From positions 186,001 through 250,000 of the forward strand of contig NZ_CANLNH010000002.1 in the NCBI RefSeq assembly GCF_947492535.1: a stretch of 64,000 nt of DNA, read 5' to 3'. How positions within the stretch are numbered: the stretch's first letter is position 1; the number at the start of each line of letters is the position of its first letter. The translations under genes and the position numbers were made by a program. The notes beneath the pieces are model-generated. The model did not search any database, was not told the origin of the DNA, and was given only the letters and a program-made list of their open reading frames with translations. Of this stretch, positions 1-64,000 are shown piece by piece. Source of the stretch: an uncultured Dokdonia sp. (GTDB taxonomy: Bacteria; Bacteroidota; Bacteroidia; Flavobacteriales; Flavobacteriaceae).

Positions 1-945
1 GGACAATTTGATCTTAGCTCAAAACTAAAGTTAAACTCAGGATTACGTTATAATCAACTATTTATTTTTACAGATTTTAGAGGCAACAATCAGTTTTTTA
101 ATTTCCCTTTTGAAAAGTCTCGCGTTAATTTTGGGAATGTTACAGGAAGTGCAGGCCTTAATTACGAAATCTCTAAAACGGTATTGCTTAAAACCAATCT
201 TTCTACTGCTTTTAGAGCACCAAATATAGACGACATCGGAAAAGTATTTGATAGTGGTGACGGAGATCTTATAATCCCTAATCCTGACTTAAAAGCAGAG
301 TATGCTTATAATGCAGAAATAGGTACGGTTCTTAACTTTAGTAATGTCGTTACTTTTGATGCTAATATATATTACTCGCAACTAGAAAATGCATTAGTCC
401 GTAGAGACTTCACCCTCAATGGCTCTTCTACAATAGAGTTTGAAGGTGAAACCGTTAATATAGAAGCCATCCAAAATGCAGGAACTGCTCAGGTATGGGG
501 ATTTGAAGCGGGTATAGACATTAAATTACCTTATAACCTTAGTGTGACCTCTCAATTTAATATTACCAGAGGAGAACAAGAAGAAGAAGACGGATCGTTA
601 CTTCCTGTAAGACATGTTGCTCCTACCTTTGGAAATACACATCTTATTTGGAAAAAAGACAAATGGACATTGAATGCTTTTGTAAACTATAATGGGGCTT
701 TAAATTTTGACGATTTATCTCCAGAAGTAAGTGATAGTCCAGAACTTTTTGCGGTAGATGCAAATGGAAATCCTTTTGCTCCAAGATGGTATACTCTTAA
801 TCTCTCTAGCCAGTACCAACTTAACAAACAATGGAATTTTACTGCAAACTTAGAAAACATTACAGACCAACGTTATAGAACATATGCGTCTGGAATTTCG
901 GCAGCAGGACGTAATCTGATTCTTGCAGCTAAGTATTCTTTTTAA
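1..945 (+). CDS. TonB-dependent receptor, C-terminal part (5' end outside window)
   Basis: The frame is open from base 1, so this is the C-terminal ~314 residues of a longer outer-membrane protein. It has the alternating beta-strand pattern of a 22-strand TonB-dependent barrel, the conserved TAFRAPNIDD segment near the start of the visible part, the late motif LENITDQRYRTYASG and a terminal phenylalanine (KYSF) expected for barrel insertion. Such receptors import iron chelates, vitamin B12 or glycans using TonB/ExbBD energy. The plug domain and N-terminus are missing, so the substrate cannot be judged. The TTG at 184 is only an internal codon, not a start. Convergent with the next gene, 7 bp apart. 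Confidence 0.9.
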   Translation, partial: GQFDLSSKLKLNSGLRYNQLFIFTDFRGNNQFFNFPFEKSRVNFGNVTGSAGLNYEISKTVLLKTNLSTAFRAPNIDDIGKVFDSGDGDLIIPNPDLKAEYAYNAEIGTVLNFSNVVTFDANIYYSQLENALVRRDFTLNGSSTIEFEGETVNIEAIQNAGTAQVWGFEAGIDIKLPYNLSVTSQFNITRGEQEEEDGSLLPVRHVAPTFGNTHLIWKKDKWTLNAFVNYNGALNFDDLSPEVSDSPELFAVDANGNPFAPRWYTLNLSSQYQLNKQWNFTANLENITDQRYRTYASGISAAGRNLILAAKYSF

Positions 946-952
946 AAGGAAA

Positions 953-1528
953 TTATTCTGAGATCGCTTTCGCGAAAGCGGACTGAAGTTTAGGCACTAC
1001 TTCTACATCAAACCAAGGGTTTTTTGTGAGCCAAAACCTGTTGCGAGGCGAAGGATGTGGCAACGGAATAATCTTAGGAGCATATTCTTCATGATTTCTC
1101 ACCGTCTCTGTCAATGTCTTTTTTGCTGTATTTTTCAAATAGTACTTTTGAGCATACATACCTATAAGAATGATAAGTTGGATATTAGGCATTTTAGCAA
1201 GTAACTGTTCATGCCATTCTGGAGCACATTCTGGTCTTGGTGGCAAATCTCCTGTCTTTCCTTTTCCGGGATAACAAAATCCCATAGGCACTAAAGAAAC
1301 CTTTGTTGGATCGTAAAATACTTCTGAATCACAATCTAACCATTTACGTAATTGTCTACCACTAGGATCGTCCCAAGGAATAGATGTTTTATGCACTTTT
1401 GTCCCAGGAGCCTGCCCAATTATAATAACTCGCGCATCTGGGTGAGCCGTCACAATAGGGTTGGGCCCTAAAGGTAAATGTGCAGCACATATCCCGCAAG
1501 CTCGTATTTTAGTAAGAAGTGTTTCCAT
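953..1528 (-). CDS. Uracil-DNA glycosylase family protein
   Basis: A 191-residue protein of the uracil-DNA glycosylase superfamily (COG1573-like). Visible signatures are GQAPG at residues 38-42 (the motif that activates water and binds the uracil side), the PWDDPSGRQLRKW segment following it, and HPSPRN at 158-163, corresponding to the DNA-intercalating HPS motif. Cysteines 11, 14, 85 and 101 could hold an iron-sulphur cluster as in family 4/5 enzymes, but I have not aligned them. Likely role: removal of deaminated cytosine in base excision repair. The last nine residues include SAFAKA, encoded by the dispersed palindrome at 965-980, so its C-terminal tail appears to be built from a repeat. 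Confidence 0.85.
   Translation of the reverse strand: METLLTKIRACGICAAHLPLGPNPIVTAHPDARVIIIGQAPGTKVHKTSIPWDDPSGRQLRKWLDCDSEVFYDPTKVSLVPMGFCYPGKGKTGDLPPRPECAPEWHEQLLAKMPNIQLIILIGMYAQKYYLKNTAKKTLTETVRNHEEYAPKIIPLPHPSPRNRFWLTKNPWFDVEVVPKLQSAFAKAISE
965..980. repeat. Dispersed palindrome copy 1 (inside UDG-like gene)
   Basis: Perfect 16-bp palindrome cgctttcgcgaaagcg. Read in frame as Ala-Phe-Ala-Lys-Ala near the C-terminus of the glycosylase-like protein. Confidence 0.9.
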
Positions 1529-1620
1529 AATAGATCATATTAAACTACAATTATAACTAGATTAACAACAAGACATACTACTAGAAAAGGAATGTTAATT
1601 GTACTTTTTTTGAGTTTGCT

Positions 1621-2301
1621 CTATTTTTTTCCAGCGAGTACAATCACAATCTCTCCTTTAGGTGGTTTTTTTGTGTAATGCGCTAAAACCTCAGTAACGG
1701 TACCTCGTATTGTTTCTTCATGAAGTTTAGTAATTTCCCTAGAAACTGACACTTGACGATCTTCTCCAAAAAATTCAGCAAAATGTCCTAGTGTCTTCAC
1801 TAATTTATGTGGAGACTCATAAAAAATAATCGTTCTCGTTTCTTTAGCTAATAACAGAAGACGGGTTTGTCGCCCTTTTTTTACAGGTAAAAATCCTTCA
1901 AAAACAAACTTATCATTTGGGAGTCCGCTATTTACTAATGCGGGTACAAATGCAGTTGCTCCAGGGAGGCAGTCTACTGTAATACCTGCTTCTACACAGG
2001 CTCTCGTTAATAGAAATCCTGGATCAGAAATAGCTGGAGTTCCTGCATCGCTTATCAGCGCCATCGTCTCTCCTGCTTGTAATCTTTTAACAAGACCTTC
2101 TACTGTTTTATGCTCATTATGCATATGATGACTCATCATTTGCGTTGAAATTCCTAAATGCTTTAATAATTTACCACTTGTACGCGTATCTTCTGCAAGA
2201 ATAAAGTCCACTTCTTTTAATACACGAATGGCTCGTAATGTAATATCTTCTAGATTTCCAATAGGTGTTGGAACTAGGTATAGTTTGCTACTTTCAGTCA
2301 T
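1621..2301 (-). CDS. rsmI: 16S rRNA (cytidine-1402 2'-O)-methyltransferase RsmI
   Basis: 226 residues, the usual length of RsmI without C-terminal extension. The tetrapyrrole-methylase fold is clear: PTPIGNLEDITLRA at 11-24, AEDTRTSGKLL from residue 36, and the SAM-binding stretch ISDAGTPAISDPG at 83-95. It methylates the ribose of C1402 in the decoding centre of 16S rRNA using S-adenosylmethionine. Its first 8 bases overlap the end of the upstream DoxX-like gene, so the two are probably co-transcribed. No oddities. Confidence 0.95.
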   Translation of the reverse strand: MTESSKLYLVPTPIGNLEDITLRAIRVLKEVDFILAEDTRTSGKLLKHLGISTQMMSHHMHNEHKTVEGLVKRLQAGETMALISDAGTPAISDPGFLLTRACVEAGITVDCLPGATAFVPALVNSGLPNDKFVFEGFLPVKKGRQTRLLLLAKETRTIIFYESPHKLVKTLGHFAEFFGEDRQVSVSREITKLHEETIRGTVTEVLAHYTKKPPKGEIVIVLAGKK

Positions 2302-2659
2302 ACATAGGTCGTACTCTTTTTCCTAAGAAATACGATATCGGTAAGAAAATTAATACTAGTAGTGAAAACATGTAGCCTCCATCATCTGCATGAATATGTG
2401 CTGCAAAAGCGAGCACTGCATCAAAAAAGAATCCCGCATATGCCCATTCTGTTAGCCATGGAATACCCCGCCATAAAACCATGGCAATTCCTAACACTTT
2501 AGCAATAGCCAAAGGAATCACAATGTAGGAAGGATACTGAAGTGCTTCAAAAAACCCTTCGACCATCGCTGTATTTCTAAAATACATCTGAGCAGAAAAC
2601 GTGAAAACACCACAGGTAATAATCGTGGCGATCCAATAGCTGATTTTTTGAACCTTCAT
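2294..2659 (-). CDS. DoxX-like integral membrane protein
   Basis: 121 residues with four predicted membrane helices (about 6-24, 43-62, 70-90, 96-113) and the DoxX-like pattern of short loops, ending in a basic tail (GKRVRPMYD). DoxX-like small membrane proteins of this size are common and mostly uncharacterised; some partner with redox enzymes, but nothing here indicates that. It lies between the 286-residue acidic protein (11 bp upstream) and rsmI (8-bp overlap), suggesting one transcript of three genes. Confidence 0.7.
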   Translation of the reverse strand: MKVQKISYWIATIITCGVFTFSAQMYFRNTAMVEGFFEALQYPSYIVIPLAIAKVLGIAMVLWRGIPWLTEWAYAGFFFDAVLAFAAHIHADDGGYMFSLLVLIFLPISYFLGKRVRPMYD

Positions 2660-2670
2660 TATTTATATCA

Positions 2671-3531
2671 TTAATTAAATTTACTCTCAATGATTTGTAT
2701 AAAACGCTCTTCATATTCTTCTTTTCCATCCCAAGAATCATAATCTGGTTTTACCATTTGATATATAAATTGTTTTGCTTCTTCCAGTGAACTAAACGTA
2801 CTTAGTTGCGATAATACTCTATTATAGTCTGCATCACTTCCTTGGAAGAGATGTTTTATAAAAGCAAGTTTATCATTAAGACCTATTTTAAGGCCACTCT
2901 TAAGTTTGTCATTAAGATTTTTGGGCGCTACGTCTTCTTCTACAACTGCTACAGGGTCAAAAATAGGCATCTGGGCAAACTCCCCTCCTATTTCTAACAT
3001 ATCATTTTTTTGATAACGATCTTGAGGCGCTATAGACTCTACTAACTCATCTATCACAGAGGCTTCTGGAGGCATTTCGGCCACCATATCTTTAATTTTT
3101 TCAATAACGGGCTCATGTACAGGATCATCTTGATTAAAAACAGTCCCATCAGGTCGATGTCTATCATTTGCTCTTGCCTCAGCAAAACGCGCTTCATTTT
3201 CGGCAACAATTTCTGCAGGAGTTTTAGCTCTTGGAGTTTCAGGGATTGGTTCTGGCGCCACTACTTTTTCTTCGACAGGGGTTTCTATTATTTCTTCTAC
3301 GATAGGCTCCGTTACCTCTACTTCAGGTATTGCATCGATACTTGCTTCAATTTTAGAAAGTCCTATGGTAGGTTGTCCTGATTTTTCAAGCTTTTCTGCA
3401 TAAGATAACACCATTAATTTCTCATAAAGCGCTCTAGATTGCTCTGTCATTTGCGCATATGAAGTATCATCTTTAAGTTGTAATATTTTGTGTGCGAGAC
3501 TTATTAATTCTGCTTTAATAGATTTCTTCAT
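2671..3531 (-). CDS. Conserved flavobacterial hypothetical protein, acidic
   Basis: 286 residues, no signal peptide or membrane helix. Residues 1-60 are helical; 65-110 form a Glu/Pro/Val-rich linker (EVEVTEPIVEEIIETPVEEK); residues about 205-286 form a compact helical C-terminus with KHLFQGSDADYNRVLSQL and a terminal EEYEERFIQIIESKF. The architecture, a variable acidic linker between two conserved ends, suggests a cytosolic scaffold, but I do not recognise a function. It is divergent from tdk and heads the short operon with the DoxX-like gene and rsmI. Confidence 0.75.
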   Translation of the reverse strand: MKKSIKAELISLAHKILQLKDDTSYAQMTEQSRALYEKLMVLSYAEKLEKSGQPTIGLSKIEASIDAIPEVEVTEPIVEEIIETPVEEKVVAPEPIPETPRAKTPAEIVAENEARFAEARANDRHRPDGTVFNQDDPVHEPVIEKIKDMVAEMPPEASVIDELVESIAPQDRYQKNDMLEIGGEFAQMPIFDPVAVVEEDVAPKNLNDKLKSGLKIGLNDKLAFIKHLFQGSDADYNRVLSQLSTFSSLEEAKQFIYQMVKPDYDSWDGKEEYEERFIQIIESKFN

Positions 3532-3633
3532 AACTTTCGAATACTTAACGTTGATTACGTCTCTTTTTTGATAAATTTACCCTGATCTAAAACCAAACGT
3601 CAAAAATGACGTTTTGGTCTTGAAAAGTACAAA

Positions 3634-4290
3634 ATGTTTCTCGAAAACACAGTAAATCATAAGGAGCAATTCGGTTGGATTGAAGTAATTTGCGGATCTA
3701 TGTTCTCTGGTAAAACAGAAGAACTCATCCGAAGGCTCAAACGTGCCCAGTTTGCAAAACAAAAAGTAGAAATCTTTAAACCTGCTGTAGATACTCGCTA
3801 TGACGAAGAAATGGTAGTGTCCCATGATGCTAACGAAATACGTTCTACACCTGTTCCCGCCGCTGCAAATATTCCAATTTTAGCAGATGATTGTGATGTA
3901 ATCGGAATTGATGAAGCTCAATTTTTTGATGACGAGATTGTAAAAGTATGTAACGACCTTGCTAACAGAGGCATTAGAGTCATTATTGCAGGATTAGATA
4001 TGGATTTTAAAGGAAACCCATTTGGTCCCATGCCAGCCCTTATGGCTACTGCAGAGTATGTTACTAAAGTACATGCCGTATGTACACGTACAGGTAACTT
4101 AGCTCAATATAGTTACAGAAAAGCGCAAAATGACAATATTGTCCTTTTAGGAGAAACCGAAGAATATGAACCCTTAAGTAGAGGTGCTTATTACAAGGCT
4201 ATGCTACGAGATCGTCTCAAAAAAATGGAGGTAACTGATCCTACTGAAGTTCCTGTAGAAAAAATACCCGATACAAACACCGATAAATAG
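3634..4290 (+). CDS. tdk: Thymidine kinase (type II, TK1-like)
   Basis: 218 residues. P-loop GSMFSGKT at 21-28, the Walker B/catalytic segment IDEAQFF, the [15 protein letters not shown] substrate-binding region and the lasso region. It phosphorylates thymidine to dTMP in the salvage pathway. The zinc-binding cysteines of TK1 are partly replaced here ([14 protein letters not shown]), a variation I believe is usual in Bacteroidota. Followed after 6 bp by alr in the same direction, so the two are probably co-transcribed. Confidence 0.95.
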
Positions 4291-4296
4291 TCTCTT

Positions 4297-5394
4297 ATGG
4301 GGATCACCCGTCTAGAAATAAATCTCAATGCCTTAAAGCATAACTATACCTACCTTAGGTCTAAGCTTTCTGAAGGGGTAAAGATGATGGGCGTTGTAAA
4401 AGCTTTTGGTTACGGTAGTGATGCGAGTGAAGTGGCACTATTTCTAGAAGAATTAGGAATCGATTATTTTGCTGTGGCTTACGCACATGAAGGAGAAGTA
4501 TTGCGTAAAGCGGGAGTACAAATCCCTATTTTAGTACTCCATCCACAACCTGACAATTTCAAGACGGTTATTGAAAATTGCCTTGAGCCTAGTTTATATA
4601 GTGCCCGTGTTTTTAAAGAATTTTCCGCTTTCGCGAAAGCGCATAAACAGAAACATTATCCTGTTCATTTAAAATTTAACACCGGTCTTAATCGTTTAGG
4701 GTTCTGGGAAAGTGATACCGCTTGGGTCCTAGAACGTCTTACAGAAACTGAAACTATTAAAGTAGCGTCTATTTTTTCTCATTTGGCTGCCAGTGAAGAT
4801 CTAGAAGAGAAGACGTTTACTCAAAACCAAATTGCTAGTTTTACTAAAATAGCAAAAACGCTTCTAAATGCATTAGCGTATACACCTTTCTTACATCAGA
4901 GTAACACCTCAGCCATTATTAATTATCCAGAAGCACAATTTGACATGGTACGTACAGGCATAGGATTATATGGGTATGGAAATACACTTGAAGAAGATCA
5001 GAATTTACGTCCTGTTGCTTCACTTAAATCAGTCATTTCACAAATACATAGGATTGAACCAGGAGAAACTGTAGGCTATAATCGCGCTTATAAAGCAACG
5101 CATTACGAAAAAACGGCTACAATCCCTATAGGACATGCCGATGGTATTTCTAGAGCTTATGGTAACGGTAAAGGATATGTCACAATACAAGGTGAAAAAG
5201 CTCCCATAATAGGAAACGTATGTATGGATATGCTTATGGTGAATATCACAGGTATTGATTGTAAAGAAGGAGATGATGTGATTATTTTTGGAGAAGAAGC
5301 CTCAGCAGTTGATGTGTCTGCTAGGATTCATTCTATCTCATATGAACTCCTTACAGCGGTATCTCAACGGGTAAAACGTGTCGTTCTTCGATAG
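4297..5394 (+). CDS. alr: Alanine racemase
   Basis: 365 residues. The PLP-binding lysine is K35 in VVKAFGYGSDA; the second catalytic base is the tyrosine of VGYNRAY, followed by IPIGHADGISRAYGNG and GNVCMDMLMVNIT. It makes D-alanine for peptidoglycan. The N-terminal TIM barrel and C-terminal beta domain are both complete, with no MurF fusion. Residues 110-115 (SAFAKA) are encoded by the dispersed palindrome at 4626-4641, in a helix of the barrel where insertions should be tolerated. Confidence 0.95.
   Translation: MGITRLEINLNALKHNYTYLRSKLSEGVKMMGVVKAFGYGSDASEVALFLEELGIDYFAVAYAHEGEVLRKAGVQIPILVLHPQPDNFKTVIENCLEPSLYSARVFKEFSAFAKAHKQKHYPVHLKFNTGLNRLGFWESDTAWVLERLTETETIKVASIFSHLAASEDLEEKTFTQNQIASFTKIAKTLLNALAYTPFLHQSNTSAIINYPEAQFDMVRTGIGLYGYGNTLEEDQNLRPVASLKSVISQIHRIEPGETVGYNRAYKATHYEKTATIPIGHADGISRAYGNGKGYVTIQGEKAPIIGNVCMDMLMVNITGIDCKEGDDVIIFGEEASAVDVSARIHSISYELLTAVSQRVKRVVLR
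4626..4641. repeat. Dispersed palindrome copy 2 (inside alr)
   Basis: Perfect 16-bp palindrome cgctttcgcgaaagcg read in frame as SAFAKA at residues 110-115 of alanine racemase. Confidence 0.9.
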
Positions 5395-5478
5395 CGGCTT
5401 TGATATTCTTAAAGCTTTGTTAATTGAATTTGTTTTTTTAGTACCTTAGAGACTCATTAACCTTTAAACCAAATTAAA

Positions 5479-5883
5479 ATGTTAAAAGAATTTAAGAATT
5501 TTATCATGACCGGAAACGTGATTGATTTTGCAGTTGCGGTTATTATGGCTGGAGCAATAGGAGCTGTGATTAACGGATTCGTTTCTAAAATTGCTATGCC
5601 TCTAATTGGTCTAGTAACAGGAGGCGTAAGCTTCTCTGATAAATTTTGGACTCCTGGAGATGTAGAGTATAAAACCGTTGCAGCTGCAAAAGAAGCTGGT
5701 GTTGCAGCAGTTGAATATGGTGCATGGATTGATACTATAATTAGTTTAATCGTAATAGGTTTTGTAATGTTTTTACTTGTAAAAGCGTATAACAAAACGA
5801 AAAAACCTGCTGAAGAGGCTGCTCCTGCTGGACCATCTGAAATTGATTTATTGACTGAAATCAGAGATTCTCTTAAAAAATAA
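5479..5883 (+). CDS. mscL: Large-conductance mechanosensitive channel MscL
   Basis: 134 residues, normal for MscL. An N-terminal amphipathic helix (LKEFKNFIMTGNVIDFAVAV) leads into pore helix TM1 (about 16-40), a periplasmic loop, TM2 (about 85-104) and a C-terminal bundle helix (SEIDLLTEIRDSLKK). It opens under membrane tension to release solutes after osmotic downshock. Single gene with its own terminator 40 bp downstream. Confidence 0.95.
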   Translation: MLKEFKNFIMTGNVIDFAVAVIMAGAIGAVINGFVSKIAMPLIGLVTGGVSFSDKFWTPGDVEYKTVAAAKEAGVAAVEYGAWIDTIISLIVIGFVMFLLVKAYNKTKKPAEEAAPAGPSEIDLLTEIRDSLKK

Positions 5884-5922
5884 ACATACGTAGCCACCGC
5901 TACAGTACATATTTTTAACTGT

Positions 5923-5958
5923 AAACTGCCTTAGTAATCTAGCTAAGGCAGTTTTTTT
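5923..5958 (+). terminator. Rho-independent terminator after mscL
   Basis: 12-bp perfect stem (aaactgccttag / ctaaggcagttt, 5923-5934 and 5943-5954) with an 8-nt loop, followed by a T run. Confidence 0.9.
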
Positions 5959-6091
5959 GTTAGTAATTATACATTTTCCGACTCTTTTGTGTATCCTTAA
6001 AACATTATCCTTTTTTTATTTGTTTTAACGTCTATAAATCAAGTTCATCTCCCTAAATTTGGGGTTTTAATTTAAAAATATTCATATTCTC

Positions 6092-7081
6092 ATGAGAGTA
6101 GCCGTAGTAGGTGCTACCGGAATGGTAGGCCAAGTGATGTTGCAAGTGCTTGCAGAACGTAATTTTCCAATCACAGAATTAATCCCTGTTGCTTCAGAAC
6201 GATCTGTAGGTAAACAGGTAACATATAAACAGAAGAAGTACACTATATCTTCTATGGAAGATGCTATTGTTGCCAAACCAGATATTGCTATTTTTTCTGC
6301 TGGAGGAGACACGTCTCTTGAATATGCTCCAAAATTTGCTGAAGTCGGAACAACAGTTATAGATAACTCTTCTGCATGGCGAATGGACCAAACAAAAAAA
6401 TTAGTAGTTCCTGAAATTAATGCAAATGCGTTAACTAAAGACGATAAGATTATTGCAAATCCTAATTGCTCTACGATACAAATGGTATTGGCTCTAGCAC
6501 CACTACATAAAAAATATGGCATTAAAAGACTCGTGGTATCTACCTATCAATCTATTACTGGAACGGGTGTAAAAGCTGTGCAGCAATTAGAGAATGAATA
6601 TGCAGGAGAGAAAGGAGAAATGGCGTACCCATACCCTATTCATCGTAATGCGATTCCTGCTTGTGATGTTTTCCAAGAAAATGGATACACTAAAGAAGAA
6701 TTGAAACTTGTTAATGAAACTCAAAAAATATTAGATGATCGTACGATTGCTGTTACAGCAACTGCTGTGCGTATTCCTGTAGTAGGTGGACATAGTGAGT
6801 CTGTTAATTTAGAATTTCAAAATGAGTATGACCTTACGGAGCTTCGCAAGTTACTTAGTGAGACAGATGGGGTTACTGTACAGGATAATCCAGATACAAA
6901 TACCTACCCGATGCCTATTTATGCCGAGGGCAAAAACGATGTTTTTGTAGGACGTATACGCCGTGATCACTCACAAGAAAACTCACTTAATATGTGGATT
7001 GTCTCTGACAACCTTCGTAAAGGAGCGGCCACAAATGCTGTTCAGATTGGAGAATATTTGGTAGAAAATAAATTAGTATAA
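6092..7081 (+). CDS. asd: Aspartate-semialdehyde dehydrogenase
   Basis: 329 residues. NADP-binding GATGMVGQVM at 7-16, the catalytic cysteine C126 in NPNCST, substrate-binding STYQSITGTG and the general base H234 in VVGGHSES. It reduces aspartyl phosphate to aspartate semialdehyde, the branch point to lysine/diaminopimelate, threonine and methionine. Monocistronic: it follows the mscL terminator and has its own terminator at 7106-7135. No riboswitch is visible in the upstream spacer. Confidence 0.95.
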   Translation: MRVAVVGATGMVGQVMLQVLAERNFPITELIPVASERSVGKQVTYKQKKYTISSMEDAIVAKPDIAIFSAGGDTSLEYAPKFAEVGTTVIDNSSAWRMDQTKKLVVPEINANALTKDDKIIANPNCSTIQMVLALAPLHKKYGIKRLVVSTYQSITGTGVKAVQQLENEYAGEKGEMAYPYPIHRNAIPACDVFQENGYTKEELKLVNETQKILDDRTIAVTATAVRIPVVGGHSESVNLEFQNEYDLTELRKLLSETDGVTVQDNPDTNTYPMPIYAEGKNDVFVGRIRRDHSQENSLNMWIVSDNLRKGAATNAVQIGEYLVENKLV

Positions 7082-7105
7082 AATAATCATCCTTACTATA
7101 AATAG

Positions 7106-7135
7106 AAAGCCTCCCTTGTGGAGGTTTTTCTTTTT
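7106..7135 (+). terminator. Rho-independent terminator after asd
   Basis: Stem cctcc/ggagg at 7110-7114 and 7120-7124, extended by A:T pairs, loop cttgt, then a T-rich tract. A possible TTG start for the next gene falls in this hairpin, which argues against that start. Confidence 0.8.
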
Positions 7136-7166
7136 AGTACATTGGCTATTAGTAAAAATATTTTCT

Positions 7167-7790
7167 GTGAAAACAATCGATCTTTCTACATGGAAACGCA
7201 AACAACACTTCGAATTTTTTAATCAATTTGAAGAGCCTTTCTATGGAGTAACGGTTTCTATAGATGTAACCAGAGCCATGCGCGTAGCAAAAGAAAAAGG
7301 ATATTCATTCTTTTCCTATTACTTACATAAATGTGTATTGGCTTCTAATCAAATAGAAAATTTCAGATACCGTATCACTCCAGACAACCAAGTAGTTCTA
7401 TATGATCATATTGGAGCCTCGGCAACCATCATGCGATCTAATGAAACATTTGCTTTTAGTGATATTCCTTATGCAGAAGATTTTGACACCTTTTCAAAAT
7501 CAATACAAAAAGAAATAGACCGTATTCAACAAAGTGATATGCTTTTTCCACCCAATAATCCTGACAATGTTATTCATTATTCTGCGATTCCTTGGCTTAA
7601 TTTTAGCTCCATTACCCACGCTAGAATGTTTAAATCGAGAGGAAGTGAACCCAAAATATCTTTTGGAAAGGTAATGGATGCTGATGAAAAAAAGACAATG
7701 TCTTTAGCTGTATATGTTCATCACGCTCTTGTTGATGCCCTTCATATAAGCCGTTTTATAACCATTTTCCAAAATCTGCTTAACGCATAA
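7167..7790 (+). CDS. Chloramphenicol acetyltransferase-like protein
   Basis: About 207 residues from the GTG at 7167. The frame stays open upstream to a TTG at 7116, but that start lies within the asd terminator hairpin, so 7167 (VKTIDLSTWKRKQHFEFF) is preferred and matches the usual start of this family. The CAT fold is shown by the N-terminal WKRKQHFEFF and the catalytic histidine in HHALVDALHISRF; the usual HHxxxDG ends in Ala instead of Gly. It probably acetylates a small hydroxylated molecule with acetyl-CoA. Resistance to chloramphenicol cannot be inferred, since many chromosomal homologues in Bacteroidota are of unknown substrate. Confidence 0.8.
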   Translation: MKTIDLSTWKRKQHFEFFNQFEEPFYGVTVSIDVTRAMRVAKEKGYSFFSYYLHKCVLASNQIENFRYRITPDNQVVLYDHIGASATIMRSNETFAFSDIPYAEDFDTFSKSIQKEIDRIQQSDMLFPPNNPDNVIHYSAIPWLNFSSITHARMFKSRGSEPKISFGKVMDADEKKTMSLAVYVHHALVDALHISRFITIFQNLLNA

Positions 7791-7893
7791 ATAAAATAAT
7801 TAAAGGGTAAATTGACAATTTTTTAGAAGTATTTTGTAATCGATGGAATGCTCTTGCGTCTAAGTCGCTATAATAACCAAAACAAACAAACTC

Positions 7894-8271
7894 ATGAAAA
7901 TAGTAAACACAATTATTAGAATCGGACTCGGACTTATGCTCCTTGCCTTTGGACTTAATAAATTCTTCTGGTTTATGCCAGACTTTGAATTTGGAGAAAA
8001 TGTAGGTGCAGCAAATTTATTCCAAGCATTTACAGATAGTGGATATATGTGGCCATTAGTTGGAGGCTTAGAAGCTATTGTCGGAATTCTTTTTATTACT
8101 AAAAAAGCATTTCCAGCAGCATTATTAGCATTAATACCCATCTCTGTTAATGTAGTTCTTTTTCATGCTGTTTTAGACCCACCAAATATAGGACCTGCAC
8201 TATTAGTGGCCATTGTAAATATCTATTTCATTTATAAAAATTGGAATAATTACAGACATCTCGTACAATAA
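7894..8271 (+). CDS. DoxX family membrane protein
   Basis: 125 residues with four membrane helices. The N-terminal [22 protein letters not shown] and central [18 protein letters not shown] are characteristic of DoxX-type small membrane proteins. It is a single-gene unit with a terminator at 8292-8322. Function not known; homologues elsewhere associate with oxidoreductases, but no partner gene is adjacent here. Confidence 0.75.
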
Positions 8272-8291
8272 GTACATTTCATATATACTCT

Positions 8292-8322
8292 AAAACCCTG
8301 CCTATTTTAGGTGGGGTTTTTT
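8292..8322 (+). terminator. Rho-independent terminator after DoxX gene
   Basis: Twelve-pair stem (aaaaccctgcct with aggtggggtttt, two G:T pairs), 4-nt loop, and T run. Confidence 0.8.
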
Positions 8323-8333
8323 ATGCTTTCGTA

Positions 8334-8373
8334 CTTCGACGAACTCAGTATAAACTTCACTTTCGTGAAAGCG
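8334..8373. repeat. Two degenerate repeats upstream of the oligopeptidase gene
   Basis: Positions 8334-8350 carry a cttcgacgaactcagta-type repeat unit, followed at 8360-8373 by ctttcgtgaaagcg, a one-mismatch relative of the dispersed palindrome. They lie 45-80 bp before the ATG of the next gene. Confidence 0.5.
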
Positions 8374-8417
8374 AACAAATCCCTATCTTCACTCTTTCAA
8401 TAATATTCTCCATCCAT

Positions 8418-10574
8418 ATGAAAAAAGTTCTTTTTTTAGCCTTTGCGAGTAGCATGCTATTTGCTTGTCAAAATGATGTAAAATCTATAGAAAATTCTAT
8501 TGCAGTGACCTATACAAAAACCAAAAAAGCTGATACCGTAGACACCTATTTTGGAACAGATGTGCCAGATCCGTATCGCTGGCTGGAAGATGATCGTAGT
8601 TCAGAAACTGAAGATTGGGTAAAACGTCAAAATCAGGTAACCTATGGATATCTAGATACGATCCCTTTTAGAGCACAACTTAAAGAAAGACTTGAAAAAT
8701 TATGGAATTATGAAAAAATAGGATCTCCTTTCAAAGAAGGAGAGTATACCTATTTCTATAAAAATGATGGATTACAAAATCAGTATGTCATCTACCGTTA
8801 TAAAACGGGTGAAGATCCAGAAACAGCTACTATATTTTTAAATCCAAATACCTTTGCCGAAGATGGAACTATTTCTTTGGGAGGAACAAGTTTTTCTGAA
8901 GATGGAAGTACACTTGCATACAGTATTTCTGAAGGAGGAAGTGATTGGCGAAAAATCCTGATCATGGATACGGAGTCTAAAAAAATTGTAGAAGATACCT
9001 TGGTAGATATTAAGTTTTCAGGGATGAGTTGGTATAAAAATGAAGGTTTTTACTACTCAAGTTATGATAAGCCTAAAGGAAGTGAACTTTCTGCCAAAAC
9101 AGATCAACATAAAGTATATTATCATAAACTTGGAACGCCCCAATCTGAAGATGCTCTTATTTATGGAGGAACTCCAGAAGAAAAACACCGCTATATCTAC
9201 GGAAGCGTTTCTCGAGACAATCGTTATTTATTGATTAGTCCTAGAGTAAGTACTTCTGGAAATAAATTATACCTAAAAGATCTTACAAAACCGAATAGTG
9301 ATCTGGTTACTATTCTTGATCACACCGATAGTGATACCTATCTTATTACTAATGTAGGATCAAAACTTATTTTATCTACAAATCTTAATGCACCTAACCA
9401 ACGTGTAGTAACTGTAGATGCCAGCGACCCACGTCCTGAAAACTGGATAGATGTTATTCCTGAAACAAAAAATGTATTAAGTGCCAGTACTGGTGGAGGA
9501 ACTATTTTTGCAAGCTATATGGTAGATGCTGTTTCTAAAGTAATGCAATATGATTATGACGGAAAACTCATTCGTGAAGTCACATTACCTGGTGTAGGAT
9601 CTGTAGGTGGTTTTGGTGCTAAAAAAGAAGAAACAGAACTCTATTATAGCTTTAGTAATTATAAGACGCCTGGAAGCATTTATAAATATGATATAAAAAG
9701 TGGAGCTTCAGAATTATTTAGAAAACCAGATATTGACTTTAATCCAGATGCTTACGAAAGTAAACAGGTCTTTTATACTTCTAAAGATGGTACAAAAGTG
9801 CCAATGATTATCACCCATAAAAAAGGAATCGAGCTCAATGGTAAAAATCCAACTATATTGTATGGTTATGGAGGTTTTAATATAAGTCTTACACCTGGTT
9901 TTAGTATTGCAAATGCAGTATGGATGGAACAAGGAGGTGTCTATGCGGTTCCTAATTTACGAGGTGGCGGTGAGTATGGTAAAGAATGGCATGATGCAGG
10001 AACAAAAATGCAAAAGCAAAATGTATTTGACGACTTTATCGCAGCAGCCGAGTATCTTATAGCTGAAAAATACACCTCTAGTGATTTCTTAGCCATACGC
10101 GGAGGATCTAATGGAGGACTTCTCGTAGGAGCAACGATGACGCAACGTCCAGATCTTATGAAAGTAGCATTGCCAGCTGTAGGAGTAATGGATATGCTTA
10201 GATATCATACCTTTACTGCAGGTGCAGGATGGGCTTATGATTATGGCACTGCAGAAGATAGCAAAGAAATGTTTGAATACCTAAAAGGATATTCTCCTGT
10301 ACATAATGTAAAAGAAGGAGTATCCTATCCAGCAACACTTGTCACGACAGGTGATCATGATGACCGTGTAGTCCCTGCACATTCCTTTAAATTTGCTGCC
10401 GAATTACAAGCAAAACAAGCTGGAAGTGCGCCTACACTTATCCGTATTGAAACCGATGCTGGTCATGGCGCAGGAACCCCTGTAAGTAAAACCATAGAAC
10501 AGTATGCCGATATTTATGGGTTTACATTATATAATATGGGTTATAAAGTATTACCTGGGAAGATAAAAGGGTAA
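8418..10574 (+). CDS. Prolyl oligopeptidase family serine peptidase (S9A), lipoprotein
   Basis: 718 residues. A lipoprotein signal peptide ends at LFAC (C17), so the enzyme is probably membrane-anchored on the periplasmic side. It has the N-terminal [11 protein letters not shown] segment, a seven-bladed propeller, and the alpha/beta-hydrolase domain with nucleophile S564 in GGSNGGLL, D649 in DHDDRVVP and H683 in AGHGAGTP. All triad residues are present. It cleaves short peptides after proline; a role in using dissolved peptides is plausible. Monocistronic, terminator at 10602-10635. Confidence 0.95.
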
Positions 10575-10601
10575 TTATATTTATTGTCTATTAGAAAATA
10601 G

Positions 10602-10635
10602 AAAAGGCTCAGATTTATTAATTTGAGCTTTTTTA
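10602..10635 (+). terminator. Terminator after prolyl oligopeptidase
   Basis: Imperfect stem around ggctcagat / atttgagctt with a 6-nt loop, followed by T6. Confidence 0.75.
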
Positions 10636-10715
10636 GGAAAAGTCAAGATTATAATTATATTAAATGATTCTCAACAGTTACAAATGTTTTTAAATCAAAA
10701 AACAATCTTGAAAAC

Positions 10716-13157
10716 ATGAAAAAGAAAATACTTTACGTAATAATTTTCTTATTGATTTGCCCTTTATCTTATAGTCAAATTTCTTTTGAAGAACGCAGAG
10801 CAGGAAACTTTTCGGGATTTCAAGCGCCCACTGACTTTATAACAGCTGACGTAGATGGAGATGAAGATCAAGATGTTATATTTGTTTCCTTAGATCACCT
10901 CATTTGGTTCAAAAACATTAATGATAGAATTGAATTTGGTTTACCAAAATTAATTGCTGAAGAACCAAATCAAAGCCAATTTCTTACCGTTTTTGCTAAA
11001 GATCTGGATAATGACGGAGATTTAGATATTATCTCTGGTGGTTTTAATAATATTGTTTGGTTCGAAAATTTAAATGGTTTAGGCGATTTTAGCGCACAAC
11101 AAATCATTGCCCCAGACACTGGTGAACATTTTCAAATTATTGATATAAATGGAGATAATTTTCTAGACATTGTAGCCTTGCAAGGAGATGTAGTCTGGTA
11201 CGAACACTTGGATGGCAATGGAAATTTTGGACCTCAAACTTATATAGGAGAACTTGGAGATGCTAGCTTTTCGGCTGCAATTCAAGCTGAAGATATTGAC
11301 AGTGATGGGGATTCAGATGTTATAATTGCAAGTGGAAACTATACAGGAGATCATTATATCAGATGGTTTGAAAATTTAAATGGACAAGGAACATTTGGGT
11401 CTTATCAAGTAATTGTTACAACGACAATCTTCATGCCTGATTTTCTCTTTACTGTAGATATTGATCAGGATGGAGATATCGATGTTGTAAGTAGTGCCGC
11501 TAGTGGTGTGACATGGCATGAAAATGATGGTTCAGAAAGTTTCATTGCAAATTTTATTGCTGATAATGGTAATAATATAGACAGTGAAGTATATGTTAGC
11601 GATATTAATAGCGATAATAGATTAGACATCGTTATAGCTAGTACTGATGACAGGAACGTAGTATGGTATGAAAACATAGATAATCAAGGGGCATTTGGGT
11701 CGCCACAGATCATTGAAGATGGAGATAATCCTGACTTATATCCAAATAATATTTTTGTAAATGATCTTGATAACGATGGAGATATGGATGTCATGTGGGG
11801 TAGTACTGATTTTACCCTTTTTGCTTGGAATGAAAATCTCGATGGACAAGGAACATTTGGTAGTTTTAGGAGTTTTTTTCCACCAGGGACTAATCAGATT
11901 TTTGCAGATGATATTGATGGAGATGGAGATACTGATATTTTAAGTGGAACAAATAATCTTTTGTCTTGGTTTGAAAATGCAAATGGAGACGGAGATATCG
12001 AAGTCCAGCGCATCATATCACCATTCTTTGAGGGAGGGAGAGCTGTTTTTGCTTCAGATATTGATGGAGATGGAGACAAGGATATACTTTACGCAAATCC
12101 TTTTGAAGATAAAGTAGCGTGGTATCAGAATATAGATGGACAAGGAAACTTTGGACTAGATAATATAATAACTCTTAATGCAGAAGGCGCTTCTGATGTT
12201 TTAGCTTGTGATTTGGATGGAGATGGGGATATGGATGTAGTGTCCGCATCAAGCACTGATGACAAAGTTGAGTGGTATGAAAATATAGATGGACAAGGAA
12301 CGTTTGATTTCCCACAAATATTAACTACTGATATGGAATCTGTACGAGATGTTTTTGTTTCAGATCTGGATGGAGATGGAGATATGGATATATTAGCAGC
12401 ATCTCCTTTTGATGATAAACTAGCTTGGTTTGAAAATACAGATGGTCAAGGAAATTTTGGACCTATTACCATGATTTTTCAAAATGCAGACTTTGTTTGG
12501 TCAGTACACTCTTCAGATATAGATGGGGATGGAGATATGGATGTGCTCTCAGTCTCTGCAGGTGATAATATGGTTGCTTGGTATGAAAACACAGATGGAC
12601 TTGGAAATTTTAGTAACCCAAATATTATTACAACAGAAACTGATTTTCCAAACCGAGTAATCTCTGCGGATCTTGATTTAGATGGCGATCAAGATGTTAT
12701 TTCTACTTCACAAGGTGATGATACAATTGCTTATTACGAAAATTTGGATGGACAAGGAAACTTTGGTCCTCAACAAATTATTGCTATTTCTGAAGCAGCG
12801 GGTCGTGGACTACACGTTGCCGATATGGATGGTGATACTGATATAGACATTTTTGTATCATCTGGAAGATTTCGATGGTATGAAAACTCAACTGTATTAA
12901 GTGTTCCAGATAATGACAATCCACCTAAAGAATCATTATTATACCCTAACCCTACTACTGGTCCAATAAGTATTGATTCAAGAATGTTAATACAAGAGAT
13001 AAATGTATATAATGTTATTGGTCAAGAAGTATATCATAACATAAATAATGAAGGTATTACTAGTATAAATATTAGCTTTTTACAGCCTGGCCTATATTTA
13101 GTTACTATGAAAGATACGAATAAGCAACTTTGGCAAACTAAAGTAATAAAGAAATAG
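10716..13157 (+). CDS. Secreted FG-GAP/VCBS repeat protein with T9SS type A sorting domain
   Basis: 813 residues. Signal peptide MKKKILYVIIFLLICPLSYSQ. The body is about fourteen repeats of roughly 50 residues, each holding an acidic loop of the type DLDGDGDMD and a following WYEN(I/L)DGQG(N/T)FG segment; the loops look calcium-binding, and the repeats suggest one or two integrin-like propellers. Residues about 740-813 form a T9SS type A sorting domain (LLYPNPTTG, then NVIGQEVY and GLYLVTM), so it should be exported and attached to the cell surface or released. Repeats in the second half are more alike than those in the first, suggesting recent internal duplication. Ligand unknown. Confidence 0.9.
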   Translation: MKKKILYVIIFLLICPLSYSQISFEERRAGNFSGFQAPTDFITADVDGDEDQDVIFVSLDHLIWFKNINDRIEFGLPKLIAEEPNQSQFLTVFAKDLDNDGDLDIISGGFNNIVWFENLNGLGDFSAQQIIAPDTGEHFQIIDINGDNFLDIVALQGDVVWYEHLDGNGNFGPQTYIGELGDASFSAAIQAEDIDSDGDSDVIIASGNYTGDHYIRWFENLNGQGTFGSYQVIVTTTIFMPDFLFTVDIDQDGDIDVVSSAASGVTWHENDGSESFIANFIADNGNNIDSEVYVSDINSDNRLDIVIASTDDRNVVWYENIDNQGAFGSPQIIEDGDNPDLYPNNIFVNDLDNDGDMDVMWGSTDFTLFAWNENLDGQGTFGSFRSFFPPGTNQIFADDIDGDGDTDILSGTNNLLSWFENANGDGDIEVQRIISPFFEGGRAVFASDIDGDGDKDILYANPFEDKVAWYQNIDGQGNFGLDNIITLNAEGASDVLACDLDGDGDMDVVSASSTDDKVEWYENIDGQGTFDFPQILTTDMESVRDVFVSDLDGDGDMDILAASPFDDKLAWFENTDGQGNFGPITMIFQNADFVWSVHSSDIDGDGDMDVLSVSAGDNMVAWYENTDGLGNFSNPNIITTETDFPNRVISADLDLDGDQDVISTSQGDDTIAYYENLDGQGNFGPQQIIAISEAAGRGLHVADMDGDTDIDIFVSSGRFRWYENSTVLSVPDNDNPPKESLLYPNPTTGPISIDSRMLIQEINVYNVIGQEVYHNINNEGITSINISFLQPGLYLVTMKDTNKQLWQTKVIKK

Positions 13158-13199
13158 TATGAGCAGTTATAAATAGAAAAACCATTCTTAATTTATAAT

Positions 13200-14303
13200 C
13201 TACATCACCTCAAACAACTTACCCGGCAAAGGACGTATCACTCCTTTCAATTCCATGGTGAGGAGGATGCCTGCGATTTTATGGGTTGGCATTTTACAGT
13301 GTAAAGCAATGATATCTAATTCTTCTTTTCCATGCTTTTTCAGAAAACTCCAAATCAATTTTTCATCTTCTTCTAAGGTCACAAAAAGCTTTTTCTGTAC
13401 AGGCAATGGCGCTTCTTCTTCTAACTTCCAATTAAGAATATATGCAATATCTGCCGCTGACGTAAGAACGTGTGCTTTATGTTGTTTAATCAAATTATTA
13501 CACCCTATACTCAATGGGTCTGTTGCTCTTCCGGGAACCGCAAAGACATCACGATGATATCCATTGGCAAAATCTGTGGTGACTAGCGAACCTCCTTTTG
13601 CGGCGCTTTCAATAACAATAGTAGCTTCACTAAGTCCTGCTATAATACGATTACGTTGTAAAAAATTAGTGTGTACAAACGAATCTGATGTCCAAAAATC
13701 GGTCATAAAACCACCGTTCTTTTCTACATCTTTTACATATTTACTATGTGTTTTGGGATACATTTTATCAAGCCCGTGAGCTAAAACGCCAATGGTTTGA
13801 AGGTTGTTTTTTAAAGCAGCTTTATGCGCCGTGATATCTACACCATACGCAAATCCAGATACAATAATAGGATTGAATGGGGCAATCTCTTCTATGAGTT
13901 TTTCGACAAAAGCAGTTCCATAAGACGTAATTTTTCGTGTTCCAACAATGCTAATTATTTTGCGTTGCTCCAATTTTATATTTCCTTTTTGAAATAGCAC
14001 AACAGGACCATCTATACAATGTTTTAGTCGCTGAGGATAGTCATTGTCTGTGTAACAACTATAGTGAATCTTATGTGTTTGTAGGTGTTCTAATTCTGCT
14101 TTCGCGAAAGCGGAATGCTTTTCATCCCAAAACGATTGAAGTTTATGTTCTCCTATCCCTTCTACTTTCAAAAGGTGTTCTTTTTTTTGCTGTAAAACGG
14201 CTTCGGCACTTCCAAAATGTTGAATAAGCTTTTTAATACTACCATCTCCTAAATGTGGAATATGTTGGAGTGTAAGTAAAGAAAGGAATTCGTTTTCAGC
14301 CAT
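13200..14303 (-). CDS. dprA: DNA-processing protein DprA
   Basis: 367 residues. N-terminal helix-hairpin-helix region (KVEGIGEHKLQSFWDEK), then the Rossmann core with VGTRKITSYGTAF, IVSGFAYGVDITAHKAAL, FLQRNRIIAGLS and GGSLVTTDFANGYHRDVFAVPG, and a C-terminal winged-helix domain. DprA protects incoming single-stranded DNA and loads RecA in natural transformation. Residues 64-69 (SAFAKA), between the HhH region and the Rossmann core, are encoded by the dispersed palindrome at 14098-14112. No other competence gene lies next to it. Confidence 0.95.
   Translation of the reverse strand: MAENEFLSLLTLQHIPHLGDGSIKKLIQHFGSAEAVLQQKKEHLLKVEGIGEHKLQSFWDEKHSAFAKAELEHLQTHKIHYSCYTDNDYPQRLKHCIDGPVVLFQKGNIKLEQRKIISIVGTRKITSYGTAFVEKLIEEIAPFNPIIVSGFAYGVDITAHKAALKNNLQTIGVLAHGLDKMYPKTHSKYVKDVEKNGGFMTDFWTSDSFVHTNFLQRNRIIAGLSEATIVIESAAKGGSLVTTDFANGYHRDVFAVPGRATDPLSIGCNNLIKQHKAHVLTSAADIAYILNWKLEEEAPLPVQKKLFVTLEEDEKLIWSFLKKHGKEELDIIALHCKMPTHKIAGILLTMELKGVIRPLPGKLFEVM
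14098..14112. repeat. Dispersed palindrome copy 3 (inside dprA)
   Basis: gctttcgcgaaagcg, read in frame as SAFAKA at residues 64-69 of DprA, at the junction of two domains. Confidence 0.9.
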
Positions 14304-14527
14304 ATATGTTATTTACAAACACACAAGAAACAATTTTTATTACTAGTATAAAAGTCTGCATTATCATTTTCTATACACAATTAAGACATCATCGAATATT
14401 TCTAAATAACATGCCTACTTCTGAAGCAACACACAGGAAATCAAGAGGCCACATCCCTATTTGATTTTTGTTAATAAAATATCATTATGACTGTTTGCAA
14501 AGTTTTAAAAAAAAGTATCTTTATTTT

Positions 14528-15463
14528 ATGCAATTAGACCAATACATAAGTGACCTTTTATATCGTTATGAGTGTGTAATCGTACCAGGTTTTGGGGCGT
14601 TTTTAACTCAGTATCAATCTGCTATCATTCACGAAAGCACAAAAGCTTTTTACCCACCAAAGAAGAAGCTTTCTTTCAATGCACAGCTTACAGATACTGA
14701 TGGGTTACTTGCTAATTACATTGCTAAGAAGGAAATGATTCCTCATGAAGATGCAAATACTAAAATTGCATCCTATGTACGCTTCTTATTTGATAGTCTA
14801 CATAAAGGTACTGCTGTTGAGTTTAAGAATATTGGTTCCTTTAAAATGAGTGAAGAAAACACACTTCAATTTGAACCTTCGTATCATCTTAATTATCTTA
14901 CTTCGTCTTTTGGGCTTTCTTCATTTACGTCTCCTCAAATAGCGCGTGAAGTATACAAAGAGGAAGTTGAAGCTTTAGAAGAAAAAGCGCCTATTGCATT
15001 TACACCTGAGAGGAGAGCTTCTTACGGGTGGATGAAATATGCTGCTATTGCTATTGTAGGTCTTGGAATGGCTGGTTTCGGAGGGTTTAAATACCTTAAA
15101 AATGTAGAAGCGCATAATTATGCTGCAGAACAAGAAGCAAAAACGCAGGTTGATGAAAAGATACAAGAAGCAACTTTTGTTATTGAAAACCCTTTACCTG
15201 CTATCACGTTAGATTTAATTCAACCTAAAGGCAAGTATCATGTGGTTGCTGGCGCGTTTAGAGTAAAAGAAAATGCTGAAAAAAGAATCCAACAATTACA
15301 GGATAAAGGATACGACAAAGCAAGACTTGTAAGTGTTAACAAATTTGGACTACACCAAGTAGTGTATGGTAGTTATGCTAATCCTCAGGAAGCATTAGCG
15401 ATACTTCGTAACGTTCGAAAAGAAGACAACAAAACAGCATGGCTTGATGTAAGAGAATTGTAA
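14528..15463 (+). CDS. HU-CCDC81 and SPOR domain protein
   Basis: 311 residues from ATG 14528; a TTG at 14468 adds 20 residues that do not resemble the family, so the internal ATG is preferred. Residues 1-120 hold two HU-CCDC81-type domains (MQLDQYISDLLYRYECVIVPGFGAFL, then the NIGSF motif), 171-188 is a membrane helix, and 235-311 is a SPOR domain (GKYHVVAGAFRVKENAEKRI and the second half QVVYGSYANPQEAL). The SPOR domain should bind denuded septal peptidoglycan. The orientation, with the HU-like part cytosolic and SPOR periplasmic, is inferred. Divergent from dprA. Confidence 0.85.
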   Translation: MQLDQYISDLLYRYECVIVPGFGAFLTQYQSAIIHESTKAFYPPKKKLSFNAQLTDTDGLLANYIAKKEMIPHEDANTKIASYVRFLFDSLHKGTAVEFKNIGSFKMSEENTLQFEPSYHLNYLTSSFGLSSFTSPQIAREVYKEEVEALEEKAPIAFTPERRASYGWMKYAAIAIVGLGMAGFGGFKYLKNVEAHNYAAEQEAKTQVDEKIQEATFVIENPLPAITLDLIQPKGKYHVVAGAFRVKENAEKRIQQLQDKGYDKARLVSVNKFGLHQVVYGSYANPQEALAILRNVRKEDNKTAWLDVREL

Positions 15464-15583
15464 ATCCTCCTTACTTCTTATAGCATTTCTTATAGTATAT
15501 TGTTTACTAGTCATCTAGATACCCTCTAAGGTATTAATCATTAAATCCTATTCCATAAAACAGGGATAGTACAATTCGTTTAA

Positions 15584-15997
15584 ATGAATGACATTTTAAA
15601 GTTAGCTCGAATACAAATTCTTATAATCATACTATTCGCTTTTTTTAAATTTATCAGACCTTCTGTTTTGAATAGTGATTCTCCCAATTTATTCAAAGTA
15701 ATCTTATTGTCTCTCCCTAACTTTTTTGAAGCTATTGTAGGCATATTAACATTAACCAGTATTGGGCTTTATATAAATAGTAAAGTAATAACTCCTAAAA
15801 AGAAGATTAAGGATCATTTTATATATACTATAGCCATAATTTTAACAGCTATTTATGTTATCACACAAGAATTTAAAATTCATAATTTAGGCGGAAATAA
15901 TGTTTTTGATCAAAATGATGTGTTGTTTTCATGTATTGGATTAACTGTAGGGTACTTAATTATTATGTGGATTCGCCCTAAGACTCAGAATGCATAA
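15584..15997 (+). CDS. Hypothetical membrane protein
   Basis: 137 residues, very hydrophobic, with four probable membrane helices (about 8-24, 42-65, 80-97, 113-130) and a short basic cytosolic loop KVITPKKKIKDH. I do not recognise a family. It stands alone between the SPOR protein and the thioesterase, both on the same strand, with spacers of about 90-120 bp on each side. Confidence 0.65.
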   Translation: MNDILKLARIQILIIILFAFFKFIRPSVLNSDSPNLFKVILLSLPNFFEAIVGILTLTSIGLYINSKVITPKKKIKDHFIYTIAIILTAIYVITQEFKIHNLGGNNVFDQNDVLFSCIGLTVGYLIIMWIRPKTQNA

Positions 15998-16059
15998 AGT
16001 ATGTTTTTCAAATTTGCTTATTTTCTAGTTGCAGACTTCATTTTTCGTTAGATACCTCC

Positions 16060-16067
16060 TACCTTTG
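16060..16067 (+). promoter_or_regulatory. Probable -7 box of thioesterase gene
   Basis: TACCTTTG fits the Bacteroidota TAnnTTTG -7 consensus, 19 bp before the ATG. No convincing -33 element identified. Confidence 0.4.
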
Positions 16068-16086
16068 TTAAAAAATTAAGTCTCCT

Positions 16087-16596
16087 ATGGAAACACGTAC
16101 GCCTAGCGAATCTAAAACAATACTTACAGATCTTGTTTTACCTAGCGAAACCAACCCTTTAAACAATCTTTTTGGAGGTGAACTCCTCGCGCGTATGGAT
16201 AGAGCAGCTAGTATTGCTGCAAGAAGGCATTCGCGTAGAATTGTAGTGACAGCTTCAGTTAATCATGTTGCCTTTAACAAGACCATTGCTCTTGGAAGTG
16301 TCGTAACTGTAGAGGCTAAAATCTCTAGAGCATTTAAAACCTCTATGGAGATTTACATAGACGTATGGATTGAGGATCGTGAGAGCGGTATCTGCTCCAA
16401 AGCTAATGAAGCAATCTATACATTTGTGGCTGTAAATGAACAAGGACAACCTGTCCCTGTCCCGCCAGTTGTACCAGAAACCGATGATGAGAAAGATCGT
16501 TATGACGGCGCTTTACGACGCAAACAATTAAGCTTAGTACTCGCTGGAAAAATGAAACCTAACGATGCTACAGAGTTAAAAGCACTGTTTACATAA
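16087..16596 (+). CDS. Acyl-CoA thioesterase (hotdog fold, YciA/BACH type)
   Basis: 169 residues, single hotdog domain. The helix-capping motif NNLFGGELLARMDRAASIAARRHS and the strand ASVNHVAFNKTIALGSVV match the acyl-CoA thioester hydrolase family; the Asn and Asp of these motifs are the usual catalytic residues. It hydrolyses acyl-CoA to free acid and CoA. Isolated gene; its chain-length preference cannot be read from the sequence. Confidence 0.85.
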   Translation: METRTPSESKTILTDLVLPSETNPLNNLFGGELLARMDRAASIAARRHSRRIVVTASVNHVAFNKTIALGSVVTVEAKISRAFKTSMEIYIDVWIEDRESGICSKANEAIYTFVAVNEQGQPVPVPPVVPETDDEKDRYDGALRRKQLSLVLAGKMKPNDATELKALFT

Positions 16597-16920
16597 GAAA
16601 TCATATCATTCAACATCGTTAAAGAGAGTATCTGAAAAGGTATGATTTTCGTCAAACAGAACGTGTTTCAGTTTCCCATTACTGATATAACTGATATGAT
16701 GAGATTCTGAAATGAATTCAGAATGACGTATGAAGTTACTTTCAGACCGCATTTTATACACTATTTGAAGTATAAGAAATCTATGGTATACGCTTTCGCG
16801 AAAGCGTATAATGAATATATATTACTTGTAAGGAATTATTTAGAAATATGACTTTACATGAATGCATCATTTATTGTTATTAATAGATGCGTGTTTTAAC
16901 AACTTATAATCCTACCTATC
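16597..16920. other. Gene-free spacer filled with short repeats
   Basis: 324 bp without a gene. It holds a gaacgtgtttcag unit (about 16659), the palindrome attctgaaatgaattcagaat around 16704-16724, and a dispersed-palindrome copy at 16791-16806. No promoter consensus or RNA gene recognised. Confidence 0.6.
16787..16810. repeat. Dispersed palindrome copy 4, extended to 24 bp
   Basis: Core cgctttcgcgaaagcg at 16791-16806, flanked by tata on both sides so that the perfect inverted repeat spans 24 bp. Intergenic. Confidence 0.9.
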
Positions 16921-17979
16921 ATGAAAAAACTACCTTATTATTTCTACTTATTAGTATTCCATTCGTATCTATTTCACAAGTATCATCTGTAGTCACAGAA
17001 CTTTCTGATCCTTTTGATGTCGTGATACAAGGTACTGACGCTTATGTTGCTGAATTTACAGGCAATACCATTGTACGTGTTGATCTTAACCGCTACAAAT
17101 CCTACTGCCGAAGATGTTGTAACAGGTATTAATGGTCCTACAAGTCTTCTTTTTGATGGAGATGATGTATATATTTCTCAAGTAGGAGGTCTTATAACGC
17201 GAAGAGATGCGAGTGATCTTACATCAAACCAAGTGACTATTGCATCTGGACTCGTAACTCCAGTTTCTATGGTACGTATTGATAATAATTTATATTTTTC
17301 TGAATTCCAAGGTGGAAGAATAGGCCGTGTTGATCTTACTACCGGAACTGTATCTACAGTCATAAACGGGCTTAATTTTCCTGAGCAGATTGTACTTATA
17401 GGAGATGAGTTATTTATTGCACACGCAGGTGCAAATCGCGTTTCTAAGTTTGATGTGACAGATACGACTCCAACATTAGAAGATGTCGTTACGGGGCTTA
17501 ATAATCCTGCTGGCATACATGCTGAAGGCTCAATACTACTTGTTACAGAGTTTGTAGACAATGGTTCTATATTTAGAATAGATACTTCACAAACTTCTCC
17601 TACGGCTGTAGAAATTGTATCAGGGCAAAACAATCCTTTTGGTGTAAGCTTTTTTAACGATGATCTATATTTTGTTCAGAACGGTTCTGGTATTTTATCA
17701 AGATTTCAGGGAAATGTGCTGTCTTTAACAGACGAAATAGTAACAAATACTATCACTGTTTTTCCTAATCCAAATCAAGGACAATTTTCTATTGAAGGAT
17801 TACAAGGAAAAATTGTGAATGATATCACCATTGTTGATGTAACTGGGCGTATTATAAAGCAATATACACCTCAAGATATTGCACTTAACATATTTGATAG
17901 CACCCTTTCTAGCGGTGCTTATTTTTTAGCTATTGATACAGCAGAGGGAAGACTTATAGAAAGAATTATTGTACAATAG
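16921..17979 (+). pseudogene. Secreted beta-propeller protein with T9SS domain, broken by two frameshifts
   Basis: The natural start is ATG 16921, but its frame stops after 23 codons. One A missing from the A6 run directly after the ATG would continue into MKKTTLLFLLISIPFVSISQ, a good signal peptide. That second frame runs on through VVTELSDPFDVVIQGTDAY to VRVDL near 17085, where one extra A (ctt-a-acc) throws it back into the original frame as TATNPTAEDVVTGINGP. From there it is open to 17979: NHL-like propeller repeats (RIDNNLYFSEFQGGRIGRVDL and so on) and a T9SS sorting domain (VFPNPNQGQFSIEG). The two shifts compensate exactly. It is either a young pseudogene, two sequencing errors, or a phase-variable gene at the A run. 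Family resemblance to the gene at 58064. Confidence 0.75.
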
Positions 17980-17987
17980 TATATATT

Positions 17988-18479
17988 TTAAAACTTAAAC
18001 CCTGTACGTAATCGTATGGGGTTTGGCACAAATGGACTTGAACGATCAAATGCTTCACGTTTAATGACAGGTTGTATAAATCGTATACCTGCATCCCAAT
18101 TTTCTGTAAACTGATAATCAATACCAACAGAAAAGGAAACTCCCTTTACTGTAAAGGTTCCTGTATCTCTATTTCGAACTAATTCAAGTTGCGACCCTCC
18201 AGATACTTTCAACTTTGGTGAAAACTGATATTGAAAAAGTAATGGGAATTCTAAAAAATCTTTATTATCTATACGTGATTGATTTAAACCAGCTAGCATA
18301 CTTATAGATGGAGACAGTGATCTTTTAATAAACACACCTCTATCTTGTCCATAAAACTCAAATTGACCTTCATTTTGACCGCTTACAGAAGCTCCAGTAG
18401 TCTCGGTCGTGTATACTTCTTTTGTTTGTGCATGACTCTGTATAACAAGTAAGAATACGAGTAATGAAATATTTTTCAT
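17988..18479 (-). CDS. Small outer-membrane beta-barrel protein
   Basis: 163 residues. Signal peptide MKNISLLVFLLVIQSHAQ, then about eight amphipathic strands with aromatic belts (QFEFYGQDRGVFIKRS, FPLLFQYQFSPKLKVSGG, SVGIDYQFTENWDAGIRF) and a final phenylalanine (RLRTGFKF) that fits barrel insertion by BamA. No enzymatic signature. Convergent with the broken propeller gene, 8 bp apart; the spacer to the next gene upstream is 119 bp, so it may have its own promoter. Confidence 0.7.
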   Translation of the reverse strand: MKNISLLVFLLVIQSHAQTKEVYTTETTGASVSGQNEGQFEFYGQDRGVFIKRSLSPSISMLAGLNQSRIDNKDFLEFPLLFQYQFSPKLKVSGGSQLELVRNRDTGTFTVKGVSFSVGIDYQFTENWDAGIRFIQPVIKREAFDRSSPFVPNPIRLRTGFKF

Positions 18480-18598
18480 GATGGTTTCTTTTCCTTTGAA
18501 ACAAAGAAAGAATCAAAAAGTGTTAAGTTTTACTAACTAACTCACAAACAATCAACAAGAAAAGGTTAAACAAACGTGAAAGAGTTAACTATTCTAAG

Positions 18599-19210
18599 TC
18601 ATTCAGCTATTCTAAATCGTAATCCTAAAAAAGGATATATAGATTGCGCATTATTAAAAAAAGATTGTATTTCTGATGGTGCATCTATACTAATAAAATC
18701 AAAGTAATTTTGGGCTCCCAATGAAATATCTACCCATTCATAAATTCTATAATTTAAAGCTACTTCGGCATTTATAAAAAAACCATCGTCTCTTATCTTT
18801 TCATCACCAAAAAGCTGTCCTATTTTTAAGTATCCTATATTCAAAGAGGGTGAAAATTGCCATTTAGAACTAATATCCAATGGATAGCCTACGCCTCCAG
18901 AGACTCTTGTGAAGTTTGCATTTCTTACATTTCCTGTTACCTCAGGTCTCACAACATCACTAGATGAAATGTTTAGATCAAAGTGTAAAACCATAGAATG
19001 GATACCTTTTGTAAACCCCAAATTAAGAGTACTTTTTACATCATATCCTTCGCTAATGAAATTATTTCCATAAAATATAGGCTGCGTATAAGCGACTTCT
19101 ATAAATCCTTCTACAAATGTATCTCTAGTTATAGGAGTGTCTTTTTCTTGAGACCAACTTAACTGAACACATAAAAGTGCTATTATAACTATCTTAAAAT
19201 TCAAATACAT
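18599..19210 (-). CDS. Outer-membrane beta-barrel protein
   Basis: 203 residues from the methionine at 19210; an upstream start at 19243 would add 11 residues before the signal peptide MYLNFKIVIIALLCVQLSWSQ and overlap the neighbour more. The mature part shows alternating strands (GFIEVAYTQPIFYG, HSMVLHFDLNISS, FFINAEVALNYRIYEWVDISLG) and ends YPFLGLRFRIAE. Function unknown. It overlaps the 3' end of the lipoprotein gene upstream by 17 bp, so the two are translationally linked and may form a surface complex (inference). Confidence 0.7.
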   Translation of the reverse strand: MYLNFKIVIIALLCVQLSWSQEKDTPITRDTFVEGFIEVAYTQPIFYGNNFISEGYDVKSTLNLGFTKGIHSMVLHFDLNISSSDVVRPEVTGNVRNANFTRVSGGVGYPLDISSKWQFSPSLNIGYLKIGQLFGDEKIRDDGFFINAEVALNYRIYEWVDISLGAQNYFDFISIDAPSEIQSFFNNAQSIYPFLGLRFRIAE

Positions 19211-19916
19211 ACTGTACAACGTCTTGATTAATTGGAATTTCAATAGTATTCGTCTCTACTTCTCCACTACTAGATGTAATTGTATATTCAAATACTGCCA
19301 TCGTATTTTGAAGTGTATCAAAAGTTTCTGTTTTTGACATAGATGGAATCCCTACTCCATCTACAATATCACTTGTAAATGATTCTCCTTCTGGAAATTG
19401 AAATTGTTGAATTCTTGTTGGGAAGGTTATAGCGTATTCTAAACTTCCTTCTACATCAGGAGAGTCAATAATTTCTATCTCTAATGTAGCGCTTCGTTTT
19501 AATACGGTCTCAGGTAATATAACAAGCTCATTTACATCTACATTACTGTCCAATAGATACATTACTACCCCATATTCTTCATTGATTGGAGTTCCTTCAA
19601 ATTGTTCATTGCTATTTATTAAAACCCCTATCAGATTAAGTTCTTGATTAGGCGCTAAAGATATTAATGTTGCTTCTCCCTGATTATCTGTACTCCCCAC
19701 ACCTAGAATACCTTCAAAGCCTTCAAATAACAAAATAAATGGTATGAAAACAGATTCTCTAAAAGCGTATGAATTAAGATCTACATCAGGAATGGGTTGA
19801 TTAGCATCATCAATGACTTTTATGTCAAAGGCGATACGACTATTATTTTCTAGTTCATTACAACTTAGGAAAGAGCAACATACAAGAAGTAGCGTACCCA
19901 TTATTTTTTTACACAT
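19194..19916 (-). CDS. Putative surface lipoprotein
   Basis: 240 residues with a lipoprotein signal peptide ending in the lipobox FLSC (C19). The following FDIKVIDDANQPIPDVDLNSYAF resembles the start of a carboxypeptidase-regulatory-like/Ig beta domain, and the C-terminal half is also beta-rich. No catalytic motif. It lies directly upstream of the barrel gene with a small overlap, and downstream of the M23 peptidase gene by 56 bp. Confidence 0.65.
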   Translation of the reverse strand: MCKKIMGTLLLVCCSFLSCNELENNSRIAFDIKVIDDANQPIPDVDLNSYAFRESVFIPFILLFEGFEGILGVGSTDNQGEATLISLAPNQELNLIGVLINSNEQFEGTPINEEYGVVMYLLDSNVDVNELVILPETVLKRSATLEIEIIDSPDVEGSLEYAITFPTRIQQFQFPEGESFTSDIVDGVGIPSMSKTETFDTLQNTMAVFEYTITSSSGEVETNTIEIPINQDVVQYVFEF

Positions 19917-19972
19917 ACTCTTTAGATACGTAAAACCCTTTTAGGTTGCGTATCATCTTGTATTAATAACGT

Positions 19973-21205
19973 TTACATGCCCTTAACCCAATCTGAAGGA
20001 TCGAGTTTTGTATTGTTTTTTCTAACCAAAAATTTCAGAATAGTTTTACCATTAAACGCATTAAGACCCACTTCTCCAATAGATTGCTTAAAATCTACCT
20101 TATCTCCTACTTTAACAGTGATTTTTTTGATGTTATAATACACTGTAATGTAATCTCCATGCTTTATATATATAGCTAGATTACTTCCAGAAACATCTTG
20201 TATTTTTAAAACTTCTCCTTTGAAAACCGCTCTCACTGGCTCATTAGGAGACGTTTCTATTTCTACACCACTACTATAGGTTGTGATATTGGGCAATGTA
20301 GGATGTCTAGACTTTCCAAATCGTCTTGACACGCGACCTCTTTCTACAGGCCATATTAAGCGGCCCTTATTAGAAGCAAAATTTGAAGCAAGGCTTTTTT
20401 CTTCTGGAGTAAGCGAAAATTTCTTACTAGACTTTGGTTTCCCTGCTTTTACATTACTCGCTGCGATTGCATCTGCAATAATCTTATCTATTTGACGATC
20501 AATCTCATCTGTTTGTTGTTGCTTTTTTCTAATTTGAGCTGCATACACATTTGACTTTTTACGTACTTGTGCAACAAGTGCATCTTGTGCTTGTTTCTCT
20601 TTATCAAGTTCTTTCCTAGCAAGTCTATTTTCAGCAATTAGTGCATCTTTATCTTTTTTCTGCTGGATAAGATCTGTATTAACTTGTTGTAAGAGTACTG
20701 TACGCTCTTTTATTTGATCCCCTTGTTTCTTGCGGTAGTTTGCATATTGCTTCATGTACTGCATACGCTTATACGCCTGTTTAAAGCTCTCACTAGACAA
20801 TAGAAACATAATTTTACTTTGTCCGCTTTTGCTCTTATAAGATTTTTGAATCATCAACGCATAATCATCTTTGAGGTCTTTAAGTTCATCCCTCAAGTTT
20901 TCCATTTTATTGAGATTTTCATTGATCTCTTGTGTCAGGAGATTTGCTTGACGATTGGTTACTTTTATAATATCTGATCGCACTTTTATTTGCTGATCCA
21001 AATCTTCTACTTGTGTCAATAAGGAGATTTCTTTTTTCTTATTGGTTTCGCGTAAGCGTGATAGTTGTTGCATTTCTGCAATCAAAGAAGCTCTACGTTC
21101 TTCTAATTGTTTACGTGTTGGTTTTTGAGCAAAACTGGTTTGTAGGCCTCCTAAAAAAAAGCATACGAGTAACATCAATATATAGTTCTTTTTACTAGAA
21201 CTCAT
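19973..21205 (-). CDS. EnvC-like murein hydrolase activator (M23/LytM)
   Basis: 410 residues. Signal peptide to about residue 26 (TSFAQ), a long coiled coil (about 30-250, rich in Lys, Glu, Gln), and a C-terminal M23/LytM domain (LIWPVERGRVSRRFG, then VRAVFKGEVLKIQDVSGSNLAIYIKHGDY). The zinc ligands of active LytM enzymes (HxxxD and HxH) are not intact, as in EnvC, which activates amidases rather than cutting murein itself. It overlaps the upstream DUF4292 gene by 11 bp, so they form one operon with the TPR gene. Confidence 0.85.
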   Translation of the reverse strand: MSSSKKNYILMLLVCFFLGGLQTSFAQKPTRKQLEERRASLIAEMQQLSRLRETNKKKEISLLTQVEDLDQQIKVRSDIIKVTNRQANLLTQEINENLNKMENLRDELKDLKDDYALMIQKSYKSKSGQSKIMFLLSSESFKQAYKRMQYMKQYANYRKKQGDQIKERTVLLQQVNTDLIQQKKDKDALIAENRLARKELDKEKQAQDALVAQVRKKSNVYAAQIRKKQQQTDEIDRQIDKIIADAIAASNVKAGKPKSSKKFSLTPEEKSLASNFASNKGRLIWPVERGRVSRRFGKSRHPTLPNITTYSSGVEIETSPNEPVRAVFKGEVLKIQDVSGSNLAIYIKHGDYITVYYNIKKITVKVGDKVDFKQSIGEVGLNAFNGKTILKFLVRKNNTKLDPSDWVKGM

Positions 21206-21971
21206 CTAACGTTATCTTTTTATATCCAGAAGGGATTGAAAATGGAAATCGTACAGGAACATCTGCTTCAACACTTCTGTATTCTATATCTATATGGGTT
21301 TGATCTGTATTTTCAAGTACCTCAATAGCAATATTTTTAGGAAATGACTTTCCTTTCACTAATTGATGTGTTGTATAATTTACATCTAATGAGAGATTAT
21401 CTTTGGGTTGCGTGACTTGCTGTTTCTTAATTAAAAAATCTTGAGGCTCCATGAAGAAAAAGAGATTCAAAATATCTAATTGCTTTTTAGGAGTAATCTT
21501 GTATAATCCTTCAACCTGATCTACTTGGTAATTTCCATCTCTTAAATTATAAACAGTCTGTCCAATAAGAAGGCGTTGCAATTGTTCAAAGTCCATTTGA
21601 ACGCCAAAATACTGACTTAAAAATGAAAAATCTCCTTCAAAATAACGTCTATTTATCTTTTCATAAAAAGATATCTTTTCTGGTGTTATCAGTGCTTTTG
21701 CTCCTGTTATCCCTAAGATAGAAGCACTCATCCATATCTTTTTATCTTTCTCCATTCGGATATTTACCGTAACCGCTTGCCTTGATTTTTTATCTTGATA
21801 TCGTACACGTGTGCGCGCTACCAATGTGTTAAATTCAAAAGTATTACCGTAATGATTTTCAATAAGACGTGCCGTGGCAATATCTTCTGTAGTAGCTTTA
21901 TTGGTGGTTTTCTTTGTGCCGCCACAACTAACTAACATACTAAATACAAAAAGAAATGCTATCTTTTTCAT
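21195..21971 (-). CDS. DUF4292 lipoprotein
   Basis: 258 residues. Lipobox VSCGG (C16), then a beta-rich domain (RTRVRYQDKKSRQAVTVNIRMEKDKKIWMSAS) matching the DUF4292 family. The fold pattern recalls LolA/LolB/MlaC-type half-barrels that carry lipids or lipoproteins, but that is inference. It overlaps the TPR gene upstream by 4 bp and the EnvC-like gene downstream by 11 bp, a tightly coupled envelope operon that looks conserved in flavobacteria. Confidence 0.8.
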   Translation of the reverse strand: MKKIAFLFVFSMLVSCGGTKKTTNKATTEDIATARLIENHYGNTFEFNTLVARTRVRYQDKKSRQAVTVNIRMEKDKKIWMSASILGITGAKALITPEKISFYEKINRRYFEGDFSFLSQYFGVQMDFEQLQRLLIGQTVYNLRDGNYQVDQVEGLYKITPKKQLDILNLFFFMEPQDFLIKKQQVTQPKDNLSLDVNYTTHQLVKGKSFPKNIAIEVLENTDQTHIDIEYRSVEADVPVRFPFSIPSGYKKITLDEF

Positions 21972-23347
21972 TTATCCATTTGTGCTTTAAGTGCATTTGC
22001 TTTATTGATATACTGTTGCCCTTTTGTGGCATTTCCAGTTCCTGTATATGCTTCCCCTAGTTGTTGGTAAAAATCGGATTCCATTTTTACATCATCTATA
22101 ATATAATCTATCCCAACTTCAAGCTGTTCTATAGCTTCTTTAAATTTAGATTGTCTATTAAGAGCAACTCCATAGGTAAGATATAGTAATGGTTGAGAAG
22201 GATATAATTCTAATCCAGAAGAAGCGACTTCTTCTGCTTCTGTATATGCTCCTGTATCTAACTGTAATAAAAGTGTACTTTTAATAATATCTATATTCTC
22301 AGAATCATTTGATAATGCTTTTTTAAGATAAGGTAACGCCTTATCCTTCACTCCTTTTTTAATATAATATGCTGCTAATTTTTGATTGATCTTAGCATCA
22401 ACTACCTGAGAATCAAAGATCGAAATTGCTTCTTCTAATTGTGTTTCGTATGAAGGGTTATTATTTACAAATAGTAAGAAGTCATTTAACACCCTGTGTT
22501 TGGCCTTGGGTGTTATTTTCTTACTCTTTAAGGTACTTTTCATCGCTTCAATAGCATCATTCGTCTTTCCGTCTTCTAAATGCAGTTTATACAATGCAAG
22601 ATTTACTTCCTCAGCATTAGGATTAATTTCCTTTAGCTTTAAGGCCGTTTCATAGGCTTTTTTAGTTTCTCCTTGCTCACTATATAAATAAATAAGTTTA
22701 AGATAATCTGCTTCGGCAGTAGGGTTACTTGCAATCTTTTTTTCAATGGCGTCTGTACGTCCTTTCTCATTACCAGAAAGTTTATAGATACGATCTCTTA
22801 ATTGTTCTCTATAAATATCACTCCCTTTTACAGTATCTAATTCGTCTAGTAATTGTAAAGAGGCATCATATCGTTTTGTGGCTACATAAATGCGAGCAAG
22901 ATCTTCTTTATATTGAATATCAAATGGAATAAGTTGCTTTACGATATTTTCTGCTTTTTCGTAATCCCGATTTTTATAATACACTTCATAAAGTGCTTCC
23001 AAAACAGGTTCTTGATTTGGTTTTAACGAAAGTGTTTTCAAAAAATCATCTTCAGCGAGGTCATGTTTTTTGAGCGCTTCATAATTTTTACCTCTCTCGA
23101 AATACAGGATAGCTCTAGCAGGTTCTATGGCTATACATTCATTTAAAGAAGAAATGGCAAGCTCATAGTTTTCAATTCCTTTTTGTTTTAGGGCTTCAAA
23201 AAATGCCTCTTGAAATTCATCAGATACATCGCCAAGATCATCGACATTTTGATCTGCAAAAGGCGTTGGGTCTTGTGCATATATATGCTTTCGCGAAAGC
23301 ATACTCAAACACAAAAACAATAATACTATGTACTGATTTCTTTTCAT
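21968..23347 (-). CDS. Periplasmic TPR protein
   Basis: 459 residues of tetratricopeptide repeats (for example AILYFERGKNYEALKKHDLAEDDF and LLYLTYGVALNRQSKFKEAIEQL), from about residue 50 to the end. The N-terminus is a signal peptide MKRNQYIVLLFLCLSM...YAQDP. Residues 16-21 (MLSRKH) of this signal are encoded by the dispersed palindrome at 23287-23300, which places Arg-Lys-His between the hydrophobic core and the cleavage region. It heads the operon with the DUF4292 and EnvC-like genes. Likely a scaffold in envelope assembly. Confidence 0.85.
   Translation of the reverse strand: MKRNQYIVLLFLCLSMLSRKHIYAQDPTPFADQNVDDLGDVSDEFQEAFFEALKQKGIENYELAISSLNECIAIEPARAILYFERGKNYEALKKHDLAEDDFLKTLSLKPNQEPVLEALYEVYYKNRDYEKAENIVKQLIPFDIQYKEDLARIYVATKRYDASLQLLDELDTVKGSDIYREQLRDRIYKLSGNEKGRTDAIEKKIASNPTAEADYLKLIYLYSEQGETKKAYETALKLKEINPNAEEVNLALYKLHLEDGKTNDAIEAMKSTLKSKKITPKAKHRVLNDFLLFVNNNPSYETQLEEAISIFDSQVVDAKINQKLAAYYIKKGVKDKALPYLKKALSNDSENIDIIKSTLLLQLDTGAYTEAEEVASSGLELYPSQPLLYLTYGVALNRQSKFKEAIEQLEVGIDYIIDDVKMESDFYQQLGEAYTGTGNATKGQQYINKANALKAQMDK
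23284..23303. repeat. Dispersed palindrome copy 5 (in the TPR signal peptide)
   Basis: 20-bp perfect palindrome with core gctttcgcgaaagc at 23287-23300. Read in the less common frame as Leu-Ser-Arg-Lys within a signal peptide. Confidence 0.9.
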
Positions 23348-23378
23348 TGTATTTTACTATTCCCTTTAAAAAGGACTC

Positions 23379-24398
23379 CTATTCTAAAACGGTATAATCA
23401 CCAAGACTTACTTGTGTGAACTTACCATTGTATTTTACATGGTTTCCTATCATTGCTTGATCCAATTGCGCATTTTTAATAACACTATTAGATTGAATCA
23501 AACTATTTTTCACGGTACTGTCTTCAATCACCGTGCCAGCTCCTACTGAAACGTTAGGACCTACCGTAACATTGCGTAAAACTGCATTTTCTGATATATA
23601 ACATGGTGGAATAATGCTTGCATTGTCTAAAACAACACTATCCGCTACCAGTTGTTCTTTTCCGTCATCGTGTAAAAACTGAAGCATTCTACCATTTGTC
23701 TCTACCGTAACGACTTTATTTCCACAGTCCATCCACTCATCTACAGTTCCTGTTTTAAAGATACGACCTTCTGCCATCATTTTCTTAATACCATCATTAA
23801 TTTGGTATTCTCCTCCATTCATAATGTTTTCTTCCAACACTTCTTGAAGCTTTCCTTTAAGAACGGCTACATCTTTAAAATAATATATTCCGATCACTGC
23901 TTGGTCAGAAACAAAGGTCTCTGGTTTTTCTACGAGCTCAACGATTTCCTGTTTTTCGTTCAACTTTACAACACCATATGCTTCTGGGTTGTCTACTTTT
24001 TTAGTCCATATCACACTATCTGCTTCTGGGTCTAGGTCAAACTCGGCACGTATTAGTGTATCTGCATAGGCAATGACAGCAGGTCCAGAAAGTGATGGTG
24101 CTGCACTCATAATGGCATGACCCGTTCCCAAAGGTTGATCCTGACGATAAATAGATGGCTTTGCTCCTAAACTCTTAGCAAGTTCTTCTAGACTTTTAAC
24201 CACATCATCACCAAACCAAGCGGGATCTCCTAGTACAAAAGCAATCTCTTCTATAGGTTGTTTTAATACGTTAGCAATATCACGTACAAGTCTATGTACA
24301 ATGGGTTTTCCTGCAACAGGAATTAATGGTTTTGGCACTGTTAAACTATGTGGACGTAAACGACTTCCGCGTCCAGCCATTGGGACTATTATTTTCAT
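23379..24398 (-). CDS. Sugar-phosphate nucleotidyltransferase with left-handed beta-helix
   Basis: 339 residues. The N-terminal pyrophosphorylase signature GRGSRLRPHSLTVPKPLIP with the activating lysine, then QPLGTGHAIMSA and AYADTLIRAEFD; the C-terminal third has hexapeptide-like repeats (NAVLRNVTVGPNVSVGAGTVIEDS). It activates a sugar 1-phosphate as a nucleotide sugar. The exact sugar is not certain: glucose-1-phosphate thymidylyl-/uridylyl- and GlmU-like enzymes all share these motifs. It lies between dut and the TPR gene on the same strand and is probably part of their transcript. Confidence 0.85.
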   Translation of the reverse strand: MKIIVPMAGRGSRLRPHSLTVPKPLIPVAGKPIVHRLVRDIANVLKQPIEEIAFVLGDPAWFGDDVVKSLEELAKSLGAKPSIYRQDQPLGTGHAIMSAAPSLSGPAVIAYADTLIRAEFDLDPEADSVIWTKKVDNPEAYGVVKLNEKQEIVELVEKPETFVSDQAVIGIYYFKDVAVLKGKLQEVLEENIMNGGEYQINDGIKKMMAEGRIFKTGTVDEWMDCGNKVVTVETNGRMLQFLHDDGKEQLVADSVVLDNASIIPPCYISENAVLRNVTVGPNVSVGAGTVIEDSTVKNSLIQSNSVIKNAQLDQAMIGNHVKYNGKFTQVSLGDYTVLE

Positions 24399-24415
24399 TG
24401 AAAATTCTTATTTTC

Positions 24416-24435
24416 ATTCCCTCGAAGGAGGGAAT
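24416..24435. repeat. attccc/gggaat palindromic repeat
   Basis: attccctcgaaggagggaat: 8-bp stem, 4-nt loop. It is the exact reverse complement of the copy at 50853-50872. A degenerate relative follows just before the dut stop (about 24499-24517). Confidence 0.75.
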
Positions 24436-24517
24436 CCTCTATTAATTATTCTTCATTTATCTGGAGTTACCAGAATATTCTTCTTCTATTGTGTAAGACT
24501 TCCGTCTTCGCAGGAAT

Positions 24518-24952
24518 TTATTTCACACCTGTACTTCCAAAACCTCCAGCACCTCTCTCCGTATCTGAAAGTTCAATAACTTCTTTCCAAACAGCTTGCT
24601 CATGTTGAGCAATGACCATTTGAGCAATACGTTCTCCATTTTCTATCGTAAACGCCTCATTAGATAGGTTTACTAAAATAACCCCTACCTCGCCTCTATA
24701 ATCTGCATCTATCGTCCCTGGTGCGTTAAGAACTGTAATCCCTTTTTTAGCAGCAAGACCACTTCTAGGACGTACTTGTGCTTCTGTTCCAATAGGAAGT
24801 TCTATAAAAAGTCCTGTAGGCACTATTGCTCGTTCTAAAGGACCTATTGTAATAGGTTCTGTAATGTTTGCACGTAAATCCATACCCGCACTTGCAATGG
24901 TTTCATAATGCGGTAACGCGTGATTTGATTTGTTTATAATTTTAACTTTCAT
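24518..24952 (-). CDS. dut: dUTP diphosphatase
   Basis: 144 residues, a trimeric dUTPase with all five motifs: [16 protein letters not shown], the uracil-binding hairpin [23 protein letters not shown] and the C-terminal P-loop-like [10 protein letters not shown]. It hydrolyses dUTP to dUMP and pyrophosphate, keeping uracil out of DNA and feeding dTMP synthesis. It overlaps the start of the flippase gene region by 4 bp (24949-24952), so translation is coupled. Confidence 0.97.
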
Positions 24953-26379
24953 GATCTTTTTATGATTGCTTTTAGTTGTTTTCCTTCCATAAGAAAAATA
25001 ACCAGTGCAAATATCCCTAACAAGATAGCACTTACCAAGTAATTTGCTCTGAAAATATAAAAGGAAACCCCAGAACTTACAATGGCTAGGAGTAGATATA
25101 GACTTATACGATTAAGTTCATAAGGAATAGGATAGTATTTTTTACCAAAAATGTAAGAGAGTACCATCATCGTTCCATAAGCTGCAAGTGTCGCATATGC
25201 TGAAGCCATAAATCCGATGATAGGAATTAGAAATACATTAAAACAAATCGTGATAATCGCTCCTATAATGGAAAAATACATTCCGTATTTTGTTTTATCA
25301 GTGAGTTTATACCAAATTGCAAGATTGTGATAAATCCCTAGGCAAAGATTAGCTAACAATACATATGGGACTATTTCCATAGCGATATGATAGGAAGTAT
25401 CTTTTACCAATTCATCTTTAATAATATCTACAAAACCTGTAATGATAACCAATCCAAAAGCGCCTACTATCACAAAATACTTTAAGATGAGAGCGTACGT
25501 AGTTGGTGCATTTTTTTCTTTTGCATGATTAAAGAAAAAAGGCTCTGCTCCTAATCTAAATGCTTGAATAAAGATGGTCATAAAAACAGCTATTTTATAG
25601 CAAGCAGCGTAGGCCCCTCCTGTATCTTTATCAAGCATCTTATTAATAAATAATTTATCAAGCTGCTCATTTACTACAAATGCTAAGCCAGCAATCATAA
25701 TGGGCCATCCATATGACCAAAGTTTTTTAAATATCTGTTTATCAAAAACAGCTTTAACTCTAAAGAATTCTGGTGCAATAAGCAGCAATGTGACAATACT
25801 CGCCATTAAGTTTGCTATAAATATATATTGCCGTATATCTGAAGTATCATACCATTCAAAATACCAATTAAATTTTGGGATAGCCCAAAGGAAGAAAAAA
25901 TTTAGCGCTACAAAAACAAATAAGTTAGCCAATTTAAATCCAGCAAATCGTAGTGCTTTCCCTCTCGCTCTTAAATACGCAAATGGAGCCACAACTAATG
26001 TGTCAAGTAATACTACTCCAGCTAAATACCAAAAATAAGATTCAGGCAATTCTAAAAATTGTAAAATAGGCGTTTTACACGCATACAATACGATAGAAAT
26101 AAGGAGTGTACTTATTATGAGCGCTATAAAAACAGTACTGTATACTTTTTCCTTTTTGTCACTTTTAGAAAAGAATCTAAAAAAAGCAGTTTCCATTCCA
26201 TACGTCAAAATGATATTTAGAAATGCAGCTCCAACATAAAAGGAAGCTACATCTGCATACCCTTCTCTAGGAAGTGCATCGGTATGCAAACGCACTAAAA
26301 TAATACCCATTAGTCTAGGCAGCACTGTTGCCAATCCATAAATAACAGTGTCTTTAAAAAAGCGTTTAAGTGTACTCAA
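24949..26379 (-). CDS. Polysaccharide/lipid flippase (Wzx/MurJ-like, MOP superfamily)
   Basis: 476 residues with 12-14 membrane helices and the N-terminal [27 protein letters not shown] typical of Wzx-type oligosaccharide exporters. It probably turns a polyprenyl-linked saccharide or lipid II across the inner membrane. The downstream genes (dut, nucleotidyltransferase, TPR, DUF4292, EnvC-like) are envelope related, which supports a housekeeping role, but a capsule role is also possible. A likely -7 box is at 26411-26418. Confidence 0.85.
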
Positions 26380-26410
26380 AAAAGGAAGTATTATAACTTG
26401 TTAAAAGTAA

Positions 26411-26418
26411 CAAATTTA
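26411..26418 (-). promoter_or_regulatory. Probable -7 box for the flippase-dut operon
   Basis: Minus strand reads TAAATTTG (TAnnTTTG consensus), 32 bp before the flippase ATG. Confidence 0.4.
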
Positions 26419-26958
26419 TAATAGATAACTCACACCAATAAATGGAGCAATTCCTTCTACTTCTGTAAAGTCAAATGATATATTTTGTGCTTTAAAATAT
26501 GGGAGTTGTAATTTTAAAAACCATTTATTTCCTACCTTGTATTGTGCGCCAGCTCCAAAAGTAGCGACCGTAATGGCACTATTTTGAGAATCTCTAAAAC
26601 TTCGGTCTGTAAACCCAAAACCATATCCTGCAAGTGCATACACATTCCATTTTTCTTTATTTAGTATATAATACTGCAAGGACGGAATAACTCCAAAGGC
26701 ATTAAATGTGATACCACTAGCATTGTCAAATGCAGTGTTATTAGAGTAAAAACCACTGGTGACTAAAGACAACCGATTCGTAAGTAGGAATTCTGCATCT
26801 GCTTTTGCTATAACACCAAAATCTTTTTCTCCATTAGAAGTTGTGGGATATGGAGCAAACGTAACTGACAATAATTGATCTCCTTTTTTCAATTGACTAA
26901 ATCCATTTTGAAATATGAGTAAGCATACTAATGAGCAAAATAAAATTCTATTTTTCAT
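26416..26958 (-). CDS. Outer-membrane beta-barrel protein (OmpW/OMP_b-brl-like)
   Basis: 180 residues. Signal peptide to about residue 21 (QNGFSQ), then eight amphipathic strands (KKGDQLLSVTFAPYP, RLSLVTSGFYSNN, KWNVYALAGYGFGFTD, KWFLKLQLPYFKAQNISFDF) and the terminal GVSYLL. This is the common small porin-like barrel of Bacteroidota; no ligand can be named. A TATTTTTG -7 box is at 26981-26988. Confidence 0.75.
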   Translation of the reverse strand: MKNRILFCSLVCLLIFQNGFSQLKKGDQLLSVTFAPYPTTSNGEKDFGVIAKADAEFLLTNRLSLVTSGFYSNNTAFDNASGITFNAFGVIPSLQYYILNKEKWNVYALAGYGFGFTDRSFRDSQNSAITVATFGAGAQYKVGNKWFLKLQLPYFKAQNISFDFTEVEGIAPFIGVSYLL

Positions 26959-26980
26959 GTAATTTTTTATTGATGAACTT

Positions 26981-26988
26981 CAAAAATA
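26981..26988 (-). promoter_or_regulatory. Probable -7 box for the beta-barrel gene
   Basis: Minus strand TATTTTTG, 23 bp before the ATG at 26958. Confidence 0.45.
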
Positions 26989-27106
26989 GAAGAGAGAAAT
27001 GTTAATACTTCCTAATTAAGAATAGATTATGATCGTTTGTTAAACTTTAAATAAACTACTATTACAAGACGCAACCCTCTATCTTTCAATAGACATTTGT
27101 TATTTA

Positions 27107-27120
27107 CGCTTTCGCGAAAA
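27107..27120. repeat. Dispersed palindrome copy 6 (partial)
   Basis: cgctttcgcgaaaa; the right arm has lost its gcg. Confidence 0.7.
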
Positions 27121-27187
27121 AAGATTTTTAACGACACAAAGAGGAAATCATGGTATCCCAAAAAGGTAACTCTAAAAACAGAAGAAT

Positions 27188-27358
27188 AAGATTTGAACTA
27201 AGTAAGAATGAGATTCTCGCCTACGCGGGAATAAAAAGATAAGCCTCGAGGAATGTTACATCTCGAGGCTTATAACTCAAACCAAAATATTTGTGAAGAA
27301 AGTGTTGTAAATATATATCTAACTCCCATACAATCAGTGAAACCCGATAATCGTTTCC
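27188..27358. repeat. Twin element, copy A (171 bp)
   Basis: Direct copy of 27725-27895, same length. 95 bases (27218-27312) are identical between the two while the flanks differ. It contains a 12-bp perfect stem (27239-27250 / 27262-27273, loop 11 nt) followed on the minus strand by a T-rich tract, so a minus-strand transcript would end here. The position corresponding to copy B's -7 box reads TATTAAAG and lacks the consensus. Confidence 0.85.
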
Positions 27359-27413
27359 TTTAATATCATTTAAAATATGATATAAATCCAACTAATAACA
27401 GTGATTCTATATA

Positions 27414-27428
27414 CGCTTTCGCGAAAGC
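27414..27428. repeat. Dispersed palindrome copy 7
   Basis: cgctttcgcgaaagc in the gene-free region, just upstream (minus strand) of twin element A. Confidence 0.85.
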
Positions 27429-27724
27429 AAAAAAATTACCATATACTTCATGTATTTATAGACTACGGCTAATTTTAAAGCTCTATACATAGCTAAAATT
27501 ATATTTTATACGTTATTGCTAGGTATTATCATAAAAGCTAAGAGAGTGTCTTGTTTGATGTTTAGAATACGTATAATGTCGTTAACTAAAAATAAACGTA
27601 GACCTATTCAAAAAAAGCGCTAGTGATGCCCATATTAAATTCTTGTTGGAGTTCACCCTGAGCATACTCGAAGAGTGGAGATAGTTCTAAATATATAAGA
27701 ATAAGATTCCTGCCTACGCAAAAG

Positions 27725-27895
27725 AAGATTTGAACTTAGTGAGAATGAGATTCCCGCCTACGCGGGAATAAAAAGATAAGCCTCGAGGAATGTTACATCT
27801 CGAGGCTTATAACTCAAACCAAAATATTTGTGAAGAAAGTGTTGTAAATGTATACTCAATCACCATAAAACCAGTGAGTCCCGATAATTGTTTCC
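27725..27895. repeat. Twin element, copy B (171 bp)
   Basis: Second copy, 537 bp from copy A in the same orientation. Identical core 27755-27849; stem 27776-27787 / 27799-27810. See the ncRNA entry. Confidence 0.85.
27767..27889 (-). ncRNA. Candidate small RNA on the minus strand (twin element B)
   Basis: Inference from three signals: a TAATTTTG -7 box at 27895-27902, a core conserved without change in the second copy, and a 12-bp hairpin followed by ctttttatt on the minus strand. The predicted transcript is about 120 nt. No known RNA family was recognised. It lies downstream of the atp terminator, so it would be an independent unit. Confidence 0.3.
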
Positions 27896-27902
27896 AAAAT
27901 TA
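27895..27902 (-). promoter_or_regulatory. Possible -7 box for candidate small RNA
   Basis: Minus strand TAATTTTG, matching TAnnTTTG, directly at the border of twin element B. Confidence 0.3.
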
Positions 27903-27957
27903 AATTTAGAAATTAGCATGTAAAGGTTAGATAATCCTTCTAAATATGAGCTGTAAC

Positions 27958-27991
27958 AAAAAAATCCCAACCTTTTTAAGGTTGGGATTTT
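27958..27991 (-). terminator. Terminator of the atp operon
   Basis: 14-bp perfect stem (27961-27974 / 27978-27991) with a 3-nt loop; seven T follow on the minus strand, and T5 on the plus strand, so it can work both ways. Confidence 0.9.
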
Positions 27992-28000
27992 TATATTGAG

Positions 28001-28020
28001 ATTCCCACCTTCGTGGGAAT
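28001..28020. repeat. attccc/gggaat palindromic repeat next to atpG stop
   Basis: attcccaccttcgtgggaat. Related copies at 27213-27232 and 27750-27769 lie within the twin elements. Confidence 0.75.
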
Positions 28021-28023
28021 GAA

Positions 28024-28884
28024 TTAATTATTTAGTGCTTCTGCTCCACCTACAATCTCTAAGATTTCGTTGGTAATAGCAGCTTGACGTGCTTTGTTAT
28101 ATTGTAACTTAAGTGCATCTCTAAGCTCTGTAGCATTATCTGTTGCTTTATGCATTGCTGTCATACGTGCTCCGTGCTCACTCGCTACAGAATCGCGTAT
28201 TCCTTTAAACAATTGCGTTTTTAAAGCTTTAGGAATTAATCCTTCTACGATTTCTCCTTTAGATGGTTCAAAAATATAGTCAGCATTAGAAGCTTCTGCA
28301 GATTCTACAGGTAGAATAGGCAAGAATTGCTCTGTTGTTACTATTTGTGTTGCAGCATTTTTAAACTTATTGTAGATGATTTCGATTTTATCAAATTCAC
28401 CTGTAGCAAAACGCTCCATTAAGTCTTCTGCAATCACAGCTACATTATCAAAAGTAAGATCGTCAAATATTTGATTATTATTTGTAATCACAGTATGTGA
28501 TTTTCCAATAATATCATTTGCTTTTTTACCTATAGTTACAAAACTAACTTCTTGATTAGCATATGTTGTTTCAGCTAATCGTTTTGCTTCTTTGATAATG
28601 TTAGAATTGAAAGCTCCTGCAAGACCACGATTAGATGAAATAGCAACTATAAGTACTTTATTCACCTCTCGATTATCTGCATAATTACTTCCAGAATCAC
28701 TGTCTAGTCCAGAACTTAAGTTCTGCAAAAGCTCAGTAAGCTTATCTGCATATGGGCGCATTGCTGTAATCGCATCTTGCGCTTTCTTCAATTTTGCAGC
28801 AGATACCATTTTCATGGCACTGGTAATCTGCATCGTTGAAGATACTGAACCAATTCTGTTTCTAATTTCCTTAAGATTTGCCAT
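28024..28884 (-). CDS. atpG: F1F0 ATP synthase gamma subunit
   Basis: 286 residues. N-terminal helix MANLKEIRNRIGSVSSTMQITSAMKMVSAAKLKKAQ and the C-terminal helix ATELRDALKLQYNKARQAAITNEILEIVGGAEAL form the rotating coiled coil inside the alpha3beta3 head; the central Rossmann-like part carries VAISSNRGLAGAFN. Last gene of the operon; a terminator follows. The beta and epsilon genes are absent, as usual in Bacteroidota where atpD-atpC form a separate unit. Confidence 0.97.
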   Translation of the reverse strand: MANLKEIRNRIGSVSSTMQITSAMKMVSAAKLKKAQDAITAMRPYADKLTELLQNLSSGLDSDSGSNYADNREVNKVLIVAISSNRGLAGAFNSNIIKEAKRLAETTYANQEVSFVTIGKKANDIIGKSHTVITNNNQIFDDLTFDNVAVIAEDLMERFATGEFDKIEIIYNKFKNAATQIVTTEQFLPILPVESAEASNADYIFEPSKGEIVEGLIPKALKTQLFKGIRDSVASEHGARMTAMHKATDNATELRDALKLQYNKARQAAITNEILEIVGGAEALNN

Positions 28885-28946
28885 TGGCGCTCTTGTTAAG
28901 GGTTATTGTTAATGATATTTTCGCTACTTCTACTGTATCTAAGACA

Positions 28947-28960
28947 GCTTTCGCGAAAGC
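28947..28960. repeat. Dispersed palindrome copy 8 (atpG-atpA spacer)
   Basis: gctttcgcgaaagc in the 83-bp spacer between atpA and atpG; in the mRNA it could form a short hairpin just after the atpA stop. Confidence 0.85.
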
Positions 28961-28967
28961 GTACTTC

Positions 28968-30545
28968 TTAATTATACTTAGCCGAAAGATCTTTAGCAAC
29001 AGCTACTAACGTATCTGTTACCTCGTCTGTAAGTTTTCCTGATTTTAATGTATCAAGAATACCTCTGTGCTTTGCATTTAAAAATTCTAAGTACTCTGCT
29101 TCAAATTCTTTTACTTTATTTACAGGAACATCACGTAATAAGTTCTTAGAACCTGCATAAATAATTGCGATCTGATCTTCTACCGTAAATGGTGTGTTTT
29201 CAGATTGCTTAAGAATCTCTACGTTACGTTTTCCTTTTTCAATTACATTTAATGTAGCTGCATCAAGGTCAGATCCAAACTTAGCAAATGCTTCTAATTC
29301 ACGGAAGGCTGCTTGATCCAGTTTTAATGTACCAGATACTTTCTTCATTGATTTAATCTGAGCATTACCTCCTACACGAGATACTGAAATACCTACGTTA
29401 ATTGCTGGACGTACACCTGAGTTAAATAAATCTCCATCTAAGAATATCTGACCATCTGTAATCGAAATTACGTTTGTTGGGATATATGCAGATACATCTC
29501 CTGCTTGTGTCTCAATAATTGGAAGTGCTGTAAGAGATCCTCCTCCTTTTACGATAGGTTTTAAACTATCAGGAAGGTCATTCATATCTGCTGCAATAGC
29601 ATCATCATTGATCACTTTTGCTGCACGCTCTAACAATCTTGAGTGCAAGAAGAATACATCTCCAGGGTATGCCTCACGTCCTGGTGGACGACGTAATAAA
29701 AGAGATACCTCACGGTATGCTACGGCTTGCTTAGATAAATCATCATAAATGATTAATGCAGGACGTCCTGTATCACGGAAATATTCTCCAATTGCTGCTC
29801 CAGCAAATGGTGCATATACCTGCATTGCTGCTGGATCTGATGCGTTTGCTGCAACAATAGTTGTGTAGGCAAGTGCGCCAGCATCTTCTAATACCTGAGC
29901 AATATTTGCTACAGTAGAAGCTTTCTGACCAATGGCTACATATATACAATATACTGGTTCACCAGCATCGTAAAATTCTTTTTGATTAAGGATGGTATCA
30001 ATACAAACAGTAGATTTACCAGTTTGACGGTCACCAATTACCAACTCACGCTGTCCTCTACCTACAGGAATCATCGCGTCAATAGACTTGATACCTGTTT
30101 GTAATGGTTCAGTTACCGGCTCACGAAAGATTACTCCTGGTGCTTTACGCTCCAATGGCATCTCATAGGTTTCACCTGAAATAGGTCCTTTACCGTCTAT
30201 AGGAAGTCCTAAGGTGTTTACTACACGTCCTACAATACCTTCTCCTACGTTAATAGAAGCGATACGTTGTGTACGCTTTACGGTATCTCCTTCTTTAATT
30301 CCTGTTGAAGCTCCTAGAAGTACAACTCCTACATTATCTTCTTCAAGGTTCAAAACGATTGCTTCAAGGCCGCTTTCAAACTCTACTAATTCTCCATATT
30401 GAGCATTAGAAAGTCCGTATACACGAGCAATACCATCACCCACGGTTAATACAGTTCCTACTTCATCAAGTGAAGCTGCTGCTTCAAAACCTGAAAGTTG
30501 TTGTTTCAAAATTGCTGAAACTTCTGCTGGTTTAACTTCTGCCAT
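28968..30545 (-). CDS. atpA: F1F0 ATP synthase alpha subunit
   Basis: 525 residues. P-loop GDRQTGKST at 171-179, the beta-barrel N-terminus and the conserved [29 protein letters not shown] region with SVSRVGG. It is the non-catalytic nucleotide-binding subunit of F1. Palindromic repeats lie in both flanking spacers and could separate its message stability or translation from those of atpH and atpG (inference). Confidence 0.98.
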
Positions 30546-30561
30546 TTTATATTGGTTTTAA

Positions 30562-30595
30562 CGCTCCTGCCTACCGTCAGGCAGGTTCGCGAAAG
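30562..30595. repeat. Dispersed palindrome copy 9, split by a second palindromic repeat
   Basis: cgct (30562-30565) and ttcgcgaaag (30586-30595) join to cgctttcgcgaaag if the 20-bp insert cctgcctaccgtcaggcagg (30566-30585) is removed. The insert is itself an inverted repeat. Located in the atpA-atpH spacer. Confidence 0.8.
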
Positions 30596-30599
30596 TTTA

Positions 30600-31142
30600 T
30601 TATAAACTATTACTAAATTCTCTTTTTAATTTGCCTAACTGGCTAGCGATACTTGCATTGTATTGCGTATCACCTACACGTAATATAAACCCACCGATGA
30701 TGCTCTCATCAATGATGTTTTCTAATTTTACGTTTGTACTTCCTGTTAACTCTGTAACTTTTGCTAACACCTTTGCTTCTATTTCTGAAGTTAAAGGAAC
30801 GGCTGTTGTTACTAATGCCAATTGTACTCCTTGGCTTTCATTATAAAGGGATACAAAACTAGTAGCTACATTTCCAAGTATATCAACACGTTTGTTGTCT
30901 ACTATAATATCTATAAGTCCTATCGTCTCTTTTGAAGCTGTTTTAAAAACTTCTTTTAATACAGCTCTTTTATCTTCTGCTTTTATGACTGGGCTCTGTA
31001 ACGCAAGGCGAAGGTCTTTGCTTTCACCTAAAGTTGCTACAATAGATTTCATGTCATTCAATACAGCATCTGTAGACCCCGTATCTTTAGAAAGATTCAA
31101 GACTGCTTTTGCATATCGTATTGCTGCTCTTGTACTACCCAT
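30600..31142 (-). CDS. atpH: F1F0 ATP synthase delta subunit
   Basis: 180 residues. N-terminal helical domain (STRAAIRYAKAVLNLSKDTG) binds the top of alpha; the C-terminal beta/alpha domain (GSTNVKLENIIDESIIGGFILRVGDTQYNASI) contacts the b-subunit stalk. It links F1 to the peripheral stalk. 6 bp after atpF; 54 bp before atpA, with a composite repeat in that spacer. Confidence 0.96.
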   Translation of the reverse strand: MGSTRAAIRYAKAVLNLSKDTGSTDAVLNDMKSIVATLGESKDLRLALQSPVIKAEDKRAVLKEVFKTASKETIGLIDIIVDNKRVDILGNVATSFVSLYNESQGVQLALVTTAVPLTSEIEAKVLAKVTELTGSTNVKLENIIDESIIGGFILRVGDTQYNASIASQLGKLKREFSNSL

Positions 31143-31148
31143 ATTGGT

Positions 31149-31649
31149 TTAGTTTAAAGTGGCTTGACCTAGCATCTCTTCTACAAGACCTAGTTGCTTA
31201 TCTTTATTTGAAAGTTCGCTCTTCACAACTTTCTCTGCAATATCTACAGAAAGTGATGCTACTTGACTCTTAAGATCTGCAATTGCAGATTTACGCTCTG
31301 CTTCAATAGCTGCTTGCGCTTGAGCAATCATTTTGTCTGCTTCTGCTTTTGCTTCTCCTTTTGCATCTTCGATCATTTTTGCTTTGATCTCACGTGCTTC
31401 TTTAAGTAAGGTTTCGCGTTCTGCACGAGCCTGTTTGATTAGCTTTTCGTTATCTGCCTGAAGGTTTTGCATTTCCTTCTTTGCAGCTTCTGCAGAATCT
31501 AATGCTCCTTGAATACTTTCTTCACGGTCATTTAATGCTGTAAGGATAGGTTTCCAAGCAAACTTTACCATTAAGAAAATAAGTACAAGAAACAAGATTG
31601 TTTGCTTTACAAATAAATCCAGTGAAAAATTTTCTAATAACTGCTCCAT
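31149..31649 (-). CDS. atpF: F1F0 ATP synthase b subunit
   Basis: 166 residues. One N-terminal membrane helix (about 10-29, TILFLVLIFLMVKFAWKPI) followed by a long charged coiled coil (residues 35-150) of the peripheral stalk. The stretch NDREESIQGALDSAEAAKKE is typical of bacterial b. Separated from atpE by an 85-bp spacer with a strong hairpin. Confidence 0.96.
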   Translation of the reverse strand: MEQLLENFSLDLFVKQTILFLVLIFLMVKFAWKPILTALNDREESIQGALDSAEAAKKEMQNLQADNEKLIKQARAERETLLKEAREIKAKMIEDAKGEAKAEADKMIAQAQAAIEAERKSAIADLKSQVASLSVDIAEKVVKSELSNKDKQLGLVEEMLGQATLN

Positions 31650-31685
31650 AATATTTTCAAATACTTTTTAACTGTGTTTTAATAA

Positions 31686-31720
31686 CCATTATCCTGCAAC
31701 CAACCGTTACAGGATAATGG
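31686..31720 (-). promoter_or_regulatory. Hairpin in the atpE-atpF spacer
   Basis: 11-bp perfect stem ccattatcctg / caggataatgg with a 13-nt loop, directly after the atpE stop in the message and not followed by a strong T run. Probably a stability or partial-termination element that keeps atpE mRNA in excess over downstream genes, since many c subunits are needed per enzyme (inference). Confidence 0.55.
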
Positions 31721-31734
31721 AATTCTTTTAAGGA

Positions 31735-31968
31735 TTATTTTCCTAAGAAAATTGCTGCGAACGCAAGCCCTTCCAAAAGTGCTGCAATAATAATCATCGC
31801 AGTTTGAATTTTGTTTGTAGCTTCTGGCTGACGTGCAATACCTTCCATAGCACCTCTACCGATTTGTCCTAATCCAATACCAGCTCCAATTACAATAAGA
31901 CCAGCTCCTACTAAGTTAGGAACTAATGATGTTGCTTCTTCAGCTGCTTGTAAAATCTCTAAAGACAT
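31735..31968 (-). CDS. atpE: F1F0 ATP synthase c subunit
   Basis: 77 residues, two helices joined by the polar loop (GIARQPEAT). The ion-binding carboxylate is E66 in AALLEGLAF. The residue after it is Gly, not the Ser/Thr usual in sodium-binding rings, although a Gln is present at 35 in the first helix; I therefore infer proton coupling. The c ring rotates with the gamma subunit. Confidence 0.97.
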   Translation of the reverse strand: MSLEILQAAEEATSLVPNLVGAGLIVIGAGIGLGQIGRGAMEGIARQPEATNKIQTAMIIIAALLEGLAFAAIFLGK

Positions 31969-32006
31969 AATTTAAATATATATAGTTAAAAAATAAATTC
32001 AATTGT

Positions 32007-33125
32007 TTAGTGATGCTCAGGCTCTTCTACTGCCATTCCAATAAATAAAGCTGAAAGCATCGTAAATATATAGGCTTGTAAGAATGCTACTAGCACTTCT
32101 ATAAGCGTAATAAATAATGATAATACAAATGATAATAATGTTGACCCTACCGCTCCCATTTGCTCTTGCATTGTAATACCAATAGCAATCAAACTCATTA
32201 CTACAATGTGGCCTGCTGTAATATTAGCAAATAAACGTACCGCTAATGAAAATGGCTTAATAATTAATGTTCCTGCTAATTCTATAACTGCTAATACAGG
32301 TCTTAATATATAAGGAACTCCAGGCATCCATAATTGGTGACTCCAGAAATGTCCATTACTACTTGCCATATATACAACAAATGTTAGTATTGCCAAAGCA
32401 GCGGTAACAGCAAGTTGTCCCGTAATATTGAACCCAAAAGGCATTAATCCTAATAAATTTGAAAGCCATATAAAAAAGAATACGGTCATTAAGTATCCTG
32501 TAAACTTTCTGTATTTAGGACCAATGTTTGGTTTTGCTATTTCATCTCTTACATAAAGTACAAGTGGTTCTAATACTCTTCCAAAACCTGTAGGGATCGC
32601 TTTCTTTTTATATTGTTTTGCTAATTTGCTAAACCATAGCAACATAAGAAATCCTAATAATAAGATTCCGAATATACTTTTAGTGATCGATAAATCTATA
32701 GGCATGCTTGCATTTGTTGGATGATGCGCTTCATCAAAAGCAACTTCAGTAGCACCTGCGTTTAGCTCATAAATCTTTCCGTGTAGTCTTACAAAATTAC
32801 TTCCTCCTTTTTCTACAATTTCTTTTCCGTCATCATCGTGGTGAAATGCAGAAGACATAAAAGCTGTTAGTCCATTTTCTCCCCAAAGAATAACAGGAAG
32901 TGGAAAACCTACATGATGTTCTTCTCCACCAGAAAAATATGAAAATAAATGAAAATCGTGAGAATCTTTAACGTGGTGCTGGATATATTCATTGATTTCC
33001 TCTTTGGTATTGATAGGATCTCCCTGACTATTTTGACCGTCTTTTTTATCTCCTTTCGCGAAAGCGGTAAGTGAGAAAAGTAAAATAAGACTTAAAGACG
33101 TAAGTGTTTTTGTTATTACCTTCAT
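32007..33125 (-). CDS. atpB: F1F0 ATP synthase a subunit with N-terminal extension
   Basis: 372 residues, longer than most a subunits because of a periplasmic N-terminal part with signal peptide, usual in Bacteroidota. The channel part (about 140-372) has the essential arginine in PFSLAVRLFANITAGH and the C-terminal EVLVAFLQAYIFTMLSALFIG. Residues 20-25 (TAFAKG), at the signal peptidase site (AFA followed by KGDKK), are encoded by a dispersed palindrome (33053-33066), so a repeat forms part of the export signal. Confidence 0.96.
   Translation of the reverse strand: MKVITKTLTSLSLILLFSLTAFAKGDKKDGQNSQGDPINTKEEINEYIQHHVKDSHDFHLFSYFSGGEEHHVGFPLPVILWGENGLTAFMSSAFHHDDDGKEIVEKGGSNFVRLHGKIYELNAGATEVAFDEAHHPTNASMPIDLSITKSIFGILLLGFLMLLWFSKLAKQYKKKAIPTGFGRVLEPLVLYVRDEIAKPNIGPKYRKFTGYLMTVFFFIWLSNLLGLMPFGFNITGQLAVTAALAILTFVVYMASSNGHFWSHQLWMPGVPYILRPVLAVIELAGTLIIKPFSLAVRLFANITAGHIVVMSLIAIGITMQEQMGAVGSTLLSFVLSLFITLIEVLVAFLQAYIFTMLSALFIGMAVEEPEHH
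33053..33066. repeat. Dispersed palindrome copy 10 (atpB signal peptide)
   Basis: ctttcgcgaaagcg, read as AFAK at the likely signal peptidase cleavage site of AtpB. Confidence 0.85.
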
Positions 33126-33174
33126 TCTTTTTTAATTCCTTTATGATCCGAATAATGAGGTCTAAAATTCGGCG

Positions 33175-33182
33175 CAAAGATA
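33175..33182 (-). promoter_or_regulatory. Probable -7 box upstream of atpB
   Basis: Minus strand TATCTTTG, 50 bp before the atpB ATG, in an 83-bp spacer; suggests an internal promoter for the F0F1 genes. Confidence 0.4.
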
Positions 33183-33208
33183 GGTATTATTTTTAGACTT
33201 AAAACACC

Positions 33209-33616
33209 TTATCTATCATTTTTTAAAGGAGCTATTTTATTTAGTAATTTACTAATAAAAAACACTTCTAAAATTAAGAATAAACCTATGGGAATCAGAA
33301 GATTAGCTGCTTCTGTATTTGTGAAAGAATCTGTTTTAAAAATAGGAGTGTAAAAAGCAATACAGAAAAGCATTATTTTTAAAGCAACGCTTACTAAATA
33401 CAAAAAACCTAATTGGTCTTTAAATTTTTTACTATTTAAAAGCGCTAAAAAAATAGCACATAACAGTAATGAAAATACTCCATGGTATAGATATACATCT
33501 TGTAAAGAGAAAGGAGCTTGGTTTGCTAGACTAGTAAAGACAGTCGTATGTATATAATACCCTGCAAATGAAAATAACACAAAGATGATGCTATAGAGAC
33601 TTAATTGTTTGATCAT
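33209..33616 (-). CDS. Small membrane protein of the atp operon
   Basis: 135 residues, four membrane helices (about 5-25, 43-62, 70-92, 104-124) with a basic end. In flavobacteria a membrane protein of this size sits between AtpZ and AtpB (I believe the DUF6168 group). The position suggests an assembly factor like AtpI, but this is not shown by sequence. It overlaps the atpZ stop by 4 bp. Confidence 0.75.
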   Translation of the reverse strand: MIKQLSLYSIIFVLFSFAGYYIHTTVFTSLANQAPFSLQDVYLYHGVFSLLLCAIFLALLNSKKFKDQLGFLYLVSVALKIMLFCIAFYTPIFKTDSFTNTEAANLLIPIGLFLILEVFFISKLLNKIAPLKNDR

Positions 33617-33831
33617 TCTTTATTGAGTCTATTTACACGGTAAATAATAAGGAACATAGATGCGAAAATTGTAATAAGCGTAAGTGTAGTTTCTAAAAAG
33701 GAAGTTTCAAATTTTCCATCAAGCCAGATTCCTAATCTATTCCCTAAGAATATCGTAAGTCCCATCTGCAAACCAATGCCAGAAAAAACGGCCCAGTTAT
33801 TAAGCGCTTTTTTCTCCTTGTTTTTTCCCAT
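33613..33831 (-). CDS. AtpZ/AtpI family protein
   Basis: 72 residues from the methionine of MGKNKEKKALNNW; an upstream ATG at 33840 adds MQK. Two membrane helices around GIGLQMGLTIFLGNRLGIWLDGKF, the AtpZ signature, with a glycine-rich first helix. AtpI/AtpZ proteins aid c-ring assembly or Mg/Ca transport. Its start lies inside the bactofilin gene, overlapping it by 32 bp (41 from the first ATG) in another frame, which is more than usual for coupled genes. Confidence 0.85.
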   Translation of the reverse strand: MGKNKEKKALNNWAVFSGIGLQMGLTIFLGNRLGIWLDGKFETSFLETTLTLITIFASMFLIIYRVNRLNKE

Positions 33832-34207
33832 CTTTTGCAATGGATTTTAAATTGCCTTTCATATCACAAGAGGCATTAAAAGTGGCACCTGGTTCTACGG
33901 CAAGTTTTCCAACAGTAACCTCTCCTTCAATGCGCGCTGTAGATTTTATGGATAGAAGATTGTTTACTTGCATTGTTCCTTCTACCAATCCTTCTATATC
34001 TGCATCTTTACAAATTAAAGATCCATTTACTACACCAGTCTTCCCTATCACTACTTTATTAGGGGTATTTATGTTTCCTTCTATTTCCCCATCTATCCTA
34101 AAACCGCCTTGAGATGTAATGTCGCCAACAATTTTTGTTCCTTGGCTTATTCTATTTTGCTGACTGCTGTGGTCTAGATTTTTTCCTTTTTTATTATCTG
34201 AAAACAT
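33800..34207 (-). CDS. Bactofilin
   Basis: 135 residues. The central bactofilin domain is a right-handed beta-helix with regular ~17-residue steps (GDITSQGGFRIDGEIEGNI, KVVIGKTGVVNGSLIC, IEGLVEGTMQV) between unstructured charged ends. Bactofilins polymerise without nucleotide into filaments that place cell-wall enzymes. It lies between porW and atpZ on one strand. Confidence 0.9.
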   Translation of the reverse strand: MFSDNKKGKNLDHSSQQNRISQGTKIVGDITSQGGFRIDGEIEGNINTPNKVVIGKTGVVNGSLICKDADIEGLVEGTMQVNNLLSIKSTARIEGEVTVGKLAVEPGATFNASCDMKGNLKSIAKDGKKQGEKSA

Positions 34208-34229
34208 AGTGAGGGGGTGTTATAGAGGG

Positions 34230-36815
34230 TTATTTAGTGCTTTGCTGTATATAGTCTTCGAGGTTTTTATGAAGTTGGATAATTTTATAATTTCCTGATG
34301 ATATAATTGTATTTTCTTTTGTGATTTTTTCTTTAATCTCTTTATTTATAGCGAGCAATTCTACCAATCCTTCTGCTTGGGATTTACTATTTAAATAATG
34401 TACAACAACAAAAGATTTTTTGTCATTATAGACATCCAGAGAGGTTACATAGTTTGTATATCCTATGGTTTCAAAGGCTTCATTTAATTGTTCCTTTATT
34501 TTGTTAGCTCCTGCTATATCTGAGTTATTAAATGCATATACAATTTTCCAATTTGTAGCGGTCGCTTCATCTTCGAAGCTTTTAAATTTCATGCTAGGAA
34601 TAGCATTGGTAAGCAATTGTTGTGCTTTTTTACCTTCGTCAGATCTAGGATACGTAAGTGCTACATATTTTAAAGCTTCATTATATGATTTATATCCTTT
34701 ATATCTTCCTAAAGCCATTGCTTTAAGCAATTCAAACTTTGGCAAGTAAGGATCTCCATAAAATTGCTCTATCCGTTCATCAAGGCTTGTTAATAGGGGT
34801 CCAAAACGCTGGTTTTGGAATTCTCTAAAGAGTCCGTTATAAATAGCTTCTGGAGATGATGCATCTTGCTCTAATGTTTTATCTGGATTATTGATAATAG
34901 ATGCGTATCGAGAATCTGGATAGTTTGACGTAATATCTTGCTTATAGCTATTTTGCTTTCCAGTGTCTTCCATCTGTCCATAGATTTGGTACAGATTGTA
35001 TTTGGCCGGTAAAATTAATTGTTCTTCAGGTCCAAAGTCAAGCAATTTTTCTAATCGATTTGAAGCTAATGGGTATTCTTTAAATTTCTCTTTATAAATA
35101 AGTCCTAATTGGAAGTATGCAAAATCACGTTCTTTTTTTAGACTGTCTAATTCTTTCTTCTCTTTTGGGATTTTTGCTAAGTAATCATCTACCGTGAGTG
35201 CGGTATCTTCTTCTCCACTATCTCCTCTAAATGGTAATGCACTTGGATTAAGCGGGATATCTTGTCTTGTAGAGATACGCCATCCATCGGCAGAGGCTCT
35301 TTTACCCCAGCGTTTTCTAAAAGCCTGTCTTCCATATGCTACGGCTGTTGTATTGTAAAAATAAAACTCTCCTATTTGATTTCCAGAAGTATTAAAACCT
35401 CTTCCTGATTTGCCGCCATTTTTACTATTTGCATTCGTTTTTTTAAAGAATTCATTATCTCTAATATCTTCCACACGGCTTAGTGAGTCTTGGAGCTCTT
35501 TTTCTTTAATTTTTGCAATATATTCTTCAAAGAATGTACGTTGCTCTTCTTCAGATAAAGTTGTTAATCGAAGAATACTATCATTACGTTGAGAAAGCTC
35601 TTCATATTTAATAACGTCTGTTAAGTTTTCTCTCTTTTTTCTAATGATTCTAAACTCTCTGGTTTTATCATTAAGCTCTCCCATCGTACTATCATAATAA
35701 GACCCTGCTGTTTGGTATTGTGCAATTTCAAAGTTATGCTCGGCAATAGCAAGGTAGTCTCTAGAATTCAGATACTTATCTTGAGAATCTTCTCGCAAGG
35801 ATTTATTATAGTTTGCAAGTGCAGAATCTATTTGATTTGTTTTTTGGTAGTACTCTGCTTTAGCATAGTAAATTTTATCTAGGAAAGGTCTATTCTCTCT
35901 ATTCTTTTCTAATTTTTCTAGTAATTCTAAAAGTACTAATTGATCTCCATTTTCATAATCAAAATTGCGAGCCTGCTCGATATGTGCATTGATCAAGTAC
36001 TTACGAGGAATTTTTCTATTCAAATCGATCACTTCCTGGAAAGCTAAATTTGCACTGTCTTTATCACCTAAGTTGTTATATAATTGTCCTTTTATATAAT
36101 TATAACGTCCTCGCTCTTCATTCCTTTTGGTAAGCTTCGTAGCTTCCTTCATGTAAATGAGCGCTGTGTCTTTATGCTTTAAATTAAGATATGCTTGCGC
36201 AAGTATTGCATAAGCATCTGCTTTATCCTGATCTTTAAGCTTGTCTTCTATTTTAAAAATTTTCAATAAATTTTCAATAGCAATTTCATTATTGTCAAGA
36301 CGGATATTTGCTTTTTGTTTCCAGATTTTAGCTTGTGCTATATTATTACTTTTAGGATAATACGCTAATACATAATTAAATGCTTCTAAGGCAGGAACAA
36401 AACGCTGATCATAATAACGTGCCTTTCCTAATATCATAAAAGCCTCATCTATTTGAGGATTATATTCTTCTCCATCTATTTTCATGGAGTGTTTTTGTAT
36501 GGCTTTAATTGCCTTTTCTTCTGCTTTTGTAAAATTTGGATCTCCATCTTCTTCCTCTAAACGAATAGAGATCTCATCTTTAAAAGCAATACGTTCTATG
36601 GGAAGGATATCCCAATAGTTATCATTAAACGTAGAGATTAAAGACTCGCGTCCTGCATCTAAAGCAACCTCACCATTGTATAATGTATTATACTCTGTAG
36701 TGACCGCATGAAAATTACGGCTCACAAAAGAATTTTTTTTACGAGAGCAGCTTGTTAAGAACAAAACTGCAAAGAAGACGCAACAAGTATATTTTATAAG
36801 TAGTTTCAAACTCAC
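34230..36815 (-). CDS. porW: T9SS lipoprotein PorW/SprE
   Basis: 861 residues. Lipobox LTSC (C23) after a hydrophobic signal. It carries many TPR-like repeats between residues 120 and 460 (FMILGKARYYDQRFVPALEAFNYVLAYYP, AYAILAQAYLNLKHKDTALIYMKEA) and a second helical block at 560-770. The N-terminal motif KNSFVSRNFHAVTTEYNTLYNGEVAL is typical of SprE/PorW, required for type IX secretion and gliding in flavobacteria. It fits the presence of T9SS cargo genes in this window. The first gene of the run bactofilin-atpZ-atp. Confidence 0.85.
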   Translation of the reverse strand: MSLKLLIKYTCCVFFAVLFLTSCSRKKNSFVSRNFHAVTTEYNTLYNGEVALDAGRESLISTFNDNYWDILPIERIAFKDEISIRLEEEDGDPNFTKAEEKAIKAIQKHSMKIDGEEYNPQIDEAFMILGKARYYDQRFVPALEAFNYVLAYYPKSNNIAQAKIWKQKANIRLDNNEIAIENLLKIFKIEDKLKDQDKADAYAILAQAYLNLKHKDTALIYMKEATKLTKRNEERGRYNYIKGQLYNNLGDKDSANLAFQEVIDLNRKIPRKYLINAHIEQARNFDYENGDQLVLLELLEKLEKNRENRPFLDKIYYAKAEYYQKTNQIDSALANYNKSLREDSQDKYLNSRDYLAIAEHNFEIAQYQTAGSYYDSTMGELNDKTREFRIIRKKRENLTDVIKYEELSQRNDSILRLTTLSEEEQRTFFEEYIAKIKEKELQDSLSRVEDIRDNEFFKKTNANSKNGGKSGRGFNTSGNQIGEFYFYNTTAVAYGRQAFRKRWGKRASADGWRISTRQDIPLNPSALPFRGDSGEEDTALTVDDYLAKIPKEKKELDSLKKERDFAYFQLGLIYKEKFKEYPLASNRLEKLLDFGPEEQLILPAKYNLYQIYGQMEDTGKQNSYKQDITSNYPDSRYASIINNPDKTLEQDASSPEAIYNGLFREFQNQRFGPLLTSLDERIEQFYGDPYLPKFELLKAMALGRYKGYKSYNEALKYVALTYPRSDEGKKAQQLLTNAIPSMKFKSFEDEATATNWKIVYAFNNSDIAGANKIKEQLNEAFETIGYTNYVTSLDVYNDKKSFVVVHYLNSKSQAEGLVELLAINKEIKEKITKENTIISSGNYKIIQLHKNLEDYIQQSTK

Positions 36816-36947
36816 ATTGTTTTTTGATAAAAACAGAAAATGTCCATTTTTAGTATGGAAGCCTGTAAAAATACACTTCTTTTTGAAAAAACCGAGAGTT
36901 ACATCTTTAAAATTGGTGTATTATAGACGATAGTTCCTATAAAAATC

Positions 36948-36999
36948 AAGAAACGCTATCTTTTTGAGTATATATCTGCTCAAAAAGATAGCGTTTCTT
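36948..36999 (-). terminator. Terminator of the ABC/DUF5687 pair
   Basis: 21-bp perfect stem (36948-36968 / 36979-36999) with a 10-nt loop. The T tract is stronger on the plus strand (ctttttatt) than on the minus strand, but only minus-strand genes are in position to use it. Confidence 0.8.
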
Positions 37000-37021
37000 T
37001 TTATTAGGAACATTGTATTTA

Positions 37022-37729
37022 TTAAATCACCTCTTCTCCAGAGAAATAACTTTCAAGTTCTTTAAGTGTTTCTGGAGAGGTCATAATATCTTTTACTTGC
37101 TCTCCTTTTTCAAGTACTACAATACGCTCACAAACTTCAGTTACATGCTGTAAGTCATGACTTGATACAAGTACTGTAATATTTTTATCTGTTGCTAGTT
37201 TTTTTATGATTCCTTTTAAACGTATTTGTGTCGTAGGATCTAGGTTTGCAAATGGCTCATCTAAAATGATAACATCTGGGTTTCCAATAAGCGTAGCTAC
37301 AATACCTACCTTTTTCTGATTTCCTTTAGATAAATCTCTAAGATATTTACGTTTTCCGATAATCTCATCATTAAAGAAATCTTCAAAACCAGCAAGAAGT
37401 GCATCAACATCAGCCTTATTTTCTCCTCTTAGATCTCCTATAAAATAAAAATACTCTTCAGGAGTCAAGTAGCCTATTAAGAAGCTCTCGTCAATAAATG
37501 AAGCAGTATGTGTTTTCCACTCTTCGCCTTTATTTACTTCGTATCCTCCATTTTTAACATACCCAGTGGTAGGTTGAATAAGGTCTAACAAACTGCTAAA
37601 TAAGGTCGTTTTTCCAGCACCATTGTTTCCTACCAGTCCAAAAGATTGTCCTTTAGGAATACTGATTCTTTCTAGGTTTAAAACAGACACTCCATTATAG
37701 TTCTTTGATAAATTATGTATCTCAATCAT
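37022..37729 (-). CDS. ABC transporter ATP-binding protein
   Basis: 235 residues. Walker A GNNGAGKTT at 34-42, signature DLSKGNQKKVG, Walker B VIILDEPFANLDP, switch histidine in VLVSSHD. It resembles the CcmA/YtrB group that drives ABC-2 type exporters. The permease is the DUF5687 gene 4 bp upstream. Substrate unknown. Confidence 0.9.
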   Translation of the reverse strand: MIEIHNLSKNYNGVSVLNLERISIPKGQSFGLVGNNGAGKTTLFSSLLDLIQPTTGYVKNGGYEVNKGEEWKTHTASFIDESFLIGYLTPEEYFYFIGDLRGENKADVDALLAGFEDFFNDEIIGKRKYLRDLSKGNQKKVGIVATLIGNPDVIILDEPFANLDPTTQIRLKGIIKKLATDKNITVLVSSHDLQHVTEVCERIVVLEKGEQVKDIMTSPETLKELESYFSGEEVI

Positions 37730-37733
37730 GGTC

Positions 37734-39203
37734 TTAATTTTTTTGTTTGTAGGCTTGTAATGTTTTGTATTTCTCTTTTTTATAGATCTTAATGATCATA
37801 TCAAATACTTTATTTCTAAAAGCAAATCCTGCTAGTCCTGCAATCGCTACAAGTGCAAAACCAGATACAGGTCCTAGTGTAAAATGTCCTATAGCATATA
37901 ATGCCATAGGTCCTAACATTTTAGGGAGACTAATCAATAATGTTTTAATATTAAAGGCGCTCTTATCCCCAAATGCTTTTTTCCCACTGGTAAGATCGAT
38001 AGGTGTTTTGATATAGGCACCTCCTAATAATACAAGGTGCGCATTGACTCCCATATTAAAGATCGCTCCTACAAGAATAGCAGCAAGTACTTCCCAACCA
38101 AAGTATAGATATGGAATACACAGTATCGTAGAGATTGCTGTTCCAATGACTACGAGCAACCATTTAGATCGCAAATATTCTTTATATCTGATGTTTTGTG
38201 TCATCATTAAAGGATAATACGCACTATCCCAACTTGGCACAAATTGCCCAAAACTAAATAGAAATCCTCCGGTTACAAATACTGCGGCAAACATTCTCCA
38301 AAAAGGACCGCTGTATACCTCAATCGCATTACCGAAAAATAATAATCCATAAAAAAGAAATAACACACTCATAAATATGGTTGTTTTGGAGCGTTTATTA
38401 CGAAGTATTAGCTTTAAATCATTTTTTAAGAAGGTAGACCCTTTTCCAAAACGATCTAACCATTCCATATTCTCTGTGGTCGCAGTTTGTGTCTTTTTAG
38501 ATAACCCTGCATCCAGATATAAACGTTTTATGAAATAGGTAAATGCATAATAAGCAACACCTACAAGAACAACCATAGGTATAATTGCCAGCCAAGGGGT
38601 TTCATATAGTCCCTGAAAAAATGGCCCCGTATAGGCTGTAATATCAAAATACCCGTAATACTGTAATCCTCCTAAAATGATAAATGCAGCTCCAAAAAGT
38701 ACTACAAAAACCGTTTCATCATTTAAAAATACATTGATAAAGTTATTAATGTAAATCAATGCCATAATTCCTAAATGCCAACCTATAATTCCTACAAGAC
38801 TATACCCTTGTGCTAAAAGAACGATACTAAACGGAATAAAAAAGAAGGCATGAATAATATTAAAGAATGACAATGCTGTTTTCCCTAAAGCAAAATTTAC
38901 AATTTTACTTTTCTTAAAAGGCATCAGCAACATAGGTTTGATATTAATAACAGGCATTTTCTGAAAGAAATACCTCGCTATTAAGTCGGCAACAAAGTAA
39001 TAAATAAGAAATTTATTTACCGTTACTAAAGGTTCTAGCTCCATTTTTTGCAAACCAAAAAATAGTCCTACACCCAATCCGACAAACACAAAAATGAAAT
39101 AGAGTGCCCCCAATCCCATCAGAATTTTCAGGAATAGGTTTACTTGAAAAGAAGCACTCCTAAAGAATGCTTTCCATTCTAAATTTAGAAATCGTTTAAT
39201 CAT
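37734..39203 (-). CDS. DUF5687 membrane protein (ABC-2-like permease)
   Basis: 489 residues with about 12 membrane helices. Starts MIKRFLNLEWKAFFRSASFQVNLFLKILMG, which fits the DUF5687 family, and carries a middle cytosolic loop with FLKNDLKLILRNKRSKTTIF. It is followed 4 bp later by the ATPase gene, so the two form an export system. Divergent from the reductase at 39299. Confidence 0.8.
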   Translation of the reverse strand: MIKRFLNLEWKAFFRSASFQVNLFLKILMGLGALYFIFVFVGLGVGLFFGLQKMELEPLVTVNKFLIYYFVADLIARYFFQKMPVINIKPMLLMPFKKSKIVNFALGKTALSFFNIIHAFFFIPFSIVLLAQGYSLVGIIGWHLGIMALIYINNFINVFLNDETVFVVLFGAAFIILGGLQYYGYFDITAYTGPFFQGLYETPWLAIIPMVVLVGVAYYAFTYFIKRLYLDAGLSKKTQTATTENMEWLDRFGKGSTFLKNDLKLILRNKRSKTTIFMSVLFLFYGLLFFGNAIEVYSGPFWRMFAAVFVTGGFLFSFGQFVPSWDSAYYPLMMTQNIRYKEYLRSKWLLVVIGTAISTILCIPYLYFGWEVLAAILVGAIFNMGVNAHLVLLGGAYIKTPIDLTSGKKAFGDKSAFNIKTLLISLPKMLGPMALYAIGHFTLGPVSGFALVAIAGLAGFAFRNKVFDMIIKIYKKEKYKTLQAYKQKN

Positions 39204-39274
39204 TGCTCTTGATTGTTTACGAGTTGTTAGTGTTTAAAAAATGTAAATTGTTACATAGTACTGTGAATCCTTTG

Positions 39275-39282
39275 TATTTTTG
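39275..39282 (+). promoter_or_regulatory. Probable -7 box of reductase gene
   Basis: TATTTTTG, 17 bp before the ATG at 39299; a ttg lies 24 bp further upstream. Confidence 0.5.
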
Positions 39283-39298
39283 CCATCAAAAATAAACA

Positions 39299-40354
39299 AT
39301 GGCAGATTTCCATACACTTACTATACAATCAATTACCCGAGAAACAGCACACGCTATTTCTGTTGGTTTTTTGATTCCTTCAGACTTAAAAGACATTTTT
39401 AGCTATCAAGCTGGACAATATATTACTTTAAAAACAACGATCAATGGACAAGAAGTACGTCGTGCCTATTCCATTTGTAGTACTCCTGAAAGTGGAGAAT
39501 TACGTGTTGCTATTAAGGAAGTAGAAGGTGGTACGTTTTCTACATTTGCAAATCAATCGTTAAAGGAAGGCGATACCCTTGAGGTAGCACCACCTGAAGG
39601 AAGGTTTCTCTTAGATTCCGCTTTCGCGAAAGCAAAAAAAACCTATTTAGCATTTGCAGCAGGCTCAGGGATCACTCCCATTATGAGTATGATCAAAACT
39701 ACGCTCGAAACGTCTACAGAAAGTGGTTTTGTACTTGTTTACGGAAACAAACGTCCAGAAGATGCCATTTTTAGAGATGCTTTACTTGCGTTAAGAGATC
39801 AATATAAAGATCGTTTTTCTATCGAGTTTATTTATAGTCAGTCGCGAGAAGACGGCGCTCATTTTGGACGTATTATGAAGTCTACGGTAAATTTTGTGGT
39901 TAAAAACAAATATGCCTCTCACGAGTTTAGCGATTACTATTTATGTGGTCCTGAAGCCATGATTAAAGAGGTAAGTAATGTATTAACCTCAAACGGTGTT
40001 GCCGATTCAACTATTCATTTTGAACTTTTTACAGCATCTACAGAGACTGCTGTCATAGAAGAAGCATTGGATGGAAAATCGCACGTTAAAATTCTTGTAG
40101 ATGATGAAGAATTTGAATTGACCATGTCTCAAGATGCTATCATTCTAGATGCAGCTCTTGACGAAGATATCGATGCACCACACTCATGCCAAGGTGGTAT
40201 TTGTAGTAGTTGTATTGCACGTGTGACCGAAGGAACTGCTGTGATGGAGAAAAACCAAATCTTAACCGATAGTGAAGTAGCCGAAGGACTTATCCTTACA
40301 TGTCAAGCGCATCCTACCTCAACAAAACTGGTGGTAGATTATGACGATGTGTAA
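39299..40354 (+). CDS. PaaE-like ferredoxin/flavin reductase
   Basis: 351 residues, three modules: FAD-binding FNR domain (R55-AYS motif in VRRAYSICS), NAD(P)-binding domain (AGSGITP at 121-127), and a C-terminal plant-type [2Fe-2S] ferredoxin with cysteines 297, 302, 305 and 335. This order matches PaaE, the reductase of phenylacetyl-CoA epoxidase, and related monooxygenase reductases, but paaABCD are not nearby, so it may serve another oxygenase such as a lipid desaturase. Residues 107-112 (SAFAKA), at the FAD/NAD domain border, come from a dispersed palindrome. Confidence 0.9.
   Translation: MADFHTLTIQSITRETAHAISVGFLIPSDLKDIFSYQAGQYITLKTTINGQEVRRAYSICSTPESGELRVAIKEVEGGTFSTFANQSLKEGDTLEVAPPEGRFLLDSAFAKAKKTYLAFAAGSGITPIMSMIKTTLETSTESGFVLVYGNKRPEDAIFRDALLALRDQYKDRFSIEFIYSQSREDGAHFGRIMKSTVNFVVKNKYASHEFSDYYLCGPEAMIKEVSNVLTSNGVADSTIHFELFTASTETAVIEEALDGKSHVKILVDDEEFELTMSQDAIILDAALDEDIDAPHSCQGGICSSCIARVTEGTAVMEKNQILTDSEVAEGLILTCQAHPTSTKLVVDYDDV
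39619..39633. repeat. Dispersed palindrome copy 11 (inside PaaE-like gene)
   Basis: cgctttcgcgaaagc, read as SAFAKA between the FAD and NAD domains. Confidence 0.9.
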
Positions 40355-40652
40355 TATAGCCGTTAGTTATTAGTCTTTAGAGCATTCTCTTTTAGAAAAA
40401 CCCTCATTACTGAAACAAGTTCAGCACAGGCACTAGCCTTCTCCCTTGGGGAGAAGGGATGTATTATCTGCTAAAAGGAATAGTCAAGAAAGTATAAAAA
40501 ATAGAGTAATACTCTAAATTAGAGTATTACTCTATTTTTTGATCTTGATTCTTGAAGCGAAGCGATCCTGTCCACTGGCAGCCAGGCTTGATTCTATTTT
40601 AAATTACCATTTCTTTTAGATTTTTAGAGATTGTAATTTGTATTTTTCGAGC
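40355..40652. other. Gene-free spacer with several inverted repeats
   Basis: 298 bp. Holds ctgaaacaagttcag (40410-40424), a 9-bp hairpin ccttctccc/gggagaagg (40437-40457), a strong bidirectional terminator (40496-40540) and a decayed cctg...cagg repeat (40567-40586). Confidence 0.6.
40496..40540. terminator. Bidirectional terminator-like hairpin
   Basis: 21-bp perfect stem with a 3-nt loop (aat), A6 on one side and T6 on the other. It would end the transcript of the reductase gene. Confidence 0.85.
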
Positions 40653-40946
40653 ATGTGGACCTATTACCGAGATGTTACTTTATATACACTTGTTATTACA
40701 GTATTCTTTTCTTTCGCTAGTGCCGGGATGTATGATTCATTTATAGAAAGGCTCTATAATCTAGTCATTATTTTTGGCGTTTTCGGAACAGGATTAGGCG
40801 TTCTTGCTTTTAATTATTTTCAGAAAGCACAATATTATATGTATCATAATCTTGGTTTTACAAGAGCGCAACTTATTAAACGAACCTGGTATGTAAATAG
40901 CATTATCGCTATTATTTTTATAGGCATACTCGCTCTTTTAGGATGA
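40653..40946 (+). CDS. Small membrane protein paired with an ABC ATPase
   Basis: 97 residues from ATG 40653 (a TTG at 40638 adds five residues). Three membrane helices (about 8-26, 34-53, 75-95) and a cytosolic segment QKAQYYMYHNLGFTRAQLIKRTW that looks like a coupling helix for an ATPase. It overlaps the ATPase gene by 4 bp. Probably a minimal permease half, but I do not recognise the family. Confidence 0.7.
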   Translation: MWTYYRDVTLYTLVITVFFSFASAGMYDSFIERLYNLVIIFGVFGTGLGVLAFNYFQKAQYYMYHNLGFTRAQLIKRTWYVNSIIAIIFIGILALLG

Positions 40947-41605
40947 AAAAAGTAGTACAGATACAACATGCTCGTAAGAGGTTTGGCAAAAAAGAAGTGC
41001 TTAAAGACGTTTCTTTACAGTTCGCTCAAGGCGAAATCGTAAGTTTGTTTGGTCGCAACGGTTCTGGAAAATCTACCTTACTTAAAATTGTATTTGGAAC
41101 TCTTAAAGCAGACAATATTGAATTACAAATACATGGAAAAAATATACACCCAAAAGATGTCATTCCTAATCAATGGATAGGGTATTTACCACAAGACAAC
41201 TTCCTTCCTAGGCATTTAAAAGTACGTGATGTAATTCCTTTATTTCATACAGATGGTGATGATCAAGATCGTATTTTCAGAGCGCCTTTTGTAGAAAAAA
41301 TAACCACTCGTAAAATAGGGACTTTATCGTTGGGCGAACTTCGGTATCTTGAGTTATTATTGGTAGCGCATCTAGAACATCCTTTTTTATTACTGGATGA
41401 ACCTTTTTCTATGATTGAACCATTATACAAAAAAGCAATCAAAGAGTTTTTATTTTCGCTTAAAGCGAAAAAAGGAATTTTATTAACTGATCATTATTAC
41501 AGAGATGTACTGGATATTTCCGACCGTAATTTGGTGATAATAGATGGCGTTTGTACAACTGCTGAAAATGTAGAAGATTTGAAACGGTTAGGGTATTTGA
41601 AATAA
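40943..41605 (+). CDS. ABC transporter ATP-binding protein, divergent
   Basis: 220 residues. Walker A GRNGSGKST at 37-45, signature LSLGELRYLELLL in place of LSGGQ, Walker B FLLLDEPFSMIEP with a changed D-loop (SMIEP instead of SGLDP), and the switch histidine in LLTDHYYRDV. It should bind and probably hydrolyse ATP. Paired with the preceding 97-residue membrane protein. Substrate unknown. Confidence 0.85.
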   Translation: MKKVVQIQHARKRFGKKEVLKDVSLQFAQGEIVSLFGRNGSGKSTLLKIVFGTLKADNIELQIHGKNIHPKDVIPNQWIGYLPQDNFLPRHLKVRDVIPLFHTDGDDQDRIFRAPFVEKITTRKIGTLSLGELRYLELLLVAHLEHPFLLLDEPFSMIEPLYKKAIKEFLFSLKAKKGILLTDHYYRDVLDISDRNLVIIDGVCTTAENVEDLKRLGYLK

Positions 41606-41655
41606 TATCTAGAATCTACATAAAAAACAGGCTTATAGCTAGTTTTAAAAATATA

Positions 41656-42003
41656 TTACAAATTAATAAACCTTTCTTTAATTATCTTATAATTGTTAAC
41701 GGTTATGAATTTAGAGAAGTTAACTACTCTCTTCTCATTACCATAAATAAGTTGTAGTTTTTCTAGGTCATTTTCAGTTACAAATAAAGTCTTAGAAAGT
41801 GCGTGATATTGCTTTAAAAGAGGTGCTACAAAATCATCATTTTCTATTGCCCAACTTGCATCTTCTAAGTCTTTATACATAAAACCTATGTCGTCAGAAA
41901 TAGTATTACTCCAGGTGATTTTAAGCTTATATTCTAGACCGTAGATTAGATAATTAACAAATAGATAATCATATATATTTCGTCCTGTAATTACTATATC
42001 CAT
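41656..42003 (-). CDS. Unrecognised protein of the DxD cassette
   Basis: 115 residues, no signal peptide, no membrane helix. Starts MDIVITGRNIYDYLFVNYLIYGLEYKLKITW and contains an alpha-helical middle (LLKQYHALSKTLFVTENDLEKLQLIYG). I do not recognise it. It overlaps the upstream DxD gene by 10 bp and is last in a four-gene cassette with tight overlaps, so it most likely acts with those proteins. Confidence 0.6.
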   Translation of the reverse strand: MDIVITGRNIYDYLFVNYLIYGLEYKLKITWSNTISDDIGFMYKDLEDASWAIENDDFVAPLLKQYHALSKTLFVTENDLEKLQLIYGNEKRVVNFSKFITVNNYKIIKERFINL

Positions 42004-42902
42004 TCTAAAAAAGTATTAACTGTATTTTTATTTTCTTTATATATTTCTAACATCACTTCTTGTACGTGGGTATTTTTATCATCTTTTTGACTTACTAAAT
42101 GGCAATATTCATGTTTACGCCAGCTATGATGACTAATCTCTATAACATCATCCCAATTGATATCTCGGTACTTTTTTTTGTAAAAAACACCCCAAACTCC
42201 AGGATAATTTTCATATTTATCTGGAATTACTTCTGTAACTGGCACCTTATTTTTTTCACATAGATAATGTAAGAGCGCCTCTTCTAAAACAAGGTATACA
42301 TCCTGAAAATTGAGTAAAAAAAACTCTTTTTGAAGTCCCTCAGGCATTGCAGCATATTTATTGATATTTTTATGAGAATACTCTAAAAAGGTATTGAAAT
42401 ACTCGTCTCTAATTATTGAGTCTTTCGTGAAACCAAAAACTCCAGGATTATAGTTATTACGTATGTCTTTTGTGTAATCTGGCAAGATGTAATCAAAGTG
42501 TTTTATTTTATTACAATAAATATACCTCACAAAATAACCTTCATTACTTTGTACTAATGTATCTTCAAATTCAGGAACGGGTTTAAACAAATACACATCA
42601 TTATCAAAGTGAACAAAATCTTTACCTTTAAATAACTCTACAGAATATAATTTATACGCACTCATTTTGAATGGACGTATATATGGATAATTGTCTAGTG
42701 CATTTACTACTTTCGTATAAGGAAAGGCATCTCCTATAAGCTCTCTTCCTTTGGTATCTGTAATTAAGATAAACTCATCTCCTTTTTTTAAATATCTGGA
42801 AATAGATAATGCGCTTAGATAGTGTAAACTCAACATATAGGATACATCTTCTTTCTTTAGCGTGTGCAATAAATCTGTACTAAATGTTTGACTATATATC
42901 AT
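41994..42902 (-). CDS. DxD glycosyltransferase-like protein 2
   Basis: 302 residues. It shares its plan with the protein encoded just upstream: an N-terminal sheet with ILITDTKGRELI, a DxD-type motif FVHFDNDVYLFKP (D100, D102) and the later NPGVFGF, like GT-A fold enzymes. The pattern resembles the DUF6734 group (recognition from memory, unchecked). It may transfer a sugar, but no acceptor is known. It starts on the stop codon region of the preceding gene (overlap 1 bp). Confidence 0.65.
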   Translation of the reverse strand: MIYSQTFSTDLLHTLKKEDVSYMLSLHYLSALSISRYLKKGDEFILITDTKGRELIGDAFPYTKVVNALDNYPYIRPFKMSAYKLYSVELFKGKDFVHFDNDVYLFKPVPEFEDTLVQSNEGYFVRYIYCNKIKHFDYILPDYTKDIRNNYNPGVFGFTKDSIIRDEYFNTFLEYSHKNINKYAAMPEGLQKEFFLLNFQDVYLVLEEALLHYLCEKNKVPVTEVIPDKYENYPGVWGVFYKKKYRDINWDDVIEISHHSWRKHEYCHLVSQKDDKNTHVQEVMLEIYKENKNTVNTFLEWI

Positions 42903-43690
42903 TATTTTATTTCTTTAATTCTTTGTTTTACCAACGCTTGAAAAGAGTCTGTATATTTTGAACTTCCTAATGCATGAACAAATCCATAATGATCACACGC
43001 TTCAACTAAATCTTCATTTTCATTGATAATAAATTTTGGCTCCTTCTTTAGTTTATTTGTGAGAACAGGCAAGCTATACTGTTCTATTACTAGCATCTTC
43101 TCATAATATCTAAACTCATTTTTATAGAAGTCATTAATCTTAGGGTTATTTTTATAAATAGATACTAACTCTCTAAATAAATTAGCATACTCAATAAATA
43201 ATTGTGTGTCTTTAAAAGCCAATACACCACAATTGTATGAATGTCTAATATCTGAGACTAGAACATTTGAGACTGAACCTAAAAGATCTACCTGAGGCAC
43301 ATAGTCATTGGTAAAAGCATTTTGAGCCTCTATCATTTGAGTTAAGACATCATAATCAGATTCAAAAAGGGATTTTATTGTATTGGATTTTAAAAATACA
43401 TCTCCGTCTATATGAATACTATGTAATCCTTCTAATTCTAAAGCTCTTATTTTACCCAAAGACCAGTATGTTGAGTCTTCTGGCTTTAAATCATTTAAAC
43501 TTAACTCTATTCGGTCGTAACCAATATTTTTCAATAATTCATACCCTGCATTATCAGTATGTAAAACCACTTCATATCCCAATCGCTTCGCATATAAAAA
43601 AGACAAATAATAGCTCTTTTCAAATTGATTTTGAAGGCCCCATCTATTATTTAAGAGTGGTAAGGAATATAATGAGTGAATAATGATCAT
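42902..43690 (-). CDS. DxD glycosyltransferase-like protein 1
   Basis: 262 residues. MIIIHSLYSLPLLNNRWG, then VVLHTDNAGYELLKNIGY, the DxD motif HIDGDVFLKS (D95, D97) and CGVLAFKD. Same architecture as the next gene and as DUF6734-type proteins; probably a GT-A fold glycosyltransferase. It overlaps the small beta protein gene by 4 bp, and the pair of related enzymes suggests gene duplication or two successive transfers. Confidence 0.65.
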   Translation of the reverse strand: MIIIHSLYSLPLLNNRWGLQNQFEKSYYLSFLYAKRLGYEVVLHTDNAGYELLKNIGYDRIELSLNDLKPEDSTYWSLGKIRALELEGLHSIHIDGDVFLKSNTIKSLFESDYDVLTQMIEAQNAFTNDYVPQVDLLGSVSNVLVSDIRHSYNCGVLAFKDTQLFIEYANLFRELVSIYKNNPKINDFYKNEFRYYEKMLVIEQYSLPVLTNKLKKEPKFIINENEDLVEACDHYGFVHALGSSKYTDSFQALVKQRIKEIK

Positions 43691-43995
43691 AAAGCGCCTA
43701 TGGTTTGGTTTCCTTTTGCATAATAATACACGCTATCATCACAACCGTCTTCTGAAATTTTAAAGGTACTTCCTCTCCATAGACTCCAATCTAATGCTGT
43801 TGGAACTGCTTCATAACTCACCCTTACTTCTAATTCATAATTTCCAACAATAGTGATGTTTGGAGTCATTATATCTGATAGGTCTATATCAAAATCTATC
43901 CAGGTTTGATCTCCTACACGTCTATATCTTCCTTGACCGCTTAAAATAGGTTCCATATTATTTTCTGTTTCTACTGTAAATCTTACTTGACACAT
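43687..43995 (-). CDS. Small beta-sandwich-like protein of the DxD cassette
   Basis: 102 residues, no signal peptide. RYRRVGDQTWIDFDIDLSDI and NYELEVRVSYEAVPTALDWSLWRGSTFKIS look like strands of a fibronectin-III/Ig-like fold, with two cysteines (C2 and C89). First gene of the cassette, joined by a 4-bp overlap to the first DxD gene. A small beta protein next to two putative glycosyltransferases could be their acceptor (speculation). Confidence 0.6.
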   Translation of the reverse strand: MCQVRFTVETENNMEPILSGQGRYRRVGDQTWIDFDIDLSDIMTPNITIVGNYELEVRVSYEAVPTALDWSLWRGSTFKISEDGCDDSVYYYAKGNQTIGAL

Positions 43996-44083
43996 TTTTT
44001 ATTCATTTATGATTATTTTAAAAAAGAGCGCTTATTTTATATAAATGCTTATGGTAAAATCTCTCAAGCGCTAAAAGCTAATT

Positions 44084-44296
44084 TTAATAGAATACTGGGT
44101 ATTCTGTATGCAAACTTCTATTAAATAAGTCTATTTTAAAATTTTTAACCCTCTGTTTATCAGTAGCTTCATCATATTGTTTTGTTTTAAGAAAATAAGC
44201 AGGTATAAATAGTTCTTGAGGAAAGCCCATGAGGCATTCAACAGATTTTTCGTTTTTACGCTGTTTAATGATTACTTCGGTAGATAAGATGGAGTA
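44084..44296 (-). pseudogene. Short coding-like remnant or small ORF
   Basis: Seventy codons open between two stops. The first ATG (44230) gives 48 residues beginning MGFPQELFIPAYFLKTKQYD, but the codons before it (TEVIIKQRKNEKSVECL) also look like protein, so a gene that has lost its 5' end is more likely than a complete small gene. No family recognised. It lies 88 bp upstream of the DxD cassette on the same strand. Confidence 0.35.
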
Positions 44297-44312
44297 TTAA
44301 ACCTCCTAGAAT

Positions 44313-44340
44313 AAAAAAACCTCTCATTTCTGAGAGGTTT
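44313..44340 (-). terminator. Terminator after nitronate monooxygenase
   Basis: 10-bp perfect stem aaacctctca / tgagaggttt, loop tttc, seven T on the minus strand. Confidence 0.9.
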
Positions 44341-44382
44341 CATACTAAGGAAACCTTAGTGATAGCTTAAACGATTTATTTC

Positions 44383-45333
44383 TTAAATAAATCGTTTAAT
44401 AATTTCTTTTACAGGCTTAATAGCTGTTGTTTTTTCGATAGAAGGTCCCGCCACCCATACAGTTTTATACGTGGCTCCTTGTGCTGCTTTGGTCGTATCT
44501 CGCATTCCTTTTGCAAAACGAATCATTTTCACCCATTTTTTGAGTTTTTTATTCTTATTAAGAATACCTTCCAGCCACGTTTGTTCTGTCCCTATTTTTT
44601 GAACATACGGTGTATTAATAACGGTACAGGGCGTTCCTGATATTTTTTGAGTCATCACAATATCATCAGCGCCATAATCTACACAAGCTTGTTTATATTC
44701 TTGAGAAACAGGTGCTTCTTCACTTGCAATAAAAGGGCTCCCTATACTTGCCCCTATGGCCCCGTAAGAGATCATTTTATCTAGATCTGCTTTATCAGCA
44801 ATCCCTCCTGCAGAAATAACAGGGATGGTACAGTTTTCATTCAATTCTTTAATCAATGCTTCTGGGGTCGCATCACCTCTATGACCACCTGCTTGGTTAT
44901 TTACAGCAACTAAAGCATCGCATCCCATGGCTTCTACTTTTTTAGAATACGCCAGATCTACTACATCACAAAACACTTTAATTCCTTTTGGTTTTGCACT
45001 TTCTATCACTTGCCTTGGACTTCCTAATGATGTAATAATAAAATCAACACCAAGCTCACAAGCAGCTTCTAATTGTGCTGGATATTTTAAATTAGATTTA
45101 TTGACAATAAGATTAATTCCAAAAGCTCCTCCAGGCACTTTTGCTGCTTTTAATTCAGTAATCGCTGCTTTTAACTCTTCTATAGTCCTGTAGTTAAGTG
45201 CTGGTACACAAGCTGCAATCCCAGACTCCATTCCTGCAGTAAGCATCGCTACATTAGACACTAAAAACATAGGTGCCATAATAATAGGGTGCTTTATATC
45301 AAGAAGTTCTGTAAGTGGTGTTTTCTGGCTCAT
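44383..45333 (-). CDS. Nitronate monooxygenase family flavoprotein
   Basis: 316 residues, TIM barrel binding FMN. N-terminal HPIIMAPMFLVSN, AFGINLIV, the NNQAGGHRG motif with the catalytic histidine region, and the phosphate-binding PVISAGGIADKADL / GASIGSPFI. It oxidises alkyl nitronates or reduces quinone-like substrates; the family also includes enoyl reductases (FabK), so the substrate is not fixed. Single gene with own promoter and terminator. Confidence 0.85.
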   Translation of the reverse strand: MSQKTPLTELLDIKHPIIMAPMFLVSNVAMLTAGMESGIAACVPALNYRTIEELKAAITELKAAKVPGGAFGINLIVNKSNLKYPAQLEAACELGVDFIITSLGSPRQVIESAKPKGIKVFCDVVDLAYSKKVEAMGCDALVAVNNQAGGHRGDATPEALIKELNENCTIPVISAGGIADKADLDKMISYGAIGASIGSPFIASEEAPVSQEYKQACVDYGADDIVMTQKISGTPCTVINTPYVQKIGTEQTWLEGILNKNKKLKKWVKMIRFAKGMRDTTKAAQGATYKTVWVAGPSIEKTTAIKPVKEIIKRFI

Positions 45334-45360
45334 GATTTTTATTTTGGATATTCAAAGATA

Positions 45361-45368
45361 CAAAAATA
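45361..45368 (-). promoter_or_regulatory. Probable -7 box of nitronate monooxygenase gene
   Basis: Minus strand TATTTTTG, 28 bp before the ATG at 45333. Confidence 0.5.
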
Positions 45369-45386
45369 GTATGCATGCATAATAAA

Positions 45387-46400
45387 TTATAACAAACTCA
45401 TTAGTTTCTCTATAACCATTTGTGGTGTAATCGTACGCATTACTTCCTCATATCCTTCAGGAACTTTGTTACCATATATTGATGTTGGAATAGCCGGATA
45501 CTCTTCTCTATCAGATAGTATACAATGTGTTTCTTGTTTAAAAGGAGCAAATCCAGCATAAGGATGTGTTACTCCCCACAGACTTACCACAGGAACTCCA
45601 TACATCGCTGCTAGATGGCCATTTCCGCTATCCATAGAAAGCATAATATCTAGTTGCGCTATTAGATTAATCTCTTCTGGAAATTTTAACGCACCCGCAA
45701 CTACTGTTGCATTTTCACACGTTTCGGTAAGAGATTCTAATAATTCTTTTTCGTTGGGAGCTCCAAATAAAAACAGTCTTATTCCAGATTGTTGATCTAA
45801 TTTTTGAATCACTTCCTTCATTAAATCTAACGGATATTGCTTGCCTTGATGTGCTGCAAAAGGAGCTATTCCTATGAGTTTGTTATTGGTTTTTCCTATA
45901 ACGTTAAGGACATCCCTATGTATATCTGGCCTTGAAAGTAGTGTAGGTGTTATCTCTGAAAATCCTACATTTTCAAAAACCTCAACATACCGTTGCACCG
46001 TAGTCTTGAGGGGTTTAAATATCTTATTTTCAGAAGCGGTTAGTACTTTTTTTTCTGCCCTTCCTTTGTCTATTTTGGCATTAGGAAGTCCTAAAAAAAA
46101 TCGAAGAATTTTAGATCGAAGTACGTTATGCGTATCTGCTACGTGTGTGATTCCTCGTTTTTTGAGTTGGCGAGAAAGCTTCCAAATACCTATAACCCCT
46201 TTGTGTTGTGTATTGGTTTCGGCAGCTACAAAATGTACGTTAGGTAGGGTGTTAATAATGGCCTTAAAGAAGGGTTTTGACAGTACTGTGATTTTTGTTT
46301 CTGGGTACGCTTTCGCGAAAGCGTATATCACAGGAATTAACATAGCCACATCTCCCATAGCCGAAAGGCGAATCACGAGAATGTGTTGTGGTTGTTGCAT
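45387..46400 (-). CDS. Family 9 glycosyltransferase (heptosyltransferase-like)
   Basis: 337 residues, GT-B fold. N-terminal ILVIRLSAMGDVAMLIPVIY with the GDV motif, and the donor-site motif MLSMDSGNGHLAAMYGVPVV followed by SLWGVTHPYAGFAPF. It resembles ADP-heptose:LPS heptosyltransferases and probably acts on the lipopolysaccharide core. Residues 27-31 (AFAKA in the first helix) come from a dispersed palindrome; here the peptide fits the normal helix well, so it may have replaced original sequence. 71 bp after DUF4254. Confidence 0.88.
   Translation of the reverse strand: MQQPQHILVIRLSAMGDVAMLIPVIYAFAKAYPETKITVLSKPFFKAIINTLPNVHFVAAETNTQHKGVIGIWKLSRQLKKRGITHVADTHNVLRSKILRFFLGLPNAKIDKGRAEKKVLTASENKIFKPLKTTVQRYVEVFENVGFSEITPTLLSRPDIHRDVLNVIGKTNNKLIGIAPFAAHQGKQYPLDLMKEVIQKLDQQSGIRLFLFGAPNEKELLESLTETCENATVVAGALKFPEEINLIAQLDIMLSMDSGNGHLAAMYGVPVVSLWGVTHPYAGFAPFKQETHCILSDREEYPAIPTSIYGNKVPEGYEEVMRTITPQMVIEKLMSLL
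46306..46325. repeat. Dispersed palindrome copy 12 (inside GT9 gene)
   Basis: 20-bp perfect palindrome, core gctttcgcgaaagc, read as Tyr-AFAKA-Tyr at residues 26-32. Confidence 0.9.
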
Positions 46401-46421
46401 AGAATAATCCCCAATGTTTCC

Positions 46422-46463
46422 TCGAGCGCAGTCGAGAGGTATTGAGTTCTCGACTGCGCTCGA
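46422..46463. repeat. Inverted repeat between DUF4254 and GT9
   Basis: 16-bp perfect arms tcgagcgcagtcgaga / tctcgactgcgctcga with a 10-bp loop. No T run follows, so it is a repeat rather than a terminator; each arm is itself close to palindromic. Confidence 0.75.
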
Positions 46464-46471
46464 ACGGACAA

Positions 46472-47083
46472 TTACTTTTTTATATTACGAAGTACTGGAT
46501 TCAGCTCATCGTCATTATACATCTTCATTTGCTTATATACTTTCATATACTTATCACCATGAGCTATATCACTTAATAATGTATCTATAGCTGTAGATAA
46601 ATCGGCACGTTGTTCTATAAGTACATCTAATTTTGTTTTACACGCATCACGATGTTCTTGTGAAGCATCTTCTCTTGTTGCTTCTTCATGCATATGATAT
46701 ACTTTTAGTGCGAGGATAGATAGACGATCTATTCCCCATGCAGGACTTTCTGTATTTATCGTTGCATCTTCTTTGACTGTTACGCCATTGTATTTGTCTA
46801 AGAAGTAACTATCTATGTATTCTACCATATCTGTACGATCCTGATTAGATGCATCAATTTTACGCTTTAGCGTAAGTGCAGCAACAGGGTCTATTTGAGG
46901 ATCACGAATAATATCTTCATAATGCCATTGTACAGTATCAATCCAACATTTACGATATAACAGATGAGAAATTACATCTTCGTTTTTGTCATATTTATTT
47001 TCAAAGGATTGATCTACCGTATTGATGATATGATAATTTTCTATCGCTTCTCTAAAAATACGGTTTGCTTTATCTGTAAACAT
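46472..47083 (-). CDS. DUF4254 family protein
   Basis: 203 residues, all helical, no signal or membrane segment. Contains LLYRKCWIDTVQWHYEDIIRDP and DRLSILALKVYHMHEEA, matching DUF4254. Its function is unknown; it is found next to GT9 genes in Bacteroidota, suggesting a link with LPS synthesis (inference from context). Starts 5 bp after the methylase stop. Confidence 0.85.
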   Translation of the reverse strand: MFTDKANRIFREAIENYHIINTVDQSFENKYDKNEDVISHLLYRKCWIDTVQWHYEDIIRDPQIDPVAALTLKRKIDASNQDRTDMVEYIDSYFLDKYNGVTVKEDATINTESPAWGIDRLSILALKVYHMHEEATREDASQEHRDACKTKLDVLIEQRADLSTAIDTLLSDIAHGDKYMKVYKQMKMYNDDELNPVLRNIKK

Positions 47084-47088
47084 AGTTC

Positions 47089-48078
47089 TTACTTTTCTAA
47101 AATGTGTAAATATTCTGTAGTGCGTTGGGCTTTATGTTTTCTATTCATATCTGCTTTAAAACGTTTGTAATCGACCGTTGCAAGGTCATATTTTCCATAA
47201 CGTTGCATGATACTTCTTACAATATTTGGCGGCATTAACCCTTCATTACTATAACTTAAAAAAATGTAGTTGAATTGGGCATTTTTTATTAGTTCTTCAA
47301 AGGCTGCTTCTACCTTTACGCTACTACAATACGCACTTCTATTATAGTTTCGTAAACCCGTTTTTCCTCTGGGTACAAAGGTATCATATTTTGCAATAGT
47401 ATTTAGTATATGATAGTTTGATCCGTACTGTCTCACATTATAGGGTGGATCAAGATATAAAATATCTCCTTCTATCTTTTTAACAAGAGCATTCCCCTCT
47501 TCATGAAATACTGTATGGCTGTTTGGTGTCTTATCAAAGCTTGCAGGTTCTAATTGTATAGGTAATGCTGCCATTACCTTTATTTTTTTTAAAAAAGCAC
47601 CATATACAGAAGCTGTATTTGCAATTTTATCTGCGCTTTCTATAAGAGACGCAAGTAGTAAAAAATAAATGTCTTCAGAAATAGTTCCTGTATGTTTCCA
47701 TGTTTCTATTTTTTGACGAATTGCATCTATTTTTTGTGCATTTTCTTTTGAAAAATACAACCGATCACTTCCTCCTCCTTCTCCATAATGCGTGTAAATA
47801 AAACCAGGTATTCCTTCTAGGTTATTAAGTTCATCAAAATACGTTTTGGAGAGAAGTTCTTTATGGTTTCCAATATAATTTCTGTTTAAAACATAGCTAT
47901 AGTACTCTAAATCATTTGCAATTACAGATTTTACGAGTGGTTTAAAATTACGCCCTACACTTCCCGTTCCTGCAAATAGGTCACAAAATGTTTTCTGACT
48001 TAAATCATCTCCACAAACTTCTTTTACAGTTGTTTTAATAAAATCAGAGAGTCTATGTTTTGATCCTATATAATTCAT
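47089..48078 (-). CDS. DNA adenine methylase (D12 class)
   Basis: 329 residues. SAM-binding motif DLFAGTGSVG at 33-42 and catalytic motif DPPYN at 210-214; the order and the N-terminal MNYIGSKHRLSDFI fit Dam-like alpha-group N6-adenine methyltransferases. It probably methylates adenine in a specific short DNA sequence that I cannot predict. No restriction endonuclease is near, so it is an orphan methylase. TACATTTG box at 48123-48130. Confidence 0.88.
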   Translation of the reverse strand: MNYIGSKHRLSDFIKTTVKEVCGDDLSQKTFCDLFAGTGSVGRNFKPLVKSVIANDLEYYSYVLNRNYIGNHKELLSKTYFDELNNLEGIPGFIYTHYGEGGGSDRLYFSKENAQKIDAIRQKIETWKHTGTISEDIYFLLLASLIESADKIANTASVYGAFLKKIKVMAALPIQLEPASFDKTPNSHTVFHEEGNALVKKIEGDILYLDPPYNVRQYGSNYHILNTIAKYDTFVPRGKTGLRNYNRSAYCSSVKVEAAFEELIKNAQFNYIFLSYSNEGLMPPNIVRSIMQRYGKYDLATVDYKRFKADMNRKHKAQRTTEYLHILEK

Positions 48079-48122
48079 GGTTTTGCCTAGATACTAATCT
48101 TAGATGATATAGCTACGGGCTG

Positions 48123-48130
48123 CAAATGTA
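48123..48130 (-). promoter_or_regulatory. Probable -7 box of the adenine methylase operon
   Basis: Minus strand TACATTTG, 45 bp before the ATG at 48078. Confidence 0.4.
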
Positions 48131-48164
48131 AGGAGTTCTTGTGCTTTATCATGTTTCTAGTAGA

Positions 48165-49091
48165 CTATGCTAAAAAATAATGTGCAAATGGCACTAATAC
48201 AACCATCCAAAGAAGAAACTCTTTAAAGAATTTTCCAGAAGCATTTTCAAGATAATTAGTCATAATAATAGCAAGCGGTATGATGAAGAAATACCACTCT
48301 GCACCCGTTTTATTATCTGTAATAATAACGATAGCTATGGCTATGATTGCCATAAAAATAACCAACAGATATAAGGGACGTTGCGCAATAGTTGCTCTTT
48401 TTGAATCTTGTATATATCTAAAAATAGTCCATAAAAACAATGTTGAAAATAAAGCTATAGGAACTAATATGAGTAACGATGTATACTTAGAAAAATCAAA
48501 AGAAAAATCATCTACAATAGTTAGTATGTAGGATTGATCTTCCCCTATAAAAATAACATAGCAAGTACAGAGTACAGTCACACAGACAACAGAAAGTATA
48601 GGAATAAACCAATATCGTAGGGTAGTGCTTCCATAAAATAATAACCCTGCTAACAATAAAATAAAAAAGGTGCTTGTCCAGAAATATGTAATACAGGCTA
48701 GACATAACCAAAGACCTGCGTCAAACAATTTCCTCTCCATATGTAGTCCTGATCTAAAACTAAGAATACGTCGTAGGGCTAACATTACAAACACACCCGT
48801 GATTATGATCGTAGGCGTTTGTAGTGCAACGGGTAATGAAGACGTAAACATCGCAAATAATAAGATCCTATAGGAAGAACGCTTGTTTAATTCGTTTTTT
48901 TGTGATACAAAATTTAGGATAAACATCGTGATGATATACAATAGCCACACCCCTATTGTTTGTAAAAAAACGGTCCAAGAAAACCCTTCAGAAAACAAGG
49001 TATTATTAGCCACAAAATAACTTATAGACATATATACCAAAATAATAATGGTATGAATAGGCTTTGATGTGCTAAAAAAGCTTGTGAGCAT
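48165..49091 (-). CDS. DUF6427-type integral membrane protein
   Basis: 308 residues with about nine membrane helices. Starts MLTSFFSTSKPIHTIIILVYMSISYFVA, matching a family of flavobacterial membrane proteins (DUF6427, from memory). Position between purD and the methylase looks conserved. Function unknown. Divergent from the 87-residue protein at 49178. Confidence 0.75.
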   Translation of the reverse strand: MLTSFFSTSKPIHTIIILVYMSISYFVANNTLFSEGFSWTVFLQTIGVWLLYIITMFILNFVSQKNELNKRSSYRILLFAMFTSSLPVALQTPTIIITGVFVMLALRRILSFRSGLHMERKLFDAGLWLCLACITYFWTSTFFILLLAGLLFYGSTTLRYWFIPILSVVCVTVLCTCYVIFIGEDQSYILTIVDDFSFDFSKYTSLLILVPIALFSTLFLWTIFRYIQDSKRATIAQRPLYLLVIFMAIIAIAIVIITDNKTGAEWYFFIIPLAIIMTNYLENASGKFFKEFLLWMVVLVPFAHYFLA

Positions 49092-49104
49092 AGGTGGTTT
49101 TTTC

Positions 49105-49112
49105 TATTTTTG
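49105..49112 (+). promoter_or_regulatory. Probable -7 box for the 49178 gene
   Basis: TATTTTTG, 66 bp before the ATG. Confidence 0.4.
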
Positions 49113-49177
49113 CGCTATCGTAGTAAATAGTATTACTGCGTATAGCTAAGATACCATTATTGTAAACATACGAACTT

Positions 49178-49441
49178 ATGAGTTTGAAAGGATTTTTTGA
49201 AGGAATTCAAGCATTTGCAGAAGAAACATTATTTACGCCATTTAATTGGTTTGCAGAAACAGAATTAACAAACTGGTGGGGTGCAAACGGCGTCAACTGG
49301 TTATTTATGATCATTTGCTGTGTTGCTATTGGTTACTGGATGCGCCAACTTGTTGATCACAACAAAGAAGGTGATGAGAGACGTGATGCCATATCTCATG
49401 GTTTCTTAGGAAAAGACAGCGATCTAACCCACGAATTATAG
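49178..49441 (+). CDS. Small conserved flavobacterial protein (DUF6341-type)
   Basis: 87 residues: an N-terminal segment FFEGIQAFAEETLFTPFNWFAETELTNWWG, one membrane helix WLFMIICCVAIGYWM, and a charged C-terminus. Small proteins of this kind lie next to purD in flavobacteria (DUF6341, from memory); no function known. Its stop overlaps the stop region of purD on the other strand by 6 bp, a tail-to-tail overlap. Confidence 0.75.
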   Translation: MSLKGFFEGIQAFAEETLFTPFNWFAETELTNWWGANGVNWLFMIICCVAIGYWMRQLVDHNKEGDERRDAISHGFLGKDSDLTHEL

Positions 49442-50704
49442 GTCAAAACCTATATCTGTACGATAATACATCCTATCAAAGTGTAGTTTTTCTATATTTT
49501 GATAGGATTTTTTTATGGCTTCTCTAAAGTTAGTATCAAAAGAGGTAATCGCAATAACACGTCCTCCATTAGTAACAATAGCTTCGTCTTTATGAGTTGT
49601 TCCCGCATGGAATACAATACTATCTTCTACTCTTTCTATTCCTGTAATCACTTTTCCTTTCTCATAAGCCTCTGGATACCCTCCTGAAACGAGCATAATT
49701 GTTGTCGCAGAACGCTCATCTATTTGTAATGTTTGCTCCGCAAGTTTTCCTTGAGAAACGGCTTGAAATAATTCCACTAGATCACTCTGAATACGAGGCA
49801 ACACTACCTCTGTCTCTGGATCTCCCATACGGACATTGTACTCTATCACCTTAGGCTCATCTCCTACTTTAATCAATCCTATAAATACAAAGCCTTTGTA
49901 CTCAATATTTTCTTTAGCAAGACCATTAATAGTCGGTTTGACAACTTGTGTTTCTATTTTTTGCATAAAAGCCTCATCTACAAAAGGAACTGGACTTACA
50001 GCTCCCATTCCTCCTGTATTTAATCCTGTATCTCCTTCTCCTATACGCTTGTAATCTTTGGCCGTTGGAAGCACCTTATATTCTTTTCCATCGGTAAGTA
50101 CAAAAACACTTAATTCAATTCCGTCTAGAAATTCTTCGATCACCACTGTGGTACTTGCATCACCAAATTTCCCGCCAAGCATCTGAGCAAGTTCTGATTT
50201 TGCTTCTTCAATATCTTGTATAATTAAAACGCCCTTTCCAGCCGCAAGTCCATCTGCTTTTAATACATATGGCGGTTGTAATGTTTCTAAAAAGGCCTGA
50301 CCTTCAGCTAGTGTTTCTGGAATAAAGCTTTGGTATGCTGCCGTTGGGATTCCGTGCGCCATCATAAACTCTTTAGCACGCTCTTTACTTCCTTCAAGTG
50401 TAGCCCCTTCTTTTGATGGACCAATCACTGCGACATCTTGCAATGCTTCATCTGCTTTAAAAAAGTCATAGATTCCTTGTACTAAAGGATCTTCTGGTCC
50501 TACCACAACCATCTCAATAGTTTCTTTAATCACTAGTGCTTTAATCGCTTCAAAATCTGTCACGCTTATAGCAACATTTGTTGCTATTTGAGCTGTTCCT
50601 GCATTTCCAGGTGCTACAAATAAGCTATCACAATGTGCACTTTCTGCGATTTTATATGCAAATGTGTGCTCTCTTCCTCCAGATCCTAAGATTAAAATAT
50701 TCAT
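49436..50704 (-). CDS. purD: Phosphoribosylamine-glycine ligase
   Basis: 422 residues from ATG 50704; the ATG at 50725 would add MIQKHDS before the conserved MNILILGSGGREHTFAY. ATP-grasp enzyme: ADGLAAGKGVLI, EEFLDGIELSVF, DYKRIGEGDTGLNTGGMGAVSP and NVRMGDPETEVVLPR are all present. It joins 5-phosphoribosylamine and glycine in purine synthesis. Single gene, -7 box 26 bp upstream. Confidence 0.97.
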   Translation of the reverse strand: MNILILGSGGREHTFAYKIAESAHCDSLFVAPGNAGTAQIATNVAISVTDFEAIKALVIKETIEMVVVGPEDPLVQGIYDFFKADEALQDVAVIGPSKEGATLEGSKERAKEFMMAHGIPTAAYQSFIPETLAEGQAFLETLQPPYVLKADGLAAGKGVLIIQDIEEAKSELAQMLGGKFGDASTTVVIEEFLDGIELSVFVLTDGKEYKVLPTAKDYKRIGEGDTGLNTGGMGAVSPVPFVDEAFMQKIETQVVKPTINGLAKENIEYKGFVFIGLIKVGDEPKVIEYNVRMGDPETEVVLPRIQSDLVELFQAVSQGKLAEQTLQIDERSATTIMLVSGGYPEAYEKGKVITGIERVEDSIVFHAGTTHKDEAIVTNGGRVIAITSFDTNFREAIKKSYQNIEKLHFDRMYYRTDIGFDL

Positions 50705-50729
50705 TGAGTCGTGTTTTTGTATCAAAATG

Positions 50730-50737
50730 CAAAAGTA
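50730..50737 (-). promoter_or_regulatory. Probable -7 box of purD
   Basis: Minus strand TACTTTTG, 26 bp before ATG 50704. Confidence 0.5.
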
Positions 50738-50852
50738 GTTTGTCTGTACTTTTAGGGCAAGGTATTCTGATAAAAATATTGAGGATCTATTCTAATGTTC
50801 ATTTAACCCGCATTATGTATTACAACTTTGCGATAAGAACTAAAAGATGGAG

Positions 50853-50872
50853 ATTCCCTCCTTCGAGGGAAT
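50853..50872. repeat. attccc/gggaat palindromic repeat
   Basis: attccctccttcgagggaat, exact reverse complement of 24416-24435. Confidence 0.75.
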
Positions 50873-50925
50873 AAATCTTGATAGGAATGAAATTGTTTGT
50901 ATTTTGCCACACTCATACTAGGATC

Positions 50926-52236
50926 GTGAATTTATTTAATTGGACATTAAAATTTAAGGGGTTTGATATCGCTTTCGCGAAAGCGGAATTAGCCCGTATC
51001 CAATCCATTCCTGAAGATCAGTTTCTTGCCTATGTTGAAGAAAAAAAACAAGCTATTGTAGCCTATCACAAGCAACATAACTCATTTTACAAACAACTTA
51101 CTGCTACACAAAAAAGTGACTCGTGGAATGAGCTACCTGTACTTACCAAAGCACATTTACAACAGTCATTACTGGAACGCCTCTCTACAGGATATACACG
51201 TAAAAATGTGTATGTCAATAAAACATCGGGTTCTTCTGGACATCCTTTTGTTTTTGCCAAAGACAAAATATCTCATGCGCTTTCTTGGGCAAGTTTTCAA
51301 GACAGATATGATTGGTTTGATCTAGATATAAATACCTCTAAACAAGCTCGTTTTTATGGAATTCCATTAGATTTTATGGAATATCGTAAAGAACGTCTTA
51401 AAGATTGGTTAGGAAATAGATATCGCTTTCCTATTTTTGATTTAAGTGATGTCCAGCTCAAGAAAATACATCAAAAATTTACAACCACTACTTTTGAATA
51501 CCTCAACGGATACACGAGTAGTATTGTACTATTTGCCAAATATCTGCGACAACATCACATCGTTCTTAAAGAGGTATGTCCATCGCTTAAGGCCTGTATT
51601 GTAACTAGTGAAATGCTTTTTAAAAGTGATAAACTATTAATGGAAACACAGTTTGGAATCCCTGTGATTAATGAATATGGGGCTTCCGAATTAGGTCTTA
51701 TTGCATTTCAAAATACCAATGACGAGTTTCAAGTAGATAGCGAATTATTATATGTTGAAATTCTAGATGATCAGAATATGCCTGTGCCTCATGGCGAATC
51801 GGGTCGTATTGTAATTACATCGCTCTATAATAAAGCGCATCCTTTTATTCGTTATGATATTGGGGATGTGGGTACGCTTTCGCGAAAAAGCACGCCTAAA
51901 AAACCCATCTTAGAAAAACTGATTGGACGTACCAACGATATTGCACGTCTCCCCAGCGGAAAAGTAGTACCTGGTCTTACGTTTTATTATGTCACTAAAA
52001 GTGTCATTGAAGAAGATGGAAACGTCTCTGAGTTTGTGATTGAACAAACCGCTTTAGACACGTTTAACGTAATTTATACTGCACAGCGAGCACTTACTGT
52101 ATCAGAAGAAGAAACCATCAAAAAAGCCACCTACACCTACTTAGAAGACGGGCTTACTGTACTCTTTGAAAAAGTTGAAAAGATGGATCGTAGTAAACGT
52201 GGGAAATTAAAACAGTTTGTGAGTAGAATTTCCTAA
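50926..52236 (+). CDS. Phenylacetate-CoA ligase-like (PaaK/CapK) protein
   Basis: 436 residues from GTG 50926 (VNLFNWTLKFKGF); an ATG at 50887 gives 13 more residues that do not look coding. AMP-binding core: NKTSGSSGHPFVFAKD (P-loop), EYGASELGLIAF and RYDIGDVG, then KMDRSKRGKLKQFV with the C-terminal lysine. Such proteins activate acyl or aryl acids; CapK-type members lie in capsule loci, as here. It carries two dispersed palindromes: AFAKA at residues 16-20 and LSRK about residue 317. Confidence 0.85.
   Translation: MNLFNWTLKFKGFDIAFAKAELARIQSIPEDQFLAYVEEKKQAIVAYHKQHNSFYKQLTATQKSDSWNELPVLTKAHLQQSLLERLSTGYTRKNVYVNKTSGSSGHPFVFAKDKISHALSWASFQDRYDWFDLDINTSKQARFYGIPLDFMEYRKERLKDWLGNRYRFPIFDLSDVQLKKIHQKFTTTTFEYLNGYTSSIVLFAKYLRQHHIVLKEVCPSLKACIVTSEMLFKSDKLLMETQFGIPVINEYGASELGLIAFQNTNDEFQVDSELLYVEILDDQNMPVPHGESGRIVITSLYNKAHPFIRYDIGDVGTLSRKSTPKKPILEKLIGRTNDIARLPSGKVVPGLTFYYVTKSVIEEDGNVSEFVIEQTALDTFNVIYTAQRALTVSEEETIKKATYTYLEDGLTVLFEKVEKMDRSKRGKLKQFVSRIS
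50970..50985. repeat. Dispersed palindrome copy 13 (PaaK-like gene, first)
   Basis: Perfect cgctttcgcgaaagcg, read as AFAKA. Confidence 0.9.
51873..51887. repeat. Dispersed palindrome copy 14 (PaaK-like gene, second, partial)
   Basis: tacgctttcgcgaaa; right arm degraded (aaagca). Read as Thr-Leu-Ser-Arg-Lys, in a different frame from the first copy in this gene. Confidence 0.75.
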
Positions 52237-52261
52237 CTAATTACATATTGTATTATAAAAT

Positions 52262-53050
52262 TTAATAGTTCTCAATCCGTTTTGTTCTCACAAAAAAGTA
52301 CTCATAAAAAAAGCGAAGTAAACAAAAGGCAGACTTAATCCAAGAATAACCTAGATACTCTTTATAAAACTTGAAGTTATAGGTTACCAAGTTGAGTTTA
52401 TTAGAACTTATAGATCCTTCTCGTATTCTATAATAGGCTAAATCTTCTTGGAGTCCTACAGCGGGTCTATTTGATTTTTTGATCGCTTCTAACCAAACAG
52501 CCCAGTCTTGTCGTTTACGTATGTTAGGCGCTATTATTTTACCTATTTCGGAAGCTTTATAGATGCCTGTTAAGTTTCCCACATAGTTATTACTATGTTG
52601 TTTTTGATAGGTGAGTTCTGGCAATGCTTTGATACGTTTGCCTAAGGGTTTTCCCGCTTCATTAATATGGGTGTAACTCGTATAGGAAACGGCTGCATTA
52701 TGCGTTTCCATATAGTTGAGCTGTTTTTCGAGTTTTTCTGGATGCCATAAGTCGTCTGCGTCTAGAAAAGCAATATAATCTCCTGTAGCAAGTTCTGTCG
52801 CTTTATTACGGGATTGTGCTGCCCCACTATTTCGCGAAAGCGTAACCACTTTTATACGTGTATCCTTTTTTGAAAGCTCTTCTACTATGTTTAATGAATT
52901 ATCTGTAGAGCAATCATTTACAATAATATGTTCCCAATGCGTATAGGTTTGTTCTTGAATGCTTTTTACGGTAGGTATGATATAATTTTCTGCATTGTAC
53001 AGAGGAGTGATAATAGAGACAAGCGGAAGGTGGTTAGTAGGCTTTTTCAT
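52262..53050 (-). CDS. Family 2 glycosyltransferase
   Basis: 262 residues. GT-A fold: VSIITPLYNAENYIIPTVKSI, DCSTDNS, the NSGAAQSRN motif, FLDADD (metal site) and a C-terminal Q-x-DWAVWLEAI acceptor segment. It transfers one sugar during repeat-unit synthesis. It overlaps the sugar transferase gene by 17 bp. A half-site ttcgcgaaagcg of the dispersed palindrome lies at 52831-52842 (SRN), where normal family residues are encoded. Confidence 0.9.
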   Translation of the reverse strand: MKKPTNHLPLVSIITPLYNAENYIIPTVKSIQEQTYTHWEHIIVNDCSTDNSLNIVEELSKKDTRIKVVTLSRNSGAAQSRNKATELATGDYIAFLDADDLWHPEKLEKQLNYMETHNAAVSYTSYTHINEAGKPLGKRIKALPELTYQKQHSNNYVGNLTGIYKASEIGKIIAPNIRKRQDWAVWLEAIKKSNRPAVGLQEDLAYYRIREGSISSNKLNLVTYNFKFYKEYLGYSWIKSAFCLLRFFYEYFFVRTKRIENY

Positions 53051-54389
53051 CTCCTTTAAGTGCCTTTATAATCGTCTGAACAACAATTTTTATATCTAGA
53101 AGCAAGGACCAGTTTTCTACATAAAAGATATCAAACTTTACACGGTTTATAATATCATTATCTGTTTCAACTTCTCCTCTATAACCACTTACTTGAGCAA
53201 GTCCTGTAATCCCTGGTTTTATAAAATGACGCACCATAAACTTATCGATACGCTCTGCATACATATGTGTATGGCTTACCATGTGTGGTCTTGGACCTAC
53301 AACAGACATTTCTCCTTTAAGTACATTTATAAACTGAGGTAACTCATCTATACTGGTATGTCGTATCGCTCTCCCTAAACGTGTAATACGTTGATCGTTT
53401 CTGCTCACCTGATGAAGATCTGCTGTTGGGTTAGGTTGCATCGATCTAAACTTATAACAATAGAATTCTTTATAATCTAATCCGTTGCGTTTTTGTTTAA
53501 AAAATACGGGGCCTTTTGAATCTAACTTTATCAAAATGGCCATGATAGGTGTAAGCCAAGAAAGCAACCCTACAAGCACCAAAATAGACATCACAATATC
53601 AAAGGTACGTTTGATAAACTGGTTTAATGGAGTGTCTATGGGTATGGTACGTAATGATAATATTGGAGTGATCCCAATGTATTGATAGTTGAGCTTTTTT
53701 GTAAAAATCTCTTTATTATCTGGAATGAATTTAAGGATCTTGAGATTGTTATCGGCAAATTCTGATATTTCTCGTATTTGCTCATTTGTAAACTCAGAAA
53801 TAGAACAATAAATCTCATCAATACTATTTTCTACAATAAAAGCAAAACAAGACTCTAACGATTGGTCACCTGACTGCTGTACATCAAACTTATTAATTAC
53901 CTGATAGCCATAAGGTTTATTAGATTTAAAGAAGTTCTCTAGTTGTTGCGTTTTAGCATTAACTCCTAAAATAACAACGCGTCTAAAGTTTCCTCCCAAG
54001 ACTGTTCTATACTTCTTAAGAAGATAAAAGATGCCTAGTTTTACTATAGTAATACCTAAAAAGACATAGAGTATATAATAGATAACTTGCTTCGGAGTAC
54101 TATTAATCTCGGAGAAGAATCCGAAAAAAGCAAAAACTAATAGGGTAAATAATACTAATTGAATTCCTAATAATGAAAAAATTCTGATAAGAGGTGTATA
54201 TCGATATACTTCGTAAAAATTAGATTTTATAGCAGAGACAATCCAAGTACACGTAATAAAACCAACAAAAAGAAATAAGTGCGAGCCCATCACAAGGCAG
54301 AGCTTTGCCAAAATGACAATAATCAAAAGGTCGAGGCTATAAACAATAGGCCTAATAAAACCAGAATATCTTCCTTTTTTGTAGGCCAT
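53034..54389 (-). CDS. Polyprenyl-phosphate sugar-1-phosphate transferase
   Basis: 451 residues. Four or five N-terminal membrane helices, a middle CoA-binding-like domain (RVVILGVNAKTQQLENFF) and the C-terminal bacterial sugar transferase domain: IKRTFDIVMSILVLVG, then FFKQKRNGLDYKEFYCYKFRSM, TRLGRAIRHTSIDELPQF and VGPRP. It starts a polysaccharide repeat unit on undecaprenyl phosphate (WcaJ/WbaP group). The donor may be UDP-glucose or UDP-galactose. The stop region lies inside the GT2 gene start (overlap 17 bp). Confidence 0.9.
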   Translation of the reverse strand: MAYKKGRYSGFIRPIVYSLDLLIIVILAKLCLVMGSHLFLFVGFITCTWIVSAIKSNFYEVYRYTPLIRIFSLLGIQLVLFTLLVFAFFGFFSEINSTPKQVIYYILYVFLGITIVKLGIFYLLKKYRTVLGGNFRRVVILGVNAKTQQLENFFKSNKPYGYQVINKFDVQQSGDQSLESCFAFIVENSIDEIYCSISEFTNEQIREISEFADNNLKILKFIPDNKEIFTKKLNYQYIGITPILSLRTIPIDTPLNQFIKRTFDIVMSILVLVGLLSWLTPIMAILIKLDSKGPVFFKQKRNGLDYKEFYCYKFRSMQPNPTADLHQVSRNDQRITRLGRAIRHTSIDELPQFINVLKGEMSVVGPRPHMVSHTHMYAERIDKFMVRHFIKPGITGLAQVSGYRGEVETDNDIINRVKFDIFYVENWSLLLDIKIVVQTIIKALKGDEKAY

Positions 54390-54390
54390 T

Positions 54391-55380
54391 TTATTTTACA
54401 ATATGCTTTGAAAAATCTTTATGCTCGCTTTTATGAAGCTGTTCTTTTGTGAGATTCTTAAAATATTCAAAGGTGCGTTTCATACCTTCACTACGAGACA
54501 CTTTTACTTCCCATCCTAACATCTTTTTTGCAAGACTAATATCTGGTTGACGCTGCAATGGATCATCTACAGGGAGATCTTTGTATGTGACTCTTTGATC
54601 TGTTCCTGTTAATTTTATAATCTCCTGTGCAAAATCTTTTATGGTAATCTCATCAGGGTTTCCAATATTTACAGGCAACGCATAGTCACTCATTAACAAT
54701 CTATATATCCCTTCTATTTGATCATCTACATAGCAAAAAGAACGCGTTTGTAACCCATCTCCAAAAATAGTTAAGTCTTCTCCTCGTAATGCTTGTCCCA
54801 TAAACGCAGGAATGACTCTTCCATCATTAAGTCGCATTCTAGGACCATAGGTATTAAAAATACGCACAATACGAGTTTCTAGACCATGAAAACGATGATA
54901 TGCCATCGTAATAGATTCTTGAAAACGTTTTGCTTCATCATATACTCCTCTAGGGCCTATAGTATTTACGTTTCCGTAATAGTCTTCTGTTTGTGGATGA
55001 ACTAATGGATCTCCATATACTTCGGATGTAGATGCGATAAGAATACGTGCATTCTTCTCTTTTGCTAGTCCTAAAAGATTATGTGTTCCTAAAGATCCTA
55101 CTTTAAGTGTTTGAATTGGTATTTTAAGATAATCGATAGGACTTGCTGGTGAAGCAAAGTGTAGTATATAGTCTAATTGCCCTGGTACGTGTACAAATTT
55201 TGTAACATCGTGATTATAAAATTCAAACTGTTCGAGTTTAAATAAGTGTTCGATATTAGCAAGGTCTCCCGTAATAAGGTTATCGATTCCTATTACGTGA
55301 TATCCTTCTTTTATAAATCGATCACATAAATGAGAACCTAAAAAGCCCGCAGCTCCTGTTATTAAAACTCGTTTACGCAT
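54391..55380 (-). CDS. UDP-glucuronate decarboxylase (UDP-xylose synthase)
   Basis: 329 residues, extended SDR fold. NAD motif GAAGFLGSH at 9-17, STSEVYGDP, the YxxxK pair Y147/K151, and [21 protein letters not shown], the usual UXS segment with its arginine. It converts UDP-glucuronate to UDP-xylose. It follows ugd by 2 bp, so the two make UDP-xylose from UDP-glucose in sequence. Confidence 0.9.
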
Positions 55381-55382
55381 AG

Positions 55383-56690
55383 TTATGCTTCTTTTCTACC
55401 AATAGATATATATGTAAACCCTTCTTTCTCCATATCGGCTACATCATATAGGTTTCGTCCATCAAAAATCACAGGTTGGTTTAGGTTATTTATAAGTTTT
55501 GTAAAATCTGGTGTTCTAAAAATACTCCATTCTGTACTTATAACCAATGCATCTGCATTTTCGGTAGCGCCATACATAGTGGTCGCAAATTCTATTTTAT
55601 CATTGTATTTTGCTTTTACATTATCCATAGCTTCAGGATCAAATGTTTTGATTTTTGCTCCTTTTGCGAGTAATGCATCAATCATGTATAGAGAAGGTGC
55701 TTCTCTAATATCATCTGTCTCTGGTTTGAATGCCAATCCCCATATCGCAATTGTTTTACCTTGTATATCTCCATTAAAATGTGATAAAATTTTAGGAATC
55801 AATTTTACTTTTTGGTGATTATTTACATCTATTACGGCATCTAATATCTGAAAATCGTATCCAGATTCTTTTCCAGATTTATGAAGTGCTTTTACATCTT
55901 TAGGGAAGCAAGAACCTCCATATCCTATACCTGGAAATAAAAATCGTTTTCCAATACGAGAGTCTGTTCCCATCCCTCGGCGCACTTTATCTACATCGGC
56001 TCCTACGAGTTCGCAATAATTTGCAATCTCATTCATAAATGTAATCTTTGTCGCAAGAAAAGAGTTTGCTGCATACTTCGTAAGTTCGGCAGACTTCTCA
56101 TCCATAATAATGATGGGGTTTCCTGATCGGACAAAAGGCTTATAGAGTCTTTCCATAAGTTGCGTAGCTCTTTCTGAAGAGGATCCCACTACAATACGTT
56201 CTGGCTTTAAGAAATCATCTACCGCAAATCCTTCTCTTAAGAATTCTGGATTTGAGACAACATCAAAATCAATAGTCGTCTTAGCAGCAATTGTTTTTCT
56301 TACCTTTTCTGCTGTTCCTACAGGAACGGTACTTTTATCTACAATTACTTTGTAGCTTTTCATTTGATTCCCTATATCTTCAGCAACTCCCAATACGTAT
56401 GATAAATCGGCAGACCCATCTTCATCTTCGGGTGTAGGTAATGCTAAAAATATGATTTCTCCATGATCAAGACCTTCTTGAAGTTTTGTTGTAAAAGAAA
56501 GTCTTCTTGCCTTAATATTACGCTCAAAGAGTACATCGAGATGCGGCTCATAAATAGGCACCTCTCCGTTCTTCATACGTTGCACTTTATTTTCATCTAT
56601 ATCTACACAGACTACTTCGTTACCTGTTTCGGCGAGGCATGTTCCAGTTACTAAACCAACATAGCCTGTTCCTACTACGGTTATCTTCAT
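55383..56690 (-). CDS. ugd: UDP-glucose 6-dehydrogenase
   Basis: 435 residues. NAD-binding [10 protein letters not shown] at 7-16, the [11 protein letters not shown] segment, [11 protein letters not shown] and the catalytic cysteine C261 in [10 protein letters not shown]. It makes UDP-glucuronate in two NAD-dependent steps. First gene of a run with the UXS, sugar transferase and GT2 genes; -7 box at 56711-56718. Confidence 0.97.
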
Positions 56691-56710
56691 ATCTCAACTT
56701 AATTAAAGCA

Positions 56711-56718
56711 CAAAAATA
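56711..56718 (-). promoter_or_regulatory. Probable -7 box of the ugd operon
   Basis: Minus strand TATTTTTG, 21 bp before the ugd ATG. Confidence 0.5.
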
Positions 56719-56752
56719 GGGAAGTATTTACAGTCTTTTGTCTCTATAGAGC

Positions 56753-57976
56753 TTATAATTGCATGAGTTGCTCTAAAAACGCATCTAAAATTTGATTTTT
56801 AGCAAAGTTTGATACTACATACTGTCTTGCTTTTGTACCCATTTCTTTAGCTATCTCAGGATTATTTATAAGTGTTTCTAACTGGCTTATTACAGTATCT
56901 ACCTCTTTTTCAGAGCTATAAAAACCTCCTTGAGCATCTGTCATTGCAGTAGCAACTTCAGATTGTGCATGTCCTGTAATAATAGAAGGTTTTGCACTTG
57001 CCATCATTCCTAATATTTTAGATGGCATCACAGTGTCTACTACTTCAGGCTTTTGAAAGAGTATATGGGTATCTGCACTACATAATAAATCTGATAATTC
57101 TTCATATGCAACGGGAGGATATAGTGTAATCTCAGGGTATCCTGCTATTGCTTCTTCAAGCCATATGCGTTTTGAACCATCTCCTACAATCACAATTTCA
57201 AAGCGTTCAAAATCGATTGCTTCGACAAATTTCATAAAAAAGTCCCAGTCTTGTTTGTCTCCTATGTTTCCAGAATATAAAATTTTAAATTTTGAGGATG
57301 TTAAATAGGAGTGCGCTTTCGCGAAAGCGGGATCAATTTGCTTTTCATCTATCCAGTTAGGTAAGAAATACGTAGGAGCCGTTGTTTTTTTCTCCAGTTT
57401 TTTAATCATTGTATGACTAATCGTACTAGCGATATCGGCTTTTGAAAAGAGCGATTTTTCAATCCACATCAATAAACGATACACGATACCTCCTTTTTGC
57501 TCACCACTTTTAGTAAGTCCAGATTGAAAGGCTGCATCAAATTCAAAATCTTGTATATGAATCCAAGATTTAGCATTAAAACGTCTTTTTTGAATATAGC
57601 CTAAAAGCGTAGCGCTCGTAAAAGGAACGATAGAAATAACAATATCACATTCCTTTATTTTCCAAAGATTCCTAAAAGAACCCCATGTAAAGGAAAGAAT
57701 ATGAATGATTCGTTTTAGAAATGTAGGGTTTGCAGGTACATATTGCTTATATCTATATACATGTATAGATCCTAATTCTTCTTTTAGGTATGACTTTTTA
57801 TTTTGATACTCCTTAGCAATTTTCCATTGTGGGTAGTAGGGAAATGCGGTAATTACATCCAATTGAATATCATGATCTTCTAGATACTGTGTAAGCTGCG
57901 TTGAATATAGGCCAATTGCAGTACTTTCAGGATAGAAATTGAGTCCAATAAATGTGATATGGGTGCGTTTTTTCAA
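56753..57976 (-). CDS. Family 4 glycosyltransferase, WcaI-like
   Basis: 407 residues, GT-B fold. N-terminal ITFIGLNFYPESTAIGLYS with the WcaI-like opening, FPYYPQWK, the ILYSGNIGDKQDW link to the C-terminal domain and the late EPVDTVMPSKI-like donor segment VVDTVMPSKILGMMASAKP. It probably adds fucose-like or glucose units in an exopolysaccharide. Residues 217-221 (AFAKA), in the loop between the two domains, come from a dispersed palindrome. Confidence 0.87.
   Translation of the reverse strand: MKKRTHITFIGLNFYPESTAIGLYSTQLTQYLEDHDIQLDVITAFPYYPQWKIAKEYQNKKSYLKEELGSIHVYRYKQYVPANPTFLKRIIHILSFTWGSFRNLWKIKECDIVISIVPFTSATLLGYIQKRRFNAKSWIHIQDFEFDAAFQSGLTKSGEQKGGIVYRLLMWIEKSLFSKADIASTISHTMIKKLEKKTTAPTYFLPNWIDEKQIDPAFAKAHSYLTSSKFKILYSGNIGDKQDWDFFMKFVEAIDFERFEIVIVGDGSKRIWLEEAIAGYPEITLYPPVAYEELSDLLCSADTHILFQKPEVVDTVMPSKILGMMASAKPSIITGHAQSEVATAMTDAQGGFYSSEKEVDTVISQLETLINNPEIAKEMGTKARQYVVSNFAKNQILDAFLEQLMQL
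57314..57329. repeat. Dispersed palindrome copy 15 (inside WcaI-like gene)
   Basis: Perfect cgctttcgcgaaagcg, read as Pro-AFAKA-His at residues 216-222. Confidence 0.9.
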
Positions 57977-58063
57977 GGAAATTTTGTTAATGTTACAAAG
58001 AAAAGATTTTTACACAGATTTATATATCTTTAATGAGGATTTATTGTGTTATCTATTTTTATT

Positions 58064-59203
58064 ATGAACAAATTATTTGTATTCATCTGTTTAGTTATAA
58101 GTACATCTGGAATTACGCAAGAATGTTTTGGACCTAGTGTTGTATTTTCATTAGTTGAAAATACCGTATTATCCACATATCATGATGGATATAGATATAT
58201 TGTAATTAATAACGAAGACAATGTATTAACTTTAGAAAAATTGTCTACTACAGAAGAAAATCTTCCCCATACCTCTTCTGAGTTTATTACTGAAGTTCCT
58301 TTTAATAATCCTATAAGTATGACTTTTTCTGGAGATGATTTGTACATTATCAATCTAGACACAGATACATACAAATTATATAAAATAGATTTTAATACGA
58401 CATCTCCTACAGTTTCTTTAGTTTTAGATACAATAGGAAACTATACAGGTATCTTTTCTAGAATGAGGATGCGTTCCAATGGCTCAAAATTATATTTTTC
58501 TCATTACACTACGAGTGAAAATGGTTATCCTGGAAATTTATATACTTTTGATACAGAAAATCCTGACGCAGGGGTTTCTTTGTTATTTGAGTTTACAGAT
58601 AACGTCTTAGGTTTAAATTTAATTTTCAGTCCTATTATATTAAATGACACATATTATTTTACAGATATTGTTGAAGGGAAGATTTATCAAGTTGACTTAA
58701 ATGCACCTAACCCAGAACCCGTTCTTTTTAATTCTAATCCAGGACATTATGGGTATTATTTAGGGGGCACTGGGGATTTCCTTTACACAACTAATGGTAC
58801 ACACCCAAATGCAACTCTTAGTATTTTTAATATTTCGTCTCCCATTGCAGAACGAATATATAGTGATGTGTACTGTAATGACACCGTCTCTTCTTTTTTC
58901 ATTTTTGAAGATTATTTTTATTATGGTTCTTGGAGAAGACCTCTTGAAGATTTTGTGATAGATACTATTCAAGAAAATAATACATCTGGTGAATTCAACA
59001 TATTTCCAAACCCTTCATCAGAGATCTTATTTATACAAAATCTCGAGACGCCTAGTAGTTTTGAATTAATTGATCTTACTGGCAAAATTGTATTATCGGG
59101 CTTTATTGATACTAATGAAATTACGATTAGTAGTTTACCTACAGGTATGTATTTTTTAAAATTAGGGAATCAAAAAAAGTATCTTAGAATCTTCAAAAGA
59201 TAA
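58064..59203 (+). CDS. Secreted beta-propeller protein with T9SS type A sorting domain
   Basis: 379 residues from ATG 58064 (a TTG at 58046 adds six). Signal peptide MNKLFVFICLVISTSGITQ, a propeller-like body (SGDDLYIINLDTDTYKLYKID, GSKLYFSHY, DTYYFTDIVEGKIYQVDL) and a C-terminal sorting domain (NIFPNPSSEILFIQ, SSLPTGMYFLKL). It resembles the broken gene at 16921. It stands against the direction of the polysaccharide genes, 5 bp from the convergent GT4. Confidence 0.85.
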   Translation: MNKLFVFICLVISTSGITQECFGPSVVFSLVENTVLSTYHDGYRYIVINNEDNVLTLEKLSTTEENLPHTSSEFITEVPFNNPISMTFSGDDLYIINLDTDTYKLYKIDFNTTSPTVSLVLDTIGNYTGIFSRMRMRSNGSKLYFSHYTTSENGYPGNLYTFDTENPDAGVSLLFEFTDNVLGLNLIFSPIILNDTYYFTDIVEGKIYQVDLNAPNPEPVLFNSNPGHYGYYLGGTGDFLYTTNGTHPNATLSIFNISSPIAERIYSDVYCNDTVSSFFIFEDYFYYGSWRRPLEDFVIDTIQENNTSGEFNIFPNPSSEILFIQNLETPSSFELIDLTGKIVLSGFIDTNEITISSLPTGMYFLKLGNQKKYLRIFKR

Positions 59204-59208
59204 ATGAA

Positions 59209-60390
59209 TTATATTGAGGTAAGGTCTCTTGAGGATTCTATAGATTCTTTATAGATTTTTTCTAGCGTTTGTAGATTCTTTTGAGCTGTAAATTTTTCTT
59301 CAAAAGTCGTTCTCGCATTTTTTCTTAGTGATTTTTGGTTTTGATTTTCTTCAAATGATCTGATTACTTCAGAGAGCGAAGTAGCATTTCCTAACTCATA
59401 TTTATTTCCATTATAGTTTTCTGTTATGAGCTGTCCAGAATTCCCAAACTCAGGTCCAATGACTGGAGTTCCAAAAGAAAAAGATTCAATGACTACCAGA
59501 CCTAACCCTTCATACATTTTTGAAGCAAAAACAGTTGCTTTAGCATTTAGATATAAGTCTTTAAGTTGTTGCTGATTCTGAAAGCCTAAATAGACTATGT
59601 TTTTATGTGTTTTACTGTATGCTATCACCTCATCCTGTAAGGGACCCGTACCAGCTATTTTTAGGAGTTTTCCAGATGCTATAAATGATTCTAAAACCGT
59701 AAGAATTCCTTTTTCTTCAGAAATTCTTCCTACATATAAAAAATAATTTTGCTTTTCATAGCTATACCCTTTGTCTTCAAGAAAGTTAGGCTTCACGCTC
59801 ATTTGTTCAGGTTTGAAAGATATATGAGATCTAGAAAACACGCCTTTTGAAAACTCTGACAAAAAAATAACCTTATTTATTTTTGATTGCCATGTTTTCA
59901 TAAATGTATGTAGGCTATTACTAATTGTAGGAAATAGTGAAATCACCTTTGAATTCTGATAACAGCCATATTTTATACCATCAAGTGGTATCTTTTTTGA
60001 CACACAGTTCTCACAAGTTTTGTTATTTCTGTATAAAAGTCCGTTTATACATAATAGCCTAAAATTATGTAATGTTAATACTACGGGTATATTTAATTGT
60101 TTAGTAGCATAGAAAACCGATGGGGAAAGTATTGGTAAAAAATTGTGTACATGAACTACATCAGGAGTTTCTTTTTTTAAAAAAGAAATTACTTTTTTTT
60201 TATATTTCAAACTATAAGAAAGATGTATAGATGTATGTATTTTTTCTTTCGTTGATATGATATCATTATTAGACACAAAGTACTGTACGACTTCATGCCC
60301 TGCATCTTGTAATAGGTTTTTTTCTCTTTCTACTACAATATCTTCTCCGCCTATGTCTTTATATCTATTGTGTATTTGGGCTATTTTCAT
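59209..60390 (-). CDS. Family 4 glycosyltransferase with cysteine-rich insertion
   Basis: 393 residues. HNRYKDIGGEDIVVEREKNLL, then a cysteine-bearing stretch (RLLCINGLLYRNNKTCENC and later YGCYQ) that could bind a metal and is seen in a known GT4 subgroup, and the donor domain YVGRISEEKGILTVLESF, LYLNAKATVFASKMYEGLGLVVIESFSFGTPVI. It probably adds a sugar to the growing repeat. Overlaps the ligase-like gene by 26 bp. Confidence 0.88.
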   Translation of the reverse strand: MKIAQIHNRYKDIGGEDIVVEREKNLLQDAGHEVVQYFVSNNDIISTKEKIHTSIHLSYSLKYKKKVISFLKKETPDVVHVHNFLPILSPSVFYATKQLNIPVVLTLHNFRLLCINGLLYRNNKTCENCVSKKIPLDGIKYGCYQNSKVISLFPTISNSLHTFMKTWQSKINKVIFLSEFSKGVFSRSHISFKPEQMSVKPNFLEDKGYSYEKQNYFLYVGRISEEKGILTVLESFIASGKLLKIAGTGPLQDEVIAYSKTHKNIVYLGFQNQQQLKDLYLNAKATVFASKMYEGLGLVVIESFSFGTPVIGPEFGNSGQLITENYNGNKYELGNATSLSEVIRSFEENQNQKSLRKNARTTFEEKFTAQKNLQTLEKIYKESIESSRDLTSI

Positions 60391-61612
60391 TTTCTAATAA
60401 TCCGTTGTTAAACAATGCGAAAAAATTAATAAAGAAAGAAAAGAAAATAACTCCAGATTCTCTTTCAAGTATGTTTTCAGTAAACATTACTATACAATAA
60501 AAAATAAGTAAAAGAATAAGTAATTGATTATCATATCTTATGGCATATATCAAATTGACACCTATCATTAATAGAAAGACAATAAGTAATGGTATTCCTC
60601 CTATTAATAATAGACTGAAAAATTGATTATGGGAATTATATTTTCTAATAGCCAAAATAGCTTCTCCATCACTTTTATATTGCTTTATAAGAGTATCATT
60701 ATAGTCTCCTATTCCATAACCAATTACTGGAGATTTTTTTATTAAGTCCTGCGCTATATCATAAATAGTATATCTAATATTAGTAGACGTAATTGGTCCT
60801 GTTTGGATATTTTCTATTTTCAATAGTTCTACAAATCGTTCTCTTGTTTTTGGGATAGCTACTGTTACACCTACTAGGCATAAGACCACTATTATATGTG
60901 TCTTAGTATGTTTTTTATTTCTCTGAAACATGAGAAATAGTGAGAACACTAATAATAATGCAATTATAGGTCCTTTCTTAGCATATAAAAGGATAAAACT
61001 CAACAATACTATATCGATGCTTAAAAGAAGTAATATTGCTTTTTTGGACACTAACGTACTCAAGATTTTGAACGAGAAAAGTATTGCTATGGCACAATGC
61101 ATAGATAGATAGATAGGATGGATATTAAATTTTCCCATATCAACCCTCACAATAGTTTCAAAGTGTTCAATAATACCCGGAAAATCATAATTAGGGTTTG
61201 AAAAATAAAACCAAAGAAAAGAGATACAGTTAAATAAAAGAACCGTTATAATATAAATCCATAAATAATATTTATACTTTTTTCTCACTTGAATAATTTC
61301 CTCTTTTTGAAAAAGGGAAAATAAGATAGGAAACACCCCTAAAGAGAGCATCGTAGATAATTTTTTTATTCCATAGTCAAAATTAGTCGTATAAAATAAT
61401 GTAATGACTATCAACAAATAAACACTACTATTTAATAGTAAGAAAGATTTTCTAATTGAAAAACCATTTTTTATTTTGACCACCAAAATTGTAAGAGCAG
61501 ATAAAAATATAACTACTGCTTTTAGATTTGATGGTACAATAACCAAAGCAAATAGAATGCATAGCGTAGTATGTAATGCTCTAAACTCAAATAAGCCTTT
61601 AATCCTTTCCAT
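60365..61612 (-). CDS. O-antigen ligase/polymerase-like membrane protein
   Basis: 415 residues with about ten membrane helices. The large periplasmic loop holds GYGIGDYNDTLIKQYKSDG and the key YNSHNQFFSLLLIGGIP segment (HNxF), the hallmark of the WaaL/Wzy_C family. It either joins finished chains to a lipid carrier or polymerises repeat units. Overlaps its neighbours on both sides (26 and 14 bp). Confidence 0.8.
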   Translation of the reverse strand: MERIKGLFEFRALHTTLCILFALVIVPSNLKAVVIFLSALTILVVKIKNGFSIRKSFLLLNSSVYLLIVITLFYTTNFDYGIKKLSTMLSLGVFPILFSLFQKEEIIQVRKKYKYYLWIYIITVLLFNCISFLWFYFSNPNYDFPGIIEHFETIVRVDMGKFNIHPIYLSMHCAIAILFSFKILSTLVSKKAILLLLSIDIVLLSFILLYAKKGPIIALLLVFSLFLMFQRNKKHTKTHIIVVLCLVGVTVAIPKTRERFVELLKIENIQTGPITSTNIRYTIYDIAQDLIKKSPVIGYGIGDYNDTLIKQYKSDGEAILAIRKYNSHNQFFSLLLIGGIPLLIVFLLMIGVNLIYAIRYDNQLLILLLIFYCIVMFTENILERESGVIFFSFFINFFALFNNGLLENENSPNTQ

Positions 61613-63026
61613 GTTTTTGGTGTATTAAAATTTGCTTTATAATGTATTCTATGAACTTTGGAATGATAATAACCCCAGCGAGTGTCCCTACATAATAGGA
61701 AAGACCATTTGCAAAATCTCCGCGCAATAAAAAGATCATATGCAATGCAAAATAAAAACTCATTATTTTTTTTAAATAATCATCGCTTTTAAACCATGAC
61801 ATGAGTTTTATAATAACATATGCTAAGGCAAAAGCGCCTATAAAAACACCTATAATTCCAAAATTTATATAACCTTCTGAAACAAGTGGATTAGAAAGAT
61901 TACTAAAAGTAAACCCATGACTTTCTATAAGATGTTCCCCTACTACAGCTCCCGTAGAATACGGTTTATTTTCCCATATACTCCTGGGCACAAAAAACAG
62001 CAATGCACTCAATAGTTGATATCCCATAGAATATCCATAAGTAGACACATAATCCACACTTGCTGTAATATTTATAAATGCATCATAATTTAATGTATTA
62101 AACGCATTTGTTATACCGCCGCCCTTCATTTCTTCTATTAATATTCCAGGGTTTTTTATAATGGCATTAAATGTTGCATCACTATGGGTTACAATGGCAA
62201 ATACAGGAAAACCTATAATCATTGTAAAAAACAAAAAAAACAATGTTTTTACATTTGTATTCAACAATTTAGGAATCACTAAAAACATTAAACATATATA
62301 TATAGGACCCAGTGCATTACGCTTTTCCGTTAATGGATTTTTAAACCATAATAATAAGAATAAGAATGCGATTAGAAAGAAAAATATTGCCACGCTATTT
62401 ATAGCTTTCCTTTTTCTCTTTTTAAAATATTGAACACATAATAAAATTCCACCAAAAGGAACTAAAAAAAGTACTTTCTTATAAATAAGTAATGACATTT
62501 TGGAATAGCGAGATGTTATCCAATTGGGTCTATTTATTTCATCTTGAACAAAACTATAACTTATAAAAAACACGAGTACACATACTATAAATGTGCAAAT
62601 AATAGTTAACGGGAGAATATTTAAGTTTTTCTCTTGAATCGAAGGGATCTTTCTAATGGGTTTATATTTCTTAAGTAAAAGATAACTTAGAAAAAAAAGA
62701 ATATTAAAAATACCTATTAAAACGTTTGTGAATATAATTTCGCTTTCTCTGTAGGGATAATTTGTCATAAAAACCCTATCTATACCTGTAAAAGAGTTGA
62801 TTTGAACGATAGGAGCTACTTGGAAAAAAAGAAATGAAAAAACAATAAAAGAAGAGATGTATGGCGAATACTCTTTTTCTTCAAACACATGAAAAACAGT
62901 TATAAAAAAAAGAATCAAAGCATTTATAAAAAAAGAGATCCAAACTGGAAAAACAGCATTAAATGTTGCGAAGAGTACAGTTGTAATCAACACATAAACA
63001 ATCAATAATAAAGTTTTAAGCGCCAT
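61599..63026 (-). CDS. Oligosaccharide repeat-unit polymerase-like membrane protein (Wzy)
   Basis: 475 residues with about twelve membrane helices. Ends of loops carry RSIWENKPYSTGAVVGEHLIESHG and SEGYINFGIIGVFIGAF, as seen in Wzy-type polymerases (oligosaccharide repeat unit polymerase group). With the HNxF protein it gives two candidate polymerase/ligase proteins in a row. Overlaps the GT4 by 11 bp. Confidence 0.75.
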   Translation of the reverse strand: MALKTLLLIVYVLITTVLFATFNAVFPVWISFFINALILFFITVFHVFEEKEYSPYISSFIVFSFLFFQVAPIVQINSFTGIDRVFMTNYPYRESEIIFTNVLIGIFNILFFLSYLLLKKYKPIRKIPSIQEKNLNILPLTIICTFIVCVLVFFISYSFVQDEINRPNWITSRYSKMSLLIYKKVLFLVPFGGILLCVQYFKKRKRKAINSVAIFFFLIAFLFLLLWFKNPLTEKRNALGPIYICLMFLVIPKLLNTNVKTLFFLFFTMIIGFPVFAIVTHSDATFNAIIKNPGILIEEMKGGGITNAFNTLNYDAFINITASVDYVSTYGYSMGYQLLSALLFFVPRSIWENKPYSTGAVVGEHLIESHGFTFSNLSNPLVSEGYINFGIIGVFIGAFALAYVIIKLMSWFKSDDYLKKIMSFYFALHMIFLLRGDFANGLSYYVGTLAGVIIIPKFIEYIIKQILIHQKHGKD

Positions 63027-64000
63027 AGACTGTTACTAAATTTATAAATGTAGCTGCCATTGTTTCTATAGAATAATTTTCTCTACAATGAGCGGCTATT
63101 TCTGATCTCTTATCGATCCAATAGGATGGATTATTATATATTTCTTTTATGCTTTCGCCAAAATGTAAATCATCGTCTGTAGTATAAAAAAGAGCATTCT
63201 GCCCATCAATTGCAGCTTCAATTTCTGGAGAGTGGGGTTCATTTTTTGATATTAACATAGGTACTCCAAAACCAAAACTCTGTGTAATTGATAAGCCTAC
63301 ATAGCCTGGGGAAACACTAAAAATACTACTTTCATATAAAGACTTTAAAGTATCATAATCATTAATATGTCCTTTCTGTAAAACTCTTTTTTCTATTCCA
63401 TGCTCTTTAATATAGTTAGAAATACGTATGCTCTCTTCTCCTTCTCCAACTAAGAGAAGGCATACATTTTCTGGAATAATATCTAAACATTTTTTAAATG
63501 ACTCAACAAGAAAAAAAGGTTTTTTATTTTTAGACAACCTTCCTACATAAATAAGGTTTGTTGCAGGGTTTTTAGTTTTTTGAGCATACATGTCTTTTTG
63601 ATAAATTAAGGCATTAGGAGCTGCATAAACTGTCTTTTTGGGCATGTAAGAAGATAGTTCCTTTTGTTGTTGTTTTGTGTATACAACAATAGATGACGCA
63701 AGTCTTCTCATGTAGTTTCTTAAAATATCTGTTTTACTATTTTTACCTTTTCTTGGCCATGCATGTCCCCACAGTACTGTTTTTTTATTACTAATCCTTC
63801 TTACAAAAAGAAATATCCAATTAGAAATAATACGAGGATTCATTTCTAGTACAATAACAACATCTTTAAATAAGAGATGCCATATTCCTGTTTGGAATAA
63901 AAACTTTCTATTTAAGAAAAAATGATTTTTAATGTCAATACCTTCAATTCTTGAATCTGTTACTATAGATTTTTCAAAATACCTAGAACCTCTATAAAGC
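63016..64000 (-). CDS. Family 4 glycosyltransferase, 5' end outside window
   Basis: The ATG at 63843 is internal: the same frame is open through 157 more bases to the window edge, with codons before it reading as LYRGSRYFEKSIVTDSRIEG and later FKDVVIVLEM, typical of an N-terminal Rossmann domain. At least 327 residues are therefore visible. The C-terminal domain has YVGRLSKNKKPFFLVESF, LVGEGEESIRISNYI and SPGYVGLSITQSFGFGVPMLIS, the GT4 donor site with E/S variation. Likely extends the same polysaccharide. Confidence 0.85.
   Translation of the reverse strand, partial: LYRGSRYFEKSIVTDSRIEGIDIKNHFFLNRKFLFQTGIWHLLFKDVVIVLEMNPRIISNWIFLFVRRISNKKTVLWGHAWPRKGKNSKTDILRNYMRRLASSIVVYTKQQQKELSSYMPKKTVYAAPNALIYQKDMYAQKTKNPATNLIYVGRLSKNKKPFFLVESFKKCLDIIPENVCLLLVGEGEESIRISNYIKEHGIEKRVLQKGHINDYDTLKSLYESSIFSVSPGYVGLSITQSFGFGVPMLISKNEPHSPEIEAAIDGQNALFYTTDDDLHFGESIKEIYNNPSYWIDKRSEIAAHCRENYSIETMAATFINLVTVYGA

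Follow-up and report, generated by a model that had tools for sequence, protein, structure and literature searches.

The palindrome GCTTTCGCGAAAGC, iterated through the DNA of Dokdonia, is the hard core of a dyad-symmetric element of about 52 bp. It is extended by preferred outer arms, out to TACGCTTTCGCGAAAGCGTA, and then by about 17 nt per side of G/T-rich and C-poor sequence. Judged from its sequence properties, the element appears to behave like a tag for the cell's own DNA.

Copy number and placement of the palindrome

In the window, i.e. the whole 64-kb stretch of DNA analysed, GCTTTCGCGAAAGC occurs in 11 exact copies and 17 times at ≤2 mismatches (Table 1), as compared to a mean of 0.03 matches at ≤2 mismatches (largest 1) in 100 dinucleotide shuffles of the window. 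The whole genome (4,863,283 bases; 4.86 Mb) holds 827 exact copies, while the pattern read backwards, taken as control, is found 0 times. The repeat described in the first-pass annotation is thus real, and chance is excluded genome-wide as well. The earlier coordinates were correct to ≤3 bases, the copies then called complete or nearly so being the 11 exact ones and near copies; the degenerate copy at 21044 was missing from that list. The top 24 over-represented 9-mers in the G000 and G016 samples all derive from the motif and its arms, and so do the first 10 in the G230 sample.

Table 1. Palindrome copies in the 64-kb window (mismatches relative to GCTTTCGCGAAAGC; ORF strand in brackets)
Position	Copy	Location and remarks
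966..979	exact core	ORF 953-1528(-), uracil-DNA glycosylase superfamily; SAFAKA reading
4627..4640	exact core	ORF 4297-5394(+), alanine racemase; SAFAKA; same 14-mer in L008, L009, L022, L032
8359..8372	degenerate, 2 mismatches (TTTCGTGAAA core)	between ORFs
14098..14111	exact core	dprA, ORF 13200-14303(-); SAFAKA; same 14-mer in L008, L009, L010, L023, L031
16792..16805	exact core	intergenic; 24-bp perfect palindrome with arms
21044..21057	degenerate, 2 mismatches	
23287..23300	exact core	ORF 21968-23347(-), TPR protein, close to N-terminus; LSRK frame
27108..27121	core, one outer arm broken (GCTTTCGCGAAAAA), 2 mismatches	intergenic
27415..27428	exact core	intergenic; 27108 copy at 307 bp distance
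28947..28960	exact core	intergenic (28884 / 28968)
30562..30595	split copy	CGCT + 20-bp second palindrome (30566-30585) + TTCGCGAAAG
33052..33065	core with one mismatch (CCTTTCGCGAAAGC)	ORF 32007-33125(-), ATP synthase A chain
39620..39633	exact core	ORF 39299-40354(+), NAD/FAD and 2Fe-2S oxidoreductase domains; SAFAKA
46290..46341	whole ~52-bp element, example	CTTTCGCGAAAG (46310-46321) and 20 bp either side; 5' flank G/T-rich on both strands
46309..46322	exact core	ORF 45387-46400(-), glycosyltransferase family 9
50971..50984	exact core	ORF 50878-52236(+)
51876..51889	core, one outer arm broken, 2 mismatches	ORF 50878-52236(+); strongly G/T-rich flanks, 0.81 and 0.81
52828..52841	core, one outer arm broken (TATTTCGCGAAAGC), 2 mismatches	ORF 52262-53050(-), glycosyltransferase family 2
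57315..57328	exact core	ORF 56753-57976(-), glycosyltransferase

The placement reported earlier, inside as well as between genes, was borne out in the G000 sample (464 kb of the window's genome), where ORFs contain 65 of 107 TTTCGCGAAA sites and the remaining 42 fall in intergenic DNA, which makes up about 10%; in G016, 76 of 140 sites are in ORFs, one edge site being left out. These coding fractions are approximate, as the ORFs were our own calls of the longest non-overlapping frames. In g210 the intergenic excess is only small (7/44). The in-gene sites are spread over many gene types and placed where proteins tolerate them, with AFAK, FRES and LSRK readings. The copy claimed in dprA is genuine (PF02481 match), as is the split copy at 30562, a palindrome hit by a clean 20-bp insertion of a second one; the equivalent place is unbroken in L080, L081, L082 and L084.

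The distances between sites are more even than random. The coefficient of variation (CV) of the gaps between 10-bp cores is 0.68, 0.62 and 0.68 in G000, G016 and G230, respectively, as compared to about 0.98 for random placement, and 0 of 5000 simulations in each sample gave a CV as low. Gaps below 1 kb number 4, 2 and 0 against 18.6, 16.4 and 12.5 expected in the same samples. For the exact 14-mers alone, the CV in G000 is 0.745, equally low in 0.5% of simulations. When the coding/intergenic split was preserved, 0 of 3000 simulations were as even. Division of the 3.29-Mb G016 circle into 20 stretches gave 5-9 sites apiece, with a variance/mean of 0.22 (0.60 for G000 stretches). No positional trend was visible round this circle, on which ori and ter were not placed.

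Flank symmetry and conservation of the element

The flank polarity is displayed on both strands: on either one, a stretch of ~17 nt leading 5'->3' into the core is G/T-rich and C-poor (z 27 vs shifted places), with a keto fraction of 0.664 as compared to 0.499±0.006 at shifted places, and both flanks exceed 0.5 keto in 168 of 213 sites. The coding and intergenic profiles agree closely (r 0.92). Between -6 and -21 from TTTCGCGAAA in G000 and G016 together, C was counted 226 times vs 719 for G in intergenic and 402 vs 1303 in coding DNA; between -25 and -40 the corresponding counts are 493 vs 573 and 804 vs 827. The extent of the example element at 46290..46341 was taken from the averaged flank profile. 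In g210 the signal is less pronounced (keto 0.575), and some sets show poorly correlated positional profiles (r 0.32 for G000 vs g11; 0.45 for G000 vs phage). The half-site CGCTTTCGC is found inside TTTCGCGAAA in 148 of 152 (G000), 236 of 239 (G016) and 54 of 58 (G230) cases, and free half-sites are not enriched in these samples.

At 70-75% DNA identity, 146 of 172 sites aligned between species are identical, as compared to 6.4% of control 10-mers, the pairs sharing loci. The 585 aligned site pairs, 430 of them with identical core, likewise represent many pairs and fewer loci. In comEC the same 14-mer occupies the same codons in 8/8 Dokdonia and in G230, whereas the 3 g11 and 10 motif-free genomes examined lack it there. 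Selection acting on the DNA itself seems to maintain the copies. A seemingly lower conservation of core-proximal bases 3-18 than of outer ones was dropped, the mismatch fraction being equal (0.205 vs 0.202) on a retest of 256 pairs from 56 distinct query sites under changed alignment limits. Near the core, G-T, A-C and A-G exchanges are relatively commoner and C-T exchanges are not, in these 256 non-independent pairs; this pattern leans weakly towards flanks that are maintained as G/T rather than produced by deamination.

Taxonomic range, phage DNA and candidate readers

All 18 genomes examined of Dokdonia, the genus of the window, carry 369-905 copies each. Two further genera, g11 (3/3 genomes) and g210 (the single genome examined), carry 408-664, and the remaining Flavobacteriaceae sampled 0-19. 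In the ComEC tree g210 stands beside Dokdonia with support of 100/99 on a long branch, and the ParB tree places it there weakly. The g11 genomes stand apart in the trees, but for ComEC a topology that unites every motif-rich genome in one clade is not rejected (p-AU 0.43). When ORFs were aligned between samples, g210 and Dokdonia had 1 site place in common, among 10 and 8 sites (0.02 expected), while none was shared by g11 and Dokdonia (2 and 3 sites) or by g210 and g11 (1 and 1). The element is also a sensitive marker of DNA that seems to have moved out of motif-rich genera into others, as in the case of metal-efflux type clusters. No earlier report of the motif was recognised in the accessible portions of open PMC texts, a search by its letters included.

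Three viral contigs with identified phage genes, of which parts were read, hold 0.15, 0.26 and 0.25 sites per kb as compared to 0.20-0.35 in the hosts, the former densities being biased upward by the choice of contigs with at least one site. Mu-type transposition genes were demonstrated in only one of them. Two Nonlabens-type phages (recorded host Persicivirga), which we take to be lytic, contain no copy; their host may itself be devoid of the motif.

A reader protein was not found among the families tested, namely a ParB/Noc paralogue, PF00145 and PF01555. The parS/Noc sites of the ParB family, which are bound by a dimer, resemble the element in being palindromes built of TTTC...GAAA halves. 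Such sites are few and near the origin, unlike the hundreds of copies found everywhere here, and one strong HTH_ParB match per genome is the rule whether motif-rich (8/9) or motif-poor (14/15), so this candidate was rejected. A second, weak match is present in G011 and in motif-free G034. The canonical parS core (TTTCACGTGAAA) is absent from 24 parB loci, from 400 kb each of G000 and G016 and from 200 kb of G230. HIP-type methylases of the two families tested are not supported either, as neither family tracks the motif: PF00145 (cytosine methylase) is present in 5/12 motif-rich genomes and missing in 7/12, the window's genome included, PF01555 exceeds the cut-off in 2/12, and 6/12 have neither. 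ComEC does not discriminate, being present in 24/24 genomes (12/12 motif-rich and 12/12 motif-free). No autoregulated DNA-binding gene stood out by eye at close site pairs of the samples.

Role of the element

The first-pass annotation put forward three roles without asserting any: a REP-like mobile palindrome, a site bound by a nucleoid or segregation protein, and a DNA uptake signal. The latter two are still candidates. A REP-like or other mobile palindrome copied to new places is not supported and is most improbable. REP/BIME sequences are likewise short palindromes repeated in hundreds, and the Dokdonia copies are numerous, near-identical and often intergenic. In 126 aligned pairs in which another species is without the core, 42 show a gap inside it, 4 of these across all 10 bases. 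However, the other 84 have no subject gap in the core (28 pairs were read singly, several of them showing the nested insertion), and the sole in-gene difference examined closely, at 33054, is an ungapped substitution, L081 and L082 differing there from the copy at 33052. REPs are extragenic and mobile, unlike the many copies within ORFs, and the spacing is too even for random insertion. Function as a transcription terminator or RNA hairpin is hardly to be expected either. The intergenic copies are indeed closer to the 3' ends of genes, at a median distance of 32.5 nt in G000 and 26 nt in G016, than to the 5' ends, at 78.5 and 79 nt, respectively; the 22-nt RNA can fold at -8.3 kcal/mol, and matching arms are in slight excess at positions 3-6 (pooled P 0.013 and 0.028). 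Against this, the majority of Dokdonia copies are within ORFs, divergent intergenic regions carry copies (14/60 in G016), and a terminator scan of window positions 14000-33900 matched 1 of 7 TTTCGCGAAA sites and one degenerate copy. Past position 6 no stem-like covariation is observed (d6-12 arms 0.31 matched vs 0.39 shuffled in intergenic G016; 0.42 vs 0.37, P 0.047, in G000), the invariant core being uninformative in this test. A palindrome that owes its origin or upkeep to a DNA methyltransferase and repair, in the way proposed for cyanobacterial HIP1 (PMC4390886, available part), is very unlikely. The element resembles HIP1 (GCGATCGC) and the alternate cyanobacterial HIPs as a GC-rich palindrome highly iterated genome-wide, in and between genes and clade-wide, and the difference at 33054 by substitution rather than insertion agrees with such an origin. 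But HIP1 is 8 bp long with matching methylases (PMC4390886, available part), whereas 14 bp and flanks of ~20 bp are needed here, more than in usual methylase sites; half of the motif-rich genomes have neither tested family, and TCGCGA outside the palindrome has little or no flank signal (0.55 and 0.50).

A DNA uptake signal, by which competent cells import element-bearing DNA and copies build up through uptake bias and transformation as for USS/DUS of Pasteurellaceae and Neisseriaceae, is a serious possibility, though less than probable. Hundreds of copies, even spacing, the non-coding excess, protein-tolerant placing, soft flanks round a hard core and restriction to few genera all have counterparts in uptake sequences (PMC1939737, as far as its available text goes). 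ComEC is present in each of the 12 motif-rich genomes; natural competence is known in Riemerella, with R. columbina favouring self DNA (PMC7965970, available part). ComEC is, however, equally present in the motif-free genomes, USS/DUS are not palindromes according to the available text of PMC1939737, and the density of the element in some phage contigs is similar to that in the hosts. In G016 the one-mismatch halo of the 10-bp core is small, with 141 exact and 25 one-mismatch forms and 17 of the latter in a Markov resample, while G000 (107; 30; 13) and G230 (44; 24; 7), with one resample per genome, are nearer to H. influenzae, whose one-mismatch forms exceed expectation 3-fold as computed by another method (PMC1939737, Table 1, available part). 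The copies in dprA and comEC are a weak pointer to uptake, given the variety of gene types in which sites are found.

The reading that has about an even chance of being correct is a self-DNA site on which a symmetric protein machine acts within the cell. A dedicated symmetric reader, dimeric or two-sided, would treat element-bearing DNA as self and would act intracellularly on whatever DNA is resident there, that of phages as well. Weak selection for chromosome coverage would hold each copy, with no long empty stretch tolerated and no gain from close pairs. As to the work of such a reader, processing in recombination and repair as a two-way analogue of Chi is a tentative proposal, and a role in chromosome organisation is equally tentative; a two-way palindromic self-recognition site specifically for DNA end processing is slightly more doubtful. 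Chi has a similar frequency of one per few kb, is clade-specific, is useful to any DNA that carries it and has a G/T-rich strand. Known Chi sites are 5-8 nt long, one-way, non-palindromic and read as a single strand, unlike the palindrome of at least 14 bp in Dokdonia. Owing to the palindromic core, a single copy would serve both directions: a nuclease-helicase arriving from either side would meet the same core and leave a G/T-rich strand for recombinase loading. Such a strand beside the core would suit RecA, which prefers G/T-rich strands; a search of open PMC texts gave no support for this preference. With one copy every few kb, the DNA of the cell itself would be protected, and identical sites occur in some resident phages. 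We know of no palindromic or Bacteroidota Chi-like site, and none was found in open PMC texts. If the proposal is true, Bacteroidota would gain its first Chi-like site, and Chi-like sites as a whole their first palindromic example; the E. coli Chi is GCTGGTGG (PMC1939737, Table 6, available part).

There are only a few highly iterated DNA signals, namely HIP1, USS/DUS and Chi, and the cause of HIP1 upkeep is still debated. The Dokdonia element adds an iterated signal from another phylum; it combines a palindromic core and phased two-sided flanks with markedly even spacing, is nearly absent from the other genera sampled and occurs in some phages. Marine Dokdonia species are in culture, so that binding, uptake and break repair are directly testable.

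Copy number, gene context and range

The first-pass annotation had proposed that the palindrome exceeds chance, and this is borne out in the window, where the 14-bp form GCTTTCGCGAAAGC occurs 17 times at up to two mismatches and 11 times exactly, as compared to 0.03 in shuffles. The genome-wide count for the genome containing the window (G000) came to 827 exact copies in 4,863,283 bases, and to 0 for the pattern read backwards; the top 24 over-represented 9-mers in 464 kb of this genome all belong to the motif and its arms. The genome of Dokdonia pacifica, whose DprA is 90% identical to that of the window, carries 903 copies, and all 18 Dokdonia genomes searched hold 369-905, the two lowest counts being those of genomes only 78 and 85% complete. 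At least one copy was found in 80 of 397 Flavobacteriaceae genomes; hundreds are confined to Dokdonia (2 in the sample) and the genera g11 (3 of 3; 578, 664 and 609 copies) and g210 (1 of 1; 408), the remainder having 19 or fewer each. None of 395 genomes spanning the phylum, other than G000, exceeds six copies.

The copies lie inside and between genes, as had been described, and the intergenic counts tabulated below stand against ORFs making up ∼90% of the DNA. Within genes the palindrome is read as AFAK (the commonest), FRES or LSRK. Ten window ORFs with copies were profiled, among them those for a UDG-superfamily protein, alanine racemase, a TPR protein and DprA, where the copy noted earlier is indeed present; others of the ten encode ATP synthase A, an oxidoreductase and three glycosyltransferases. 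Sites are found in many genes besides the transformation genes dprA and comEC of Dokdonia.

Properties of the motif in sampled sequence of G000, a second Dokdonia genome (G016), a g210 genome (G230) and g11
Property	G000	G016	G230	g11
10-bp core, exact / one-mismatch / Markov resample	107 / 30 / 13	141 / 25 / 17	44 / 24 / 7	
Half-sites lying inside the core	148/152	236/239	54/58	
Intergenic copies	42/107	64/140	7/44	8/16
Sites per kb	0.23	0.35	0.22	0.20
Spacing sample	400 kb, 10-bp core	230 kb, exact 14-mers	726 kb, exact 14-mers	
Gap CV	0.68	0.62	0.68	
Gaps <1 kb, observed / expected	4 / 18.6	2 / 16.4	0 / 12.5	

Conservation, anatomy and spacing

The sites appear to be under selection at the DNA level. 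Between Dokdonia species the 10-bp core TTTCGCGAAA is identical at 146 of 172 aligned sites in pairs of 70-75% DNA identity (control 10-mers, 6.4%), 103 of 164 at 75-80% (12.9%) and 70 of 107 at 80-85% (19.3%), these pairs being non-independent as they have loci in common. The codons CGC TTT CGC GAA AGC occupy one fixed place of comEC in eight of eight Dokdonia genomes and in G230, among which the surrounding protein is very different; the codons at that place differ in three g11 and ten motif-free genomes. Compared with relatives, the window's ATP synthase A gene shows an ungapped substitution in the site (AFAK vs AFAG, AFAT). One-mismatch forms of the Haemophilus influenzae uptake sequence stand at ∼3 times expectation in Table 1 of PMC1939737; compared with that tabulation, the G016 motif is sharper, while the G230 motif is not.

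The intergenic consensus in Dokdonia is TACGCTTTCGCGAAAGCGTA, and its half-site CGCTTTCGC hardly ever stands alone. A second layer lies outside CTTTCGCGAAAG, ∼4 to 20 bases out, in which the strand running 5' to 3' into the core is G/T-rich and C-poor. At positions -6 to -21 from the core (G000 and G016 together), intergenic copies have 226 C and 719 G, and coding copies 402 and 1303; at -25 to -40 the corresponding values are 493 and 573, and 804 and 827. Mean keto content of the flanks is 0.664, as compared to 0.499 (sd 0.006) at control places shifted by 150-1500 bp, and it exceeds one half in both flanks of 168 of 213 sites and in at least one flank of 212. It is 0.58 and 0.61 at sites with a degenerate outer arm, and 0.50-0.55 at a control palindrome and at TCGCGA and CGCG outside the motif. 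Since these G/T-rich flanks extend beyond the outer arms, the unit of the element is ∼52 bp.

The G/T peaks fall at 4-5, 7-8, 10-11, 13-14 and 17-19, with coding and intergenic profiles correlated at r 0.92. Both sets have a period of 3 to 3.5; in the intergenic set, coding phase cannot be its cause. The G/T excess recurs in g11, transferred islands and viral contigs, g210 showing a weaker form of it, and the positional profiles of these sets correlate at r 0.32 to 0.79 (d5-20, 15 pairs; P >0.05 in 5). In G016, left and right flank G/T contents are negatively correlated (rho -0.28, P 0.001; 0.03 in G000), so that perhaps one strong flank per site is enough. A hairpin that must pair was rejected because the variable positions of the left and right arms change mostly independently, the invariant core being uninformative on this point; small matching excesses were recorded at arm positions 3-6 (d3 0.55 vs 0.40; second test, pooled P 0.013 and 0.028), and two more, farther out, in coding sets.

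The sites are also evenly spaced, as evident from gap CVs below the ∼0.98 of random placement, with 0 of 5000 simulations reaching such values. Restricting G000 to exact 14-mers gives a CV of 0.745, which 0.5% of simulations match or undercut, and evenness persists when the coding/intergenic split is preserved (G000, 0 of 3000). Twenty stretches of the 3.29-Mb G016 circle hold 5 to 9 sites each (variance/mean 0.22, Poisson P 0.0002; 0.60 in G000), with no trend visible by position around the circle.

Phage-borne and presumably transferred copies

Several low-count genomes have their copies in clusters. The majority of copies in 20 loci from such genomes lie in ORFs, some seen again in several genera, and eight site-bearing ORFs profiled encode RND transporters, an outer-membrane efflux protein, P-type ATPases, a CusB-like protein and a Fur-like regulator. 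Receipt of DNA from a motif-rich donor would explain these copies most simply. The contig on which all 14 copies of G441 lie is either an island acquired by transfer or the product of misbinning.

Loci and coordinates of individual features
Position or locus	Source	Feature
30566-30585	window	20-bp second palindrome (CCTGCCTNCCGNCAGGCAGG type) cleanly within a copy of the first
L093, L094	related genomes	identical nested insertion
L080, L081, L082, L084	related genomes	uninterrupted site
L056-L075	genera otherwise without the motif	motif-bearing metal-efflux type gene clusters, read as passed on by a motif-rich donor
L056, L058, L059, L062	as above	405-aa ORF with two sites 933 bp apart; L056 copy an outer-membrane efflux protein
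25.7-121.6 kb, single contig	G441, uncultured Aquimarina (genome of L013)	14 copies
L340-L351	Dokdonia, g210 and compared genomes	comEC loci; site at the same codons in Dokdonia and g210
L143, L278-L300	motif-rich and motif-free genomes	parB loci

A scan of viral contigs returned at least 120 stretches with the 14-mer, and 27 stretches on 21 contigs with the 20-bp form; the 21 carry 1 to 8 sites each (0.08-0.47 per kb in the parts examined), and one of them, at 63% GC, is probably unrelated. All viral contigs were selected for the motif or for kinship to a motif-bearing contig. The first one profiled encodes terminase, portal, head protease, major head protein and tail sheath; the second, with tail sheath, baseplate hub, a transposase and a DNA transposition protein, is read as Mu-like; the third has a portal protein and one site within an ORF read by eye as prohead protease. 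Their site densities are 0.26, 0.15 and 0.25 per kb, respectively. On contigs with a terminase 74% identical to that of the first, the sites correspond in part to those of the first, judged by position only; a 34% terminase relative has no site, and two Nonlabens-type phages searched have 0 copies. Exact forms of the nested insertion number 4 in G000, 11 in a further genome (G012) and 0 in eight others searched; the 20-bp palindrome is possibly a tiny mobile element that targets the main palindrome.

Candidate readers of the element

An intracellular role, Chi-like or architectural, is given about an even chance, and an intracellular reader would account for the phage copies directly. An uptake signal is a distinctly more tentative reading: even spacing and the intergenic excess favour it, but the motif is a palindrome, and an uptake receptor explains the phage copies only if prophages also travel by transformation. 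A methylase-made, mobile, terminator or other role shares what probability these two leave. Neither of the two methylase families examined (PF00145, PF01555) is found in 6 of 12 motif-rich genomes. A single ParB match (HTH_ParB) is present in eight of nine motif-rich genomes; the palindrome lies within the 3-4 kb parB locus in seven of nine, around half being expected from density by estimate.

Whatever its nature, the reader would need both halves of the element and contact ∼52 bp symmetrically, and would accept any gene context and reward one copy every few kb, which fits a site marking self-DNA.
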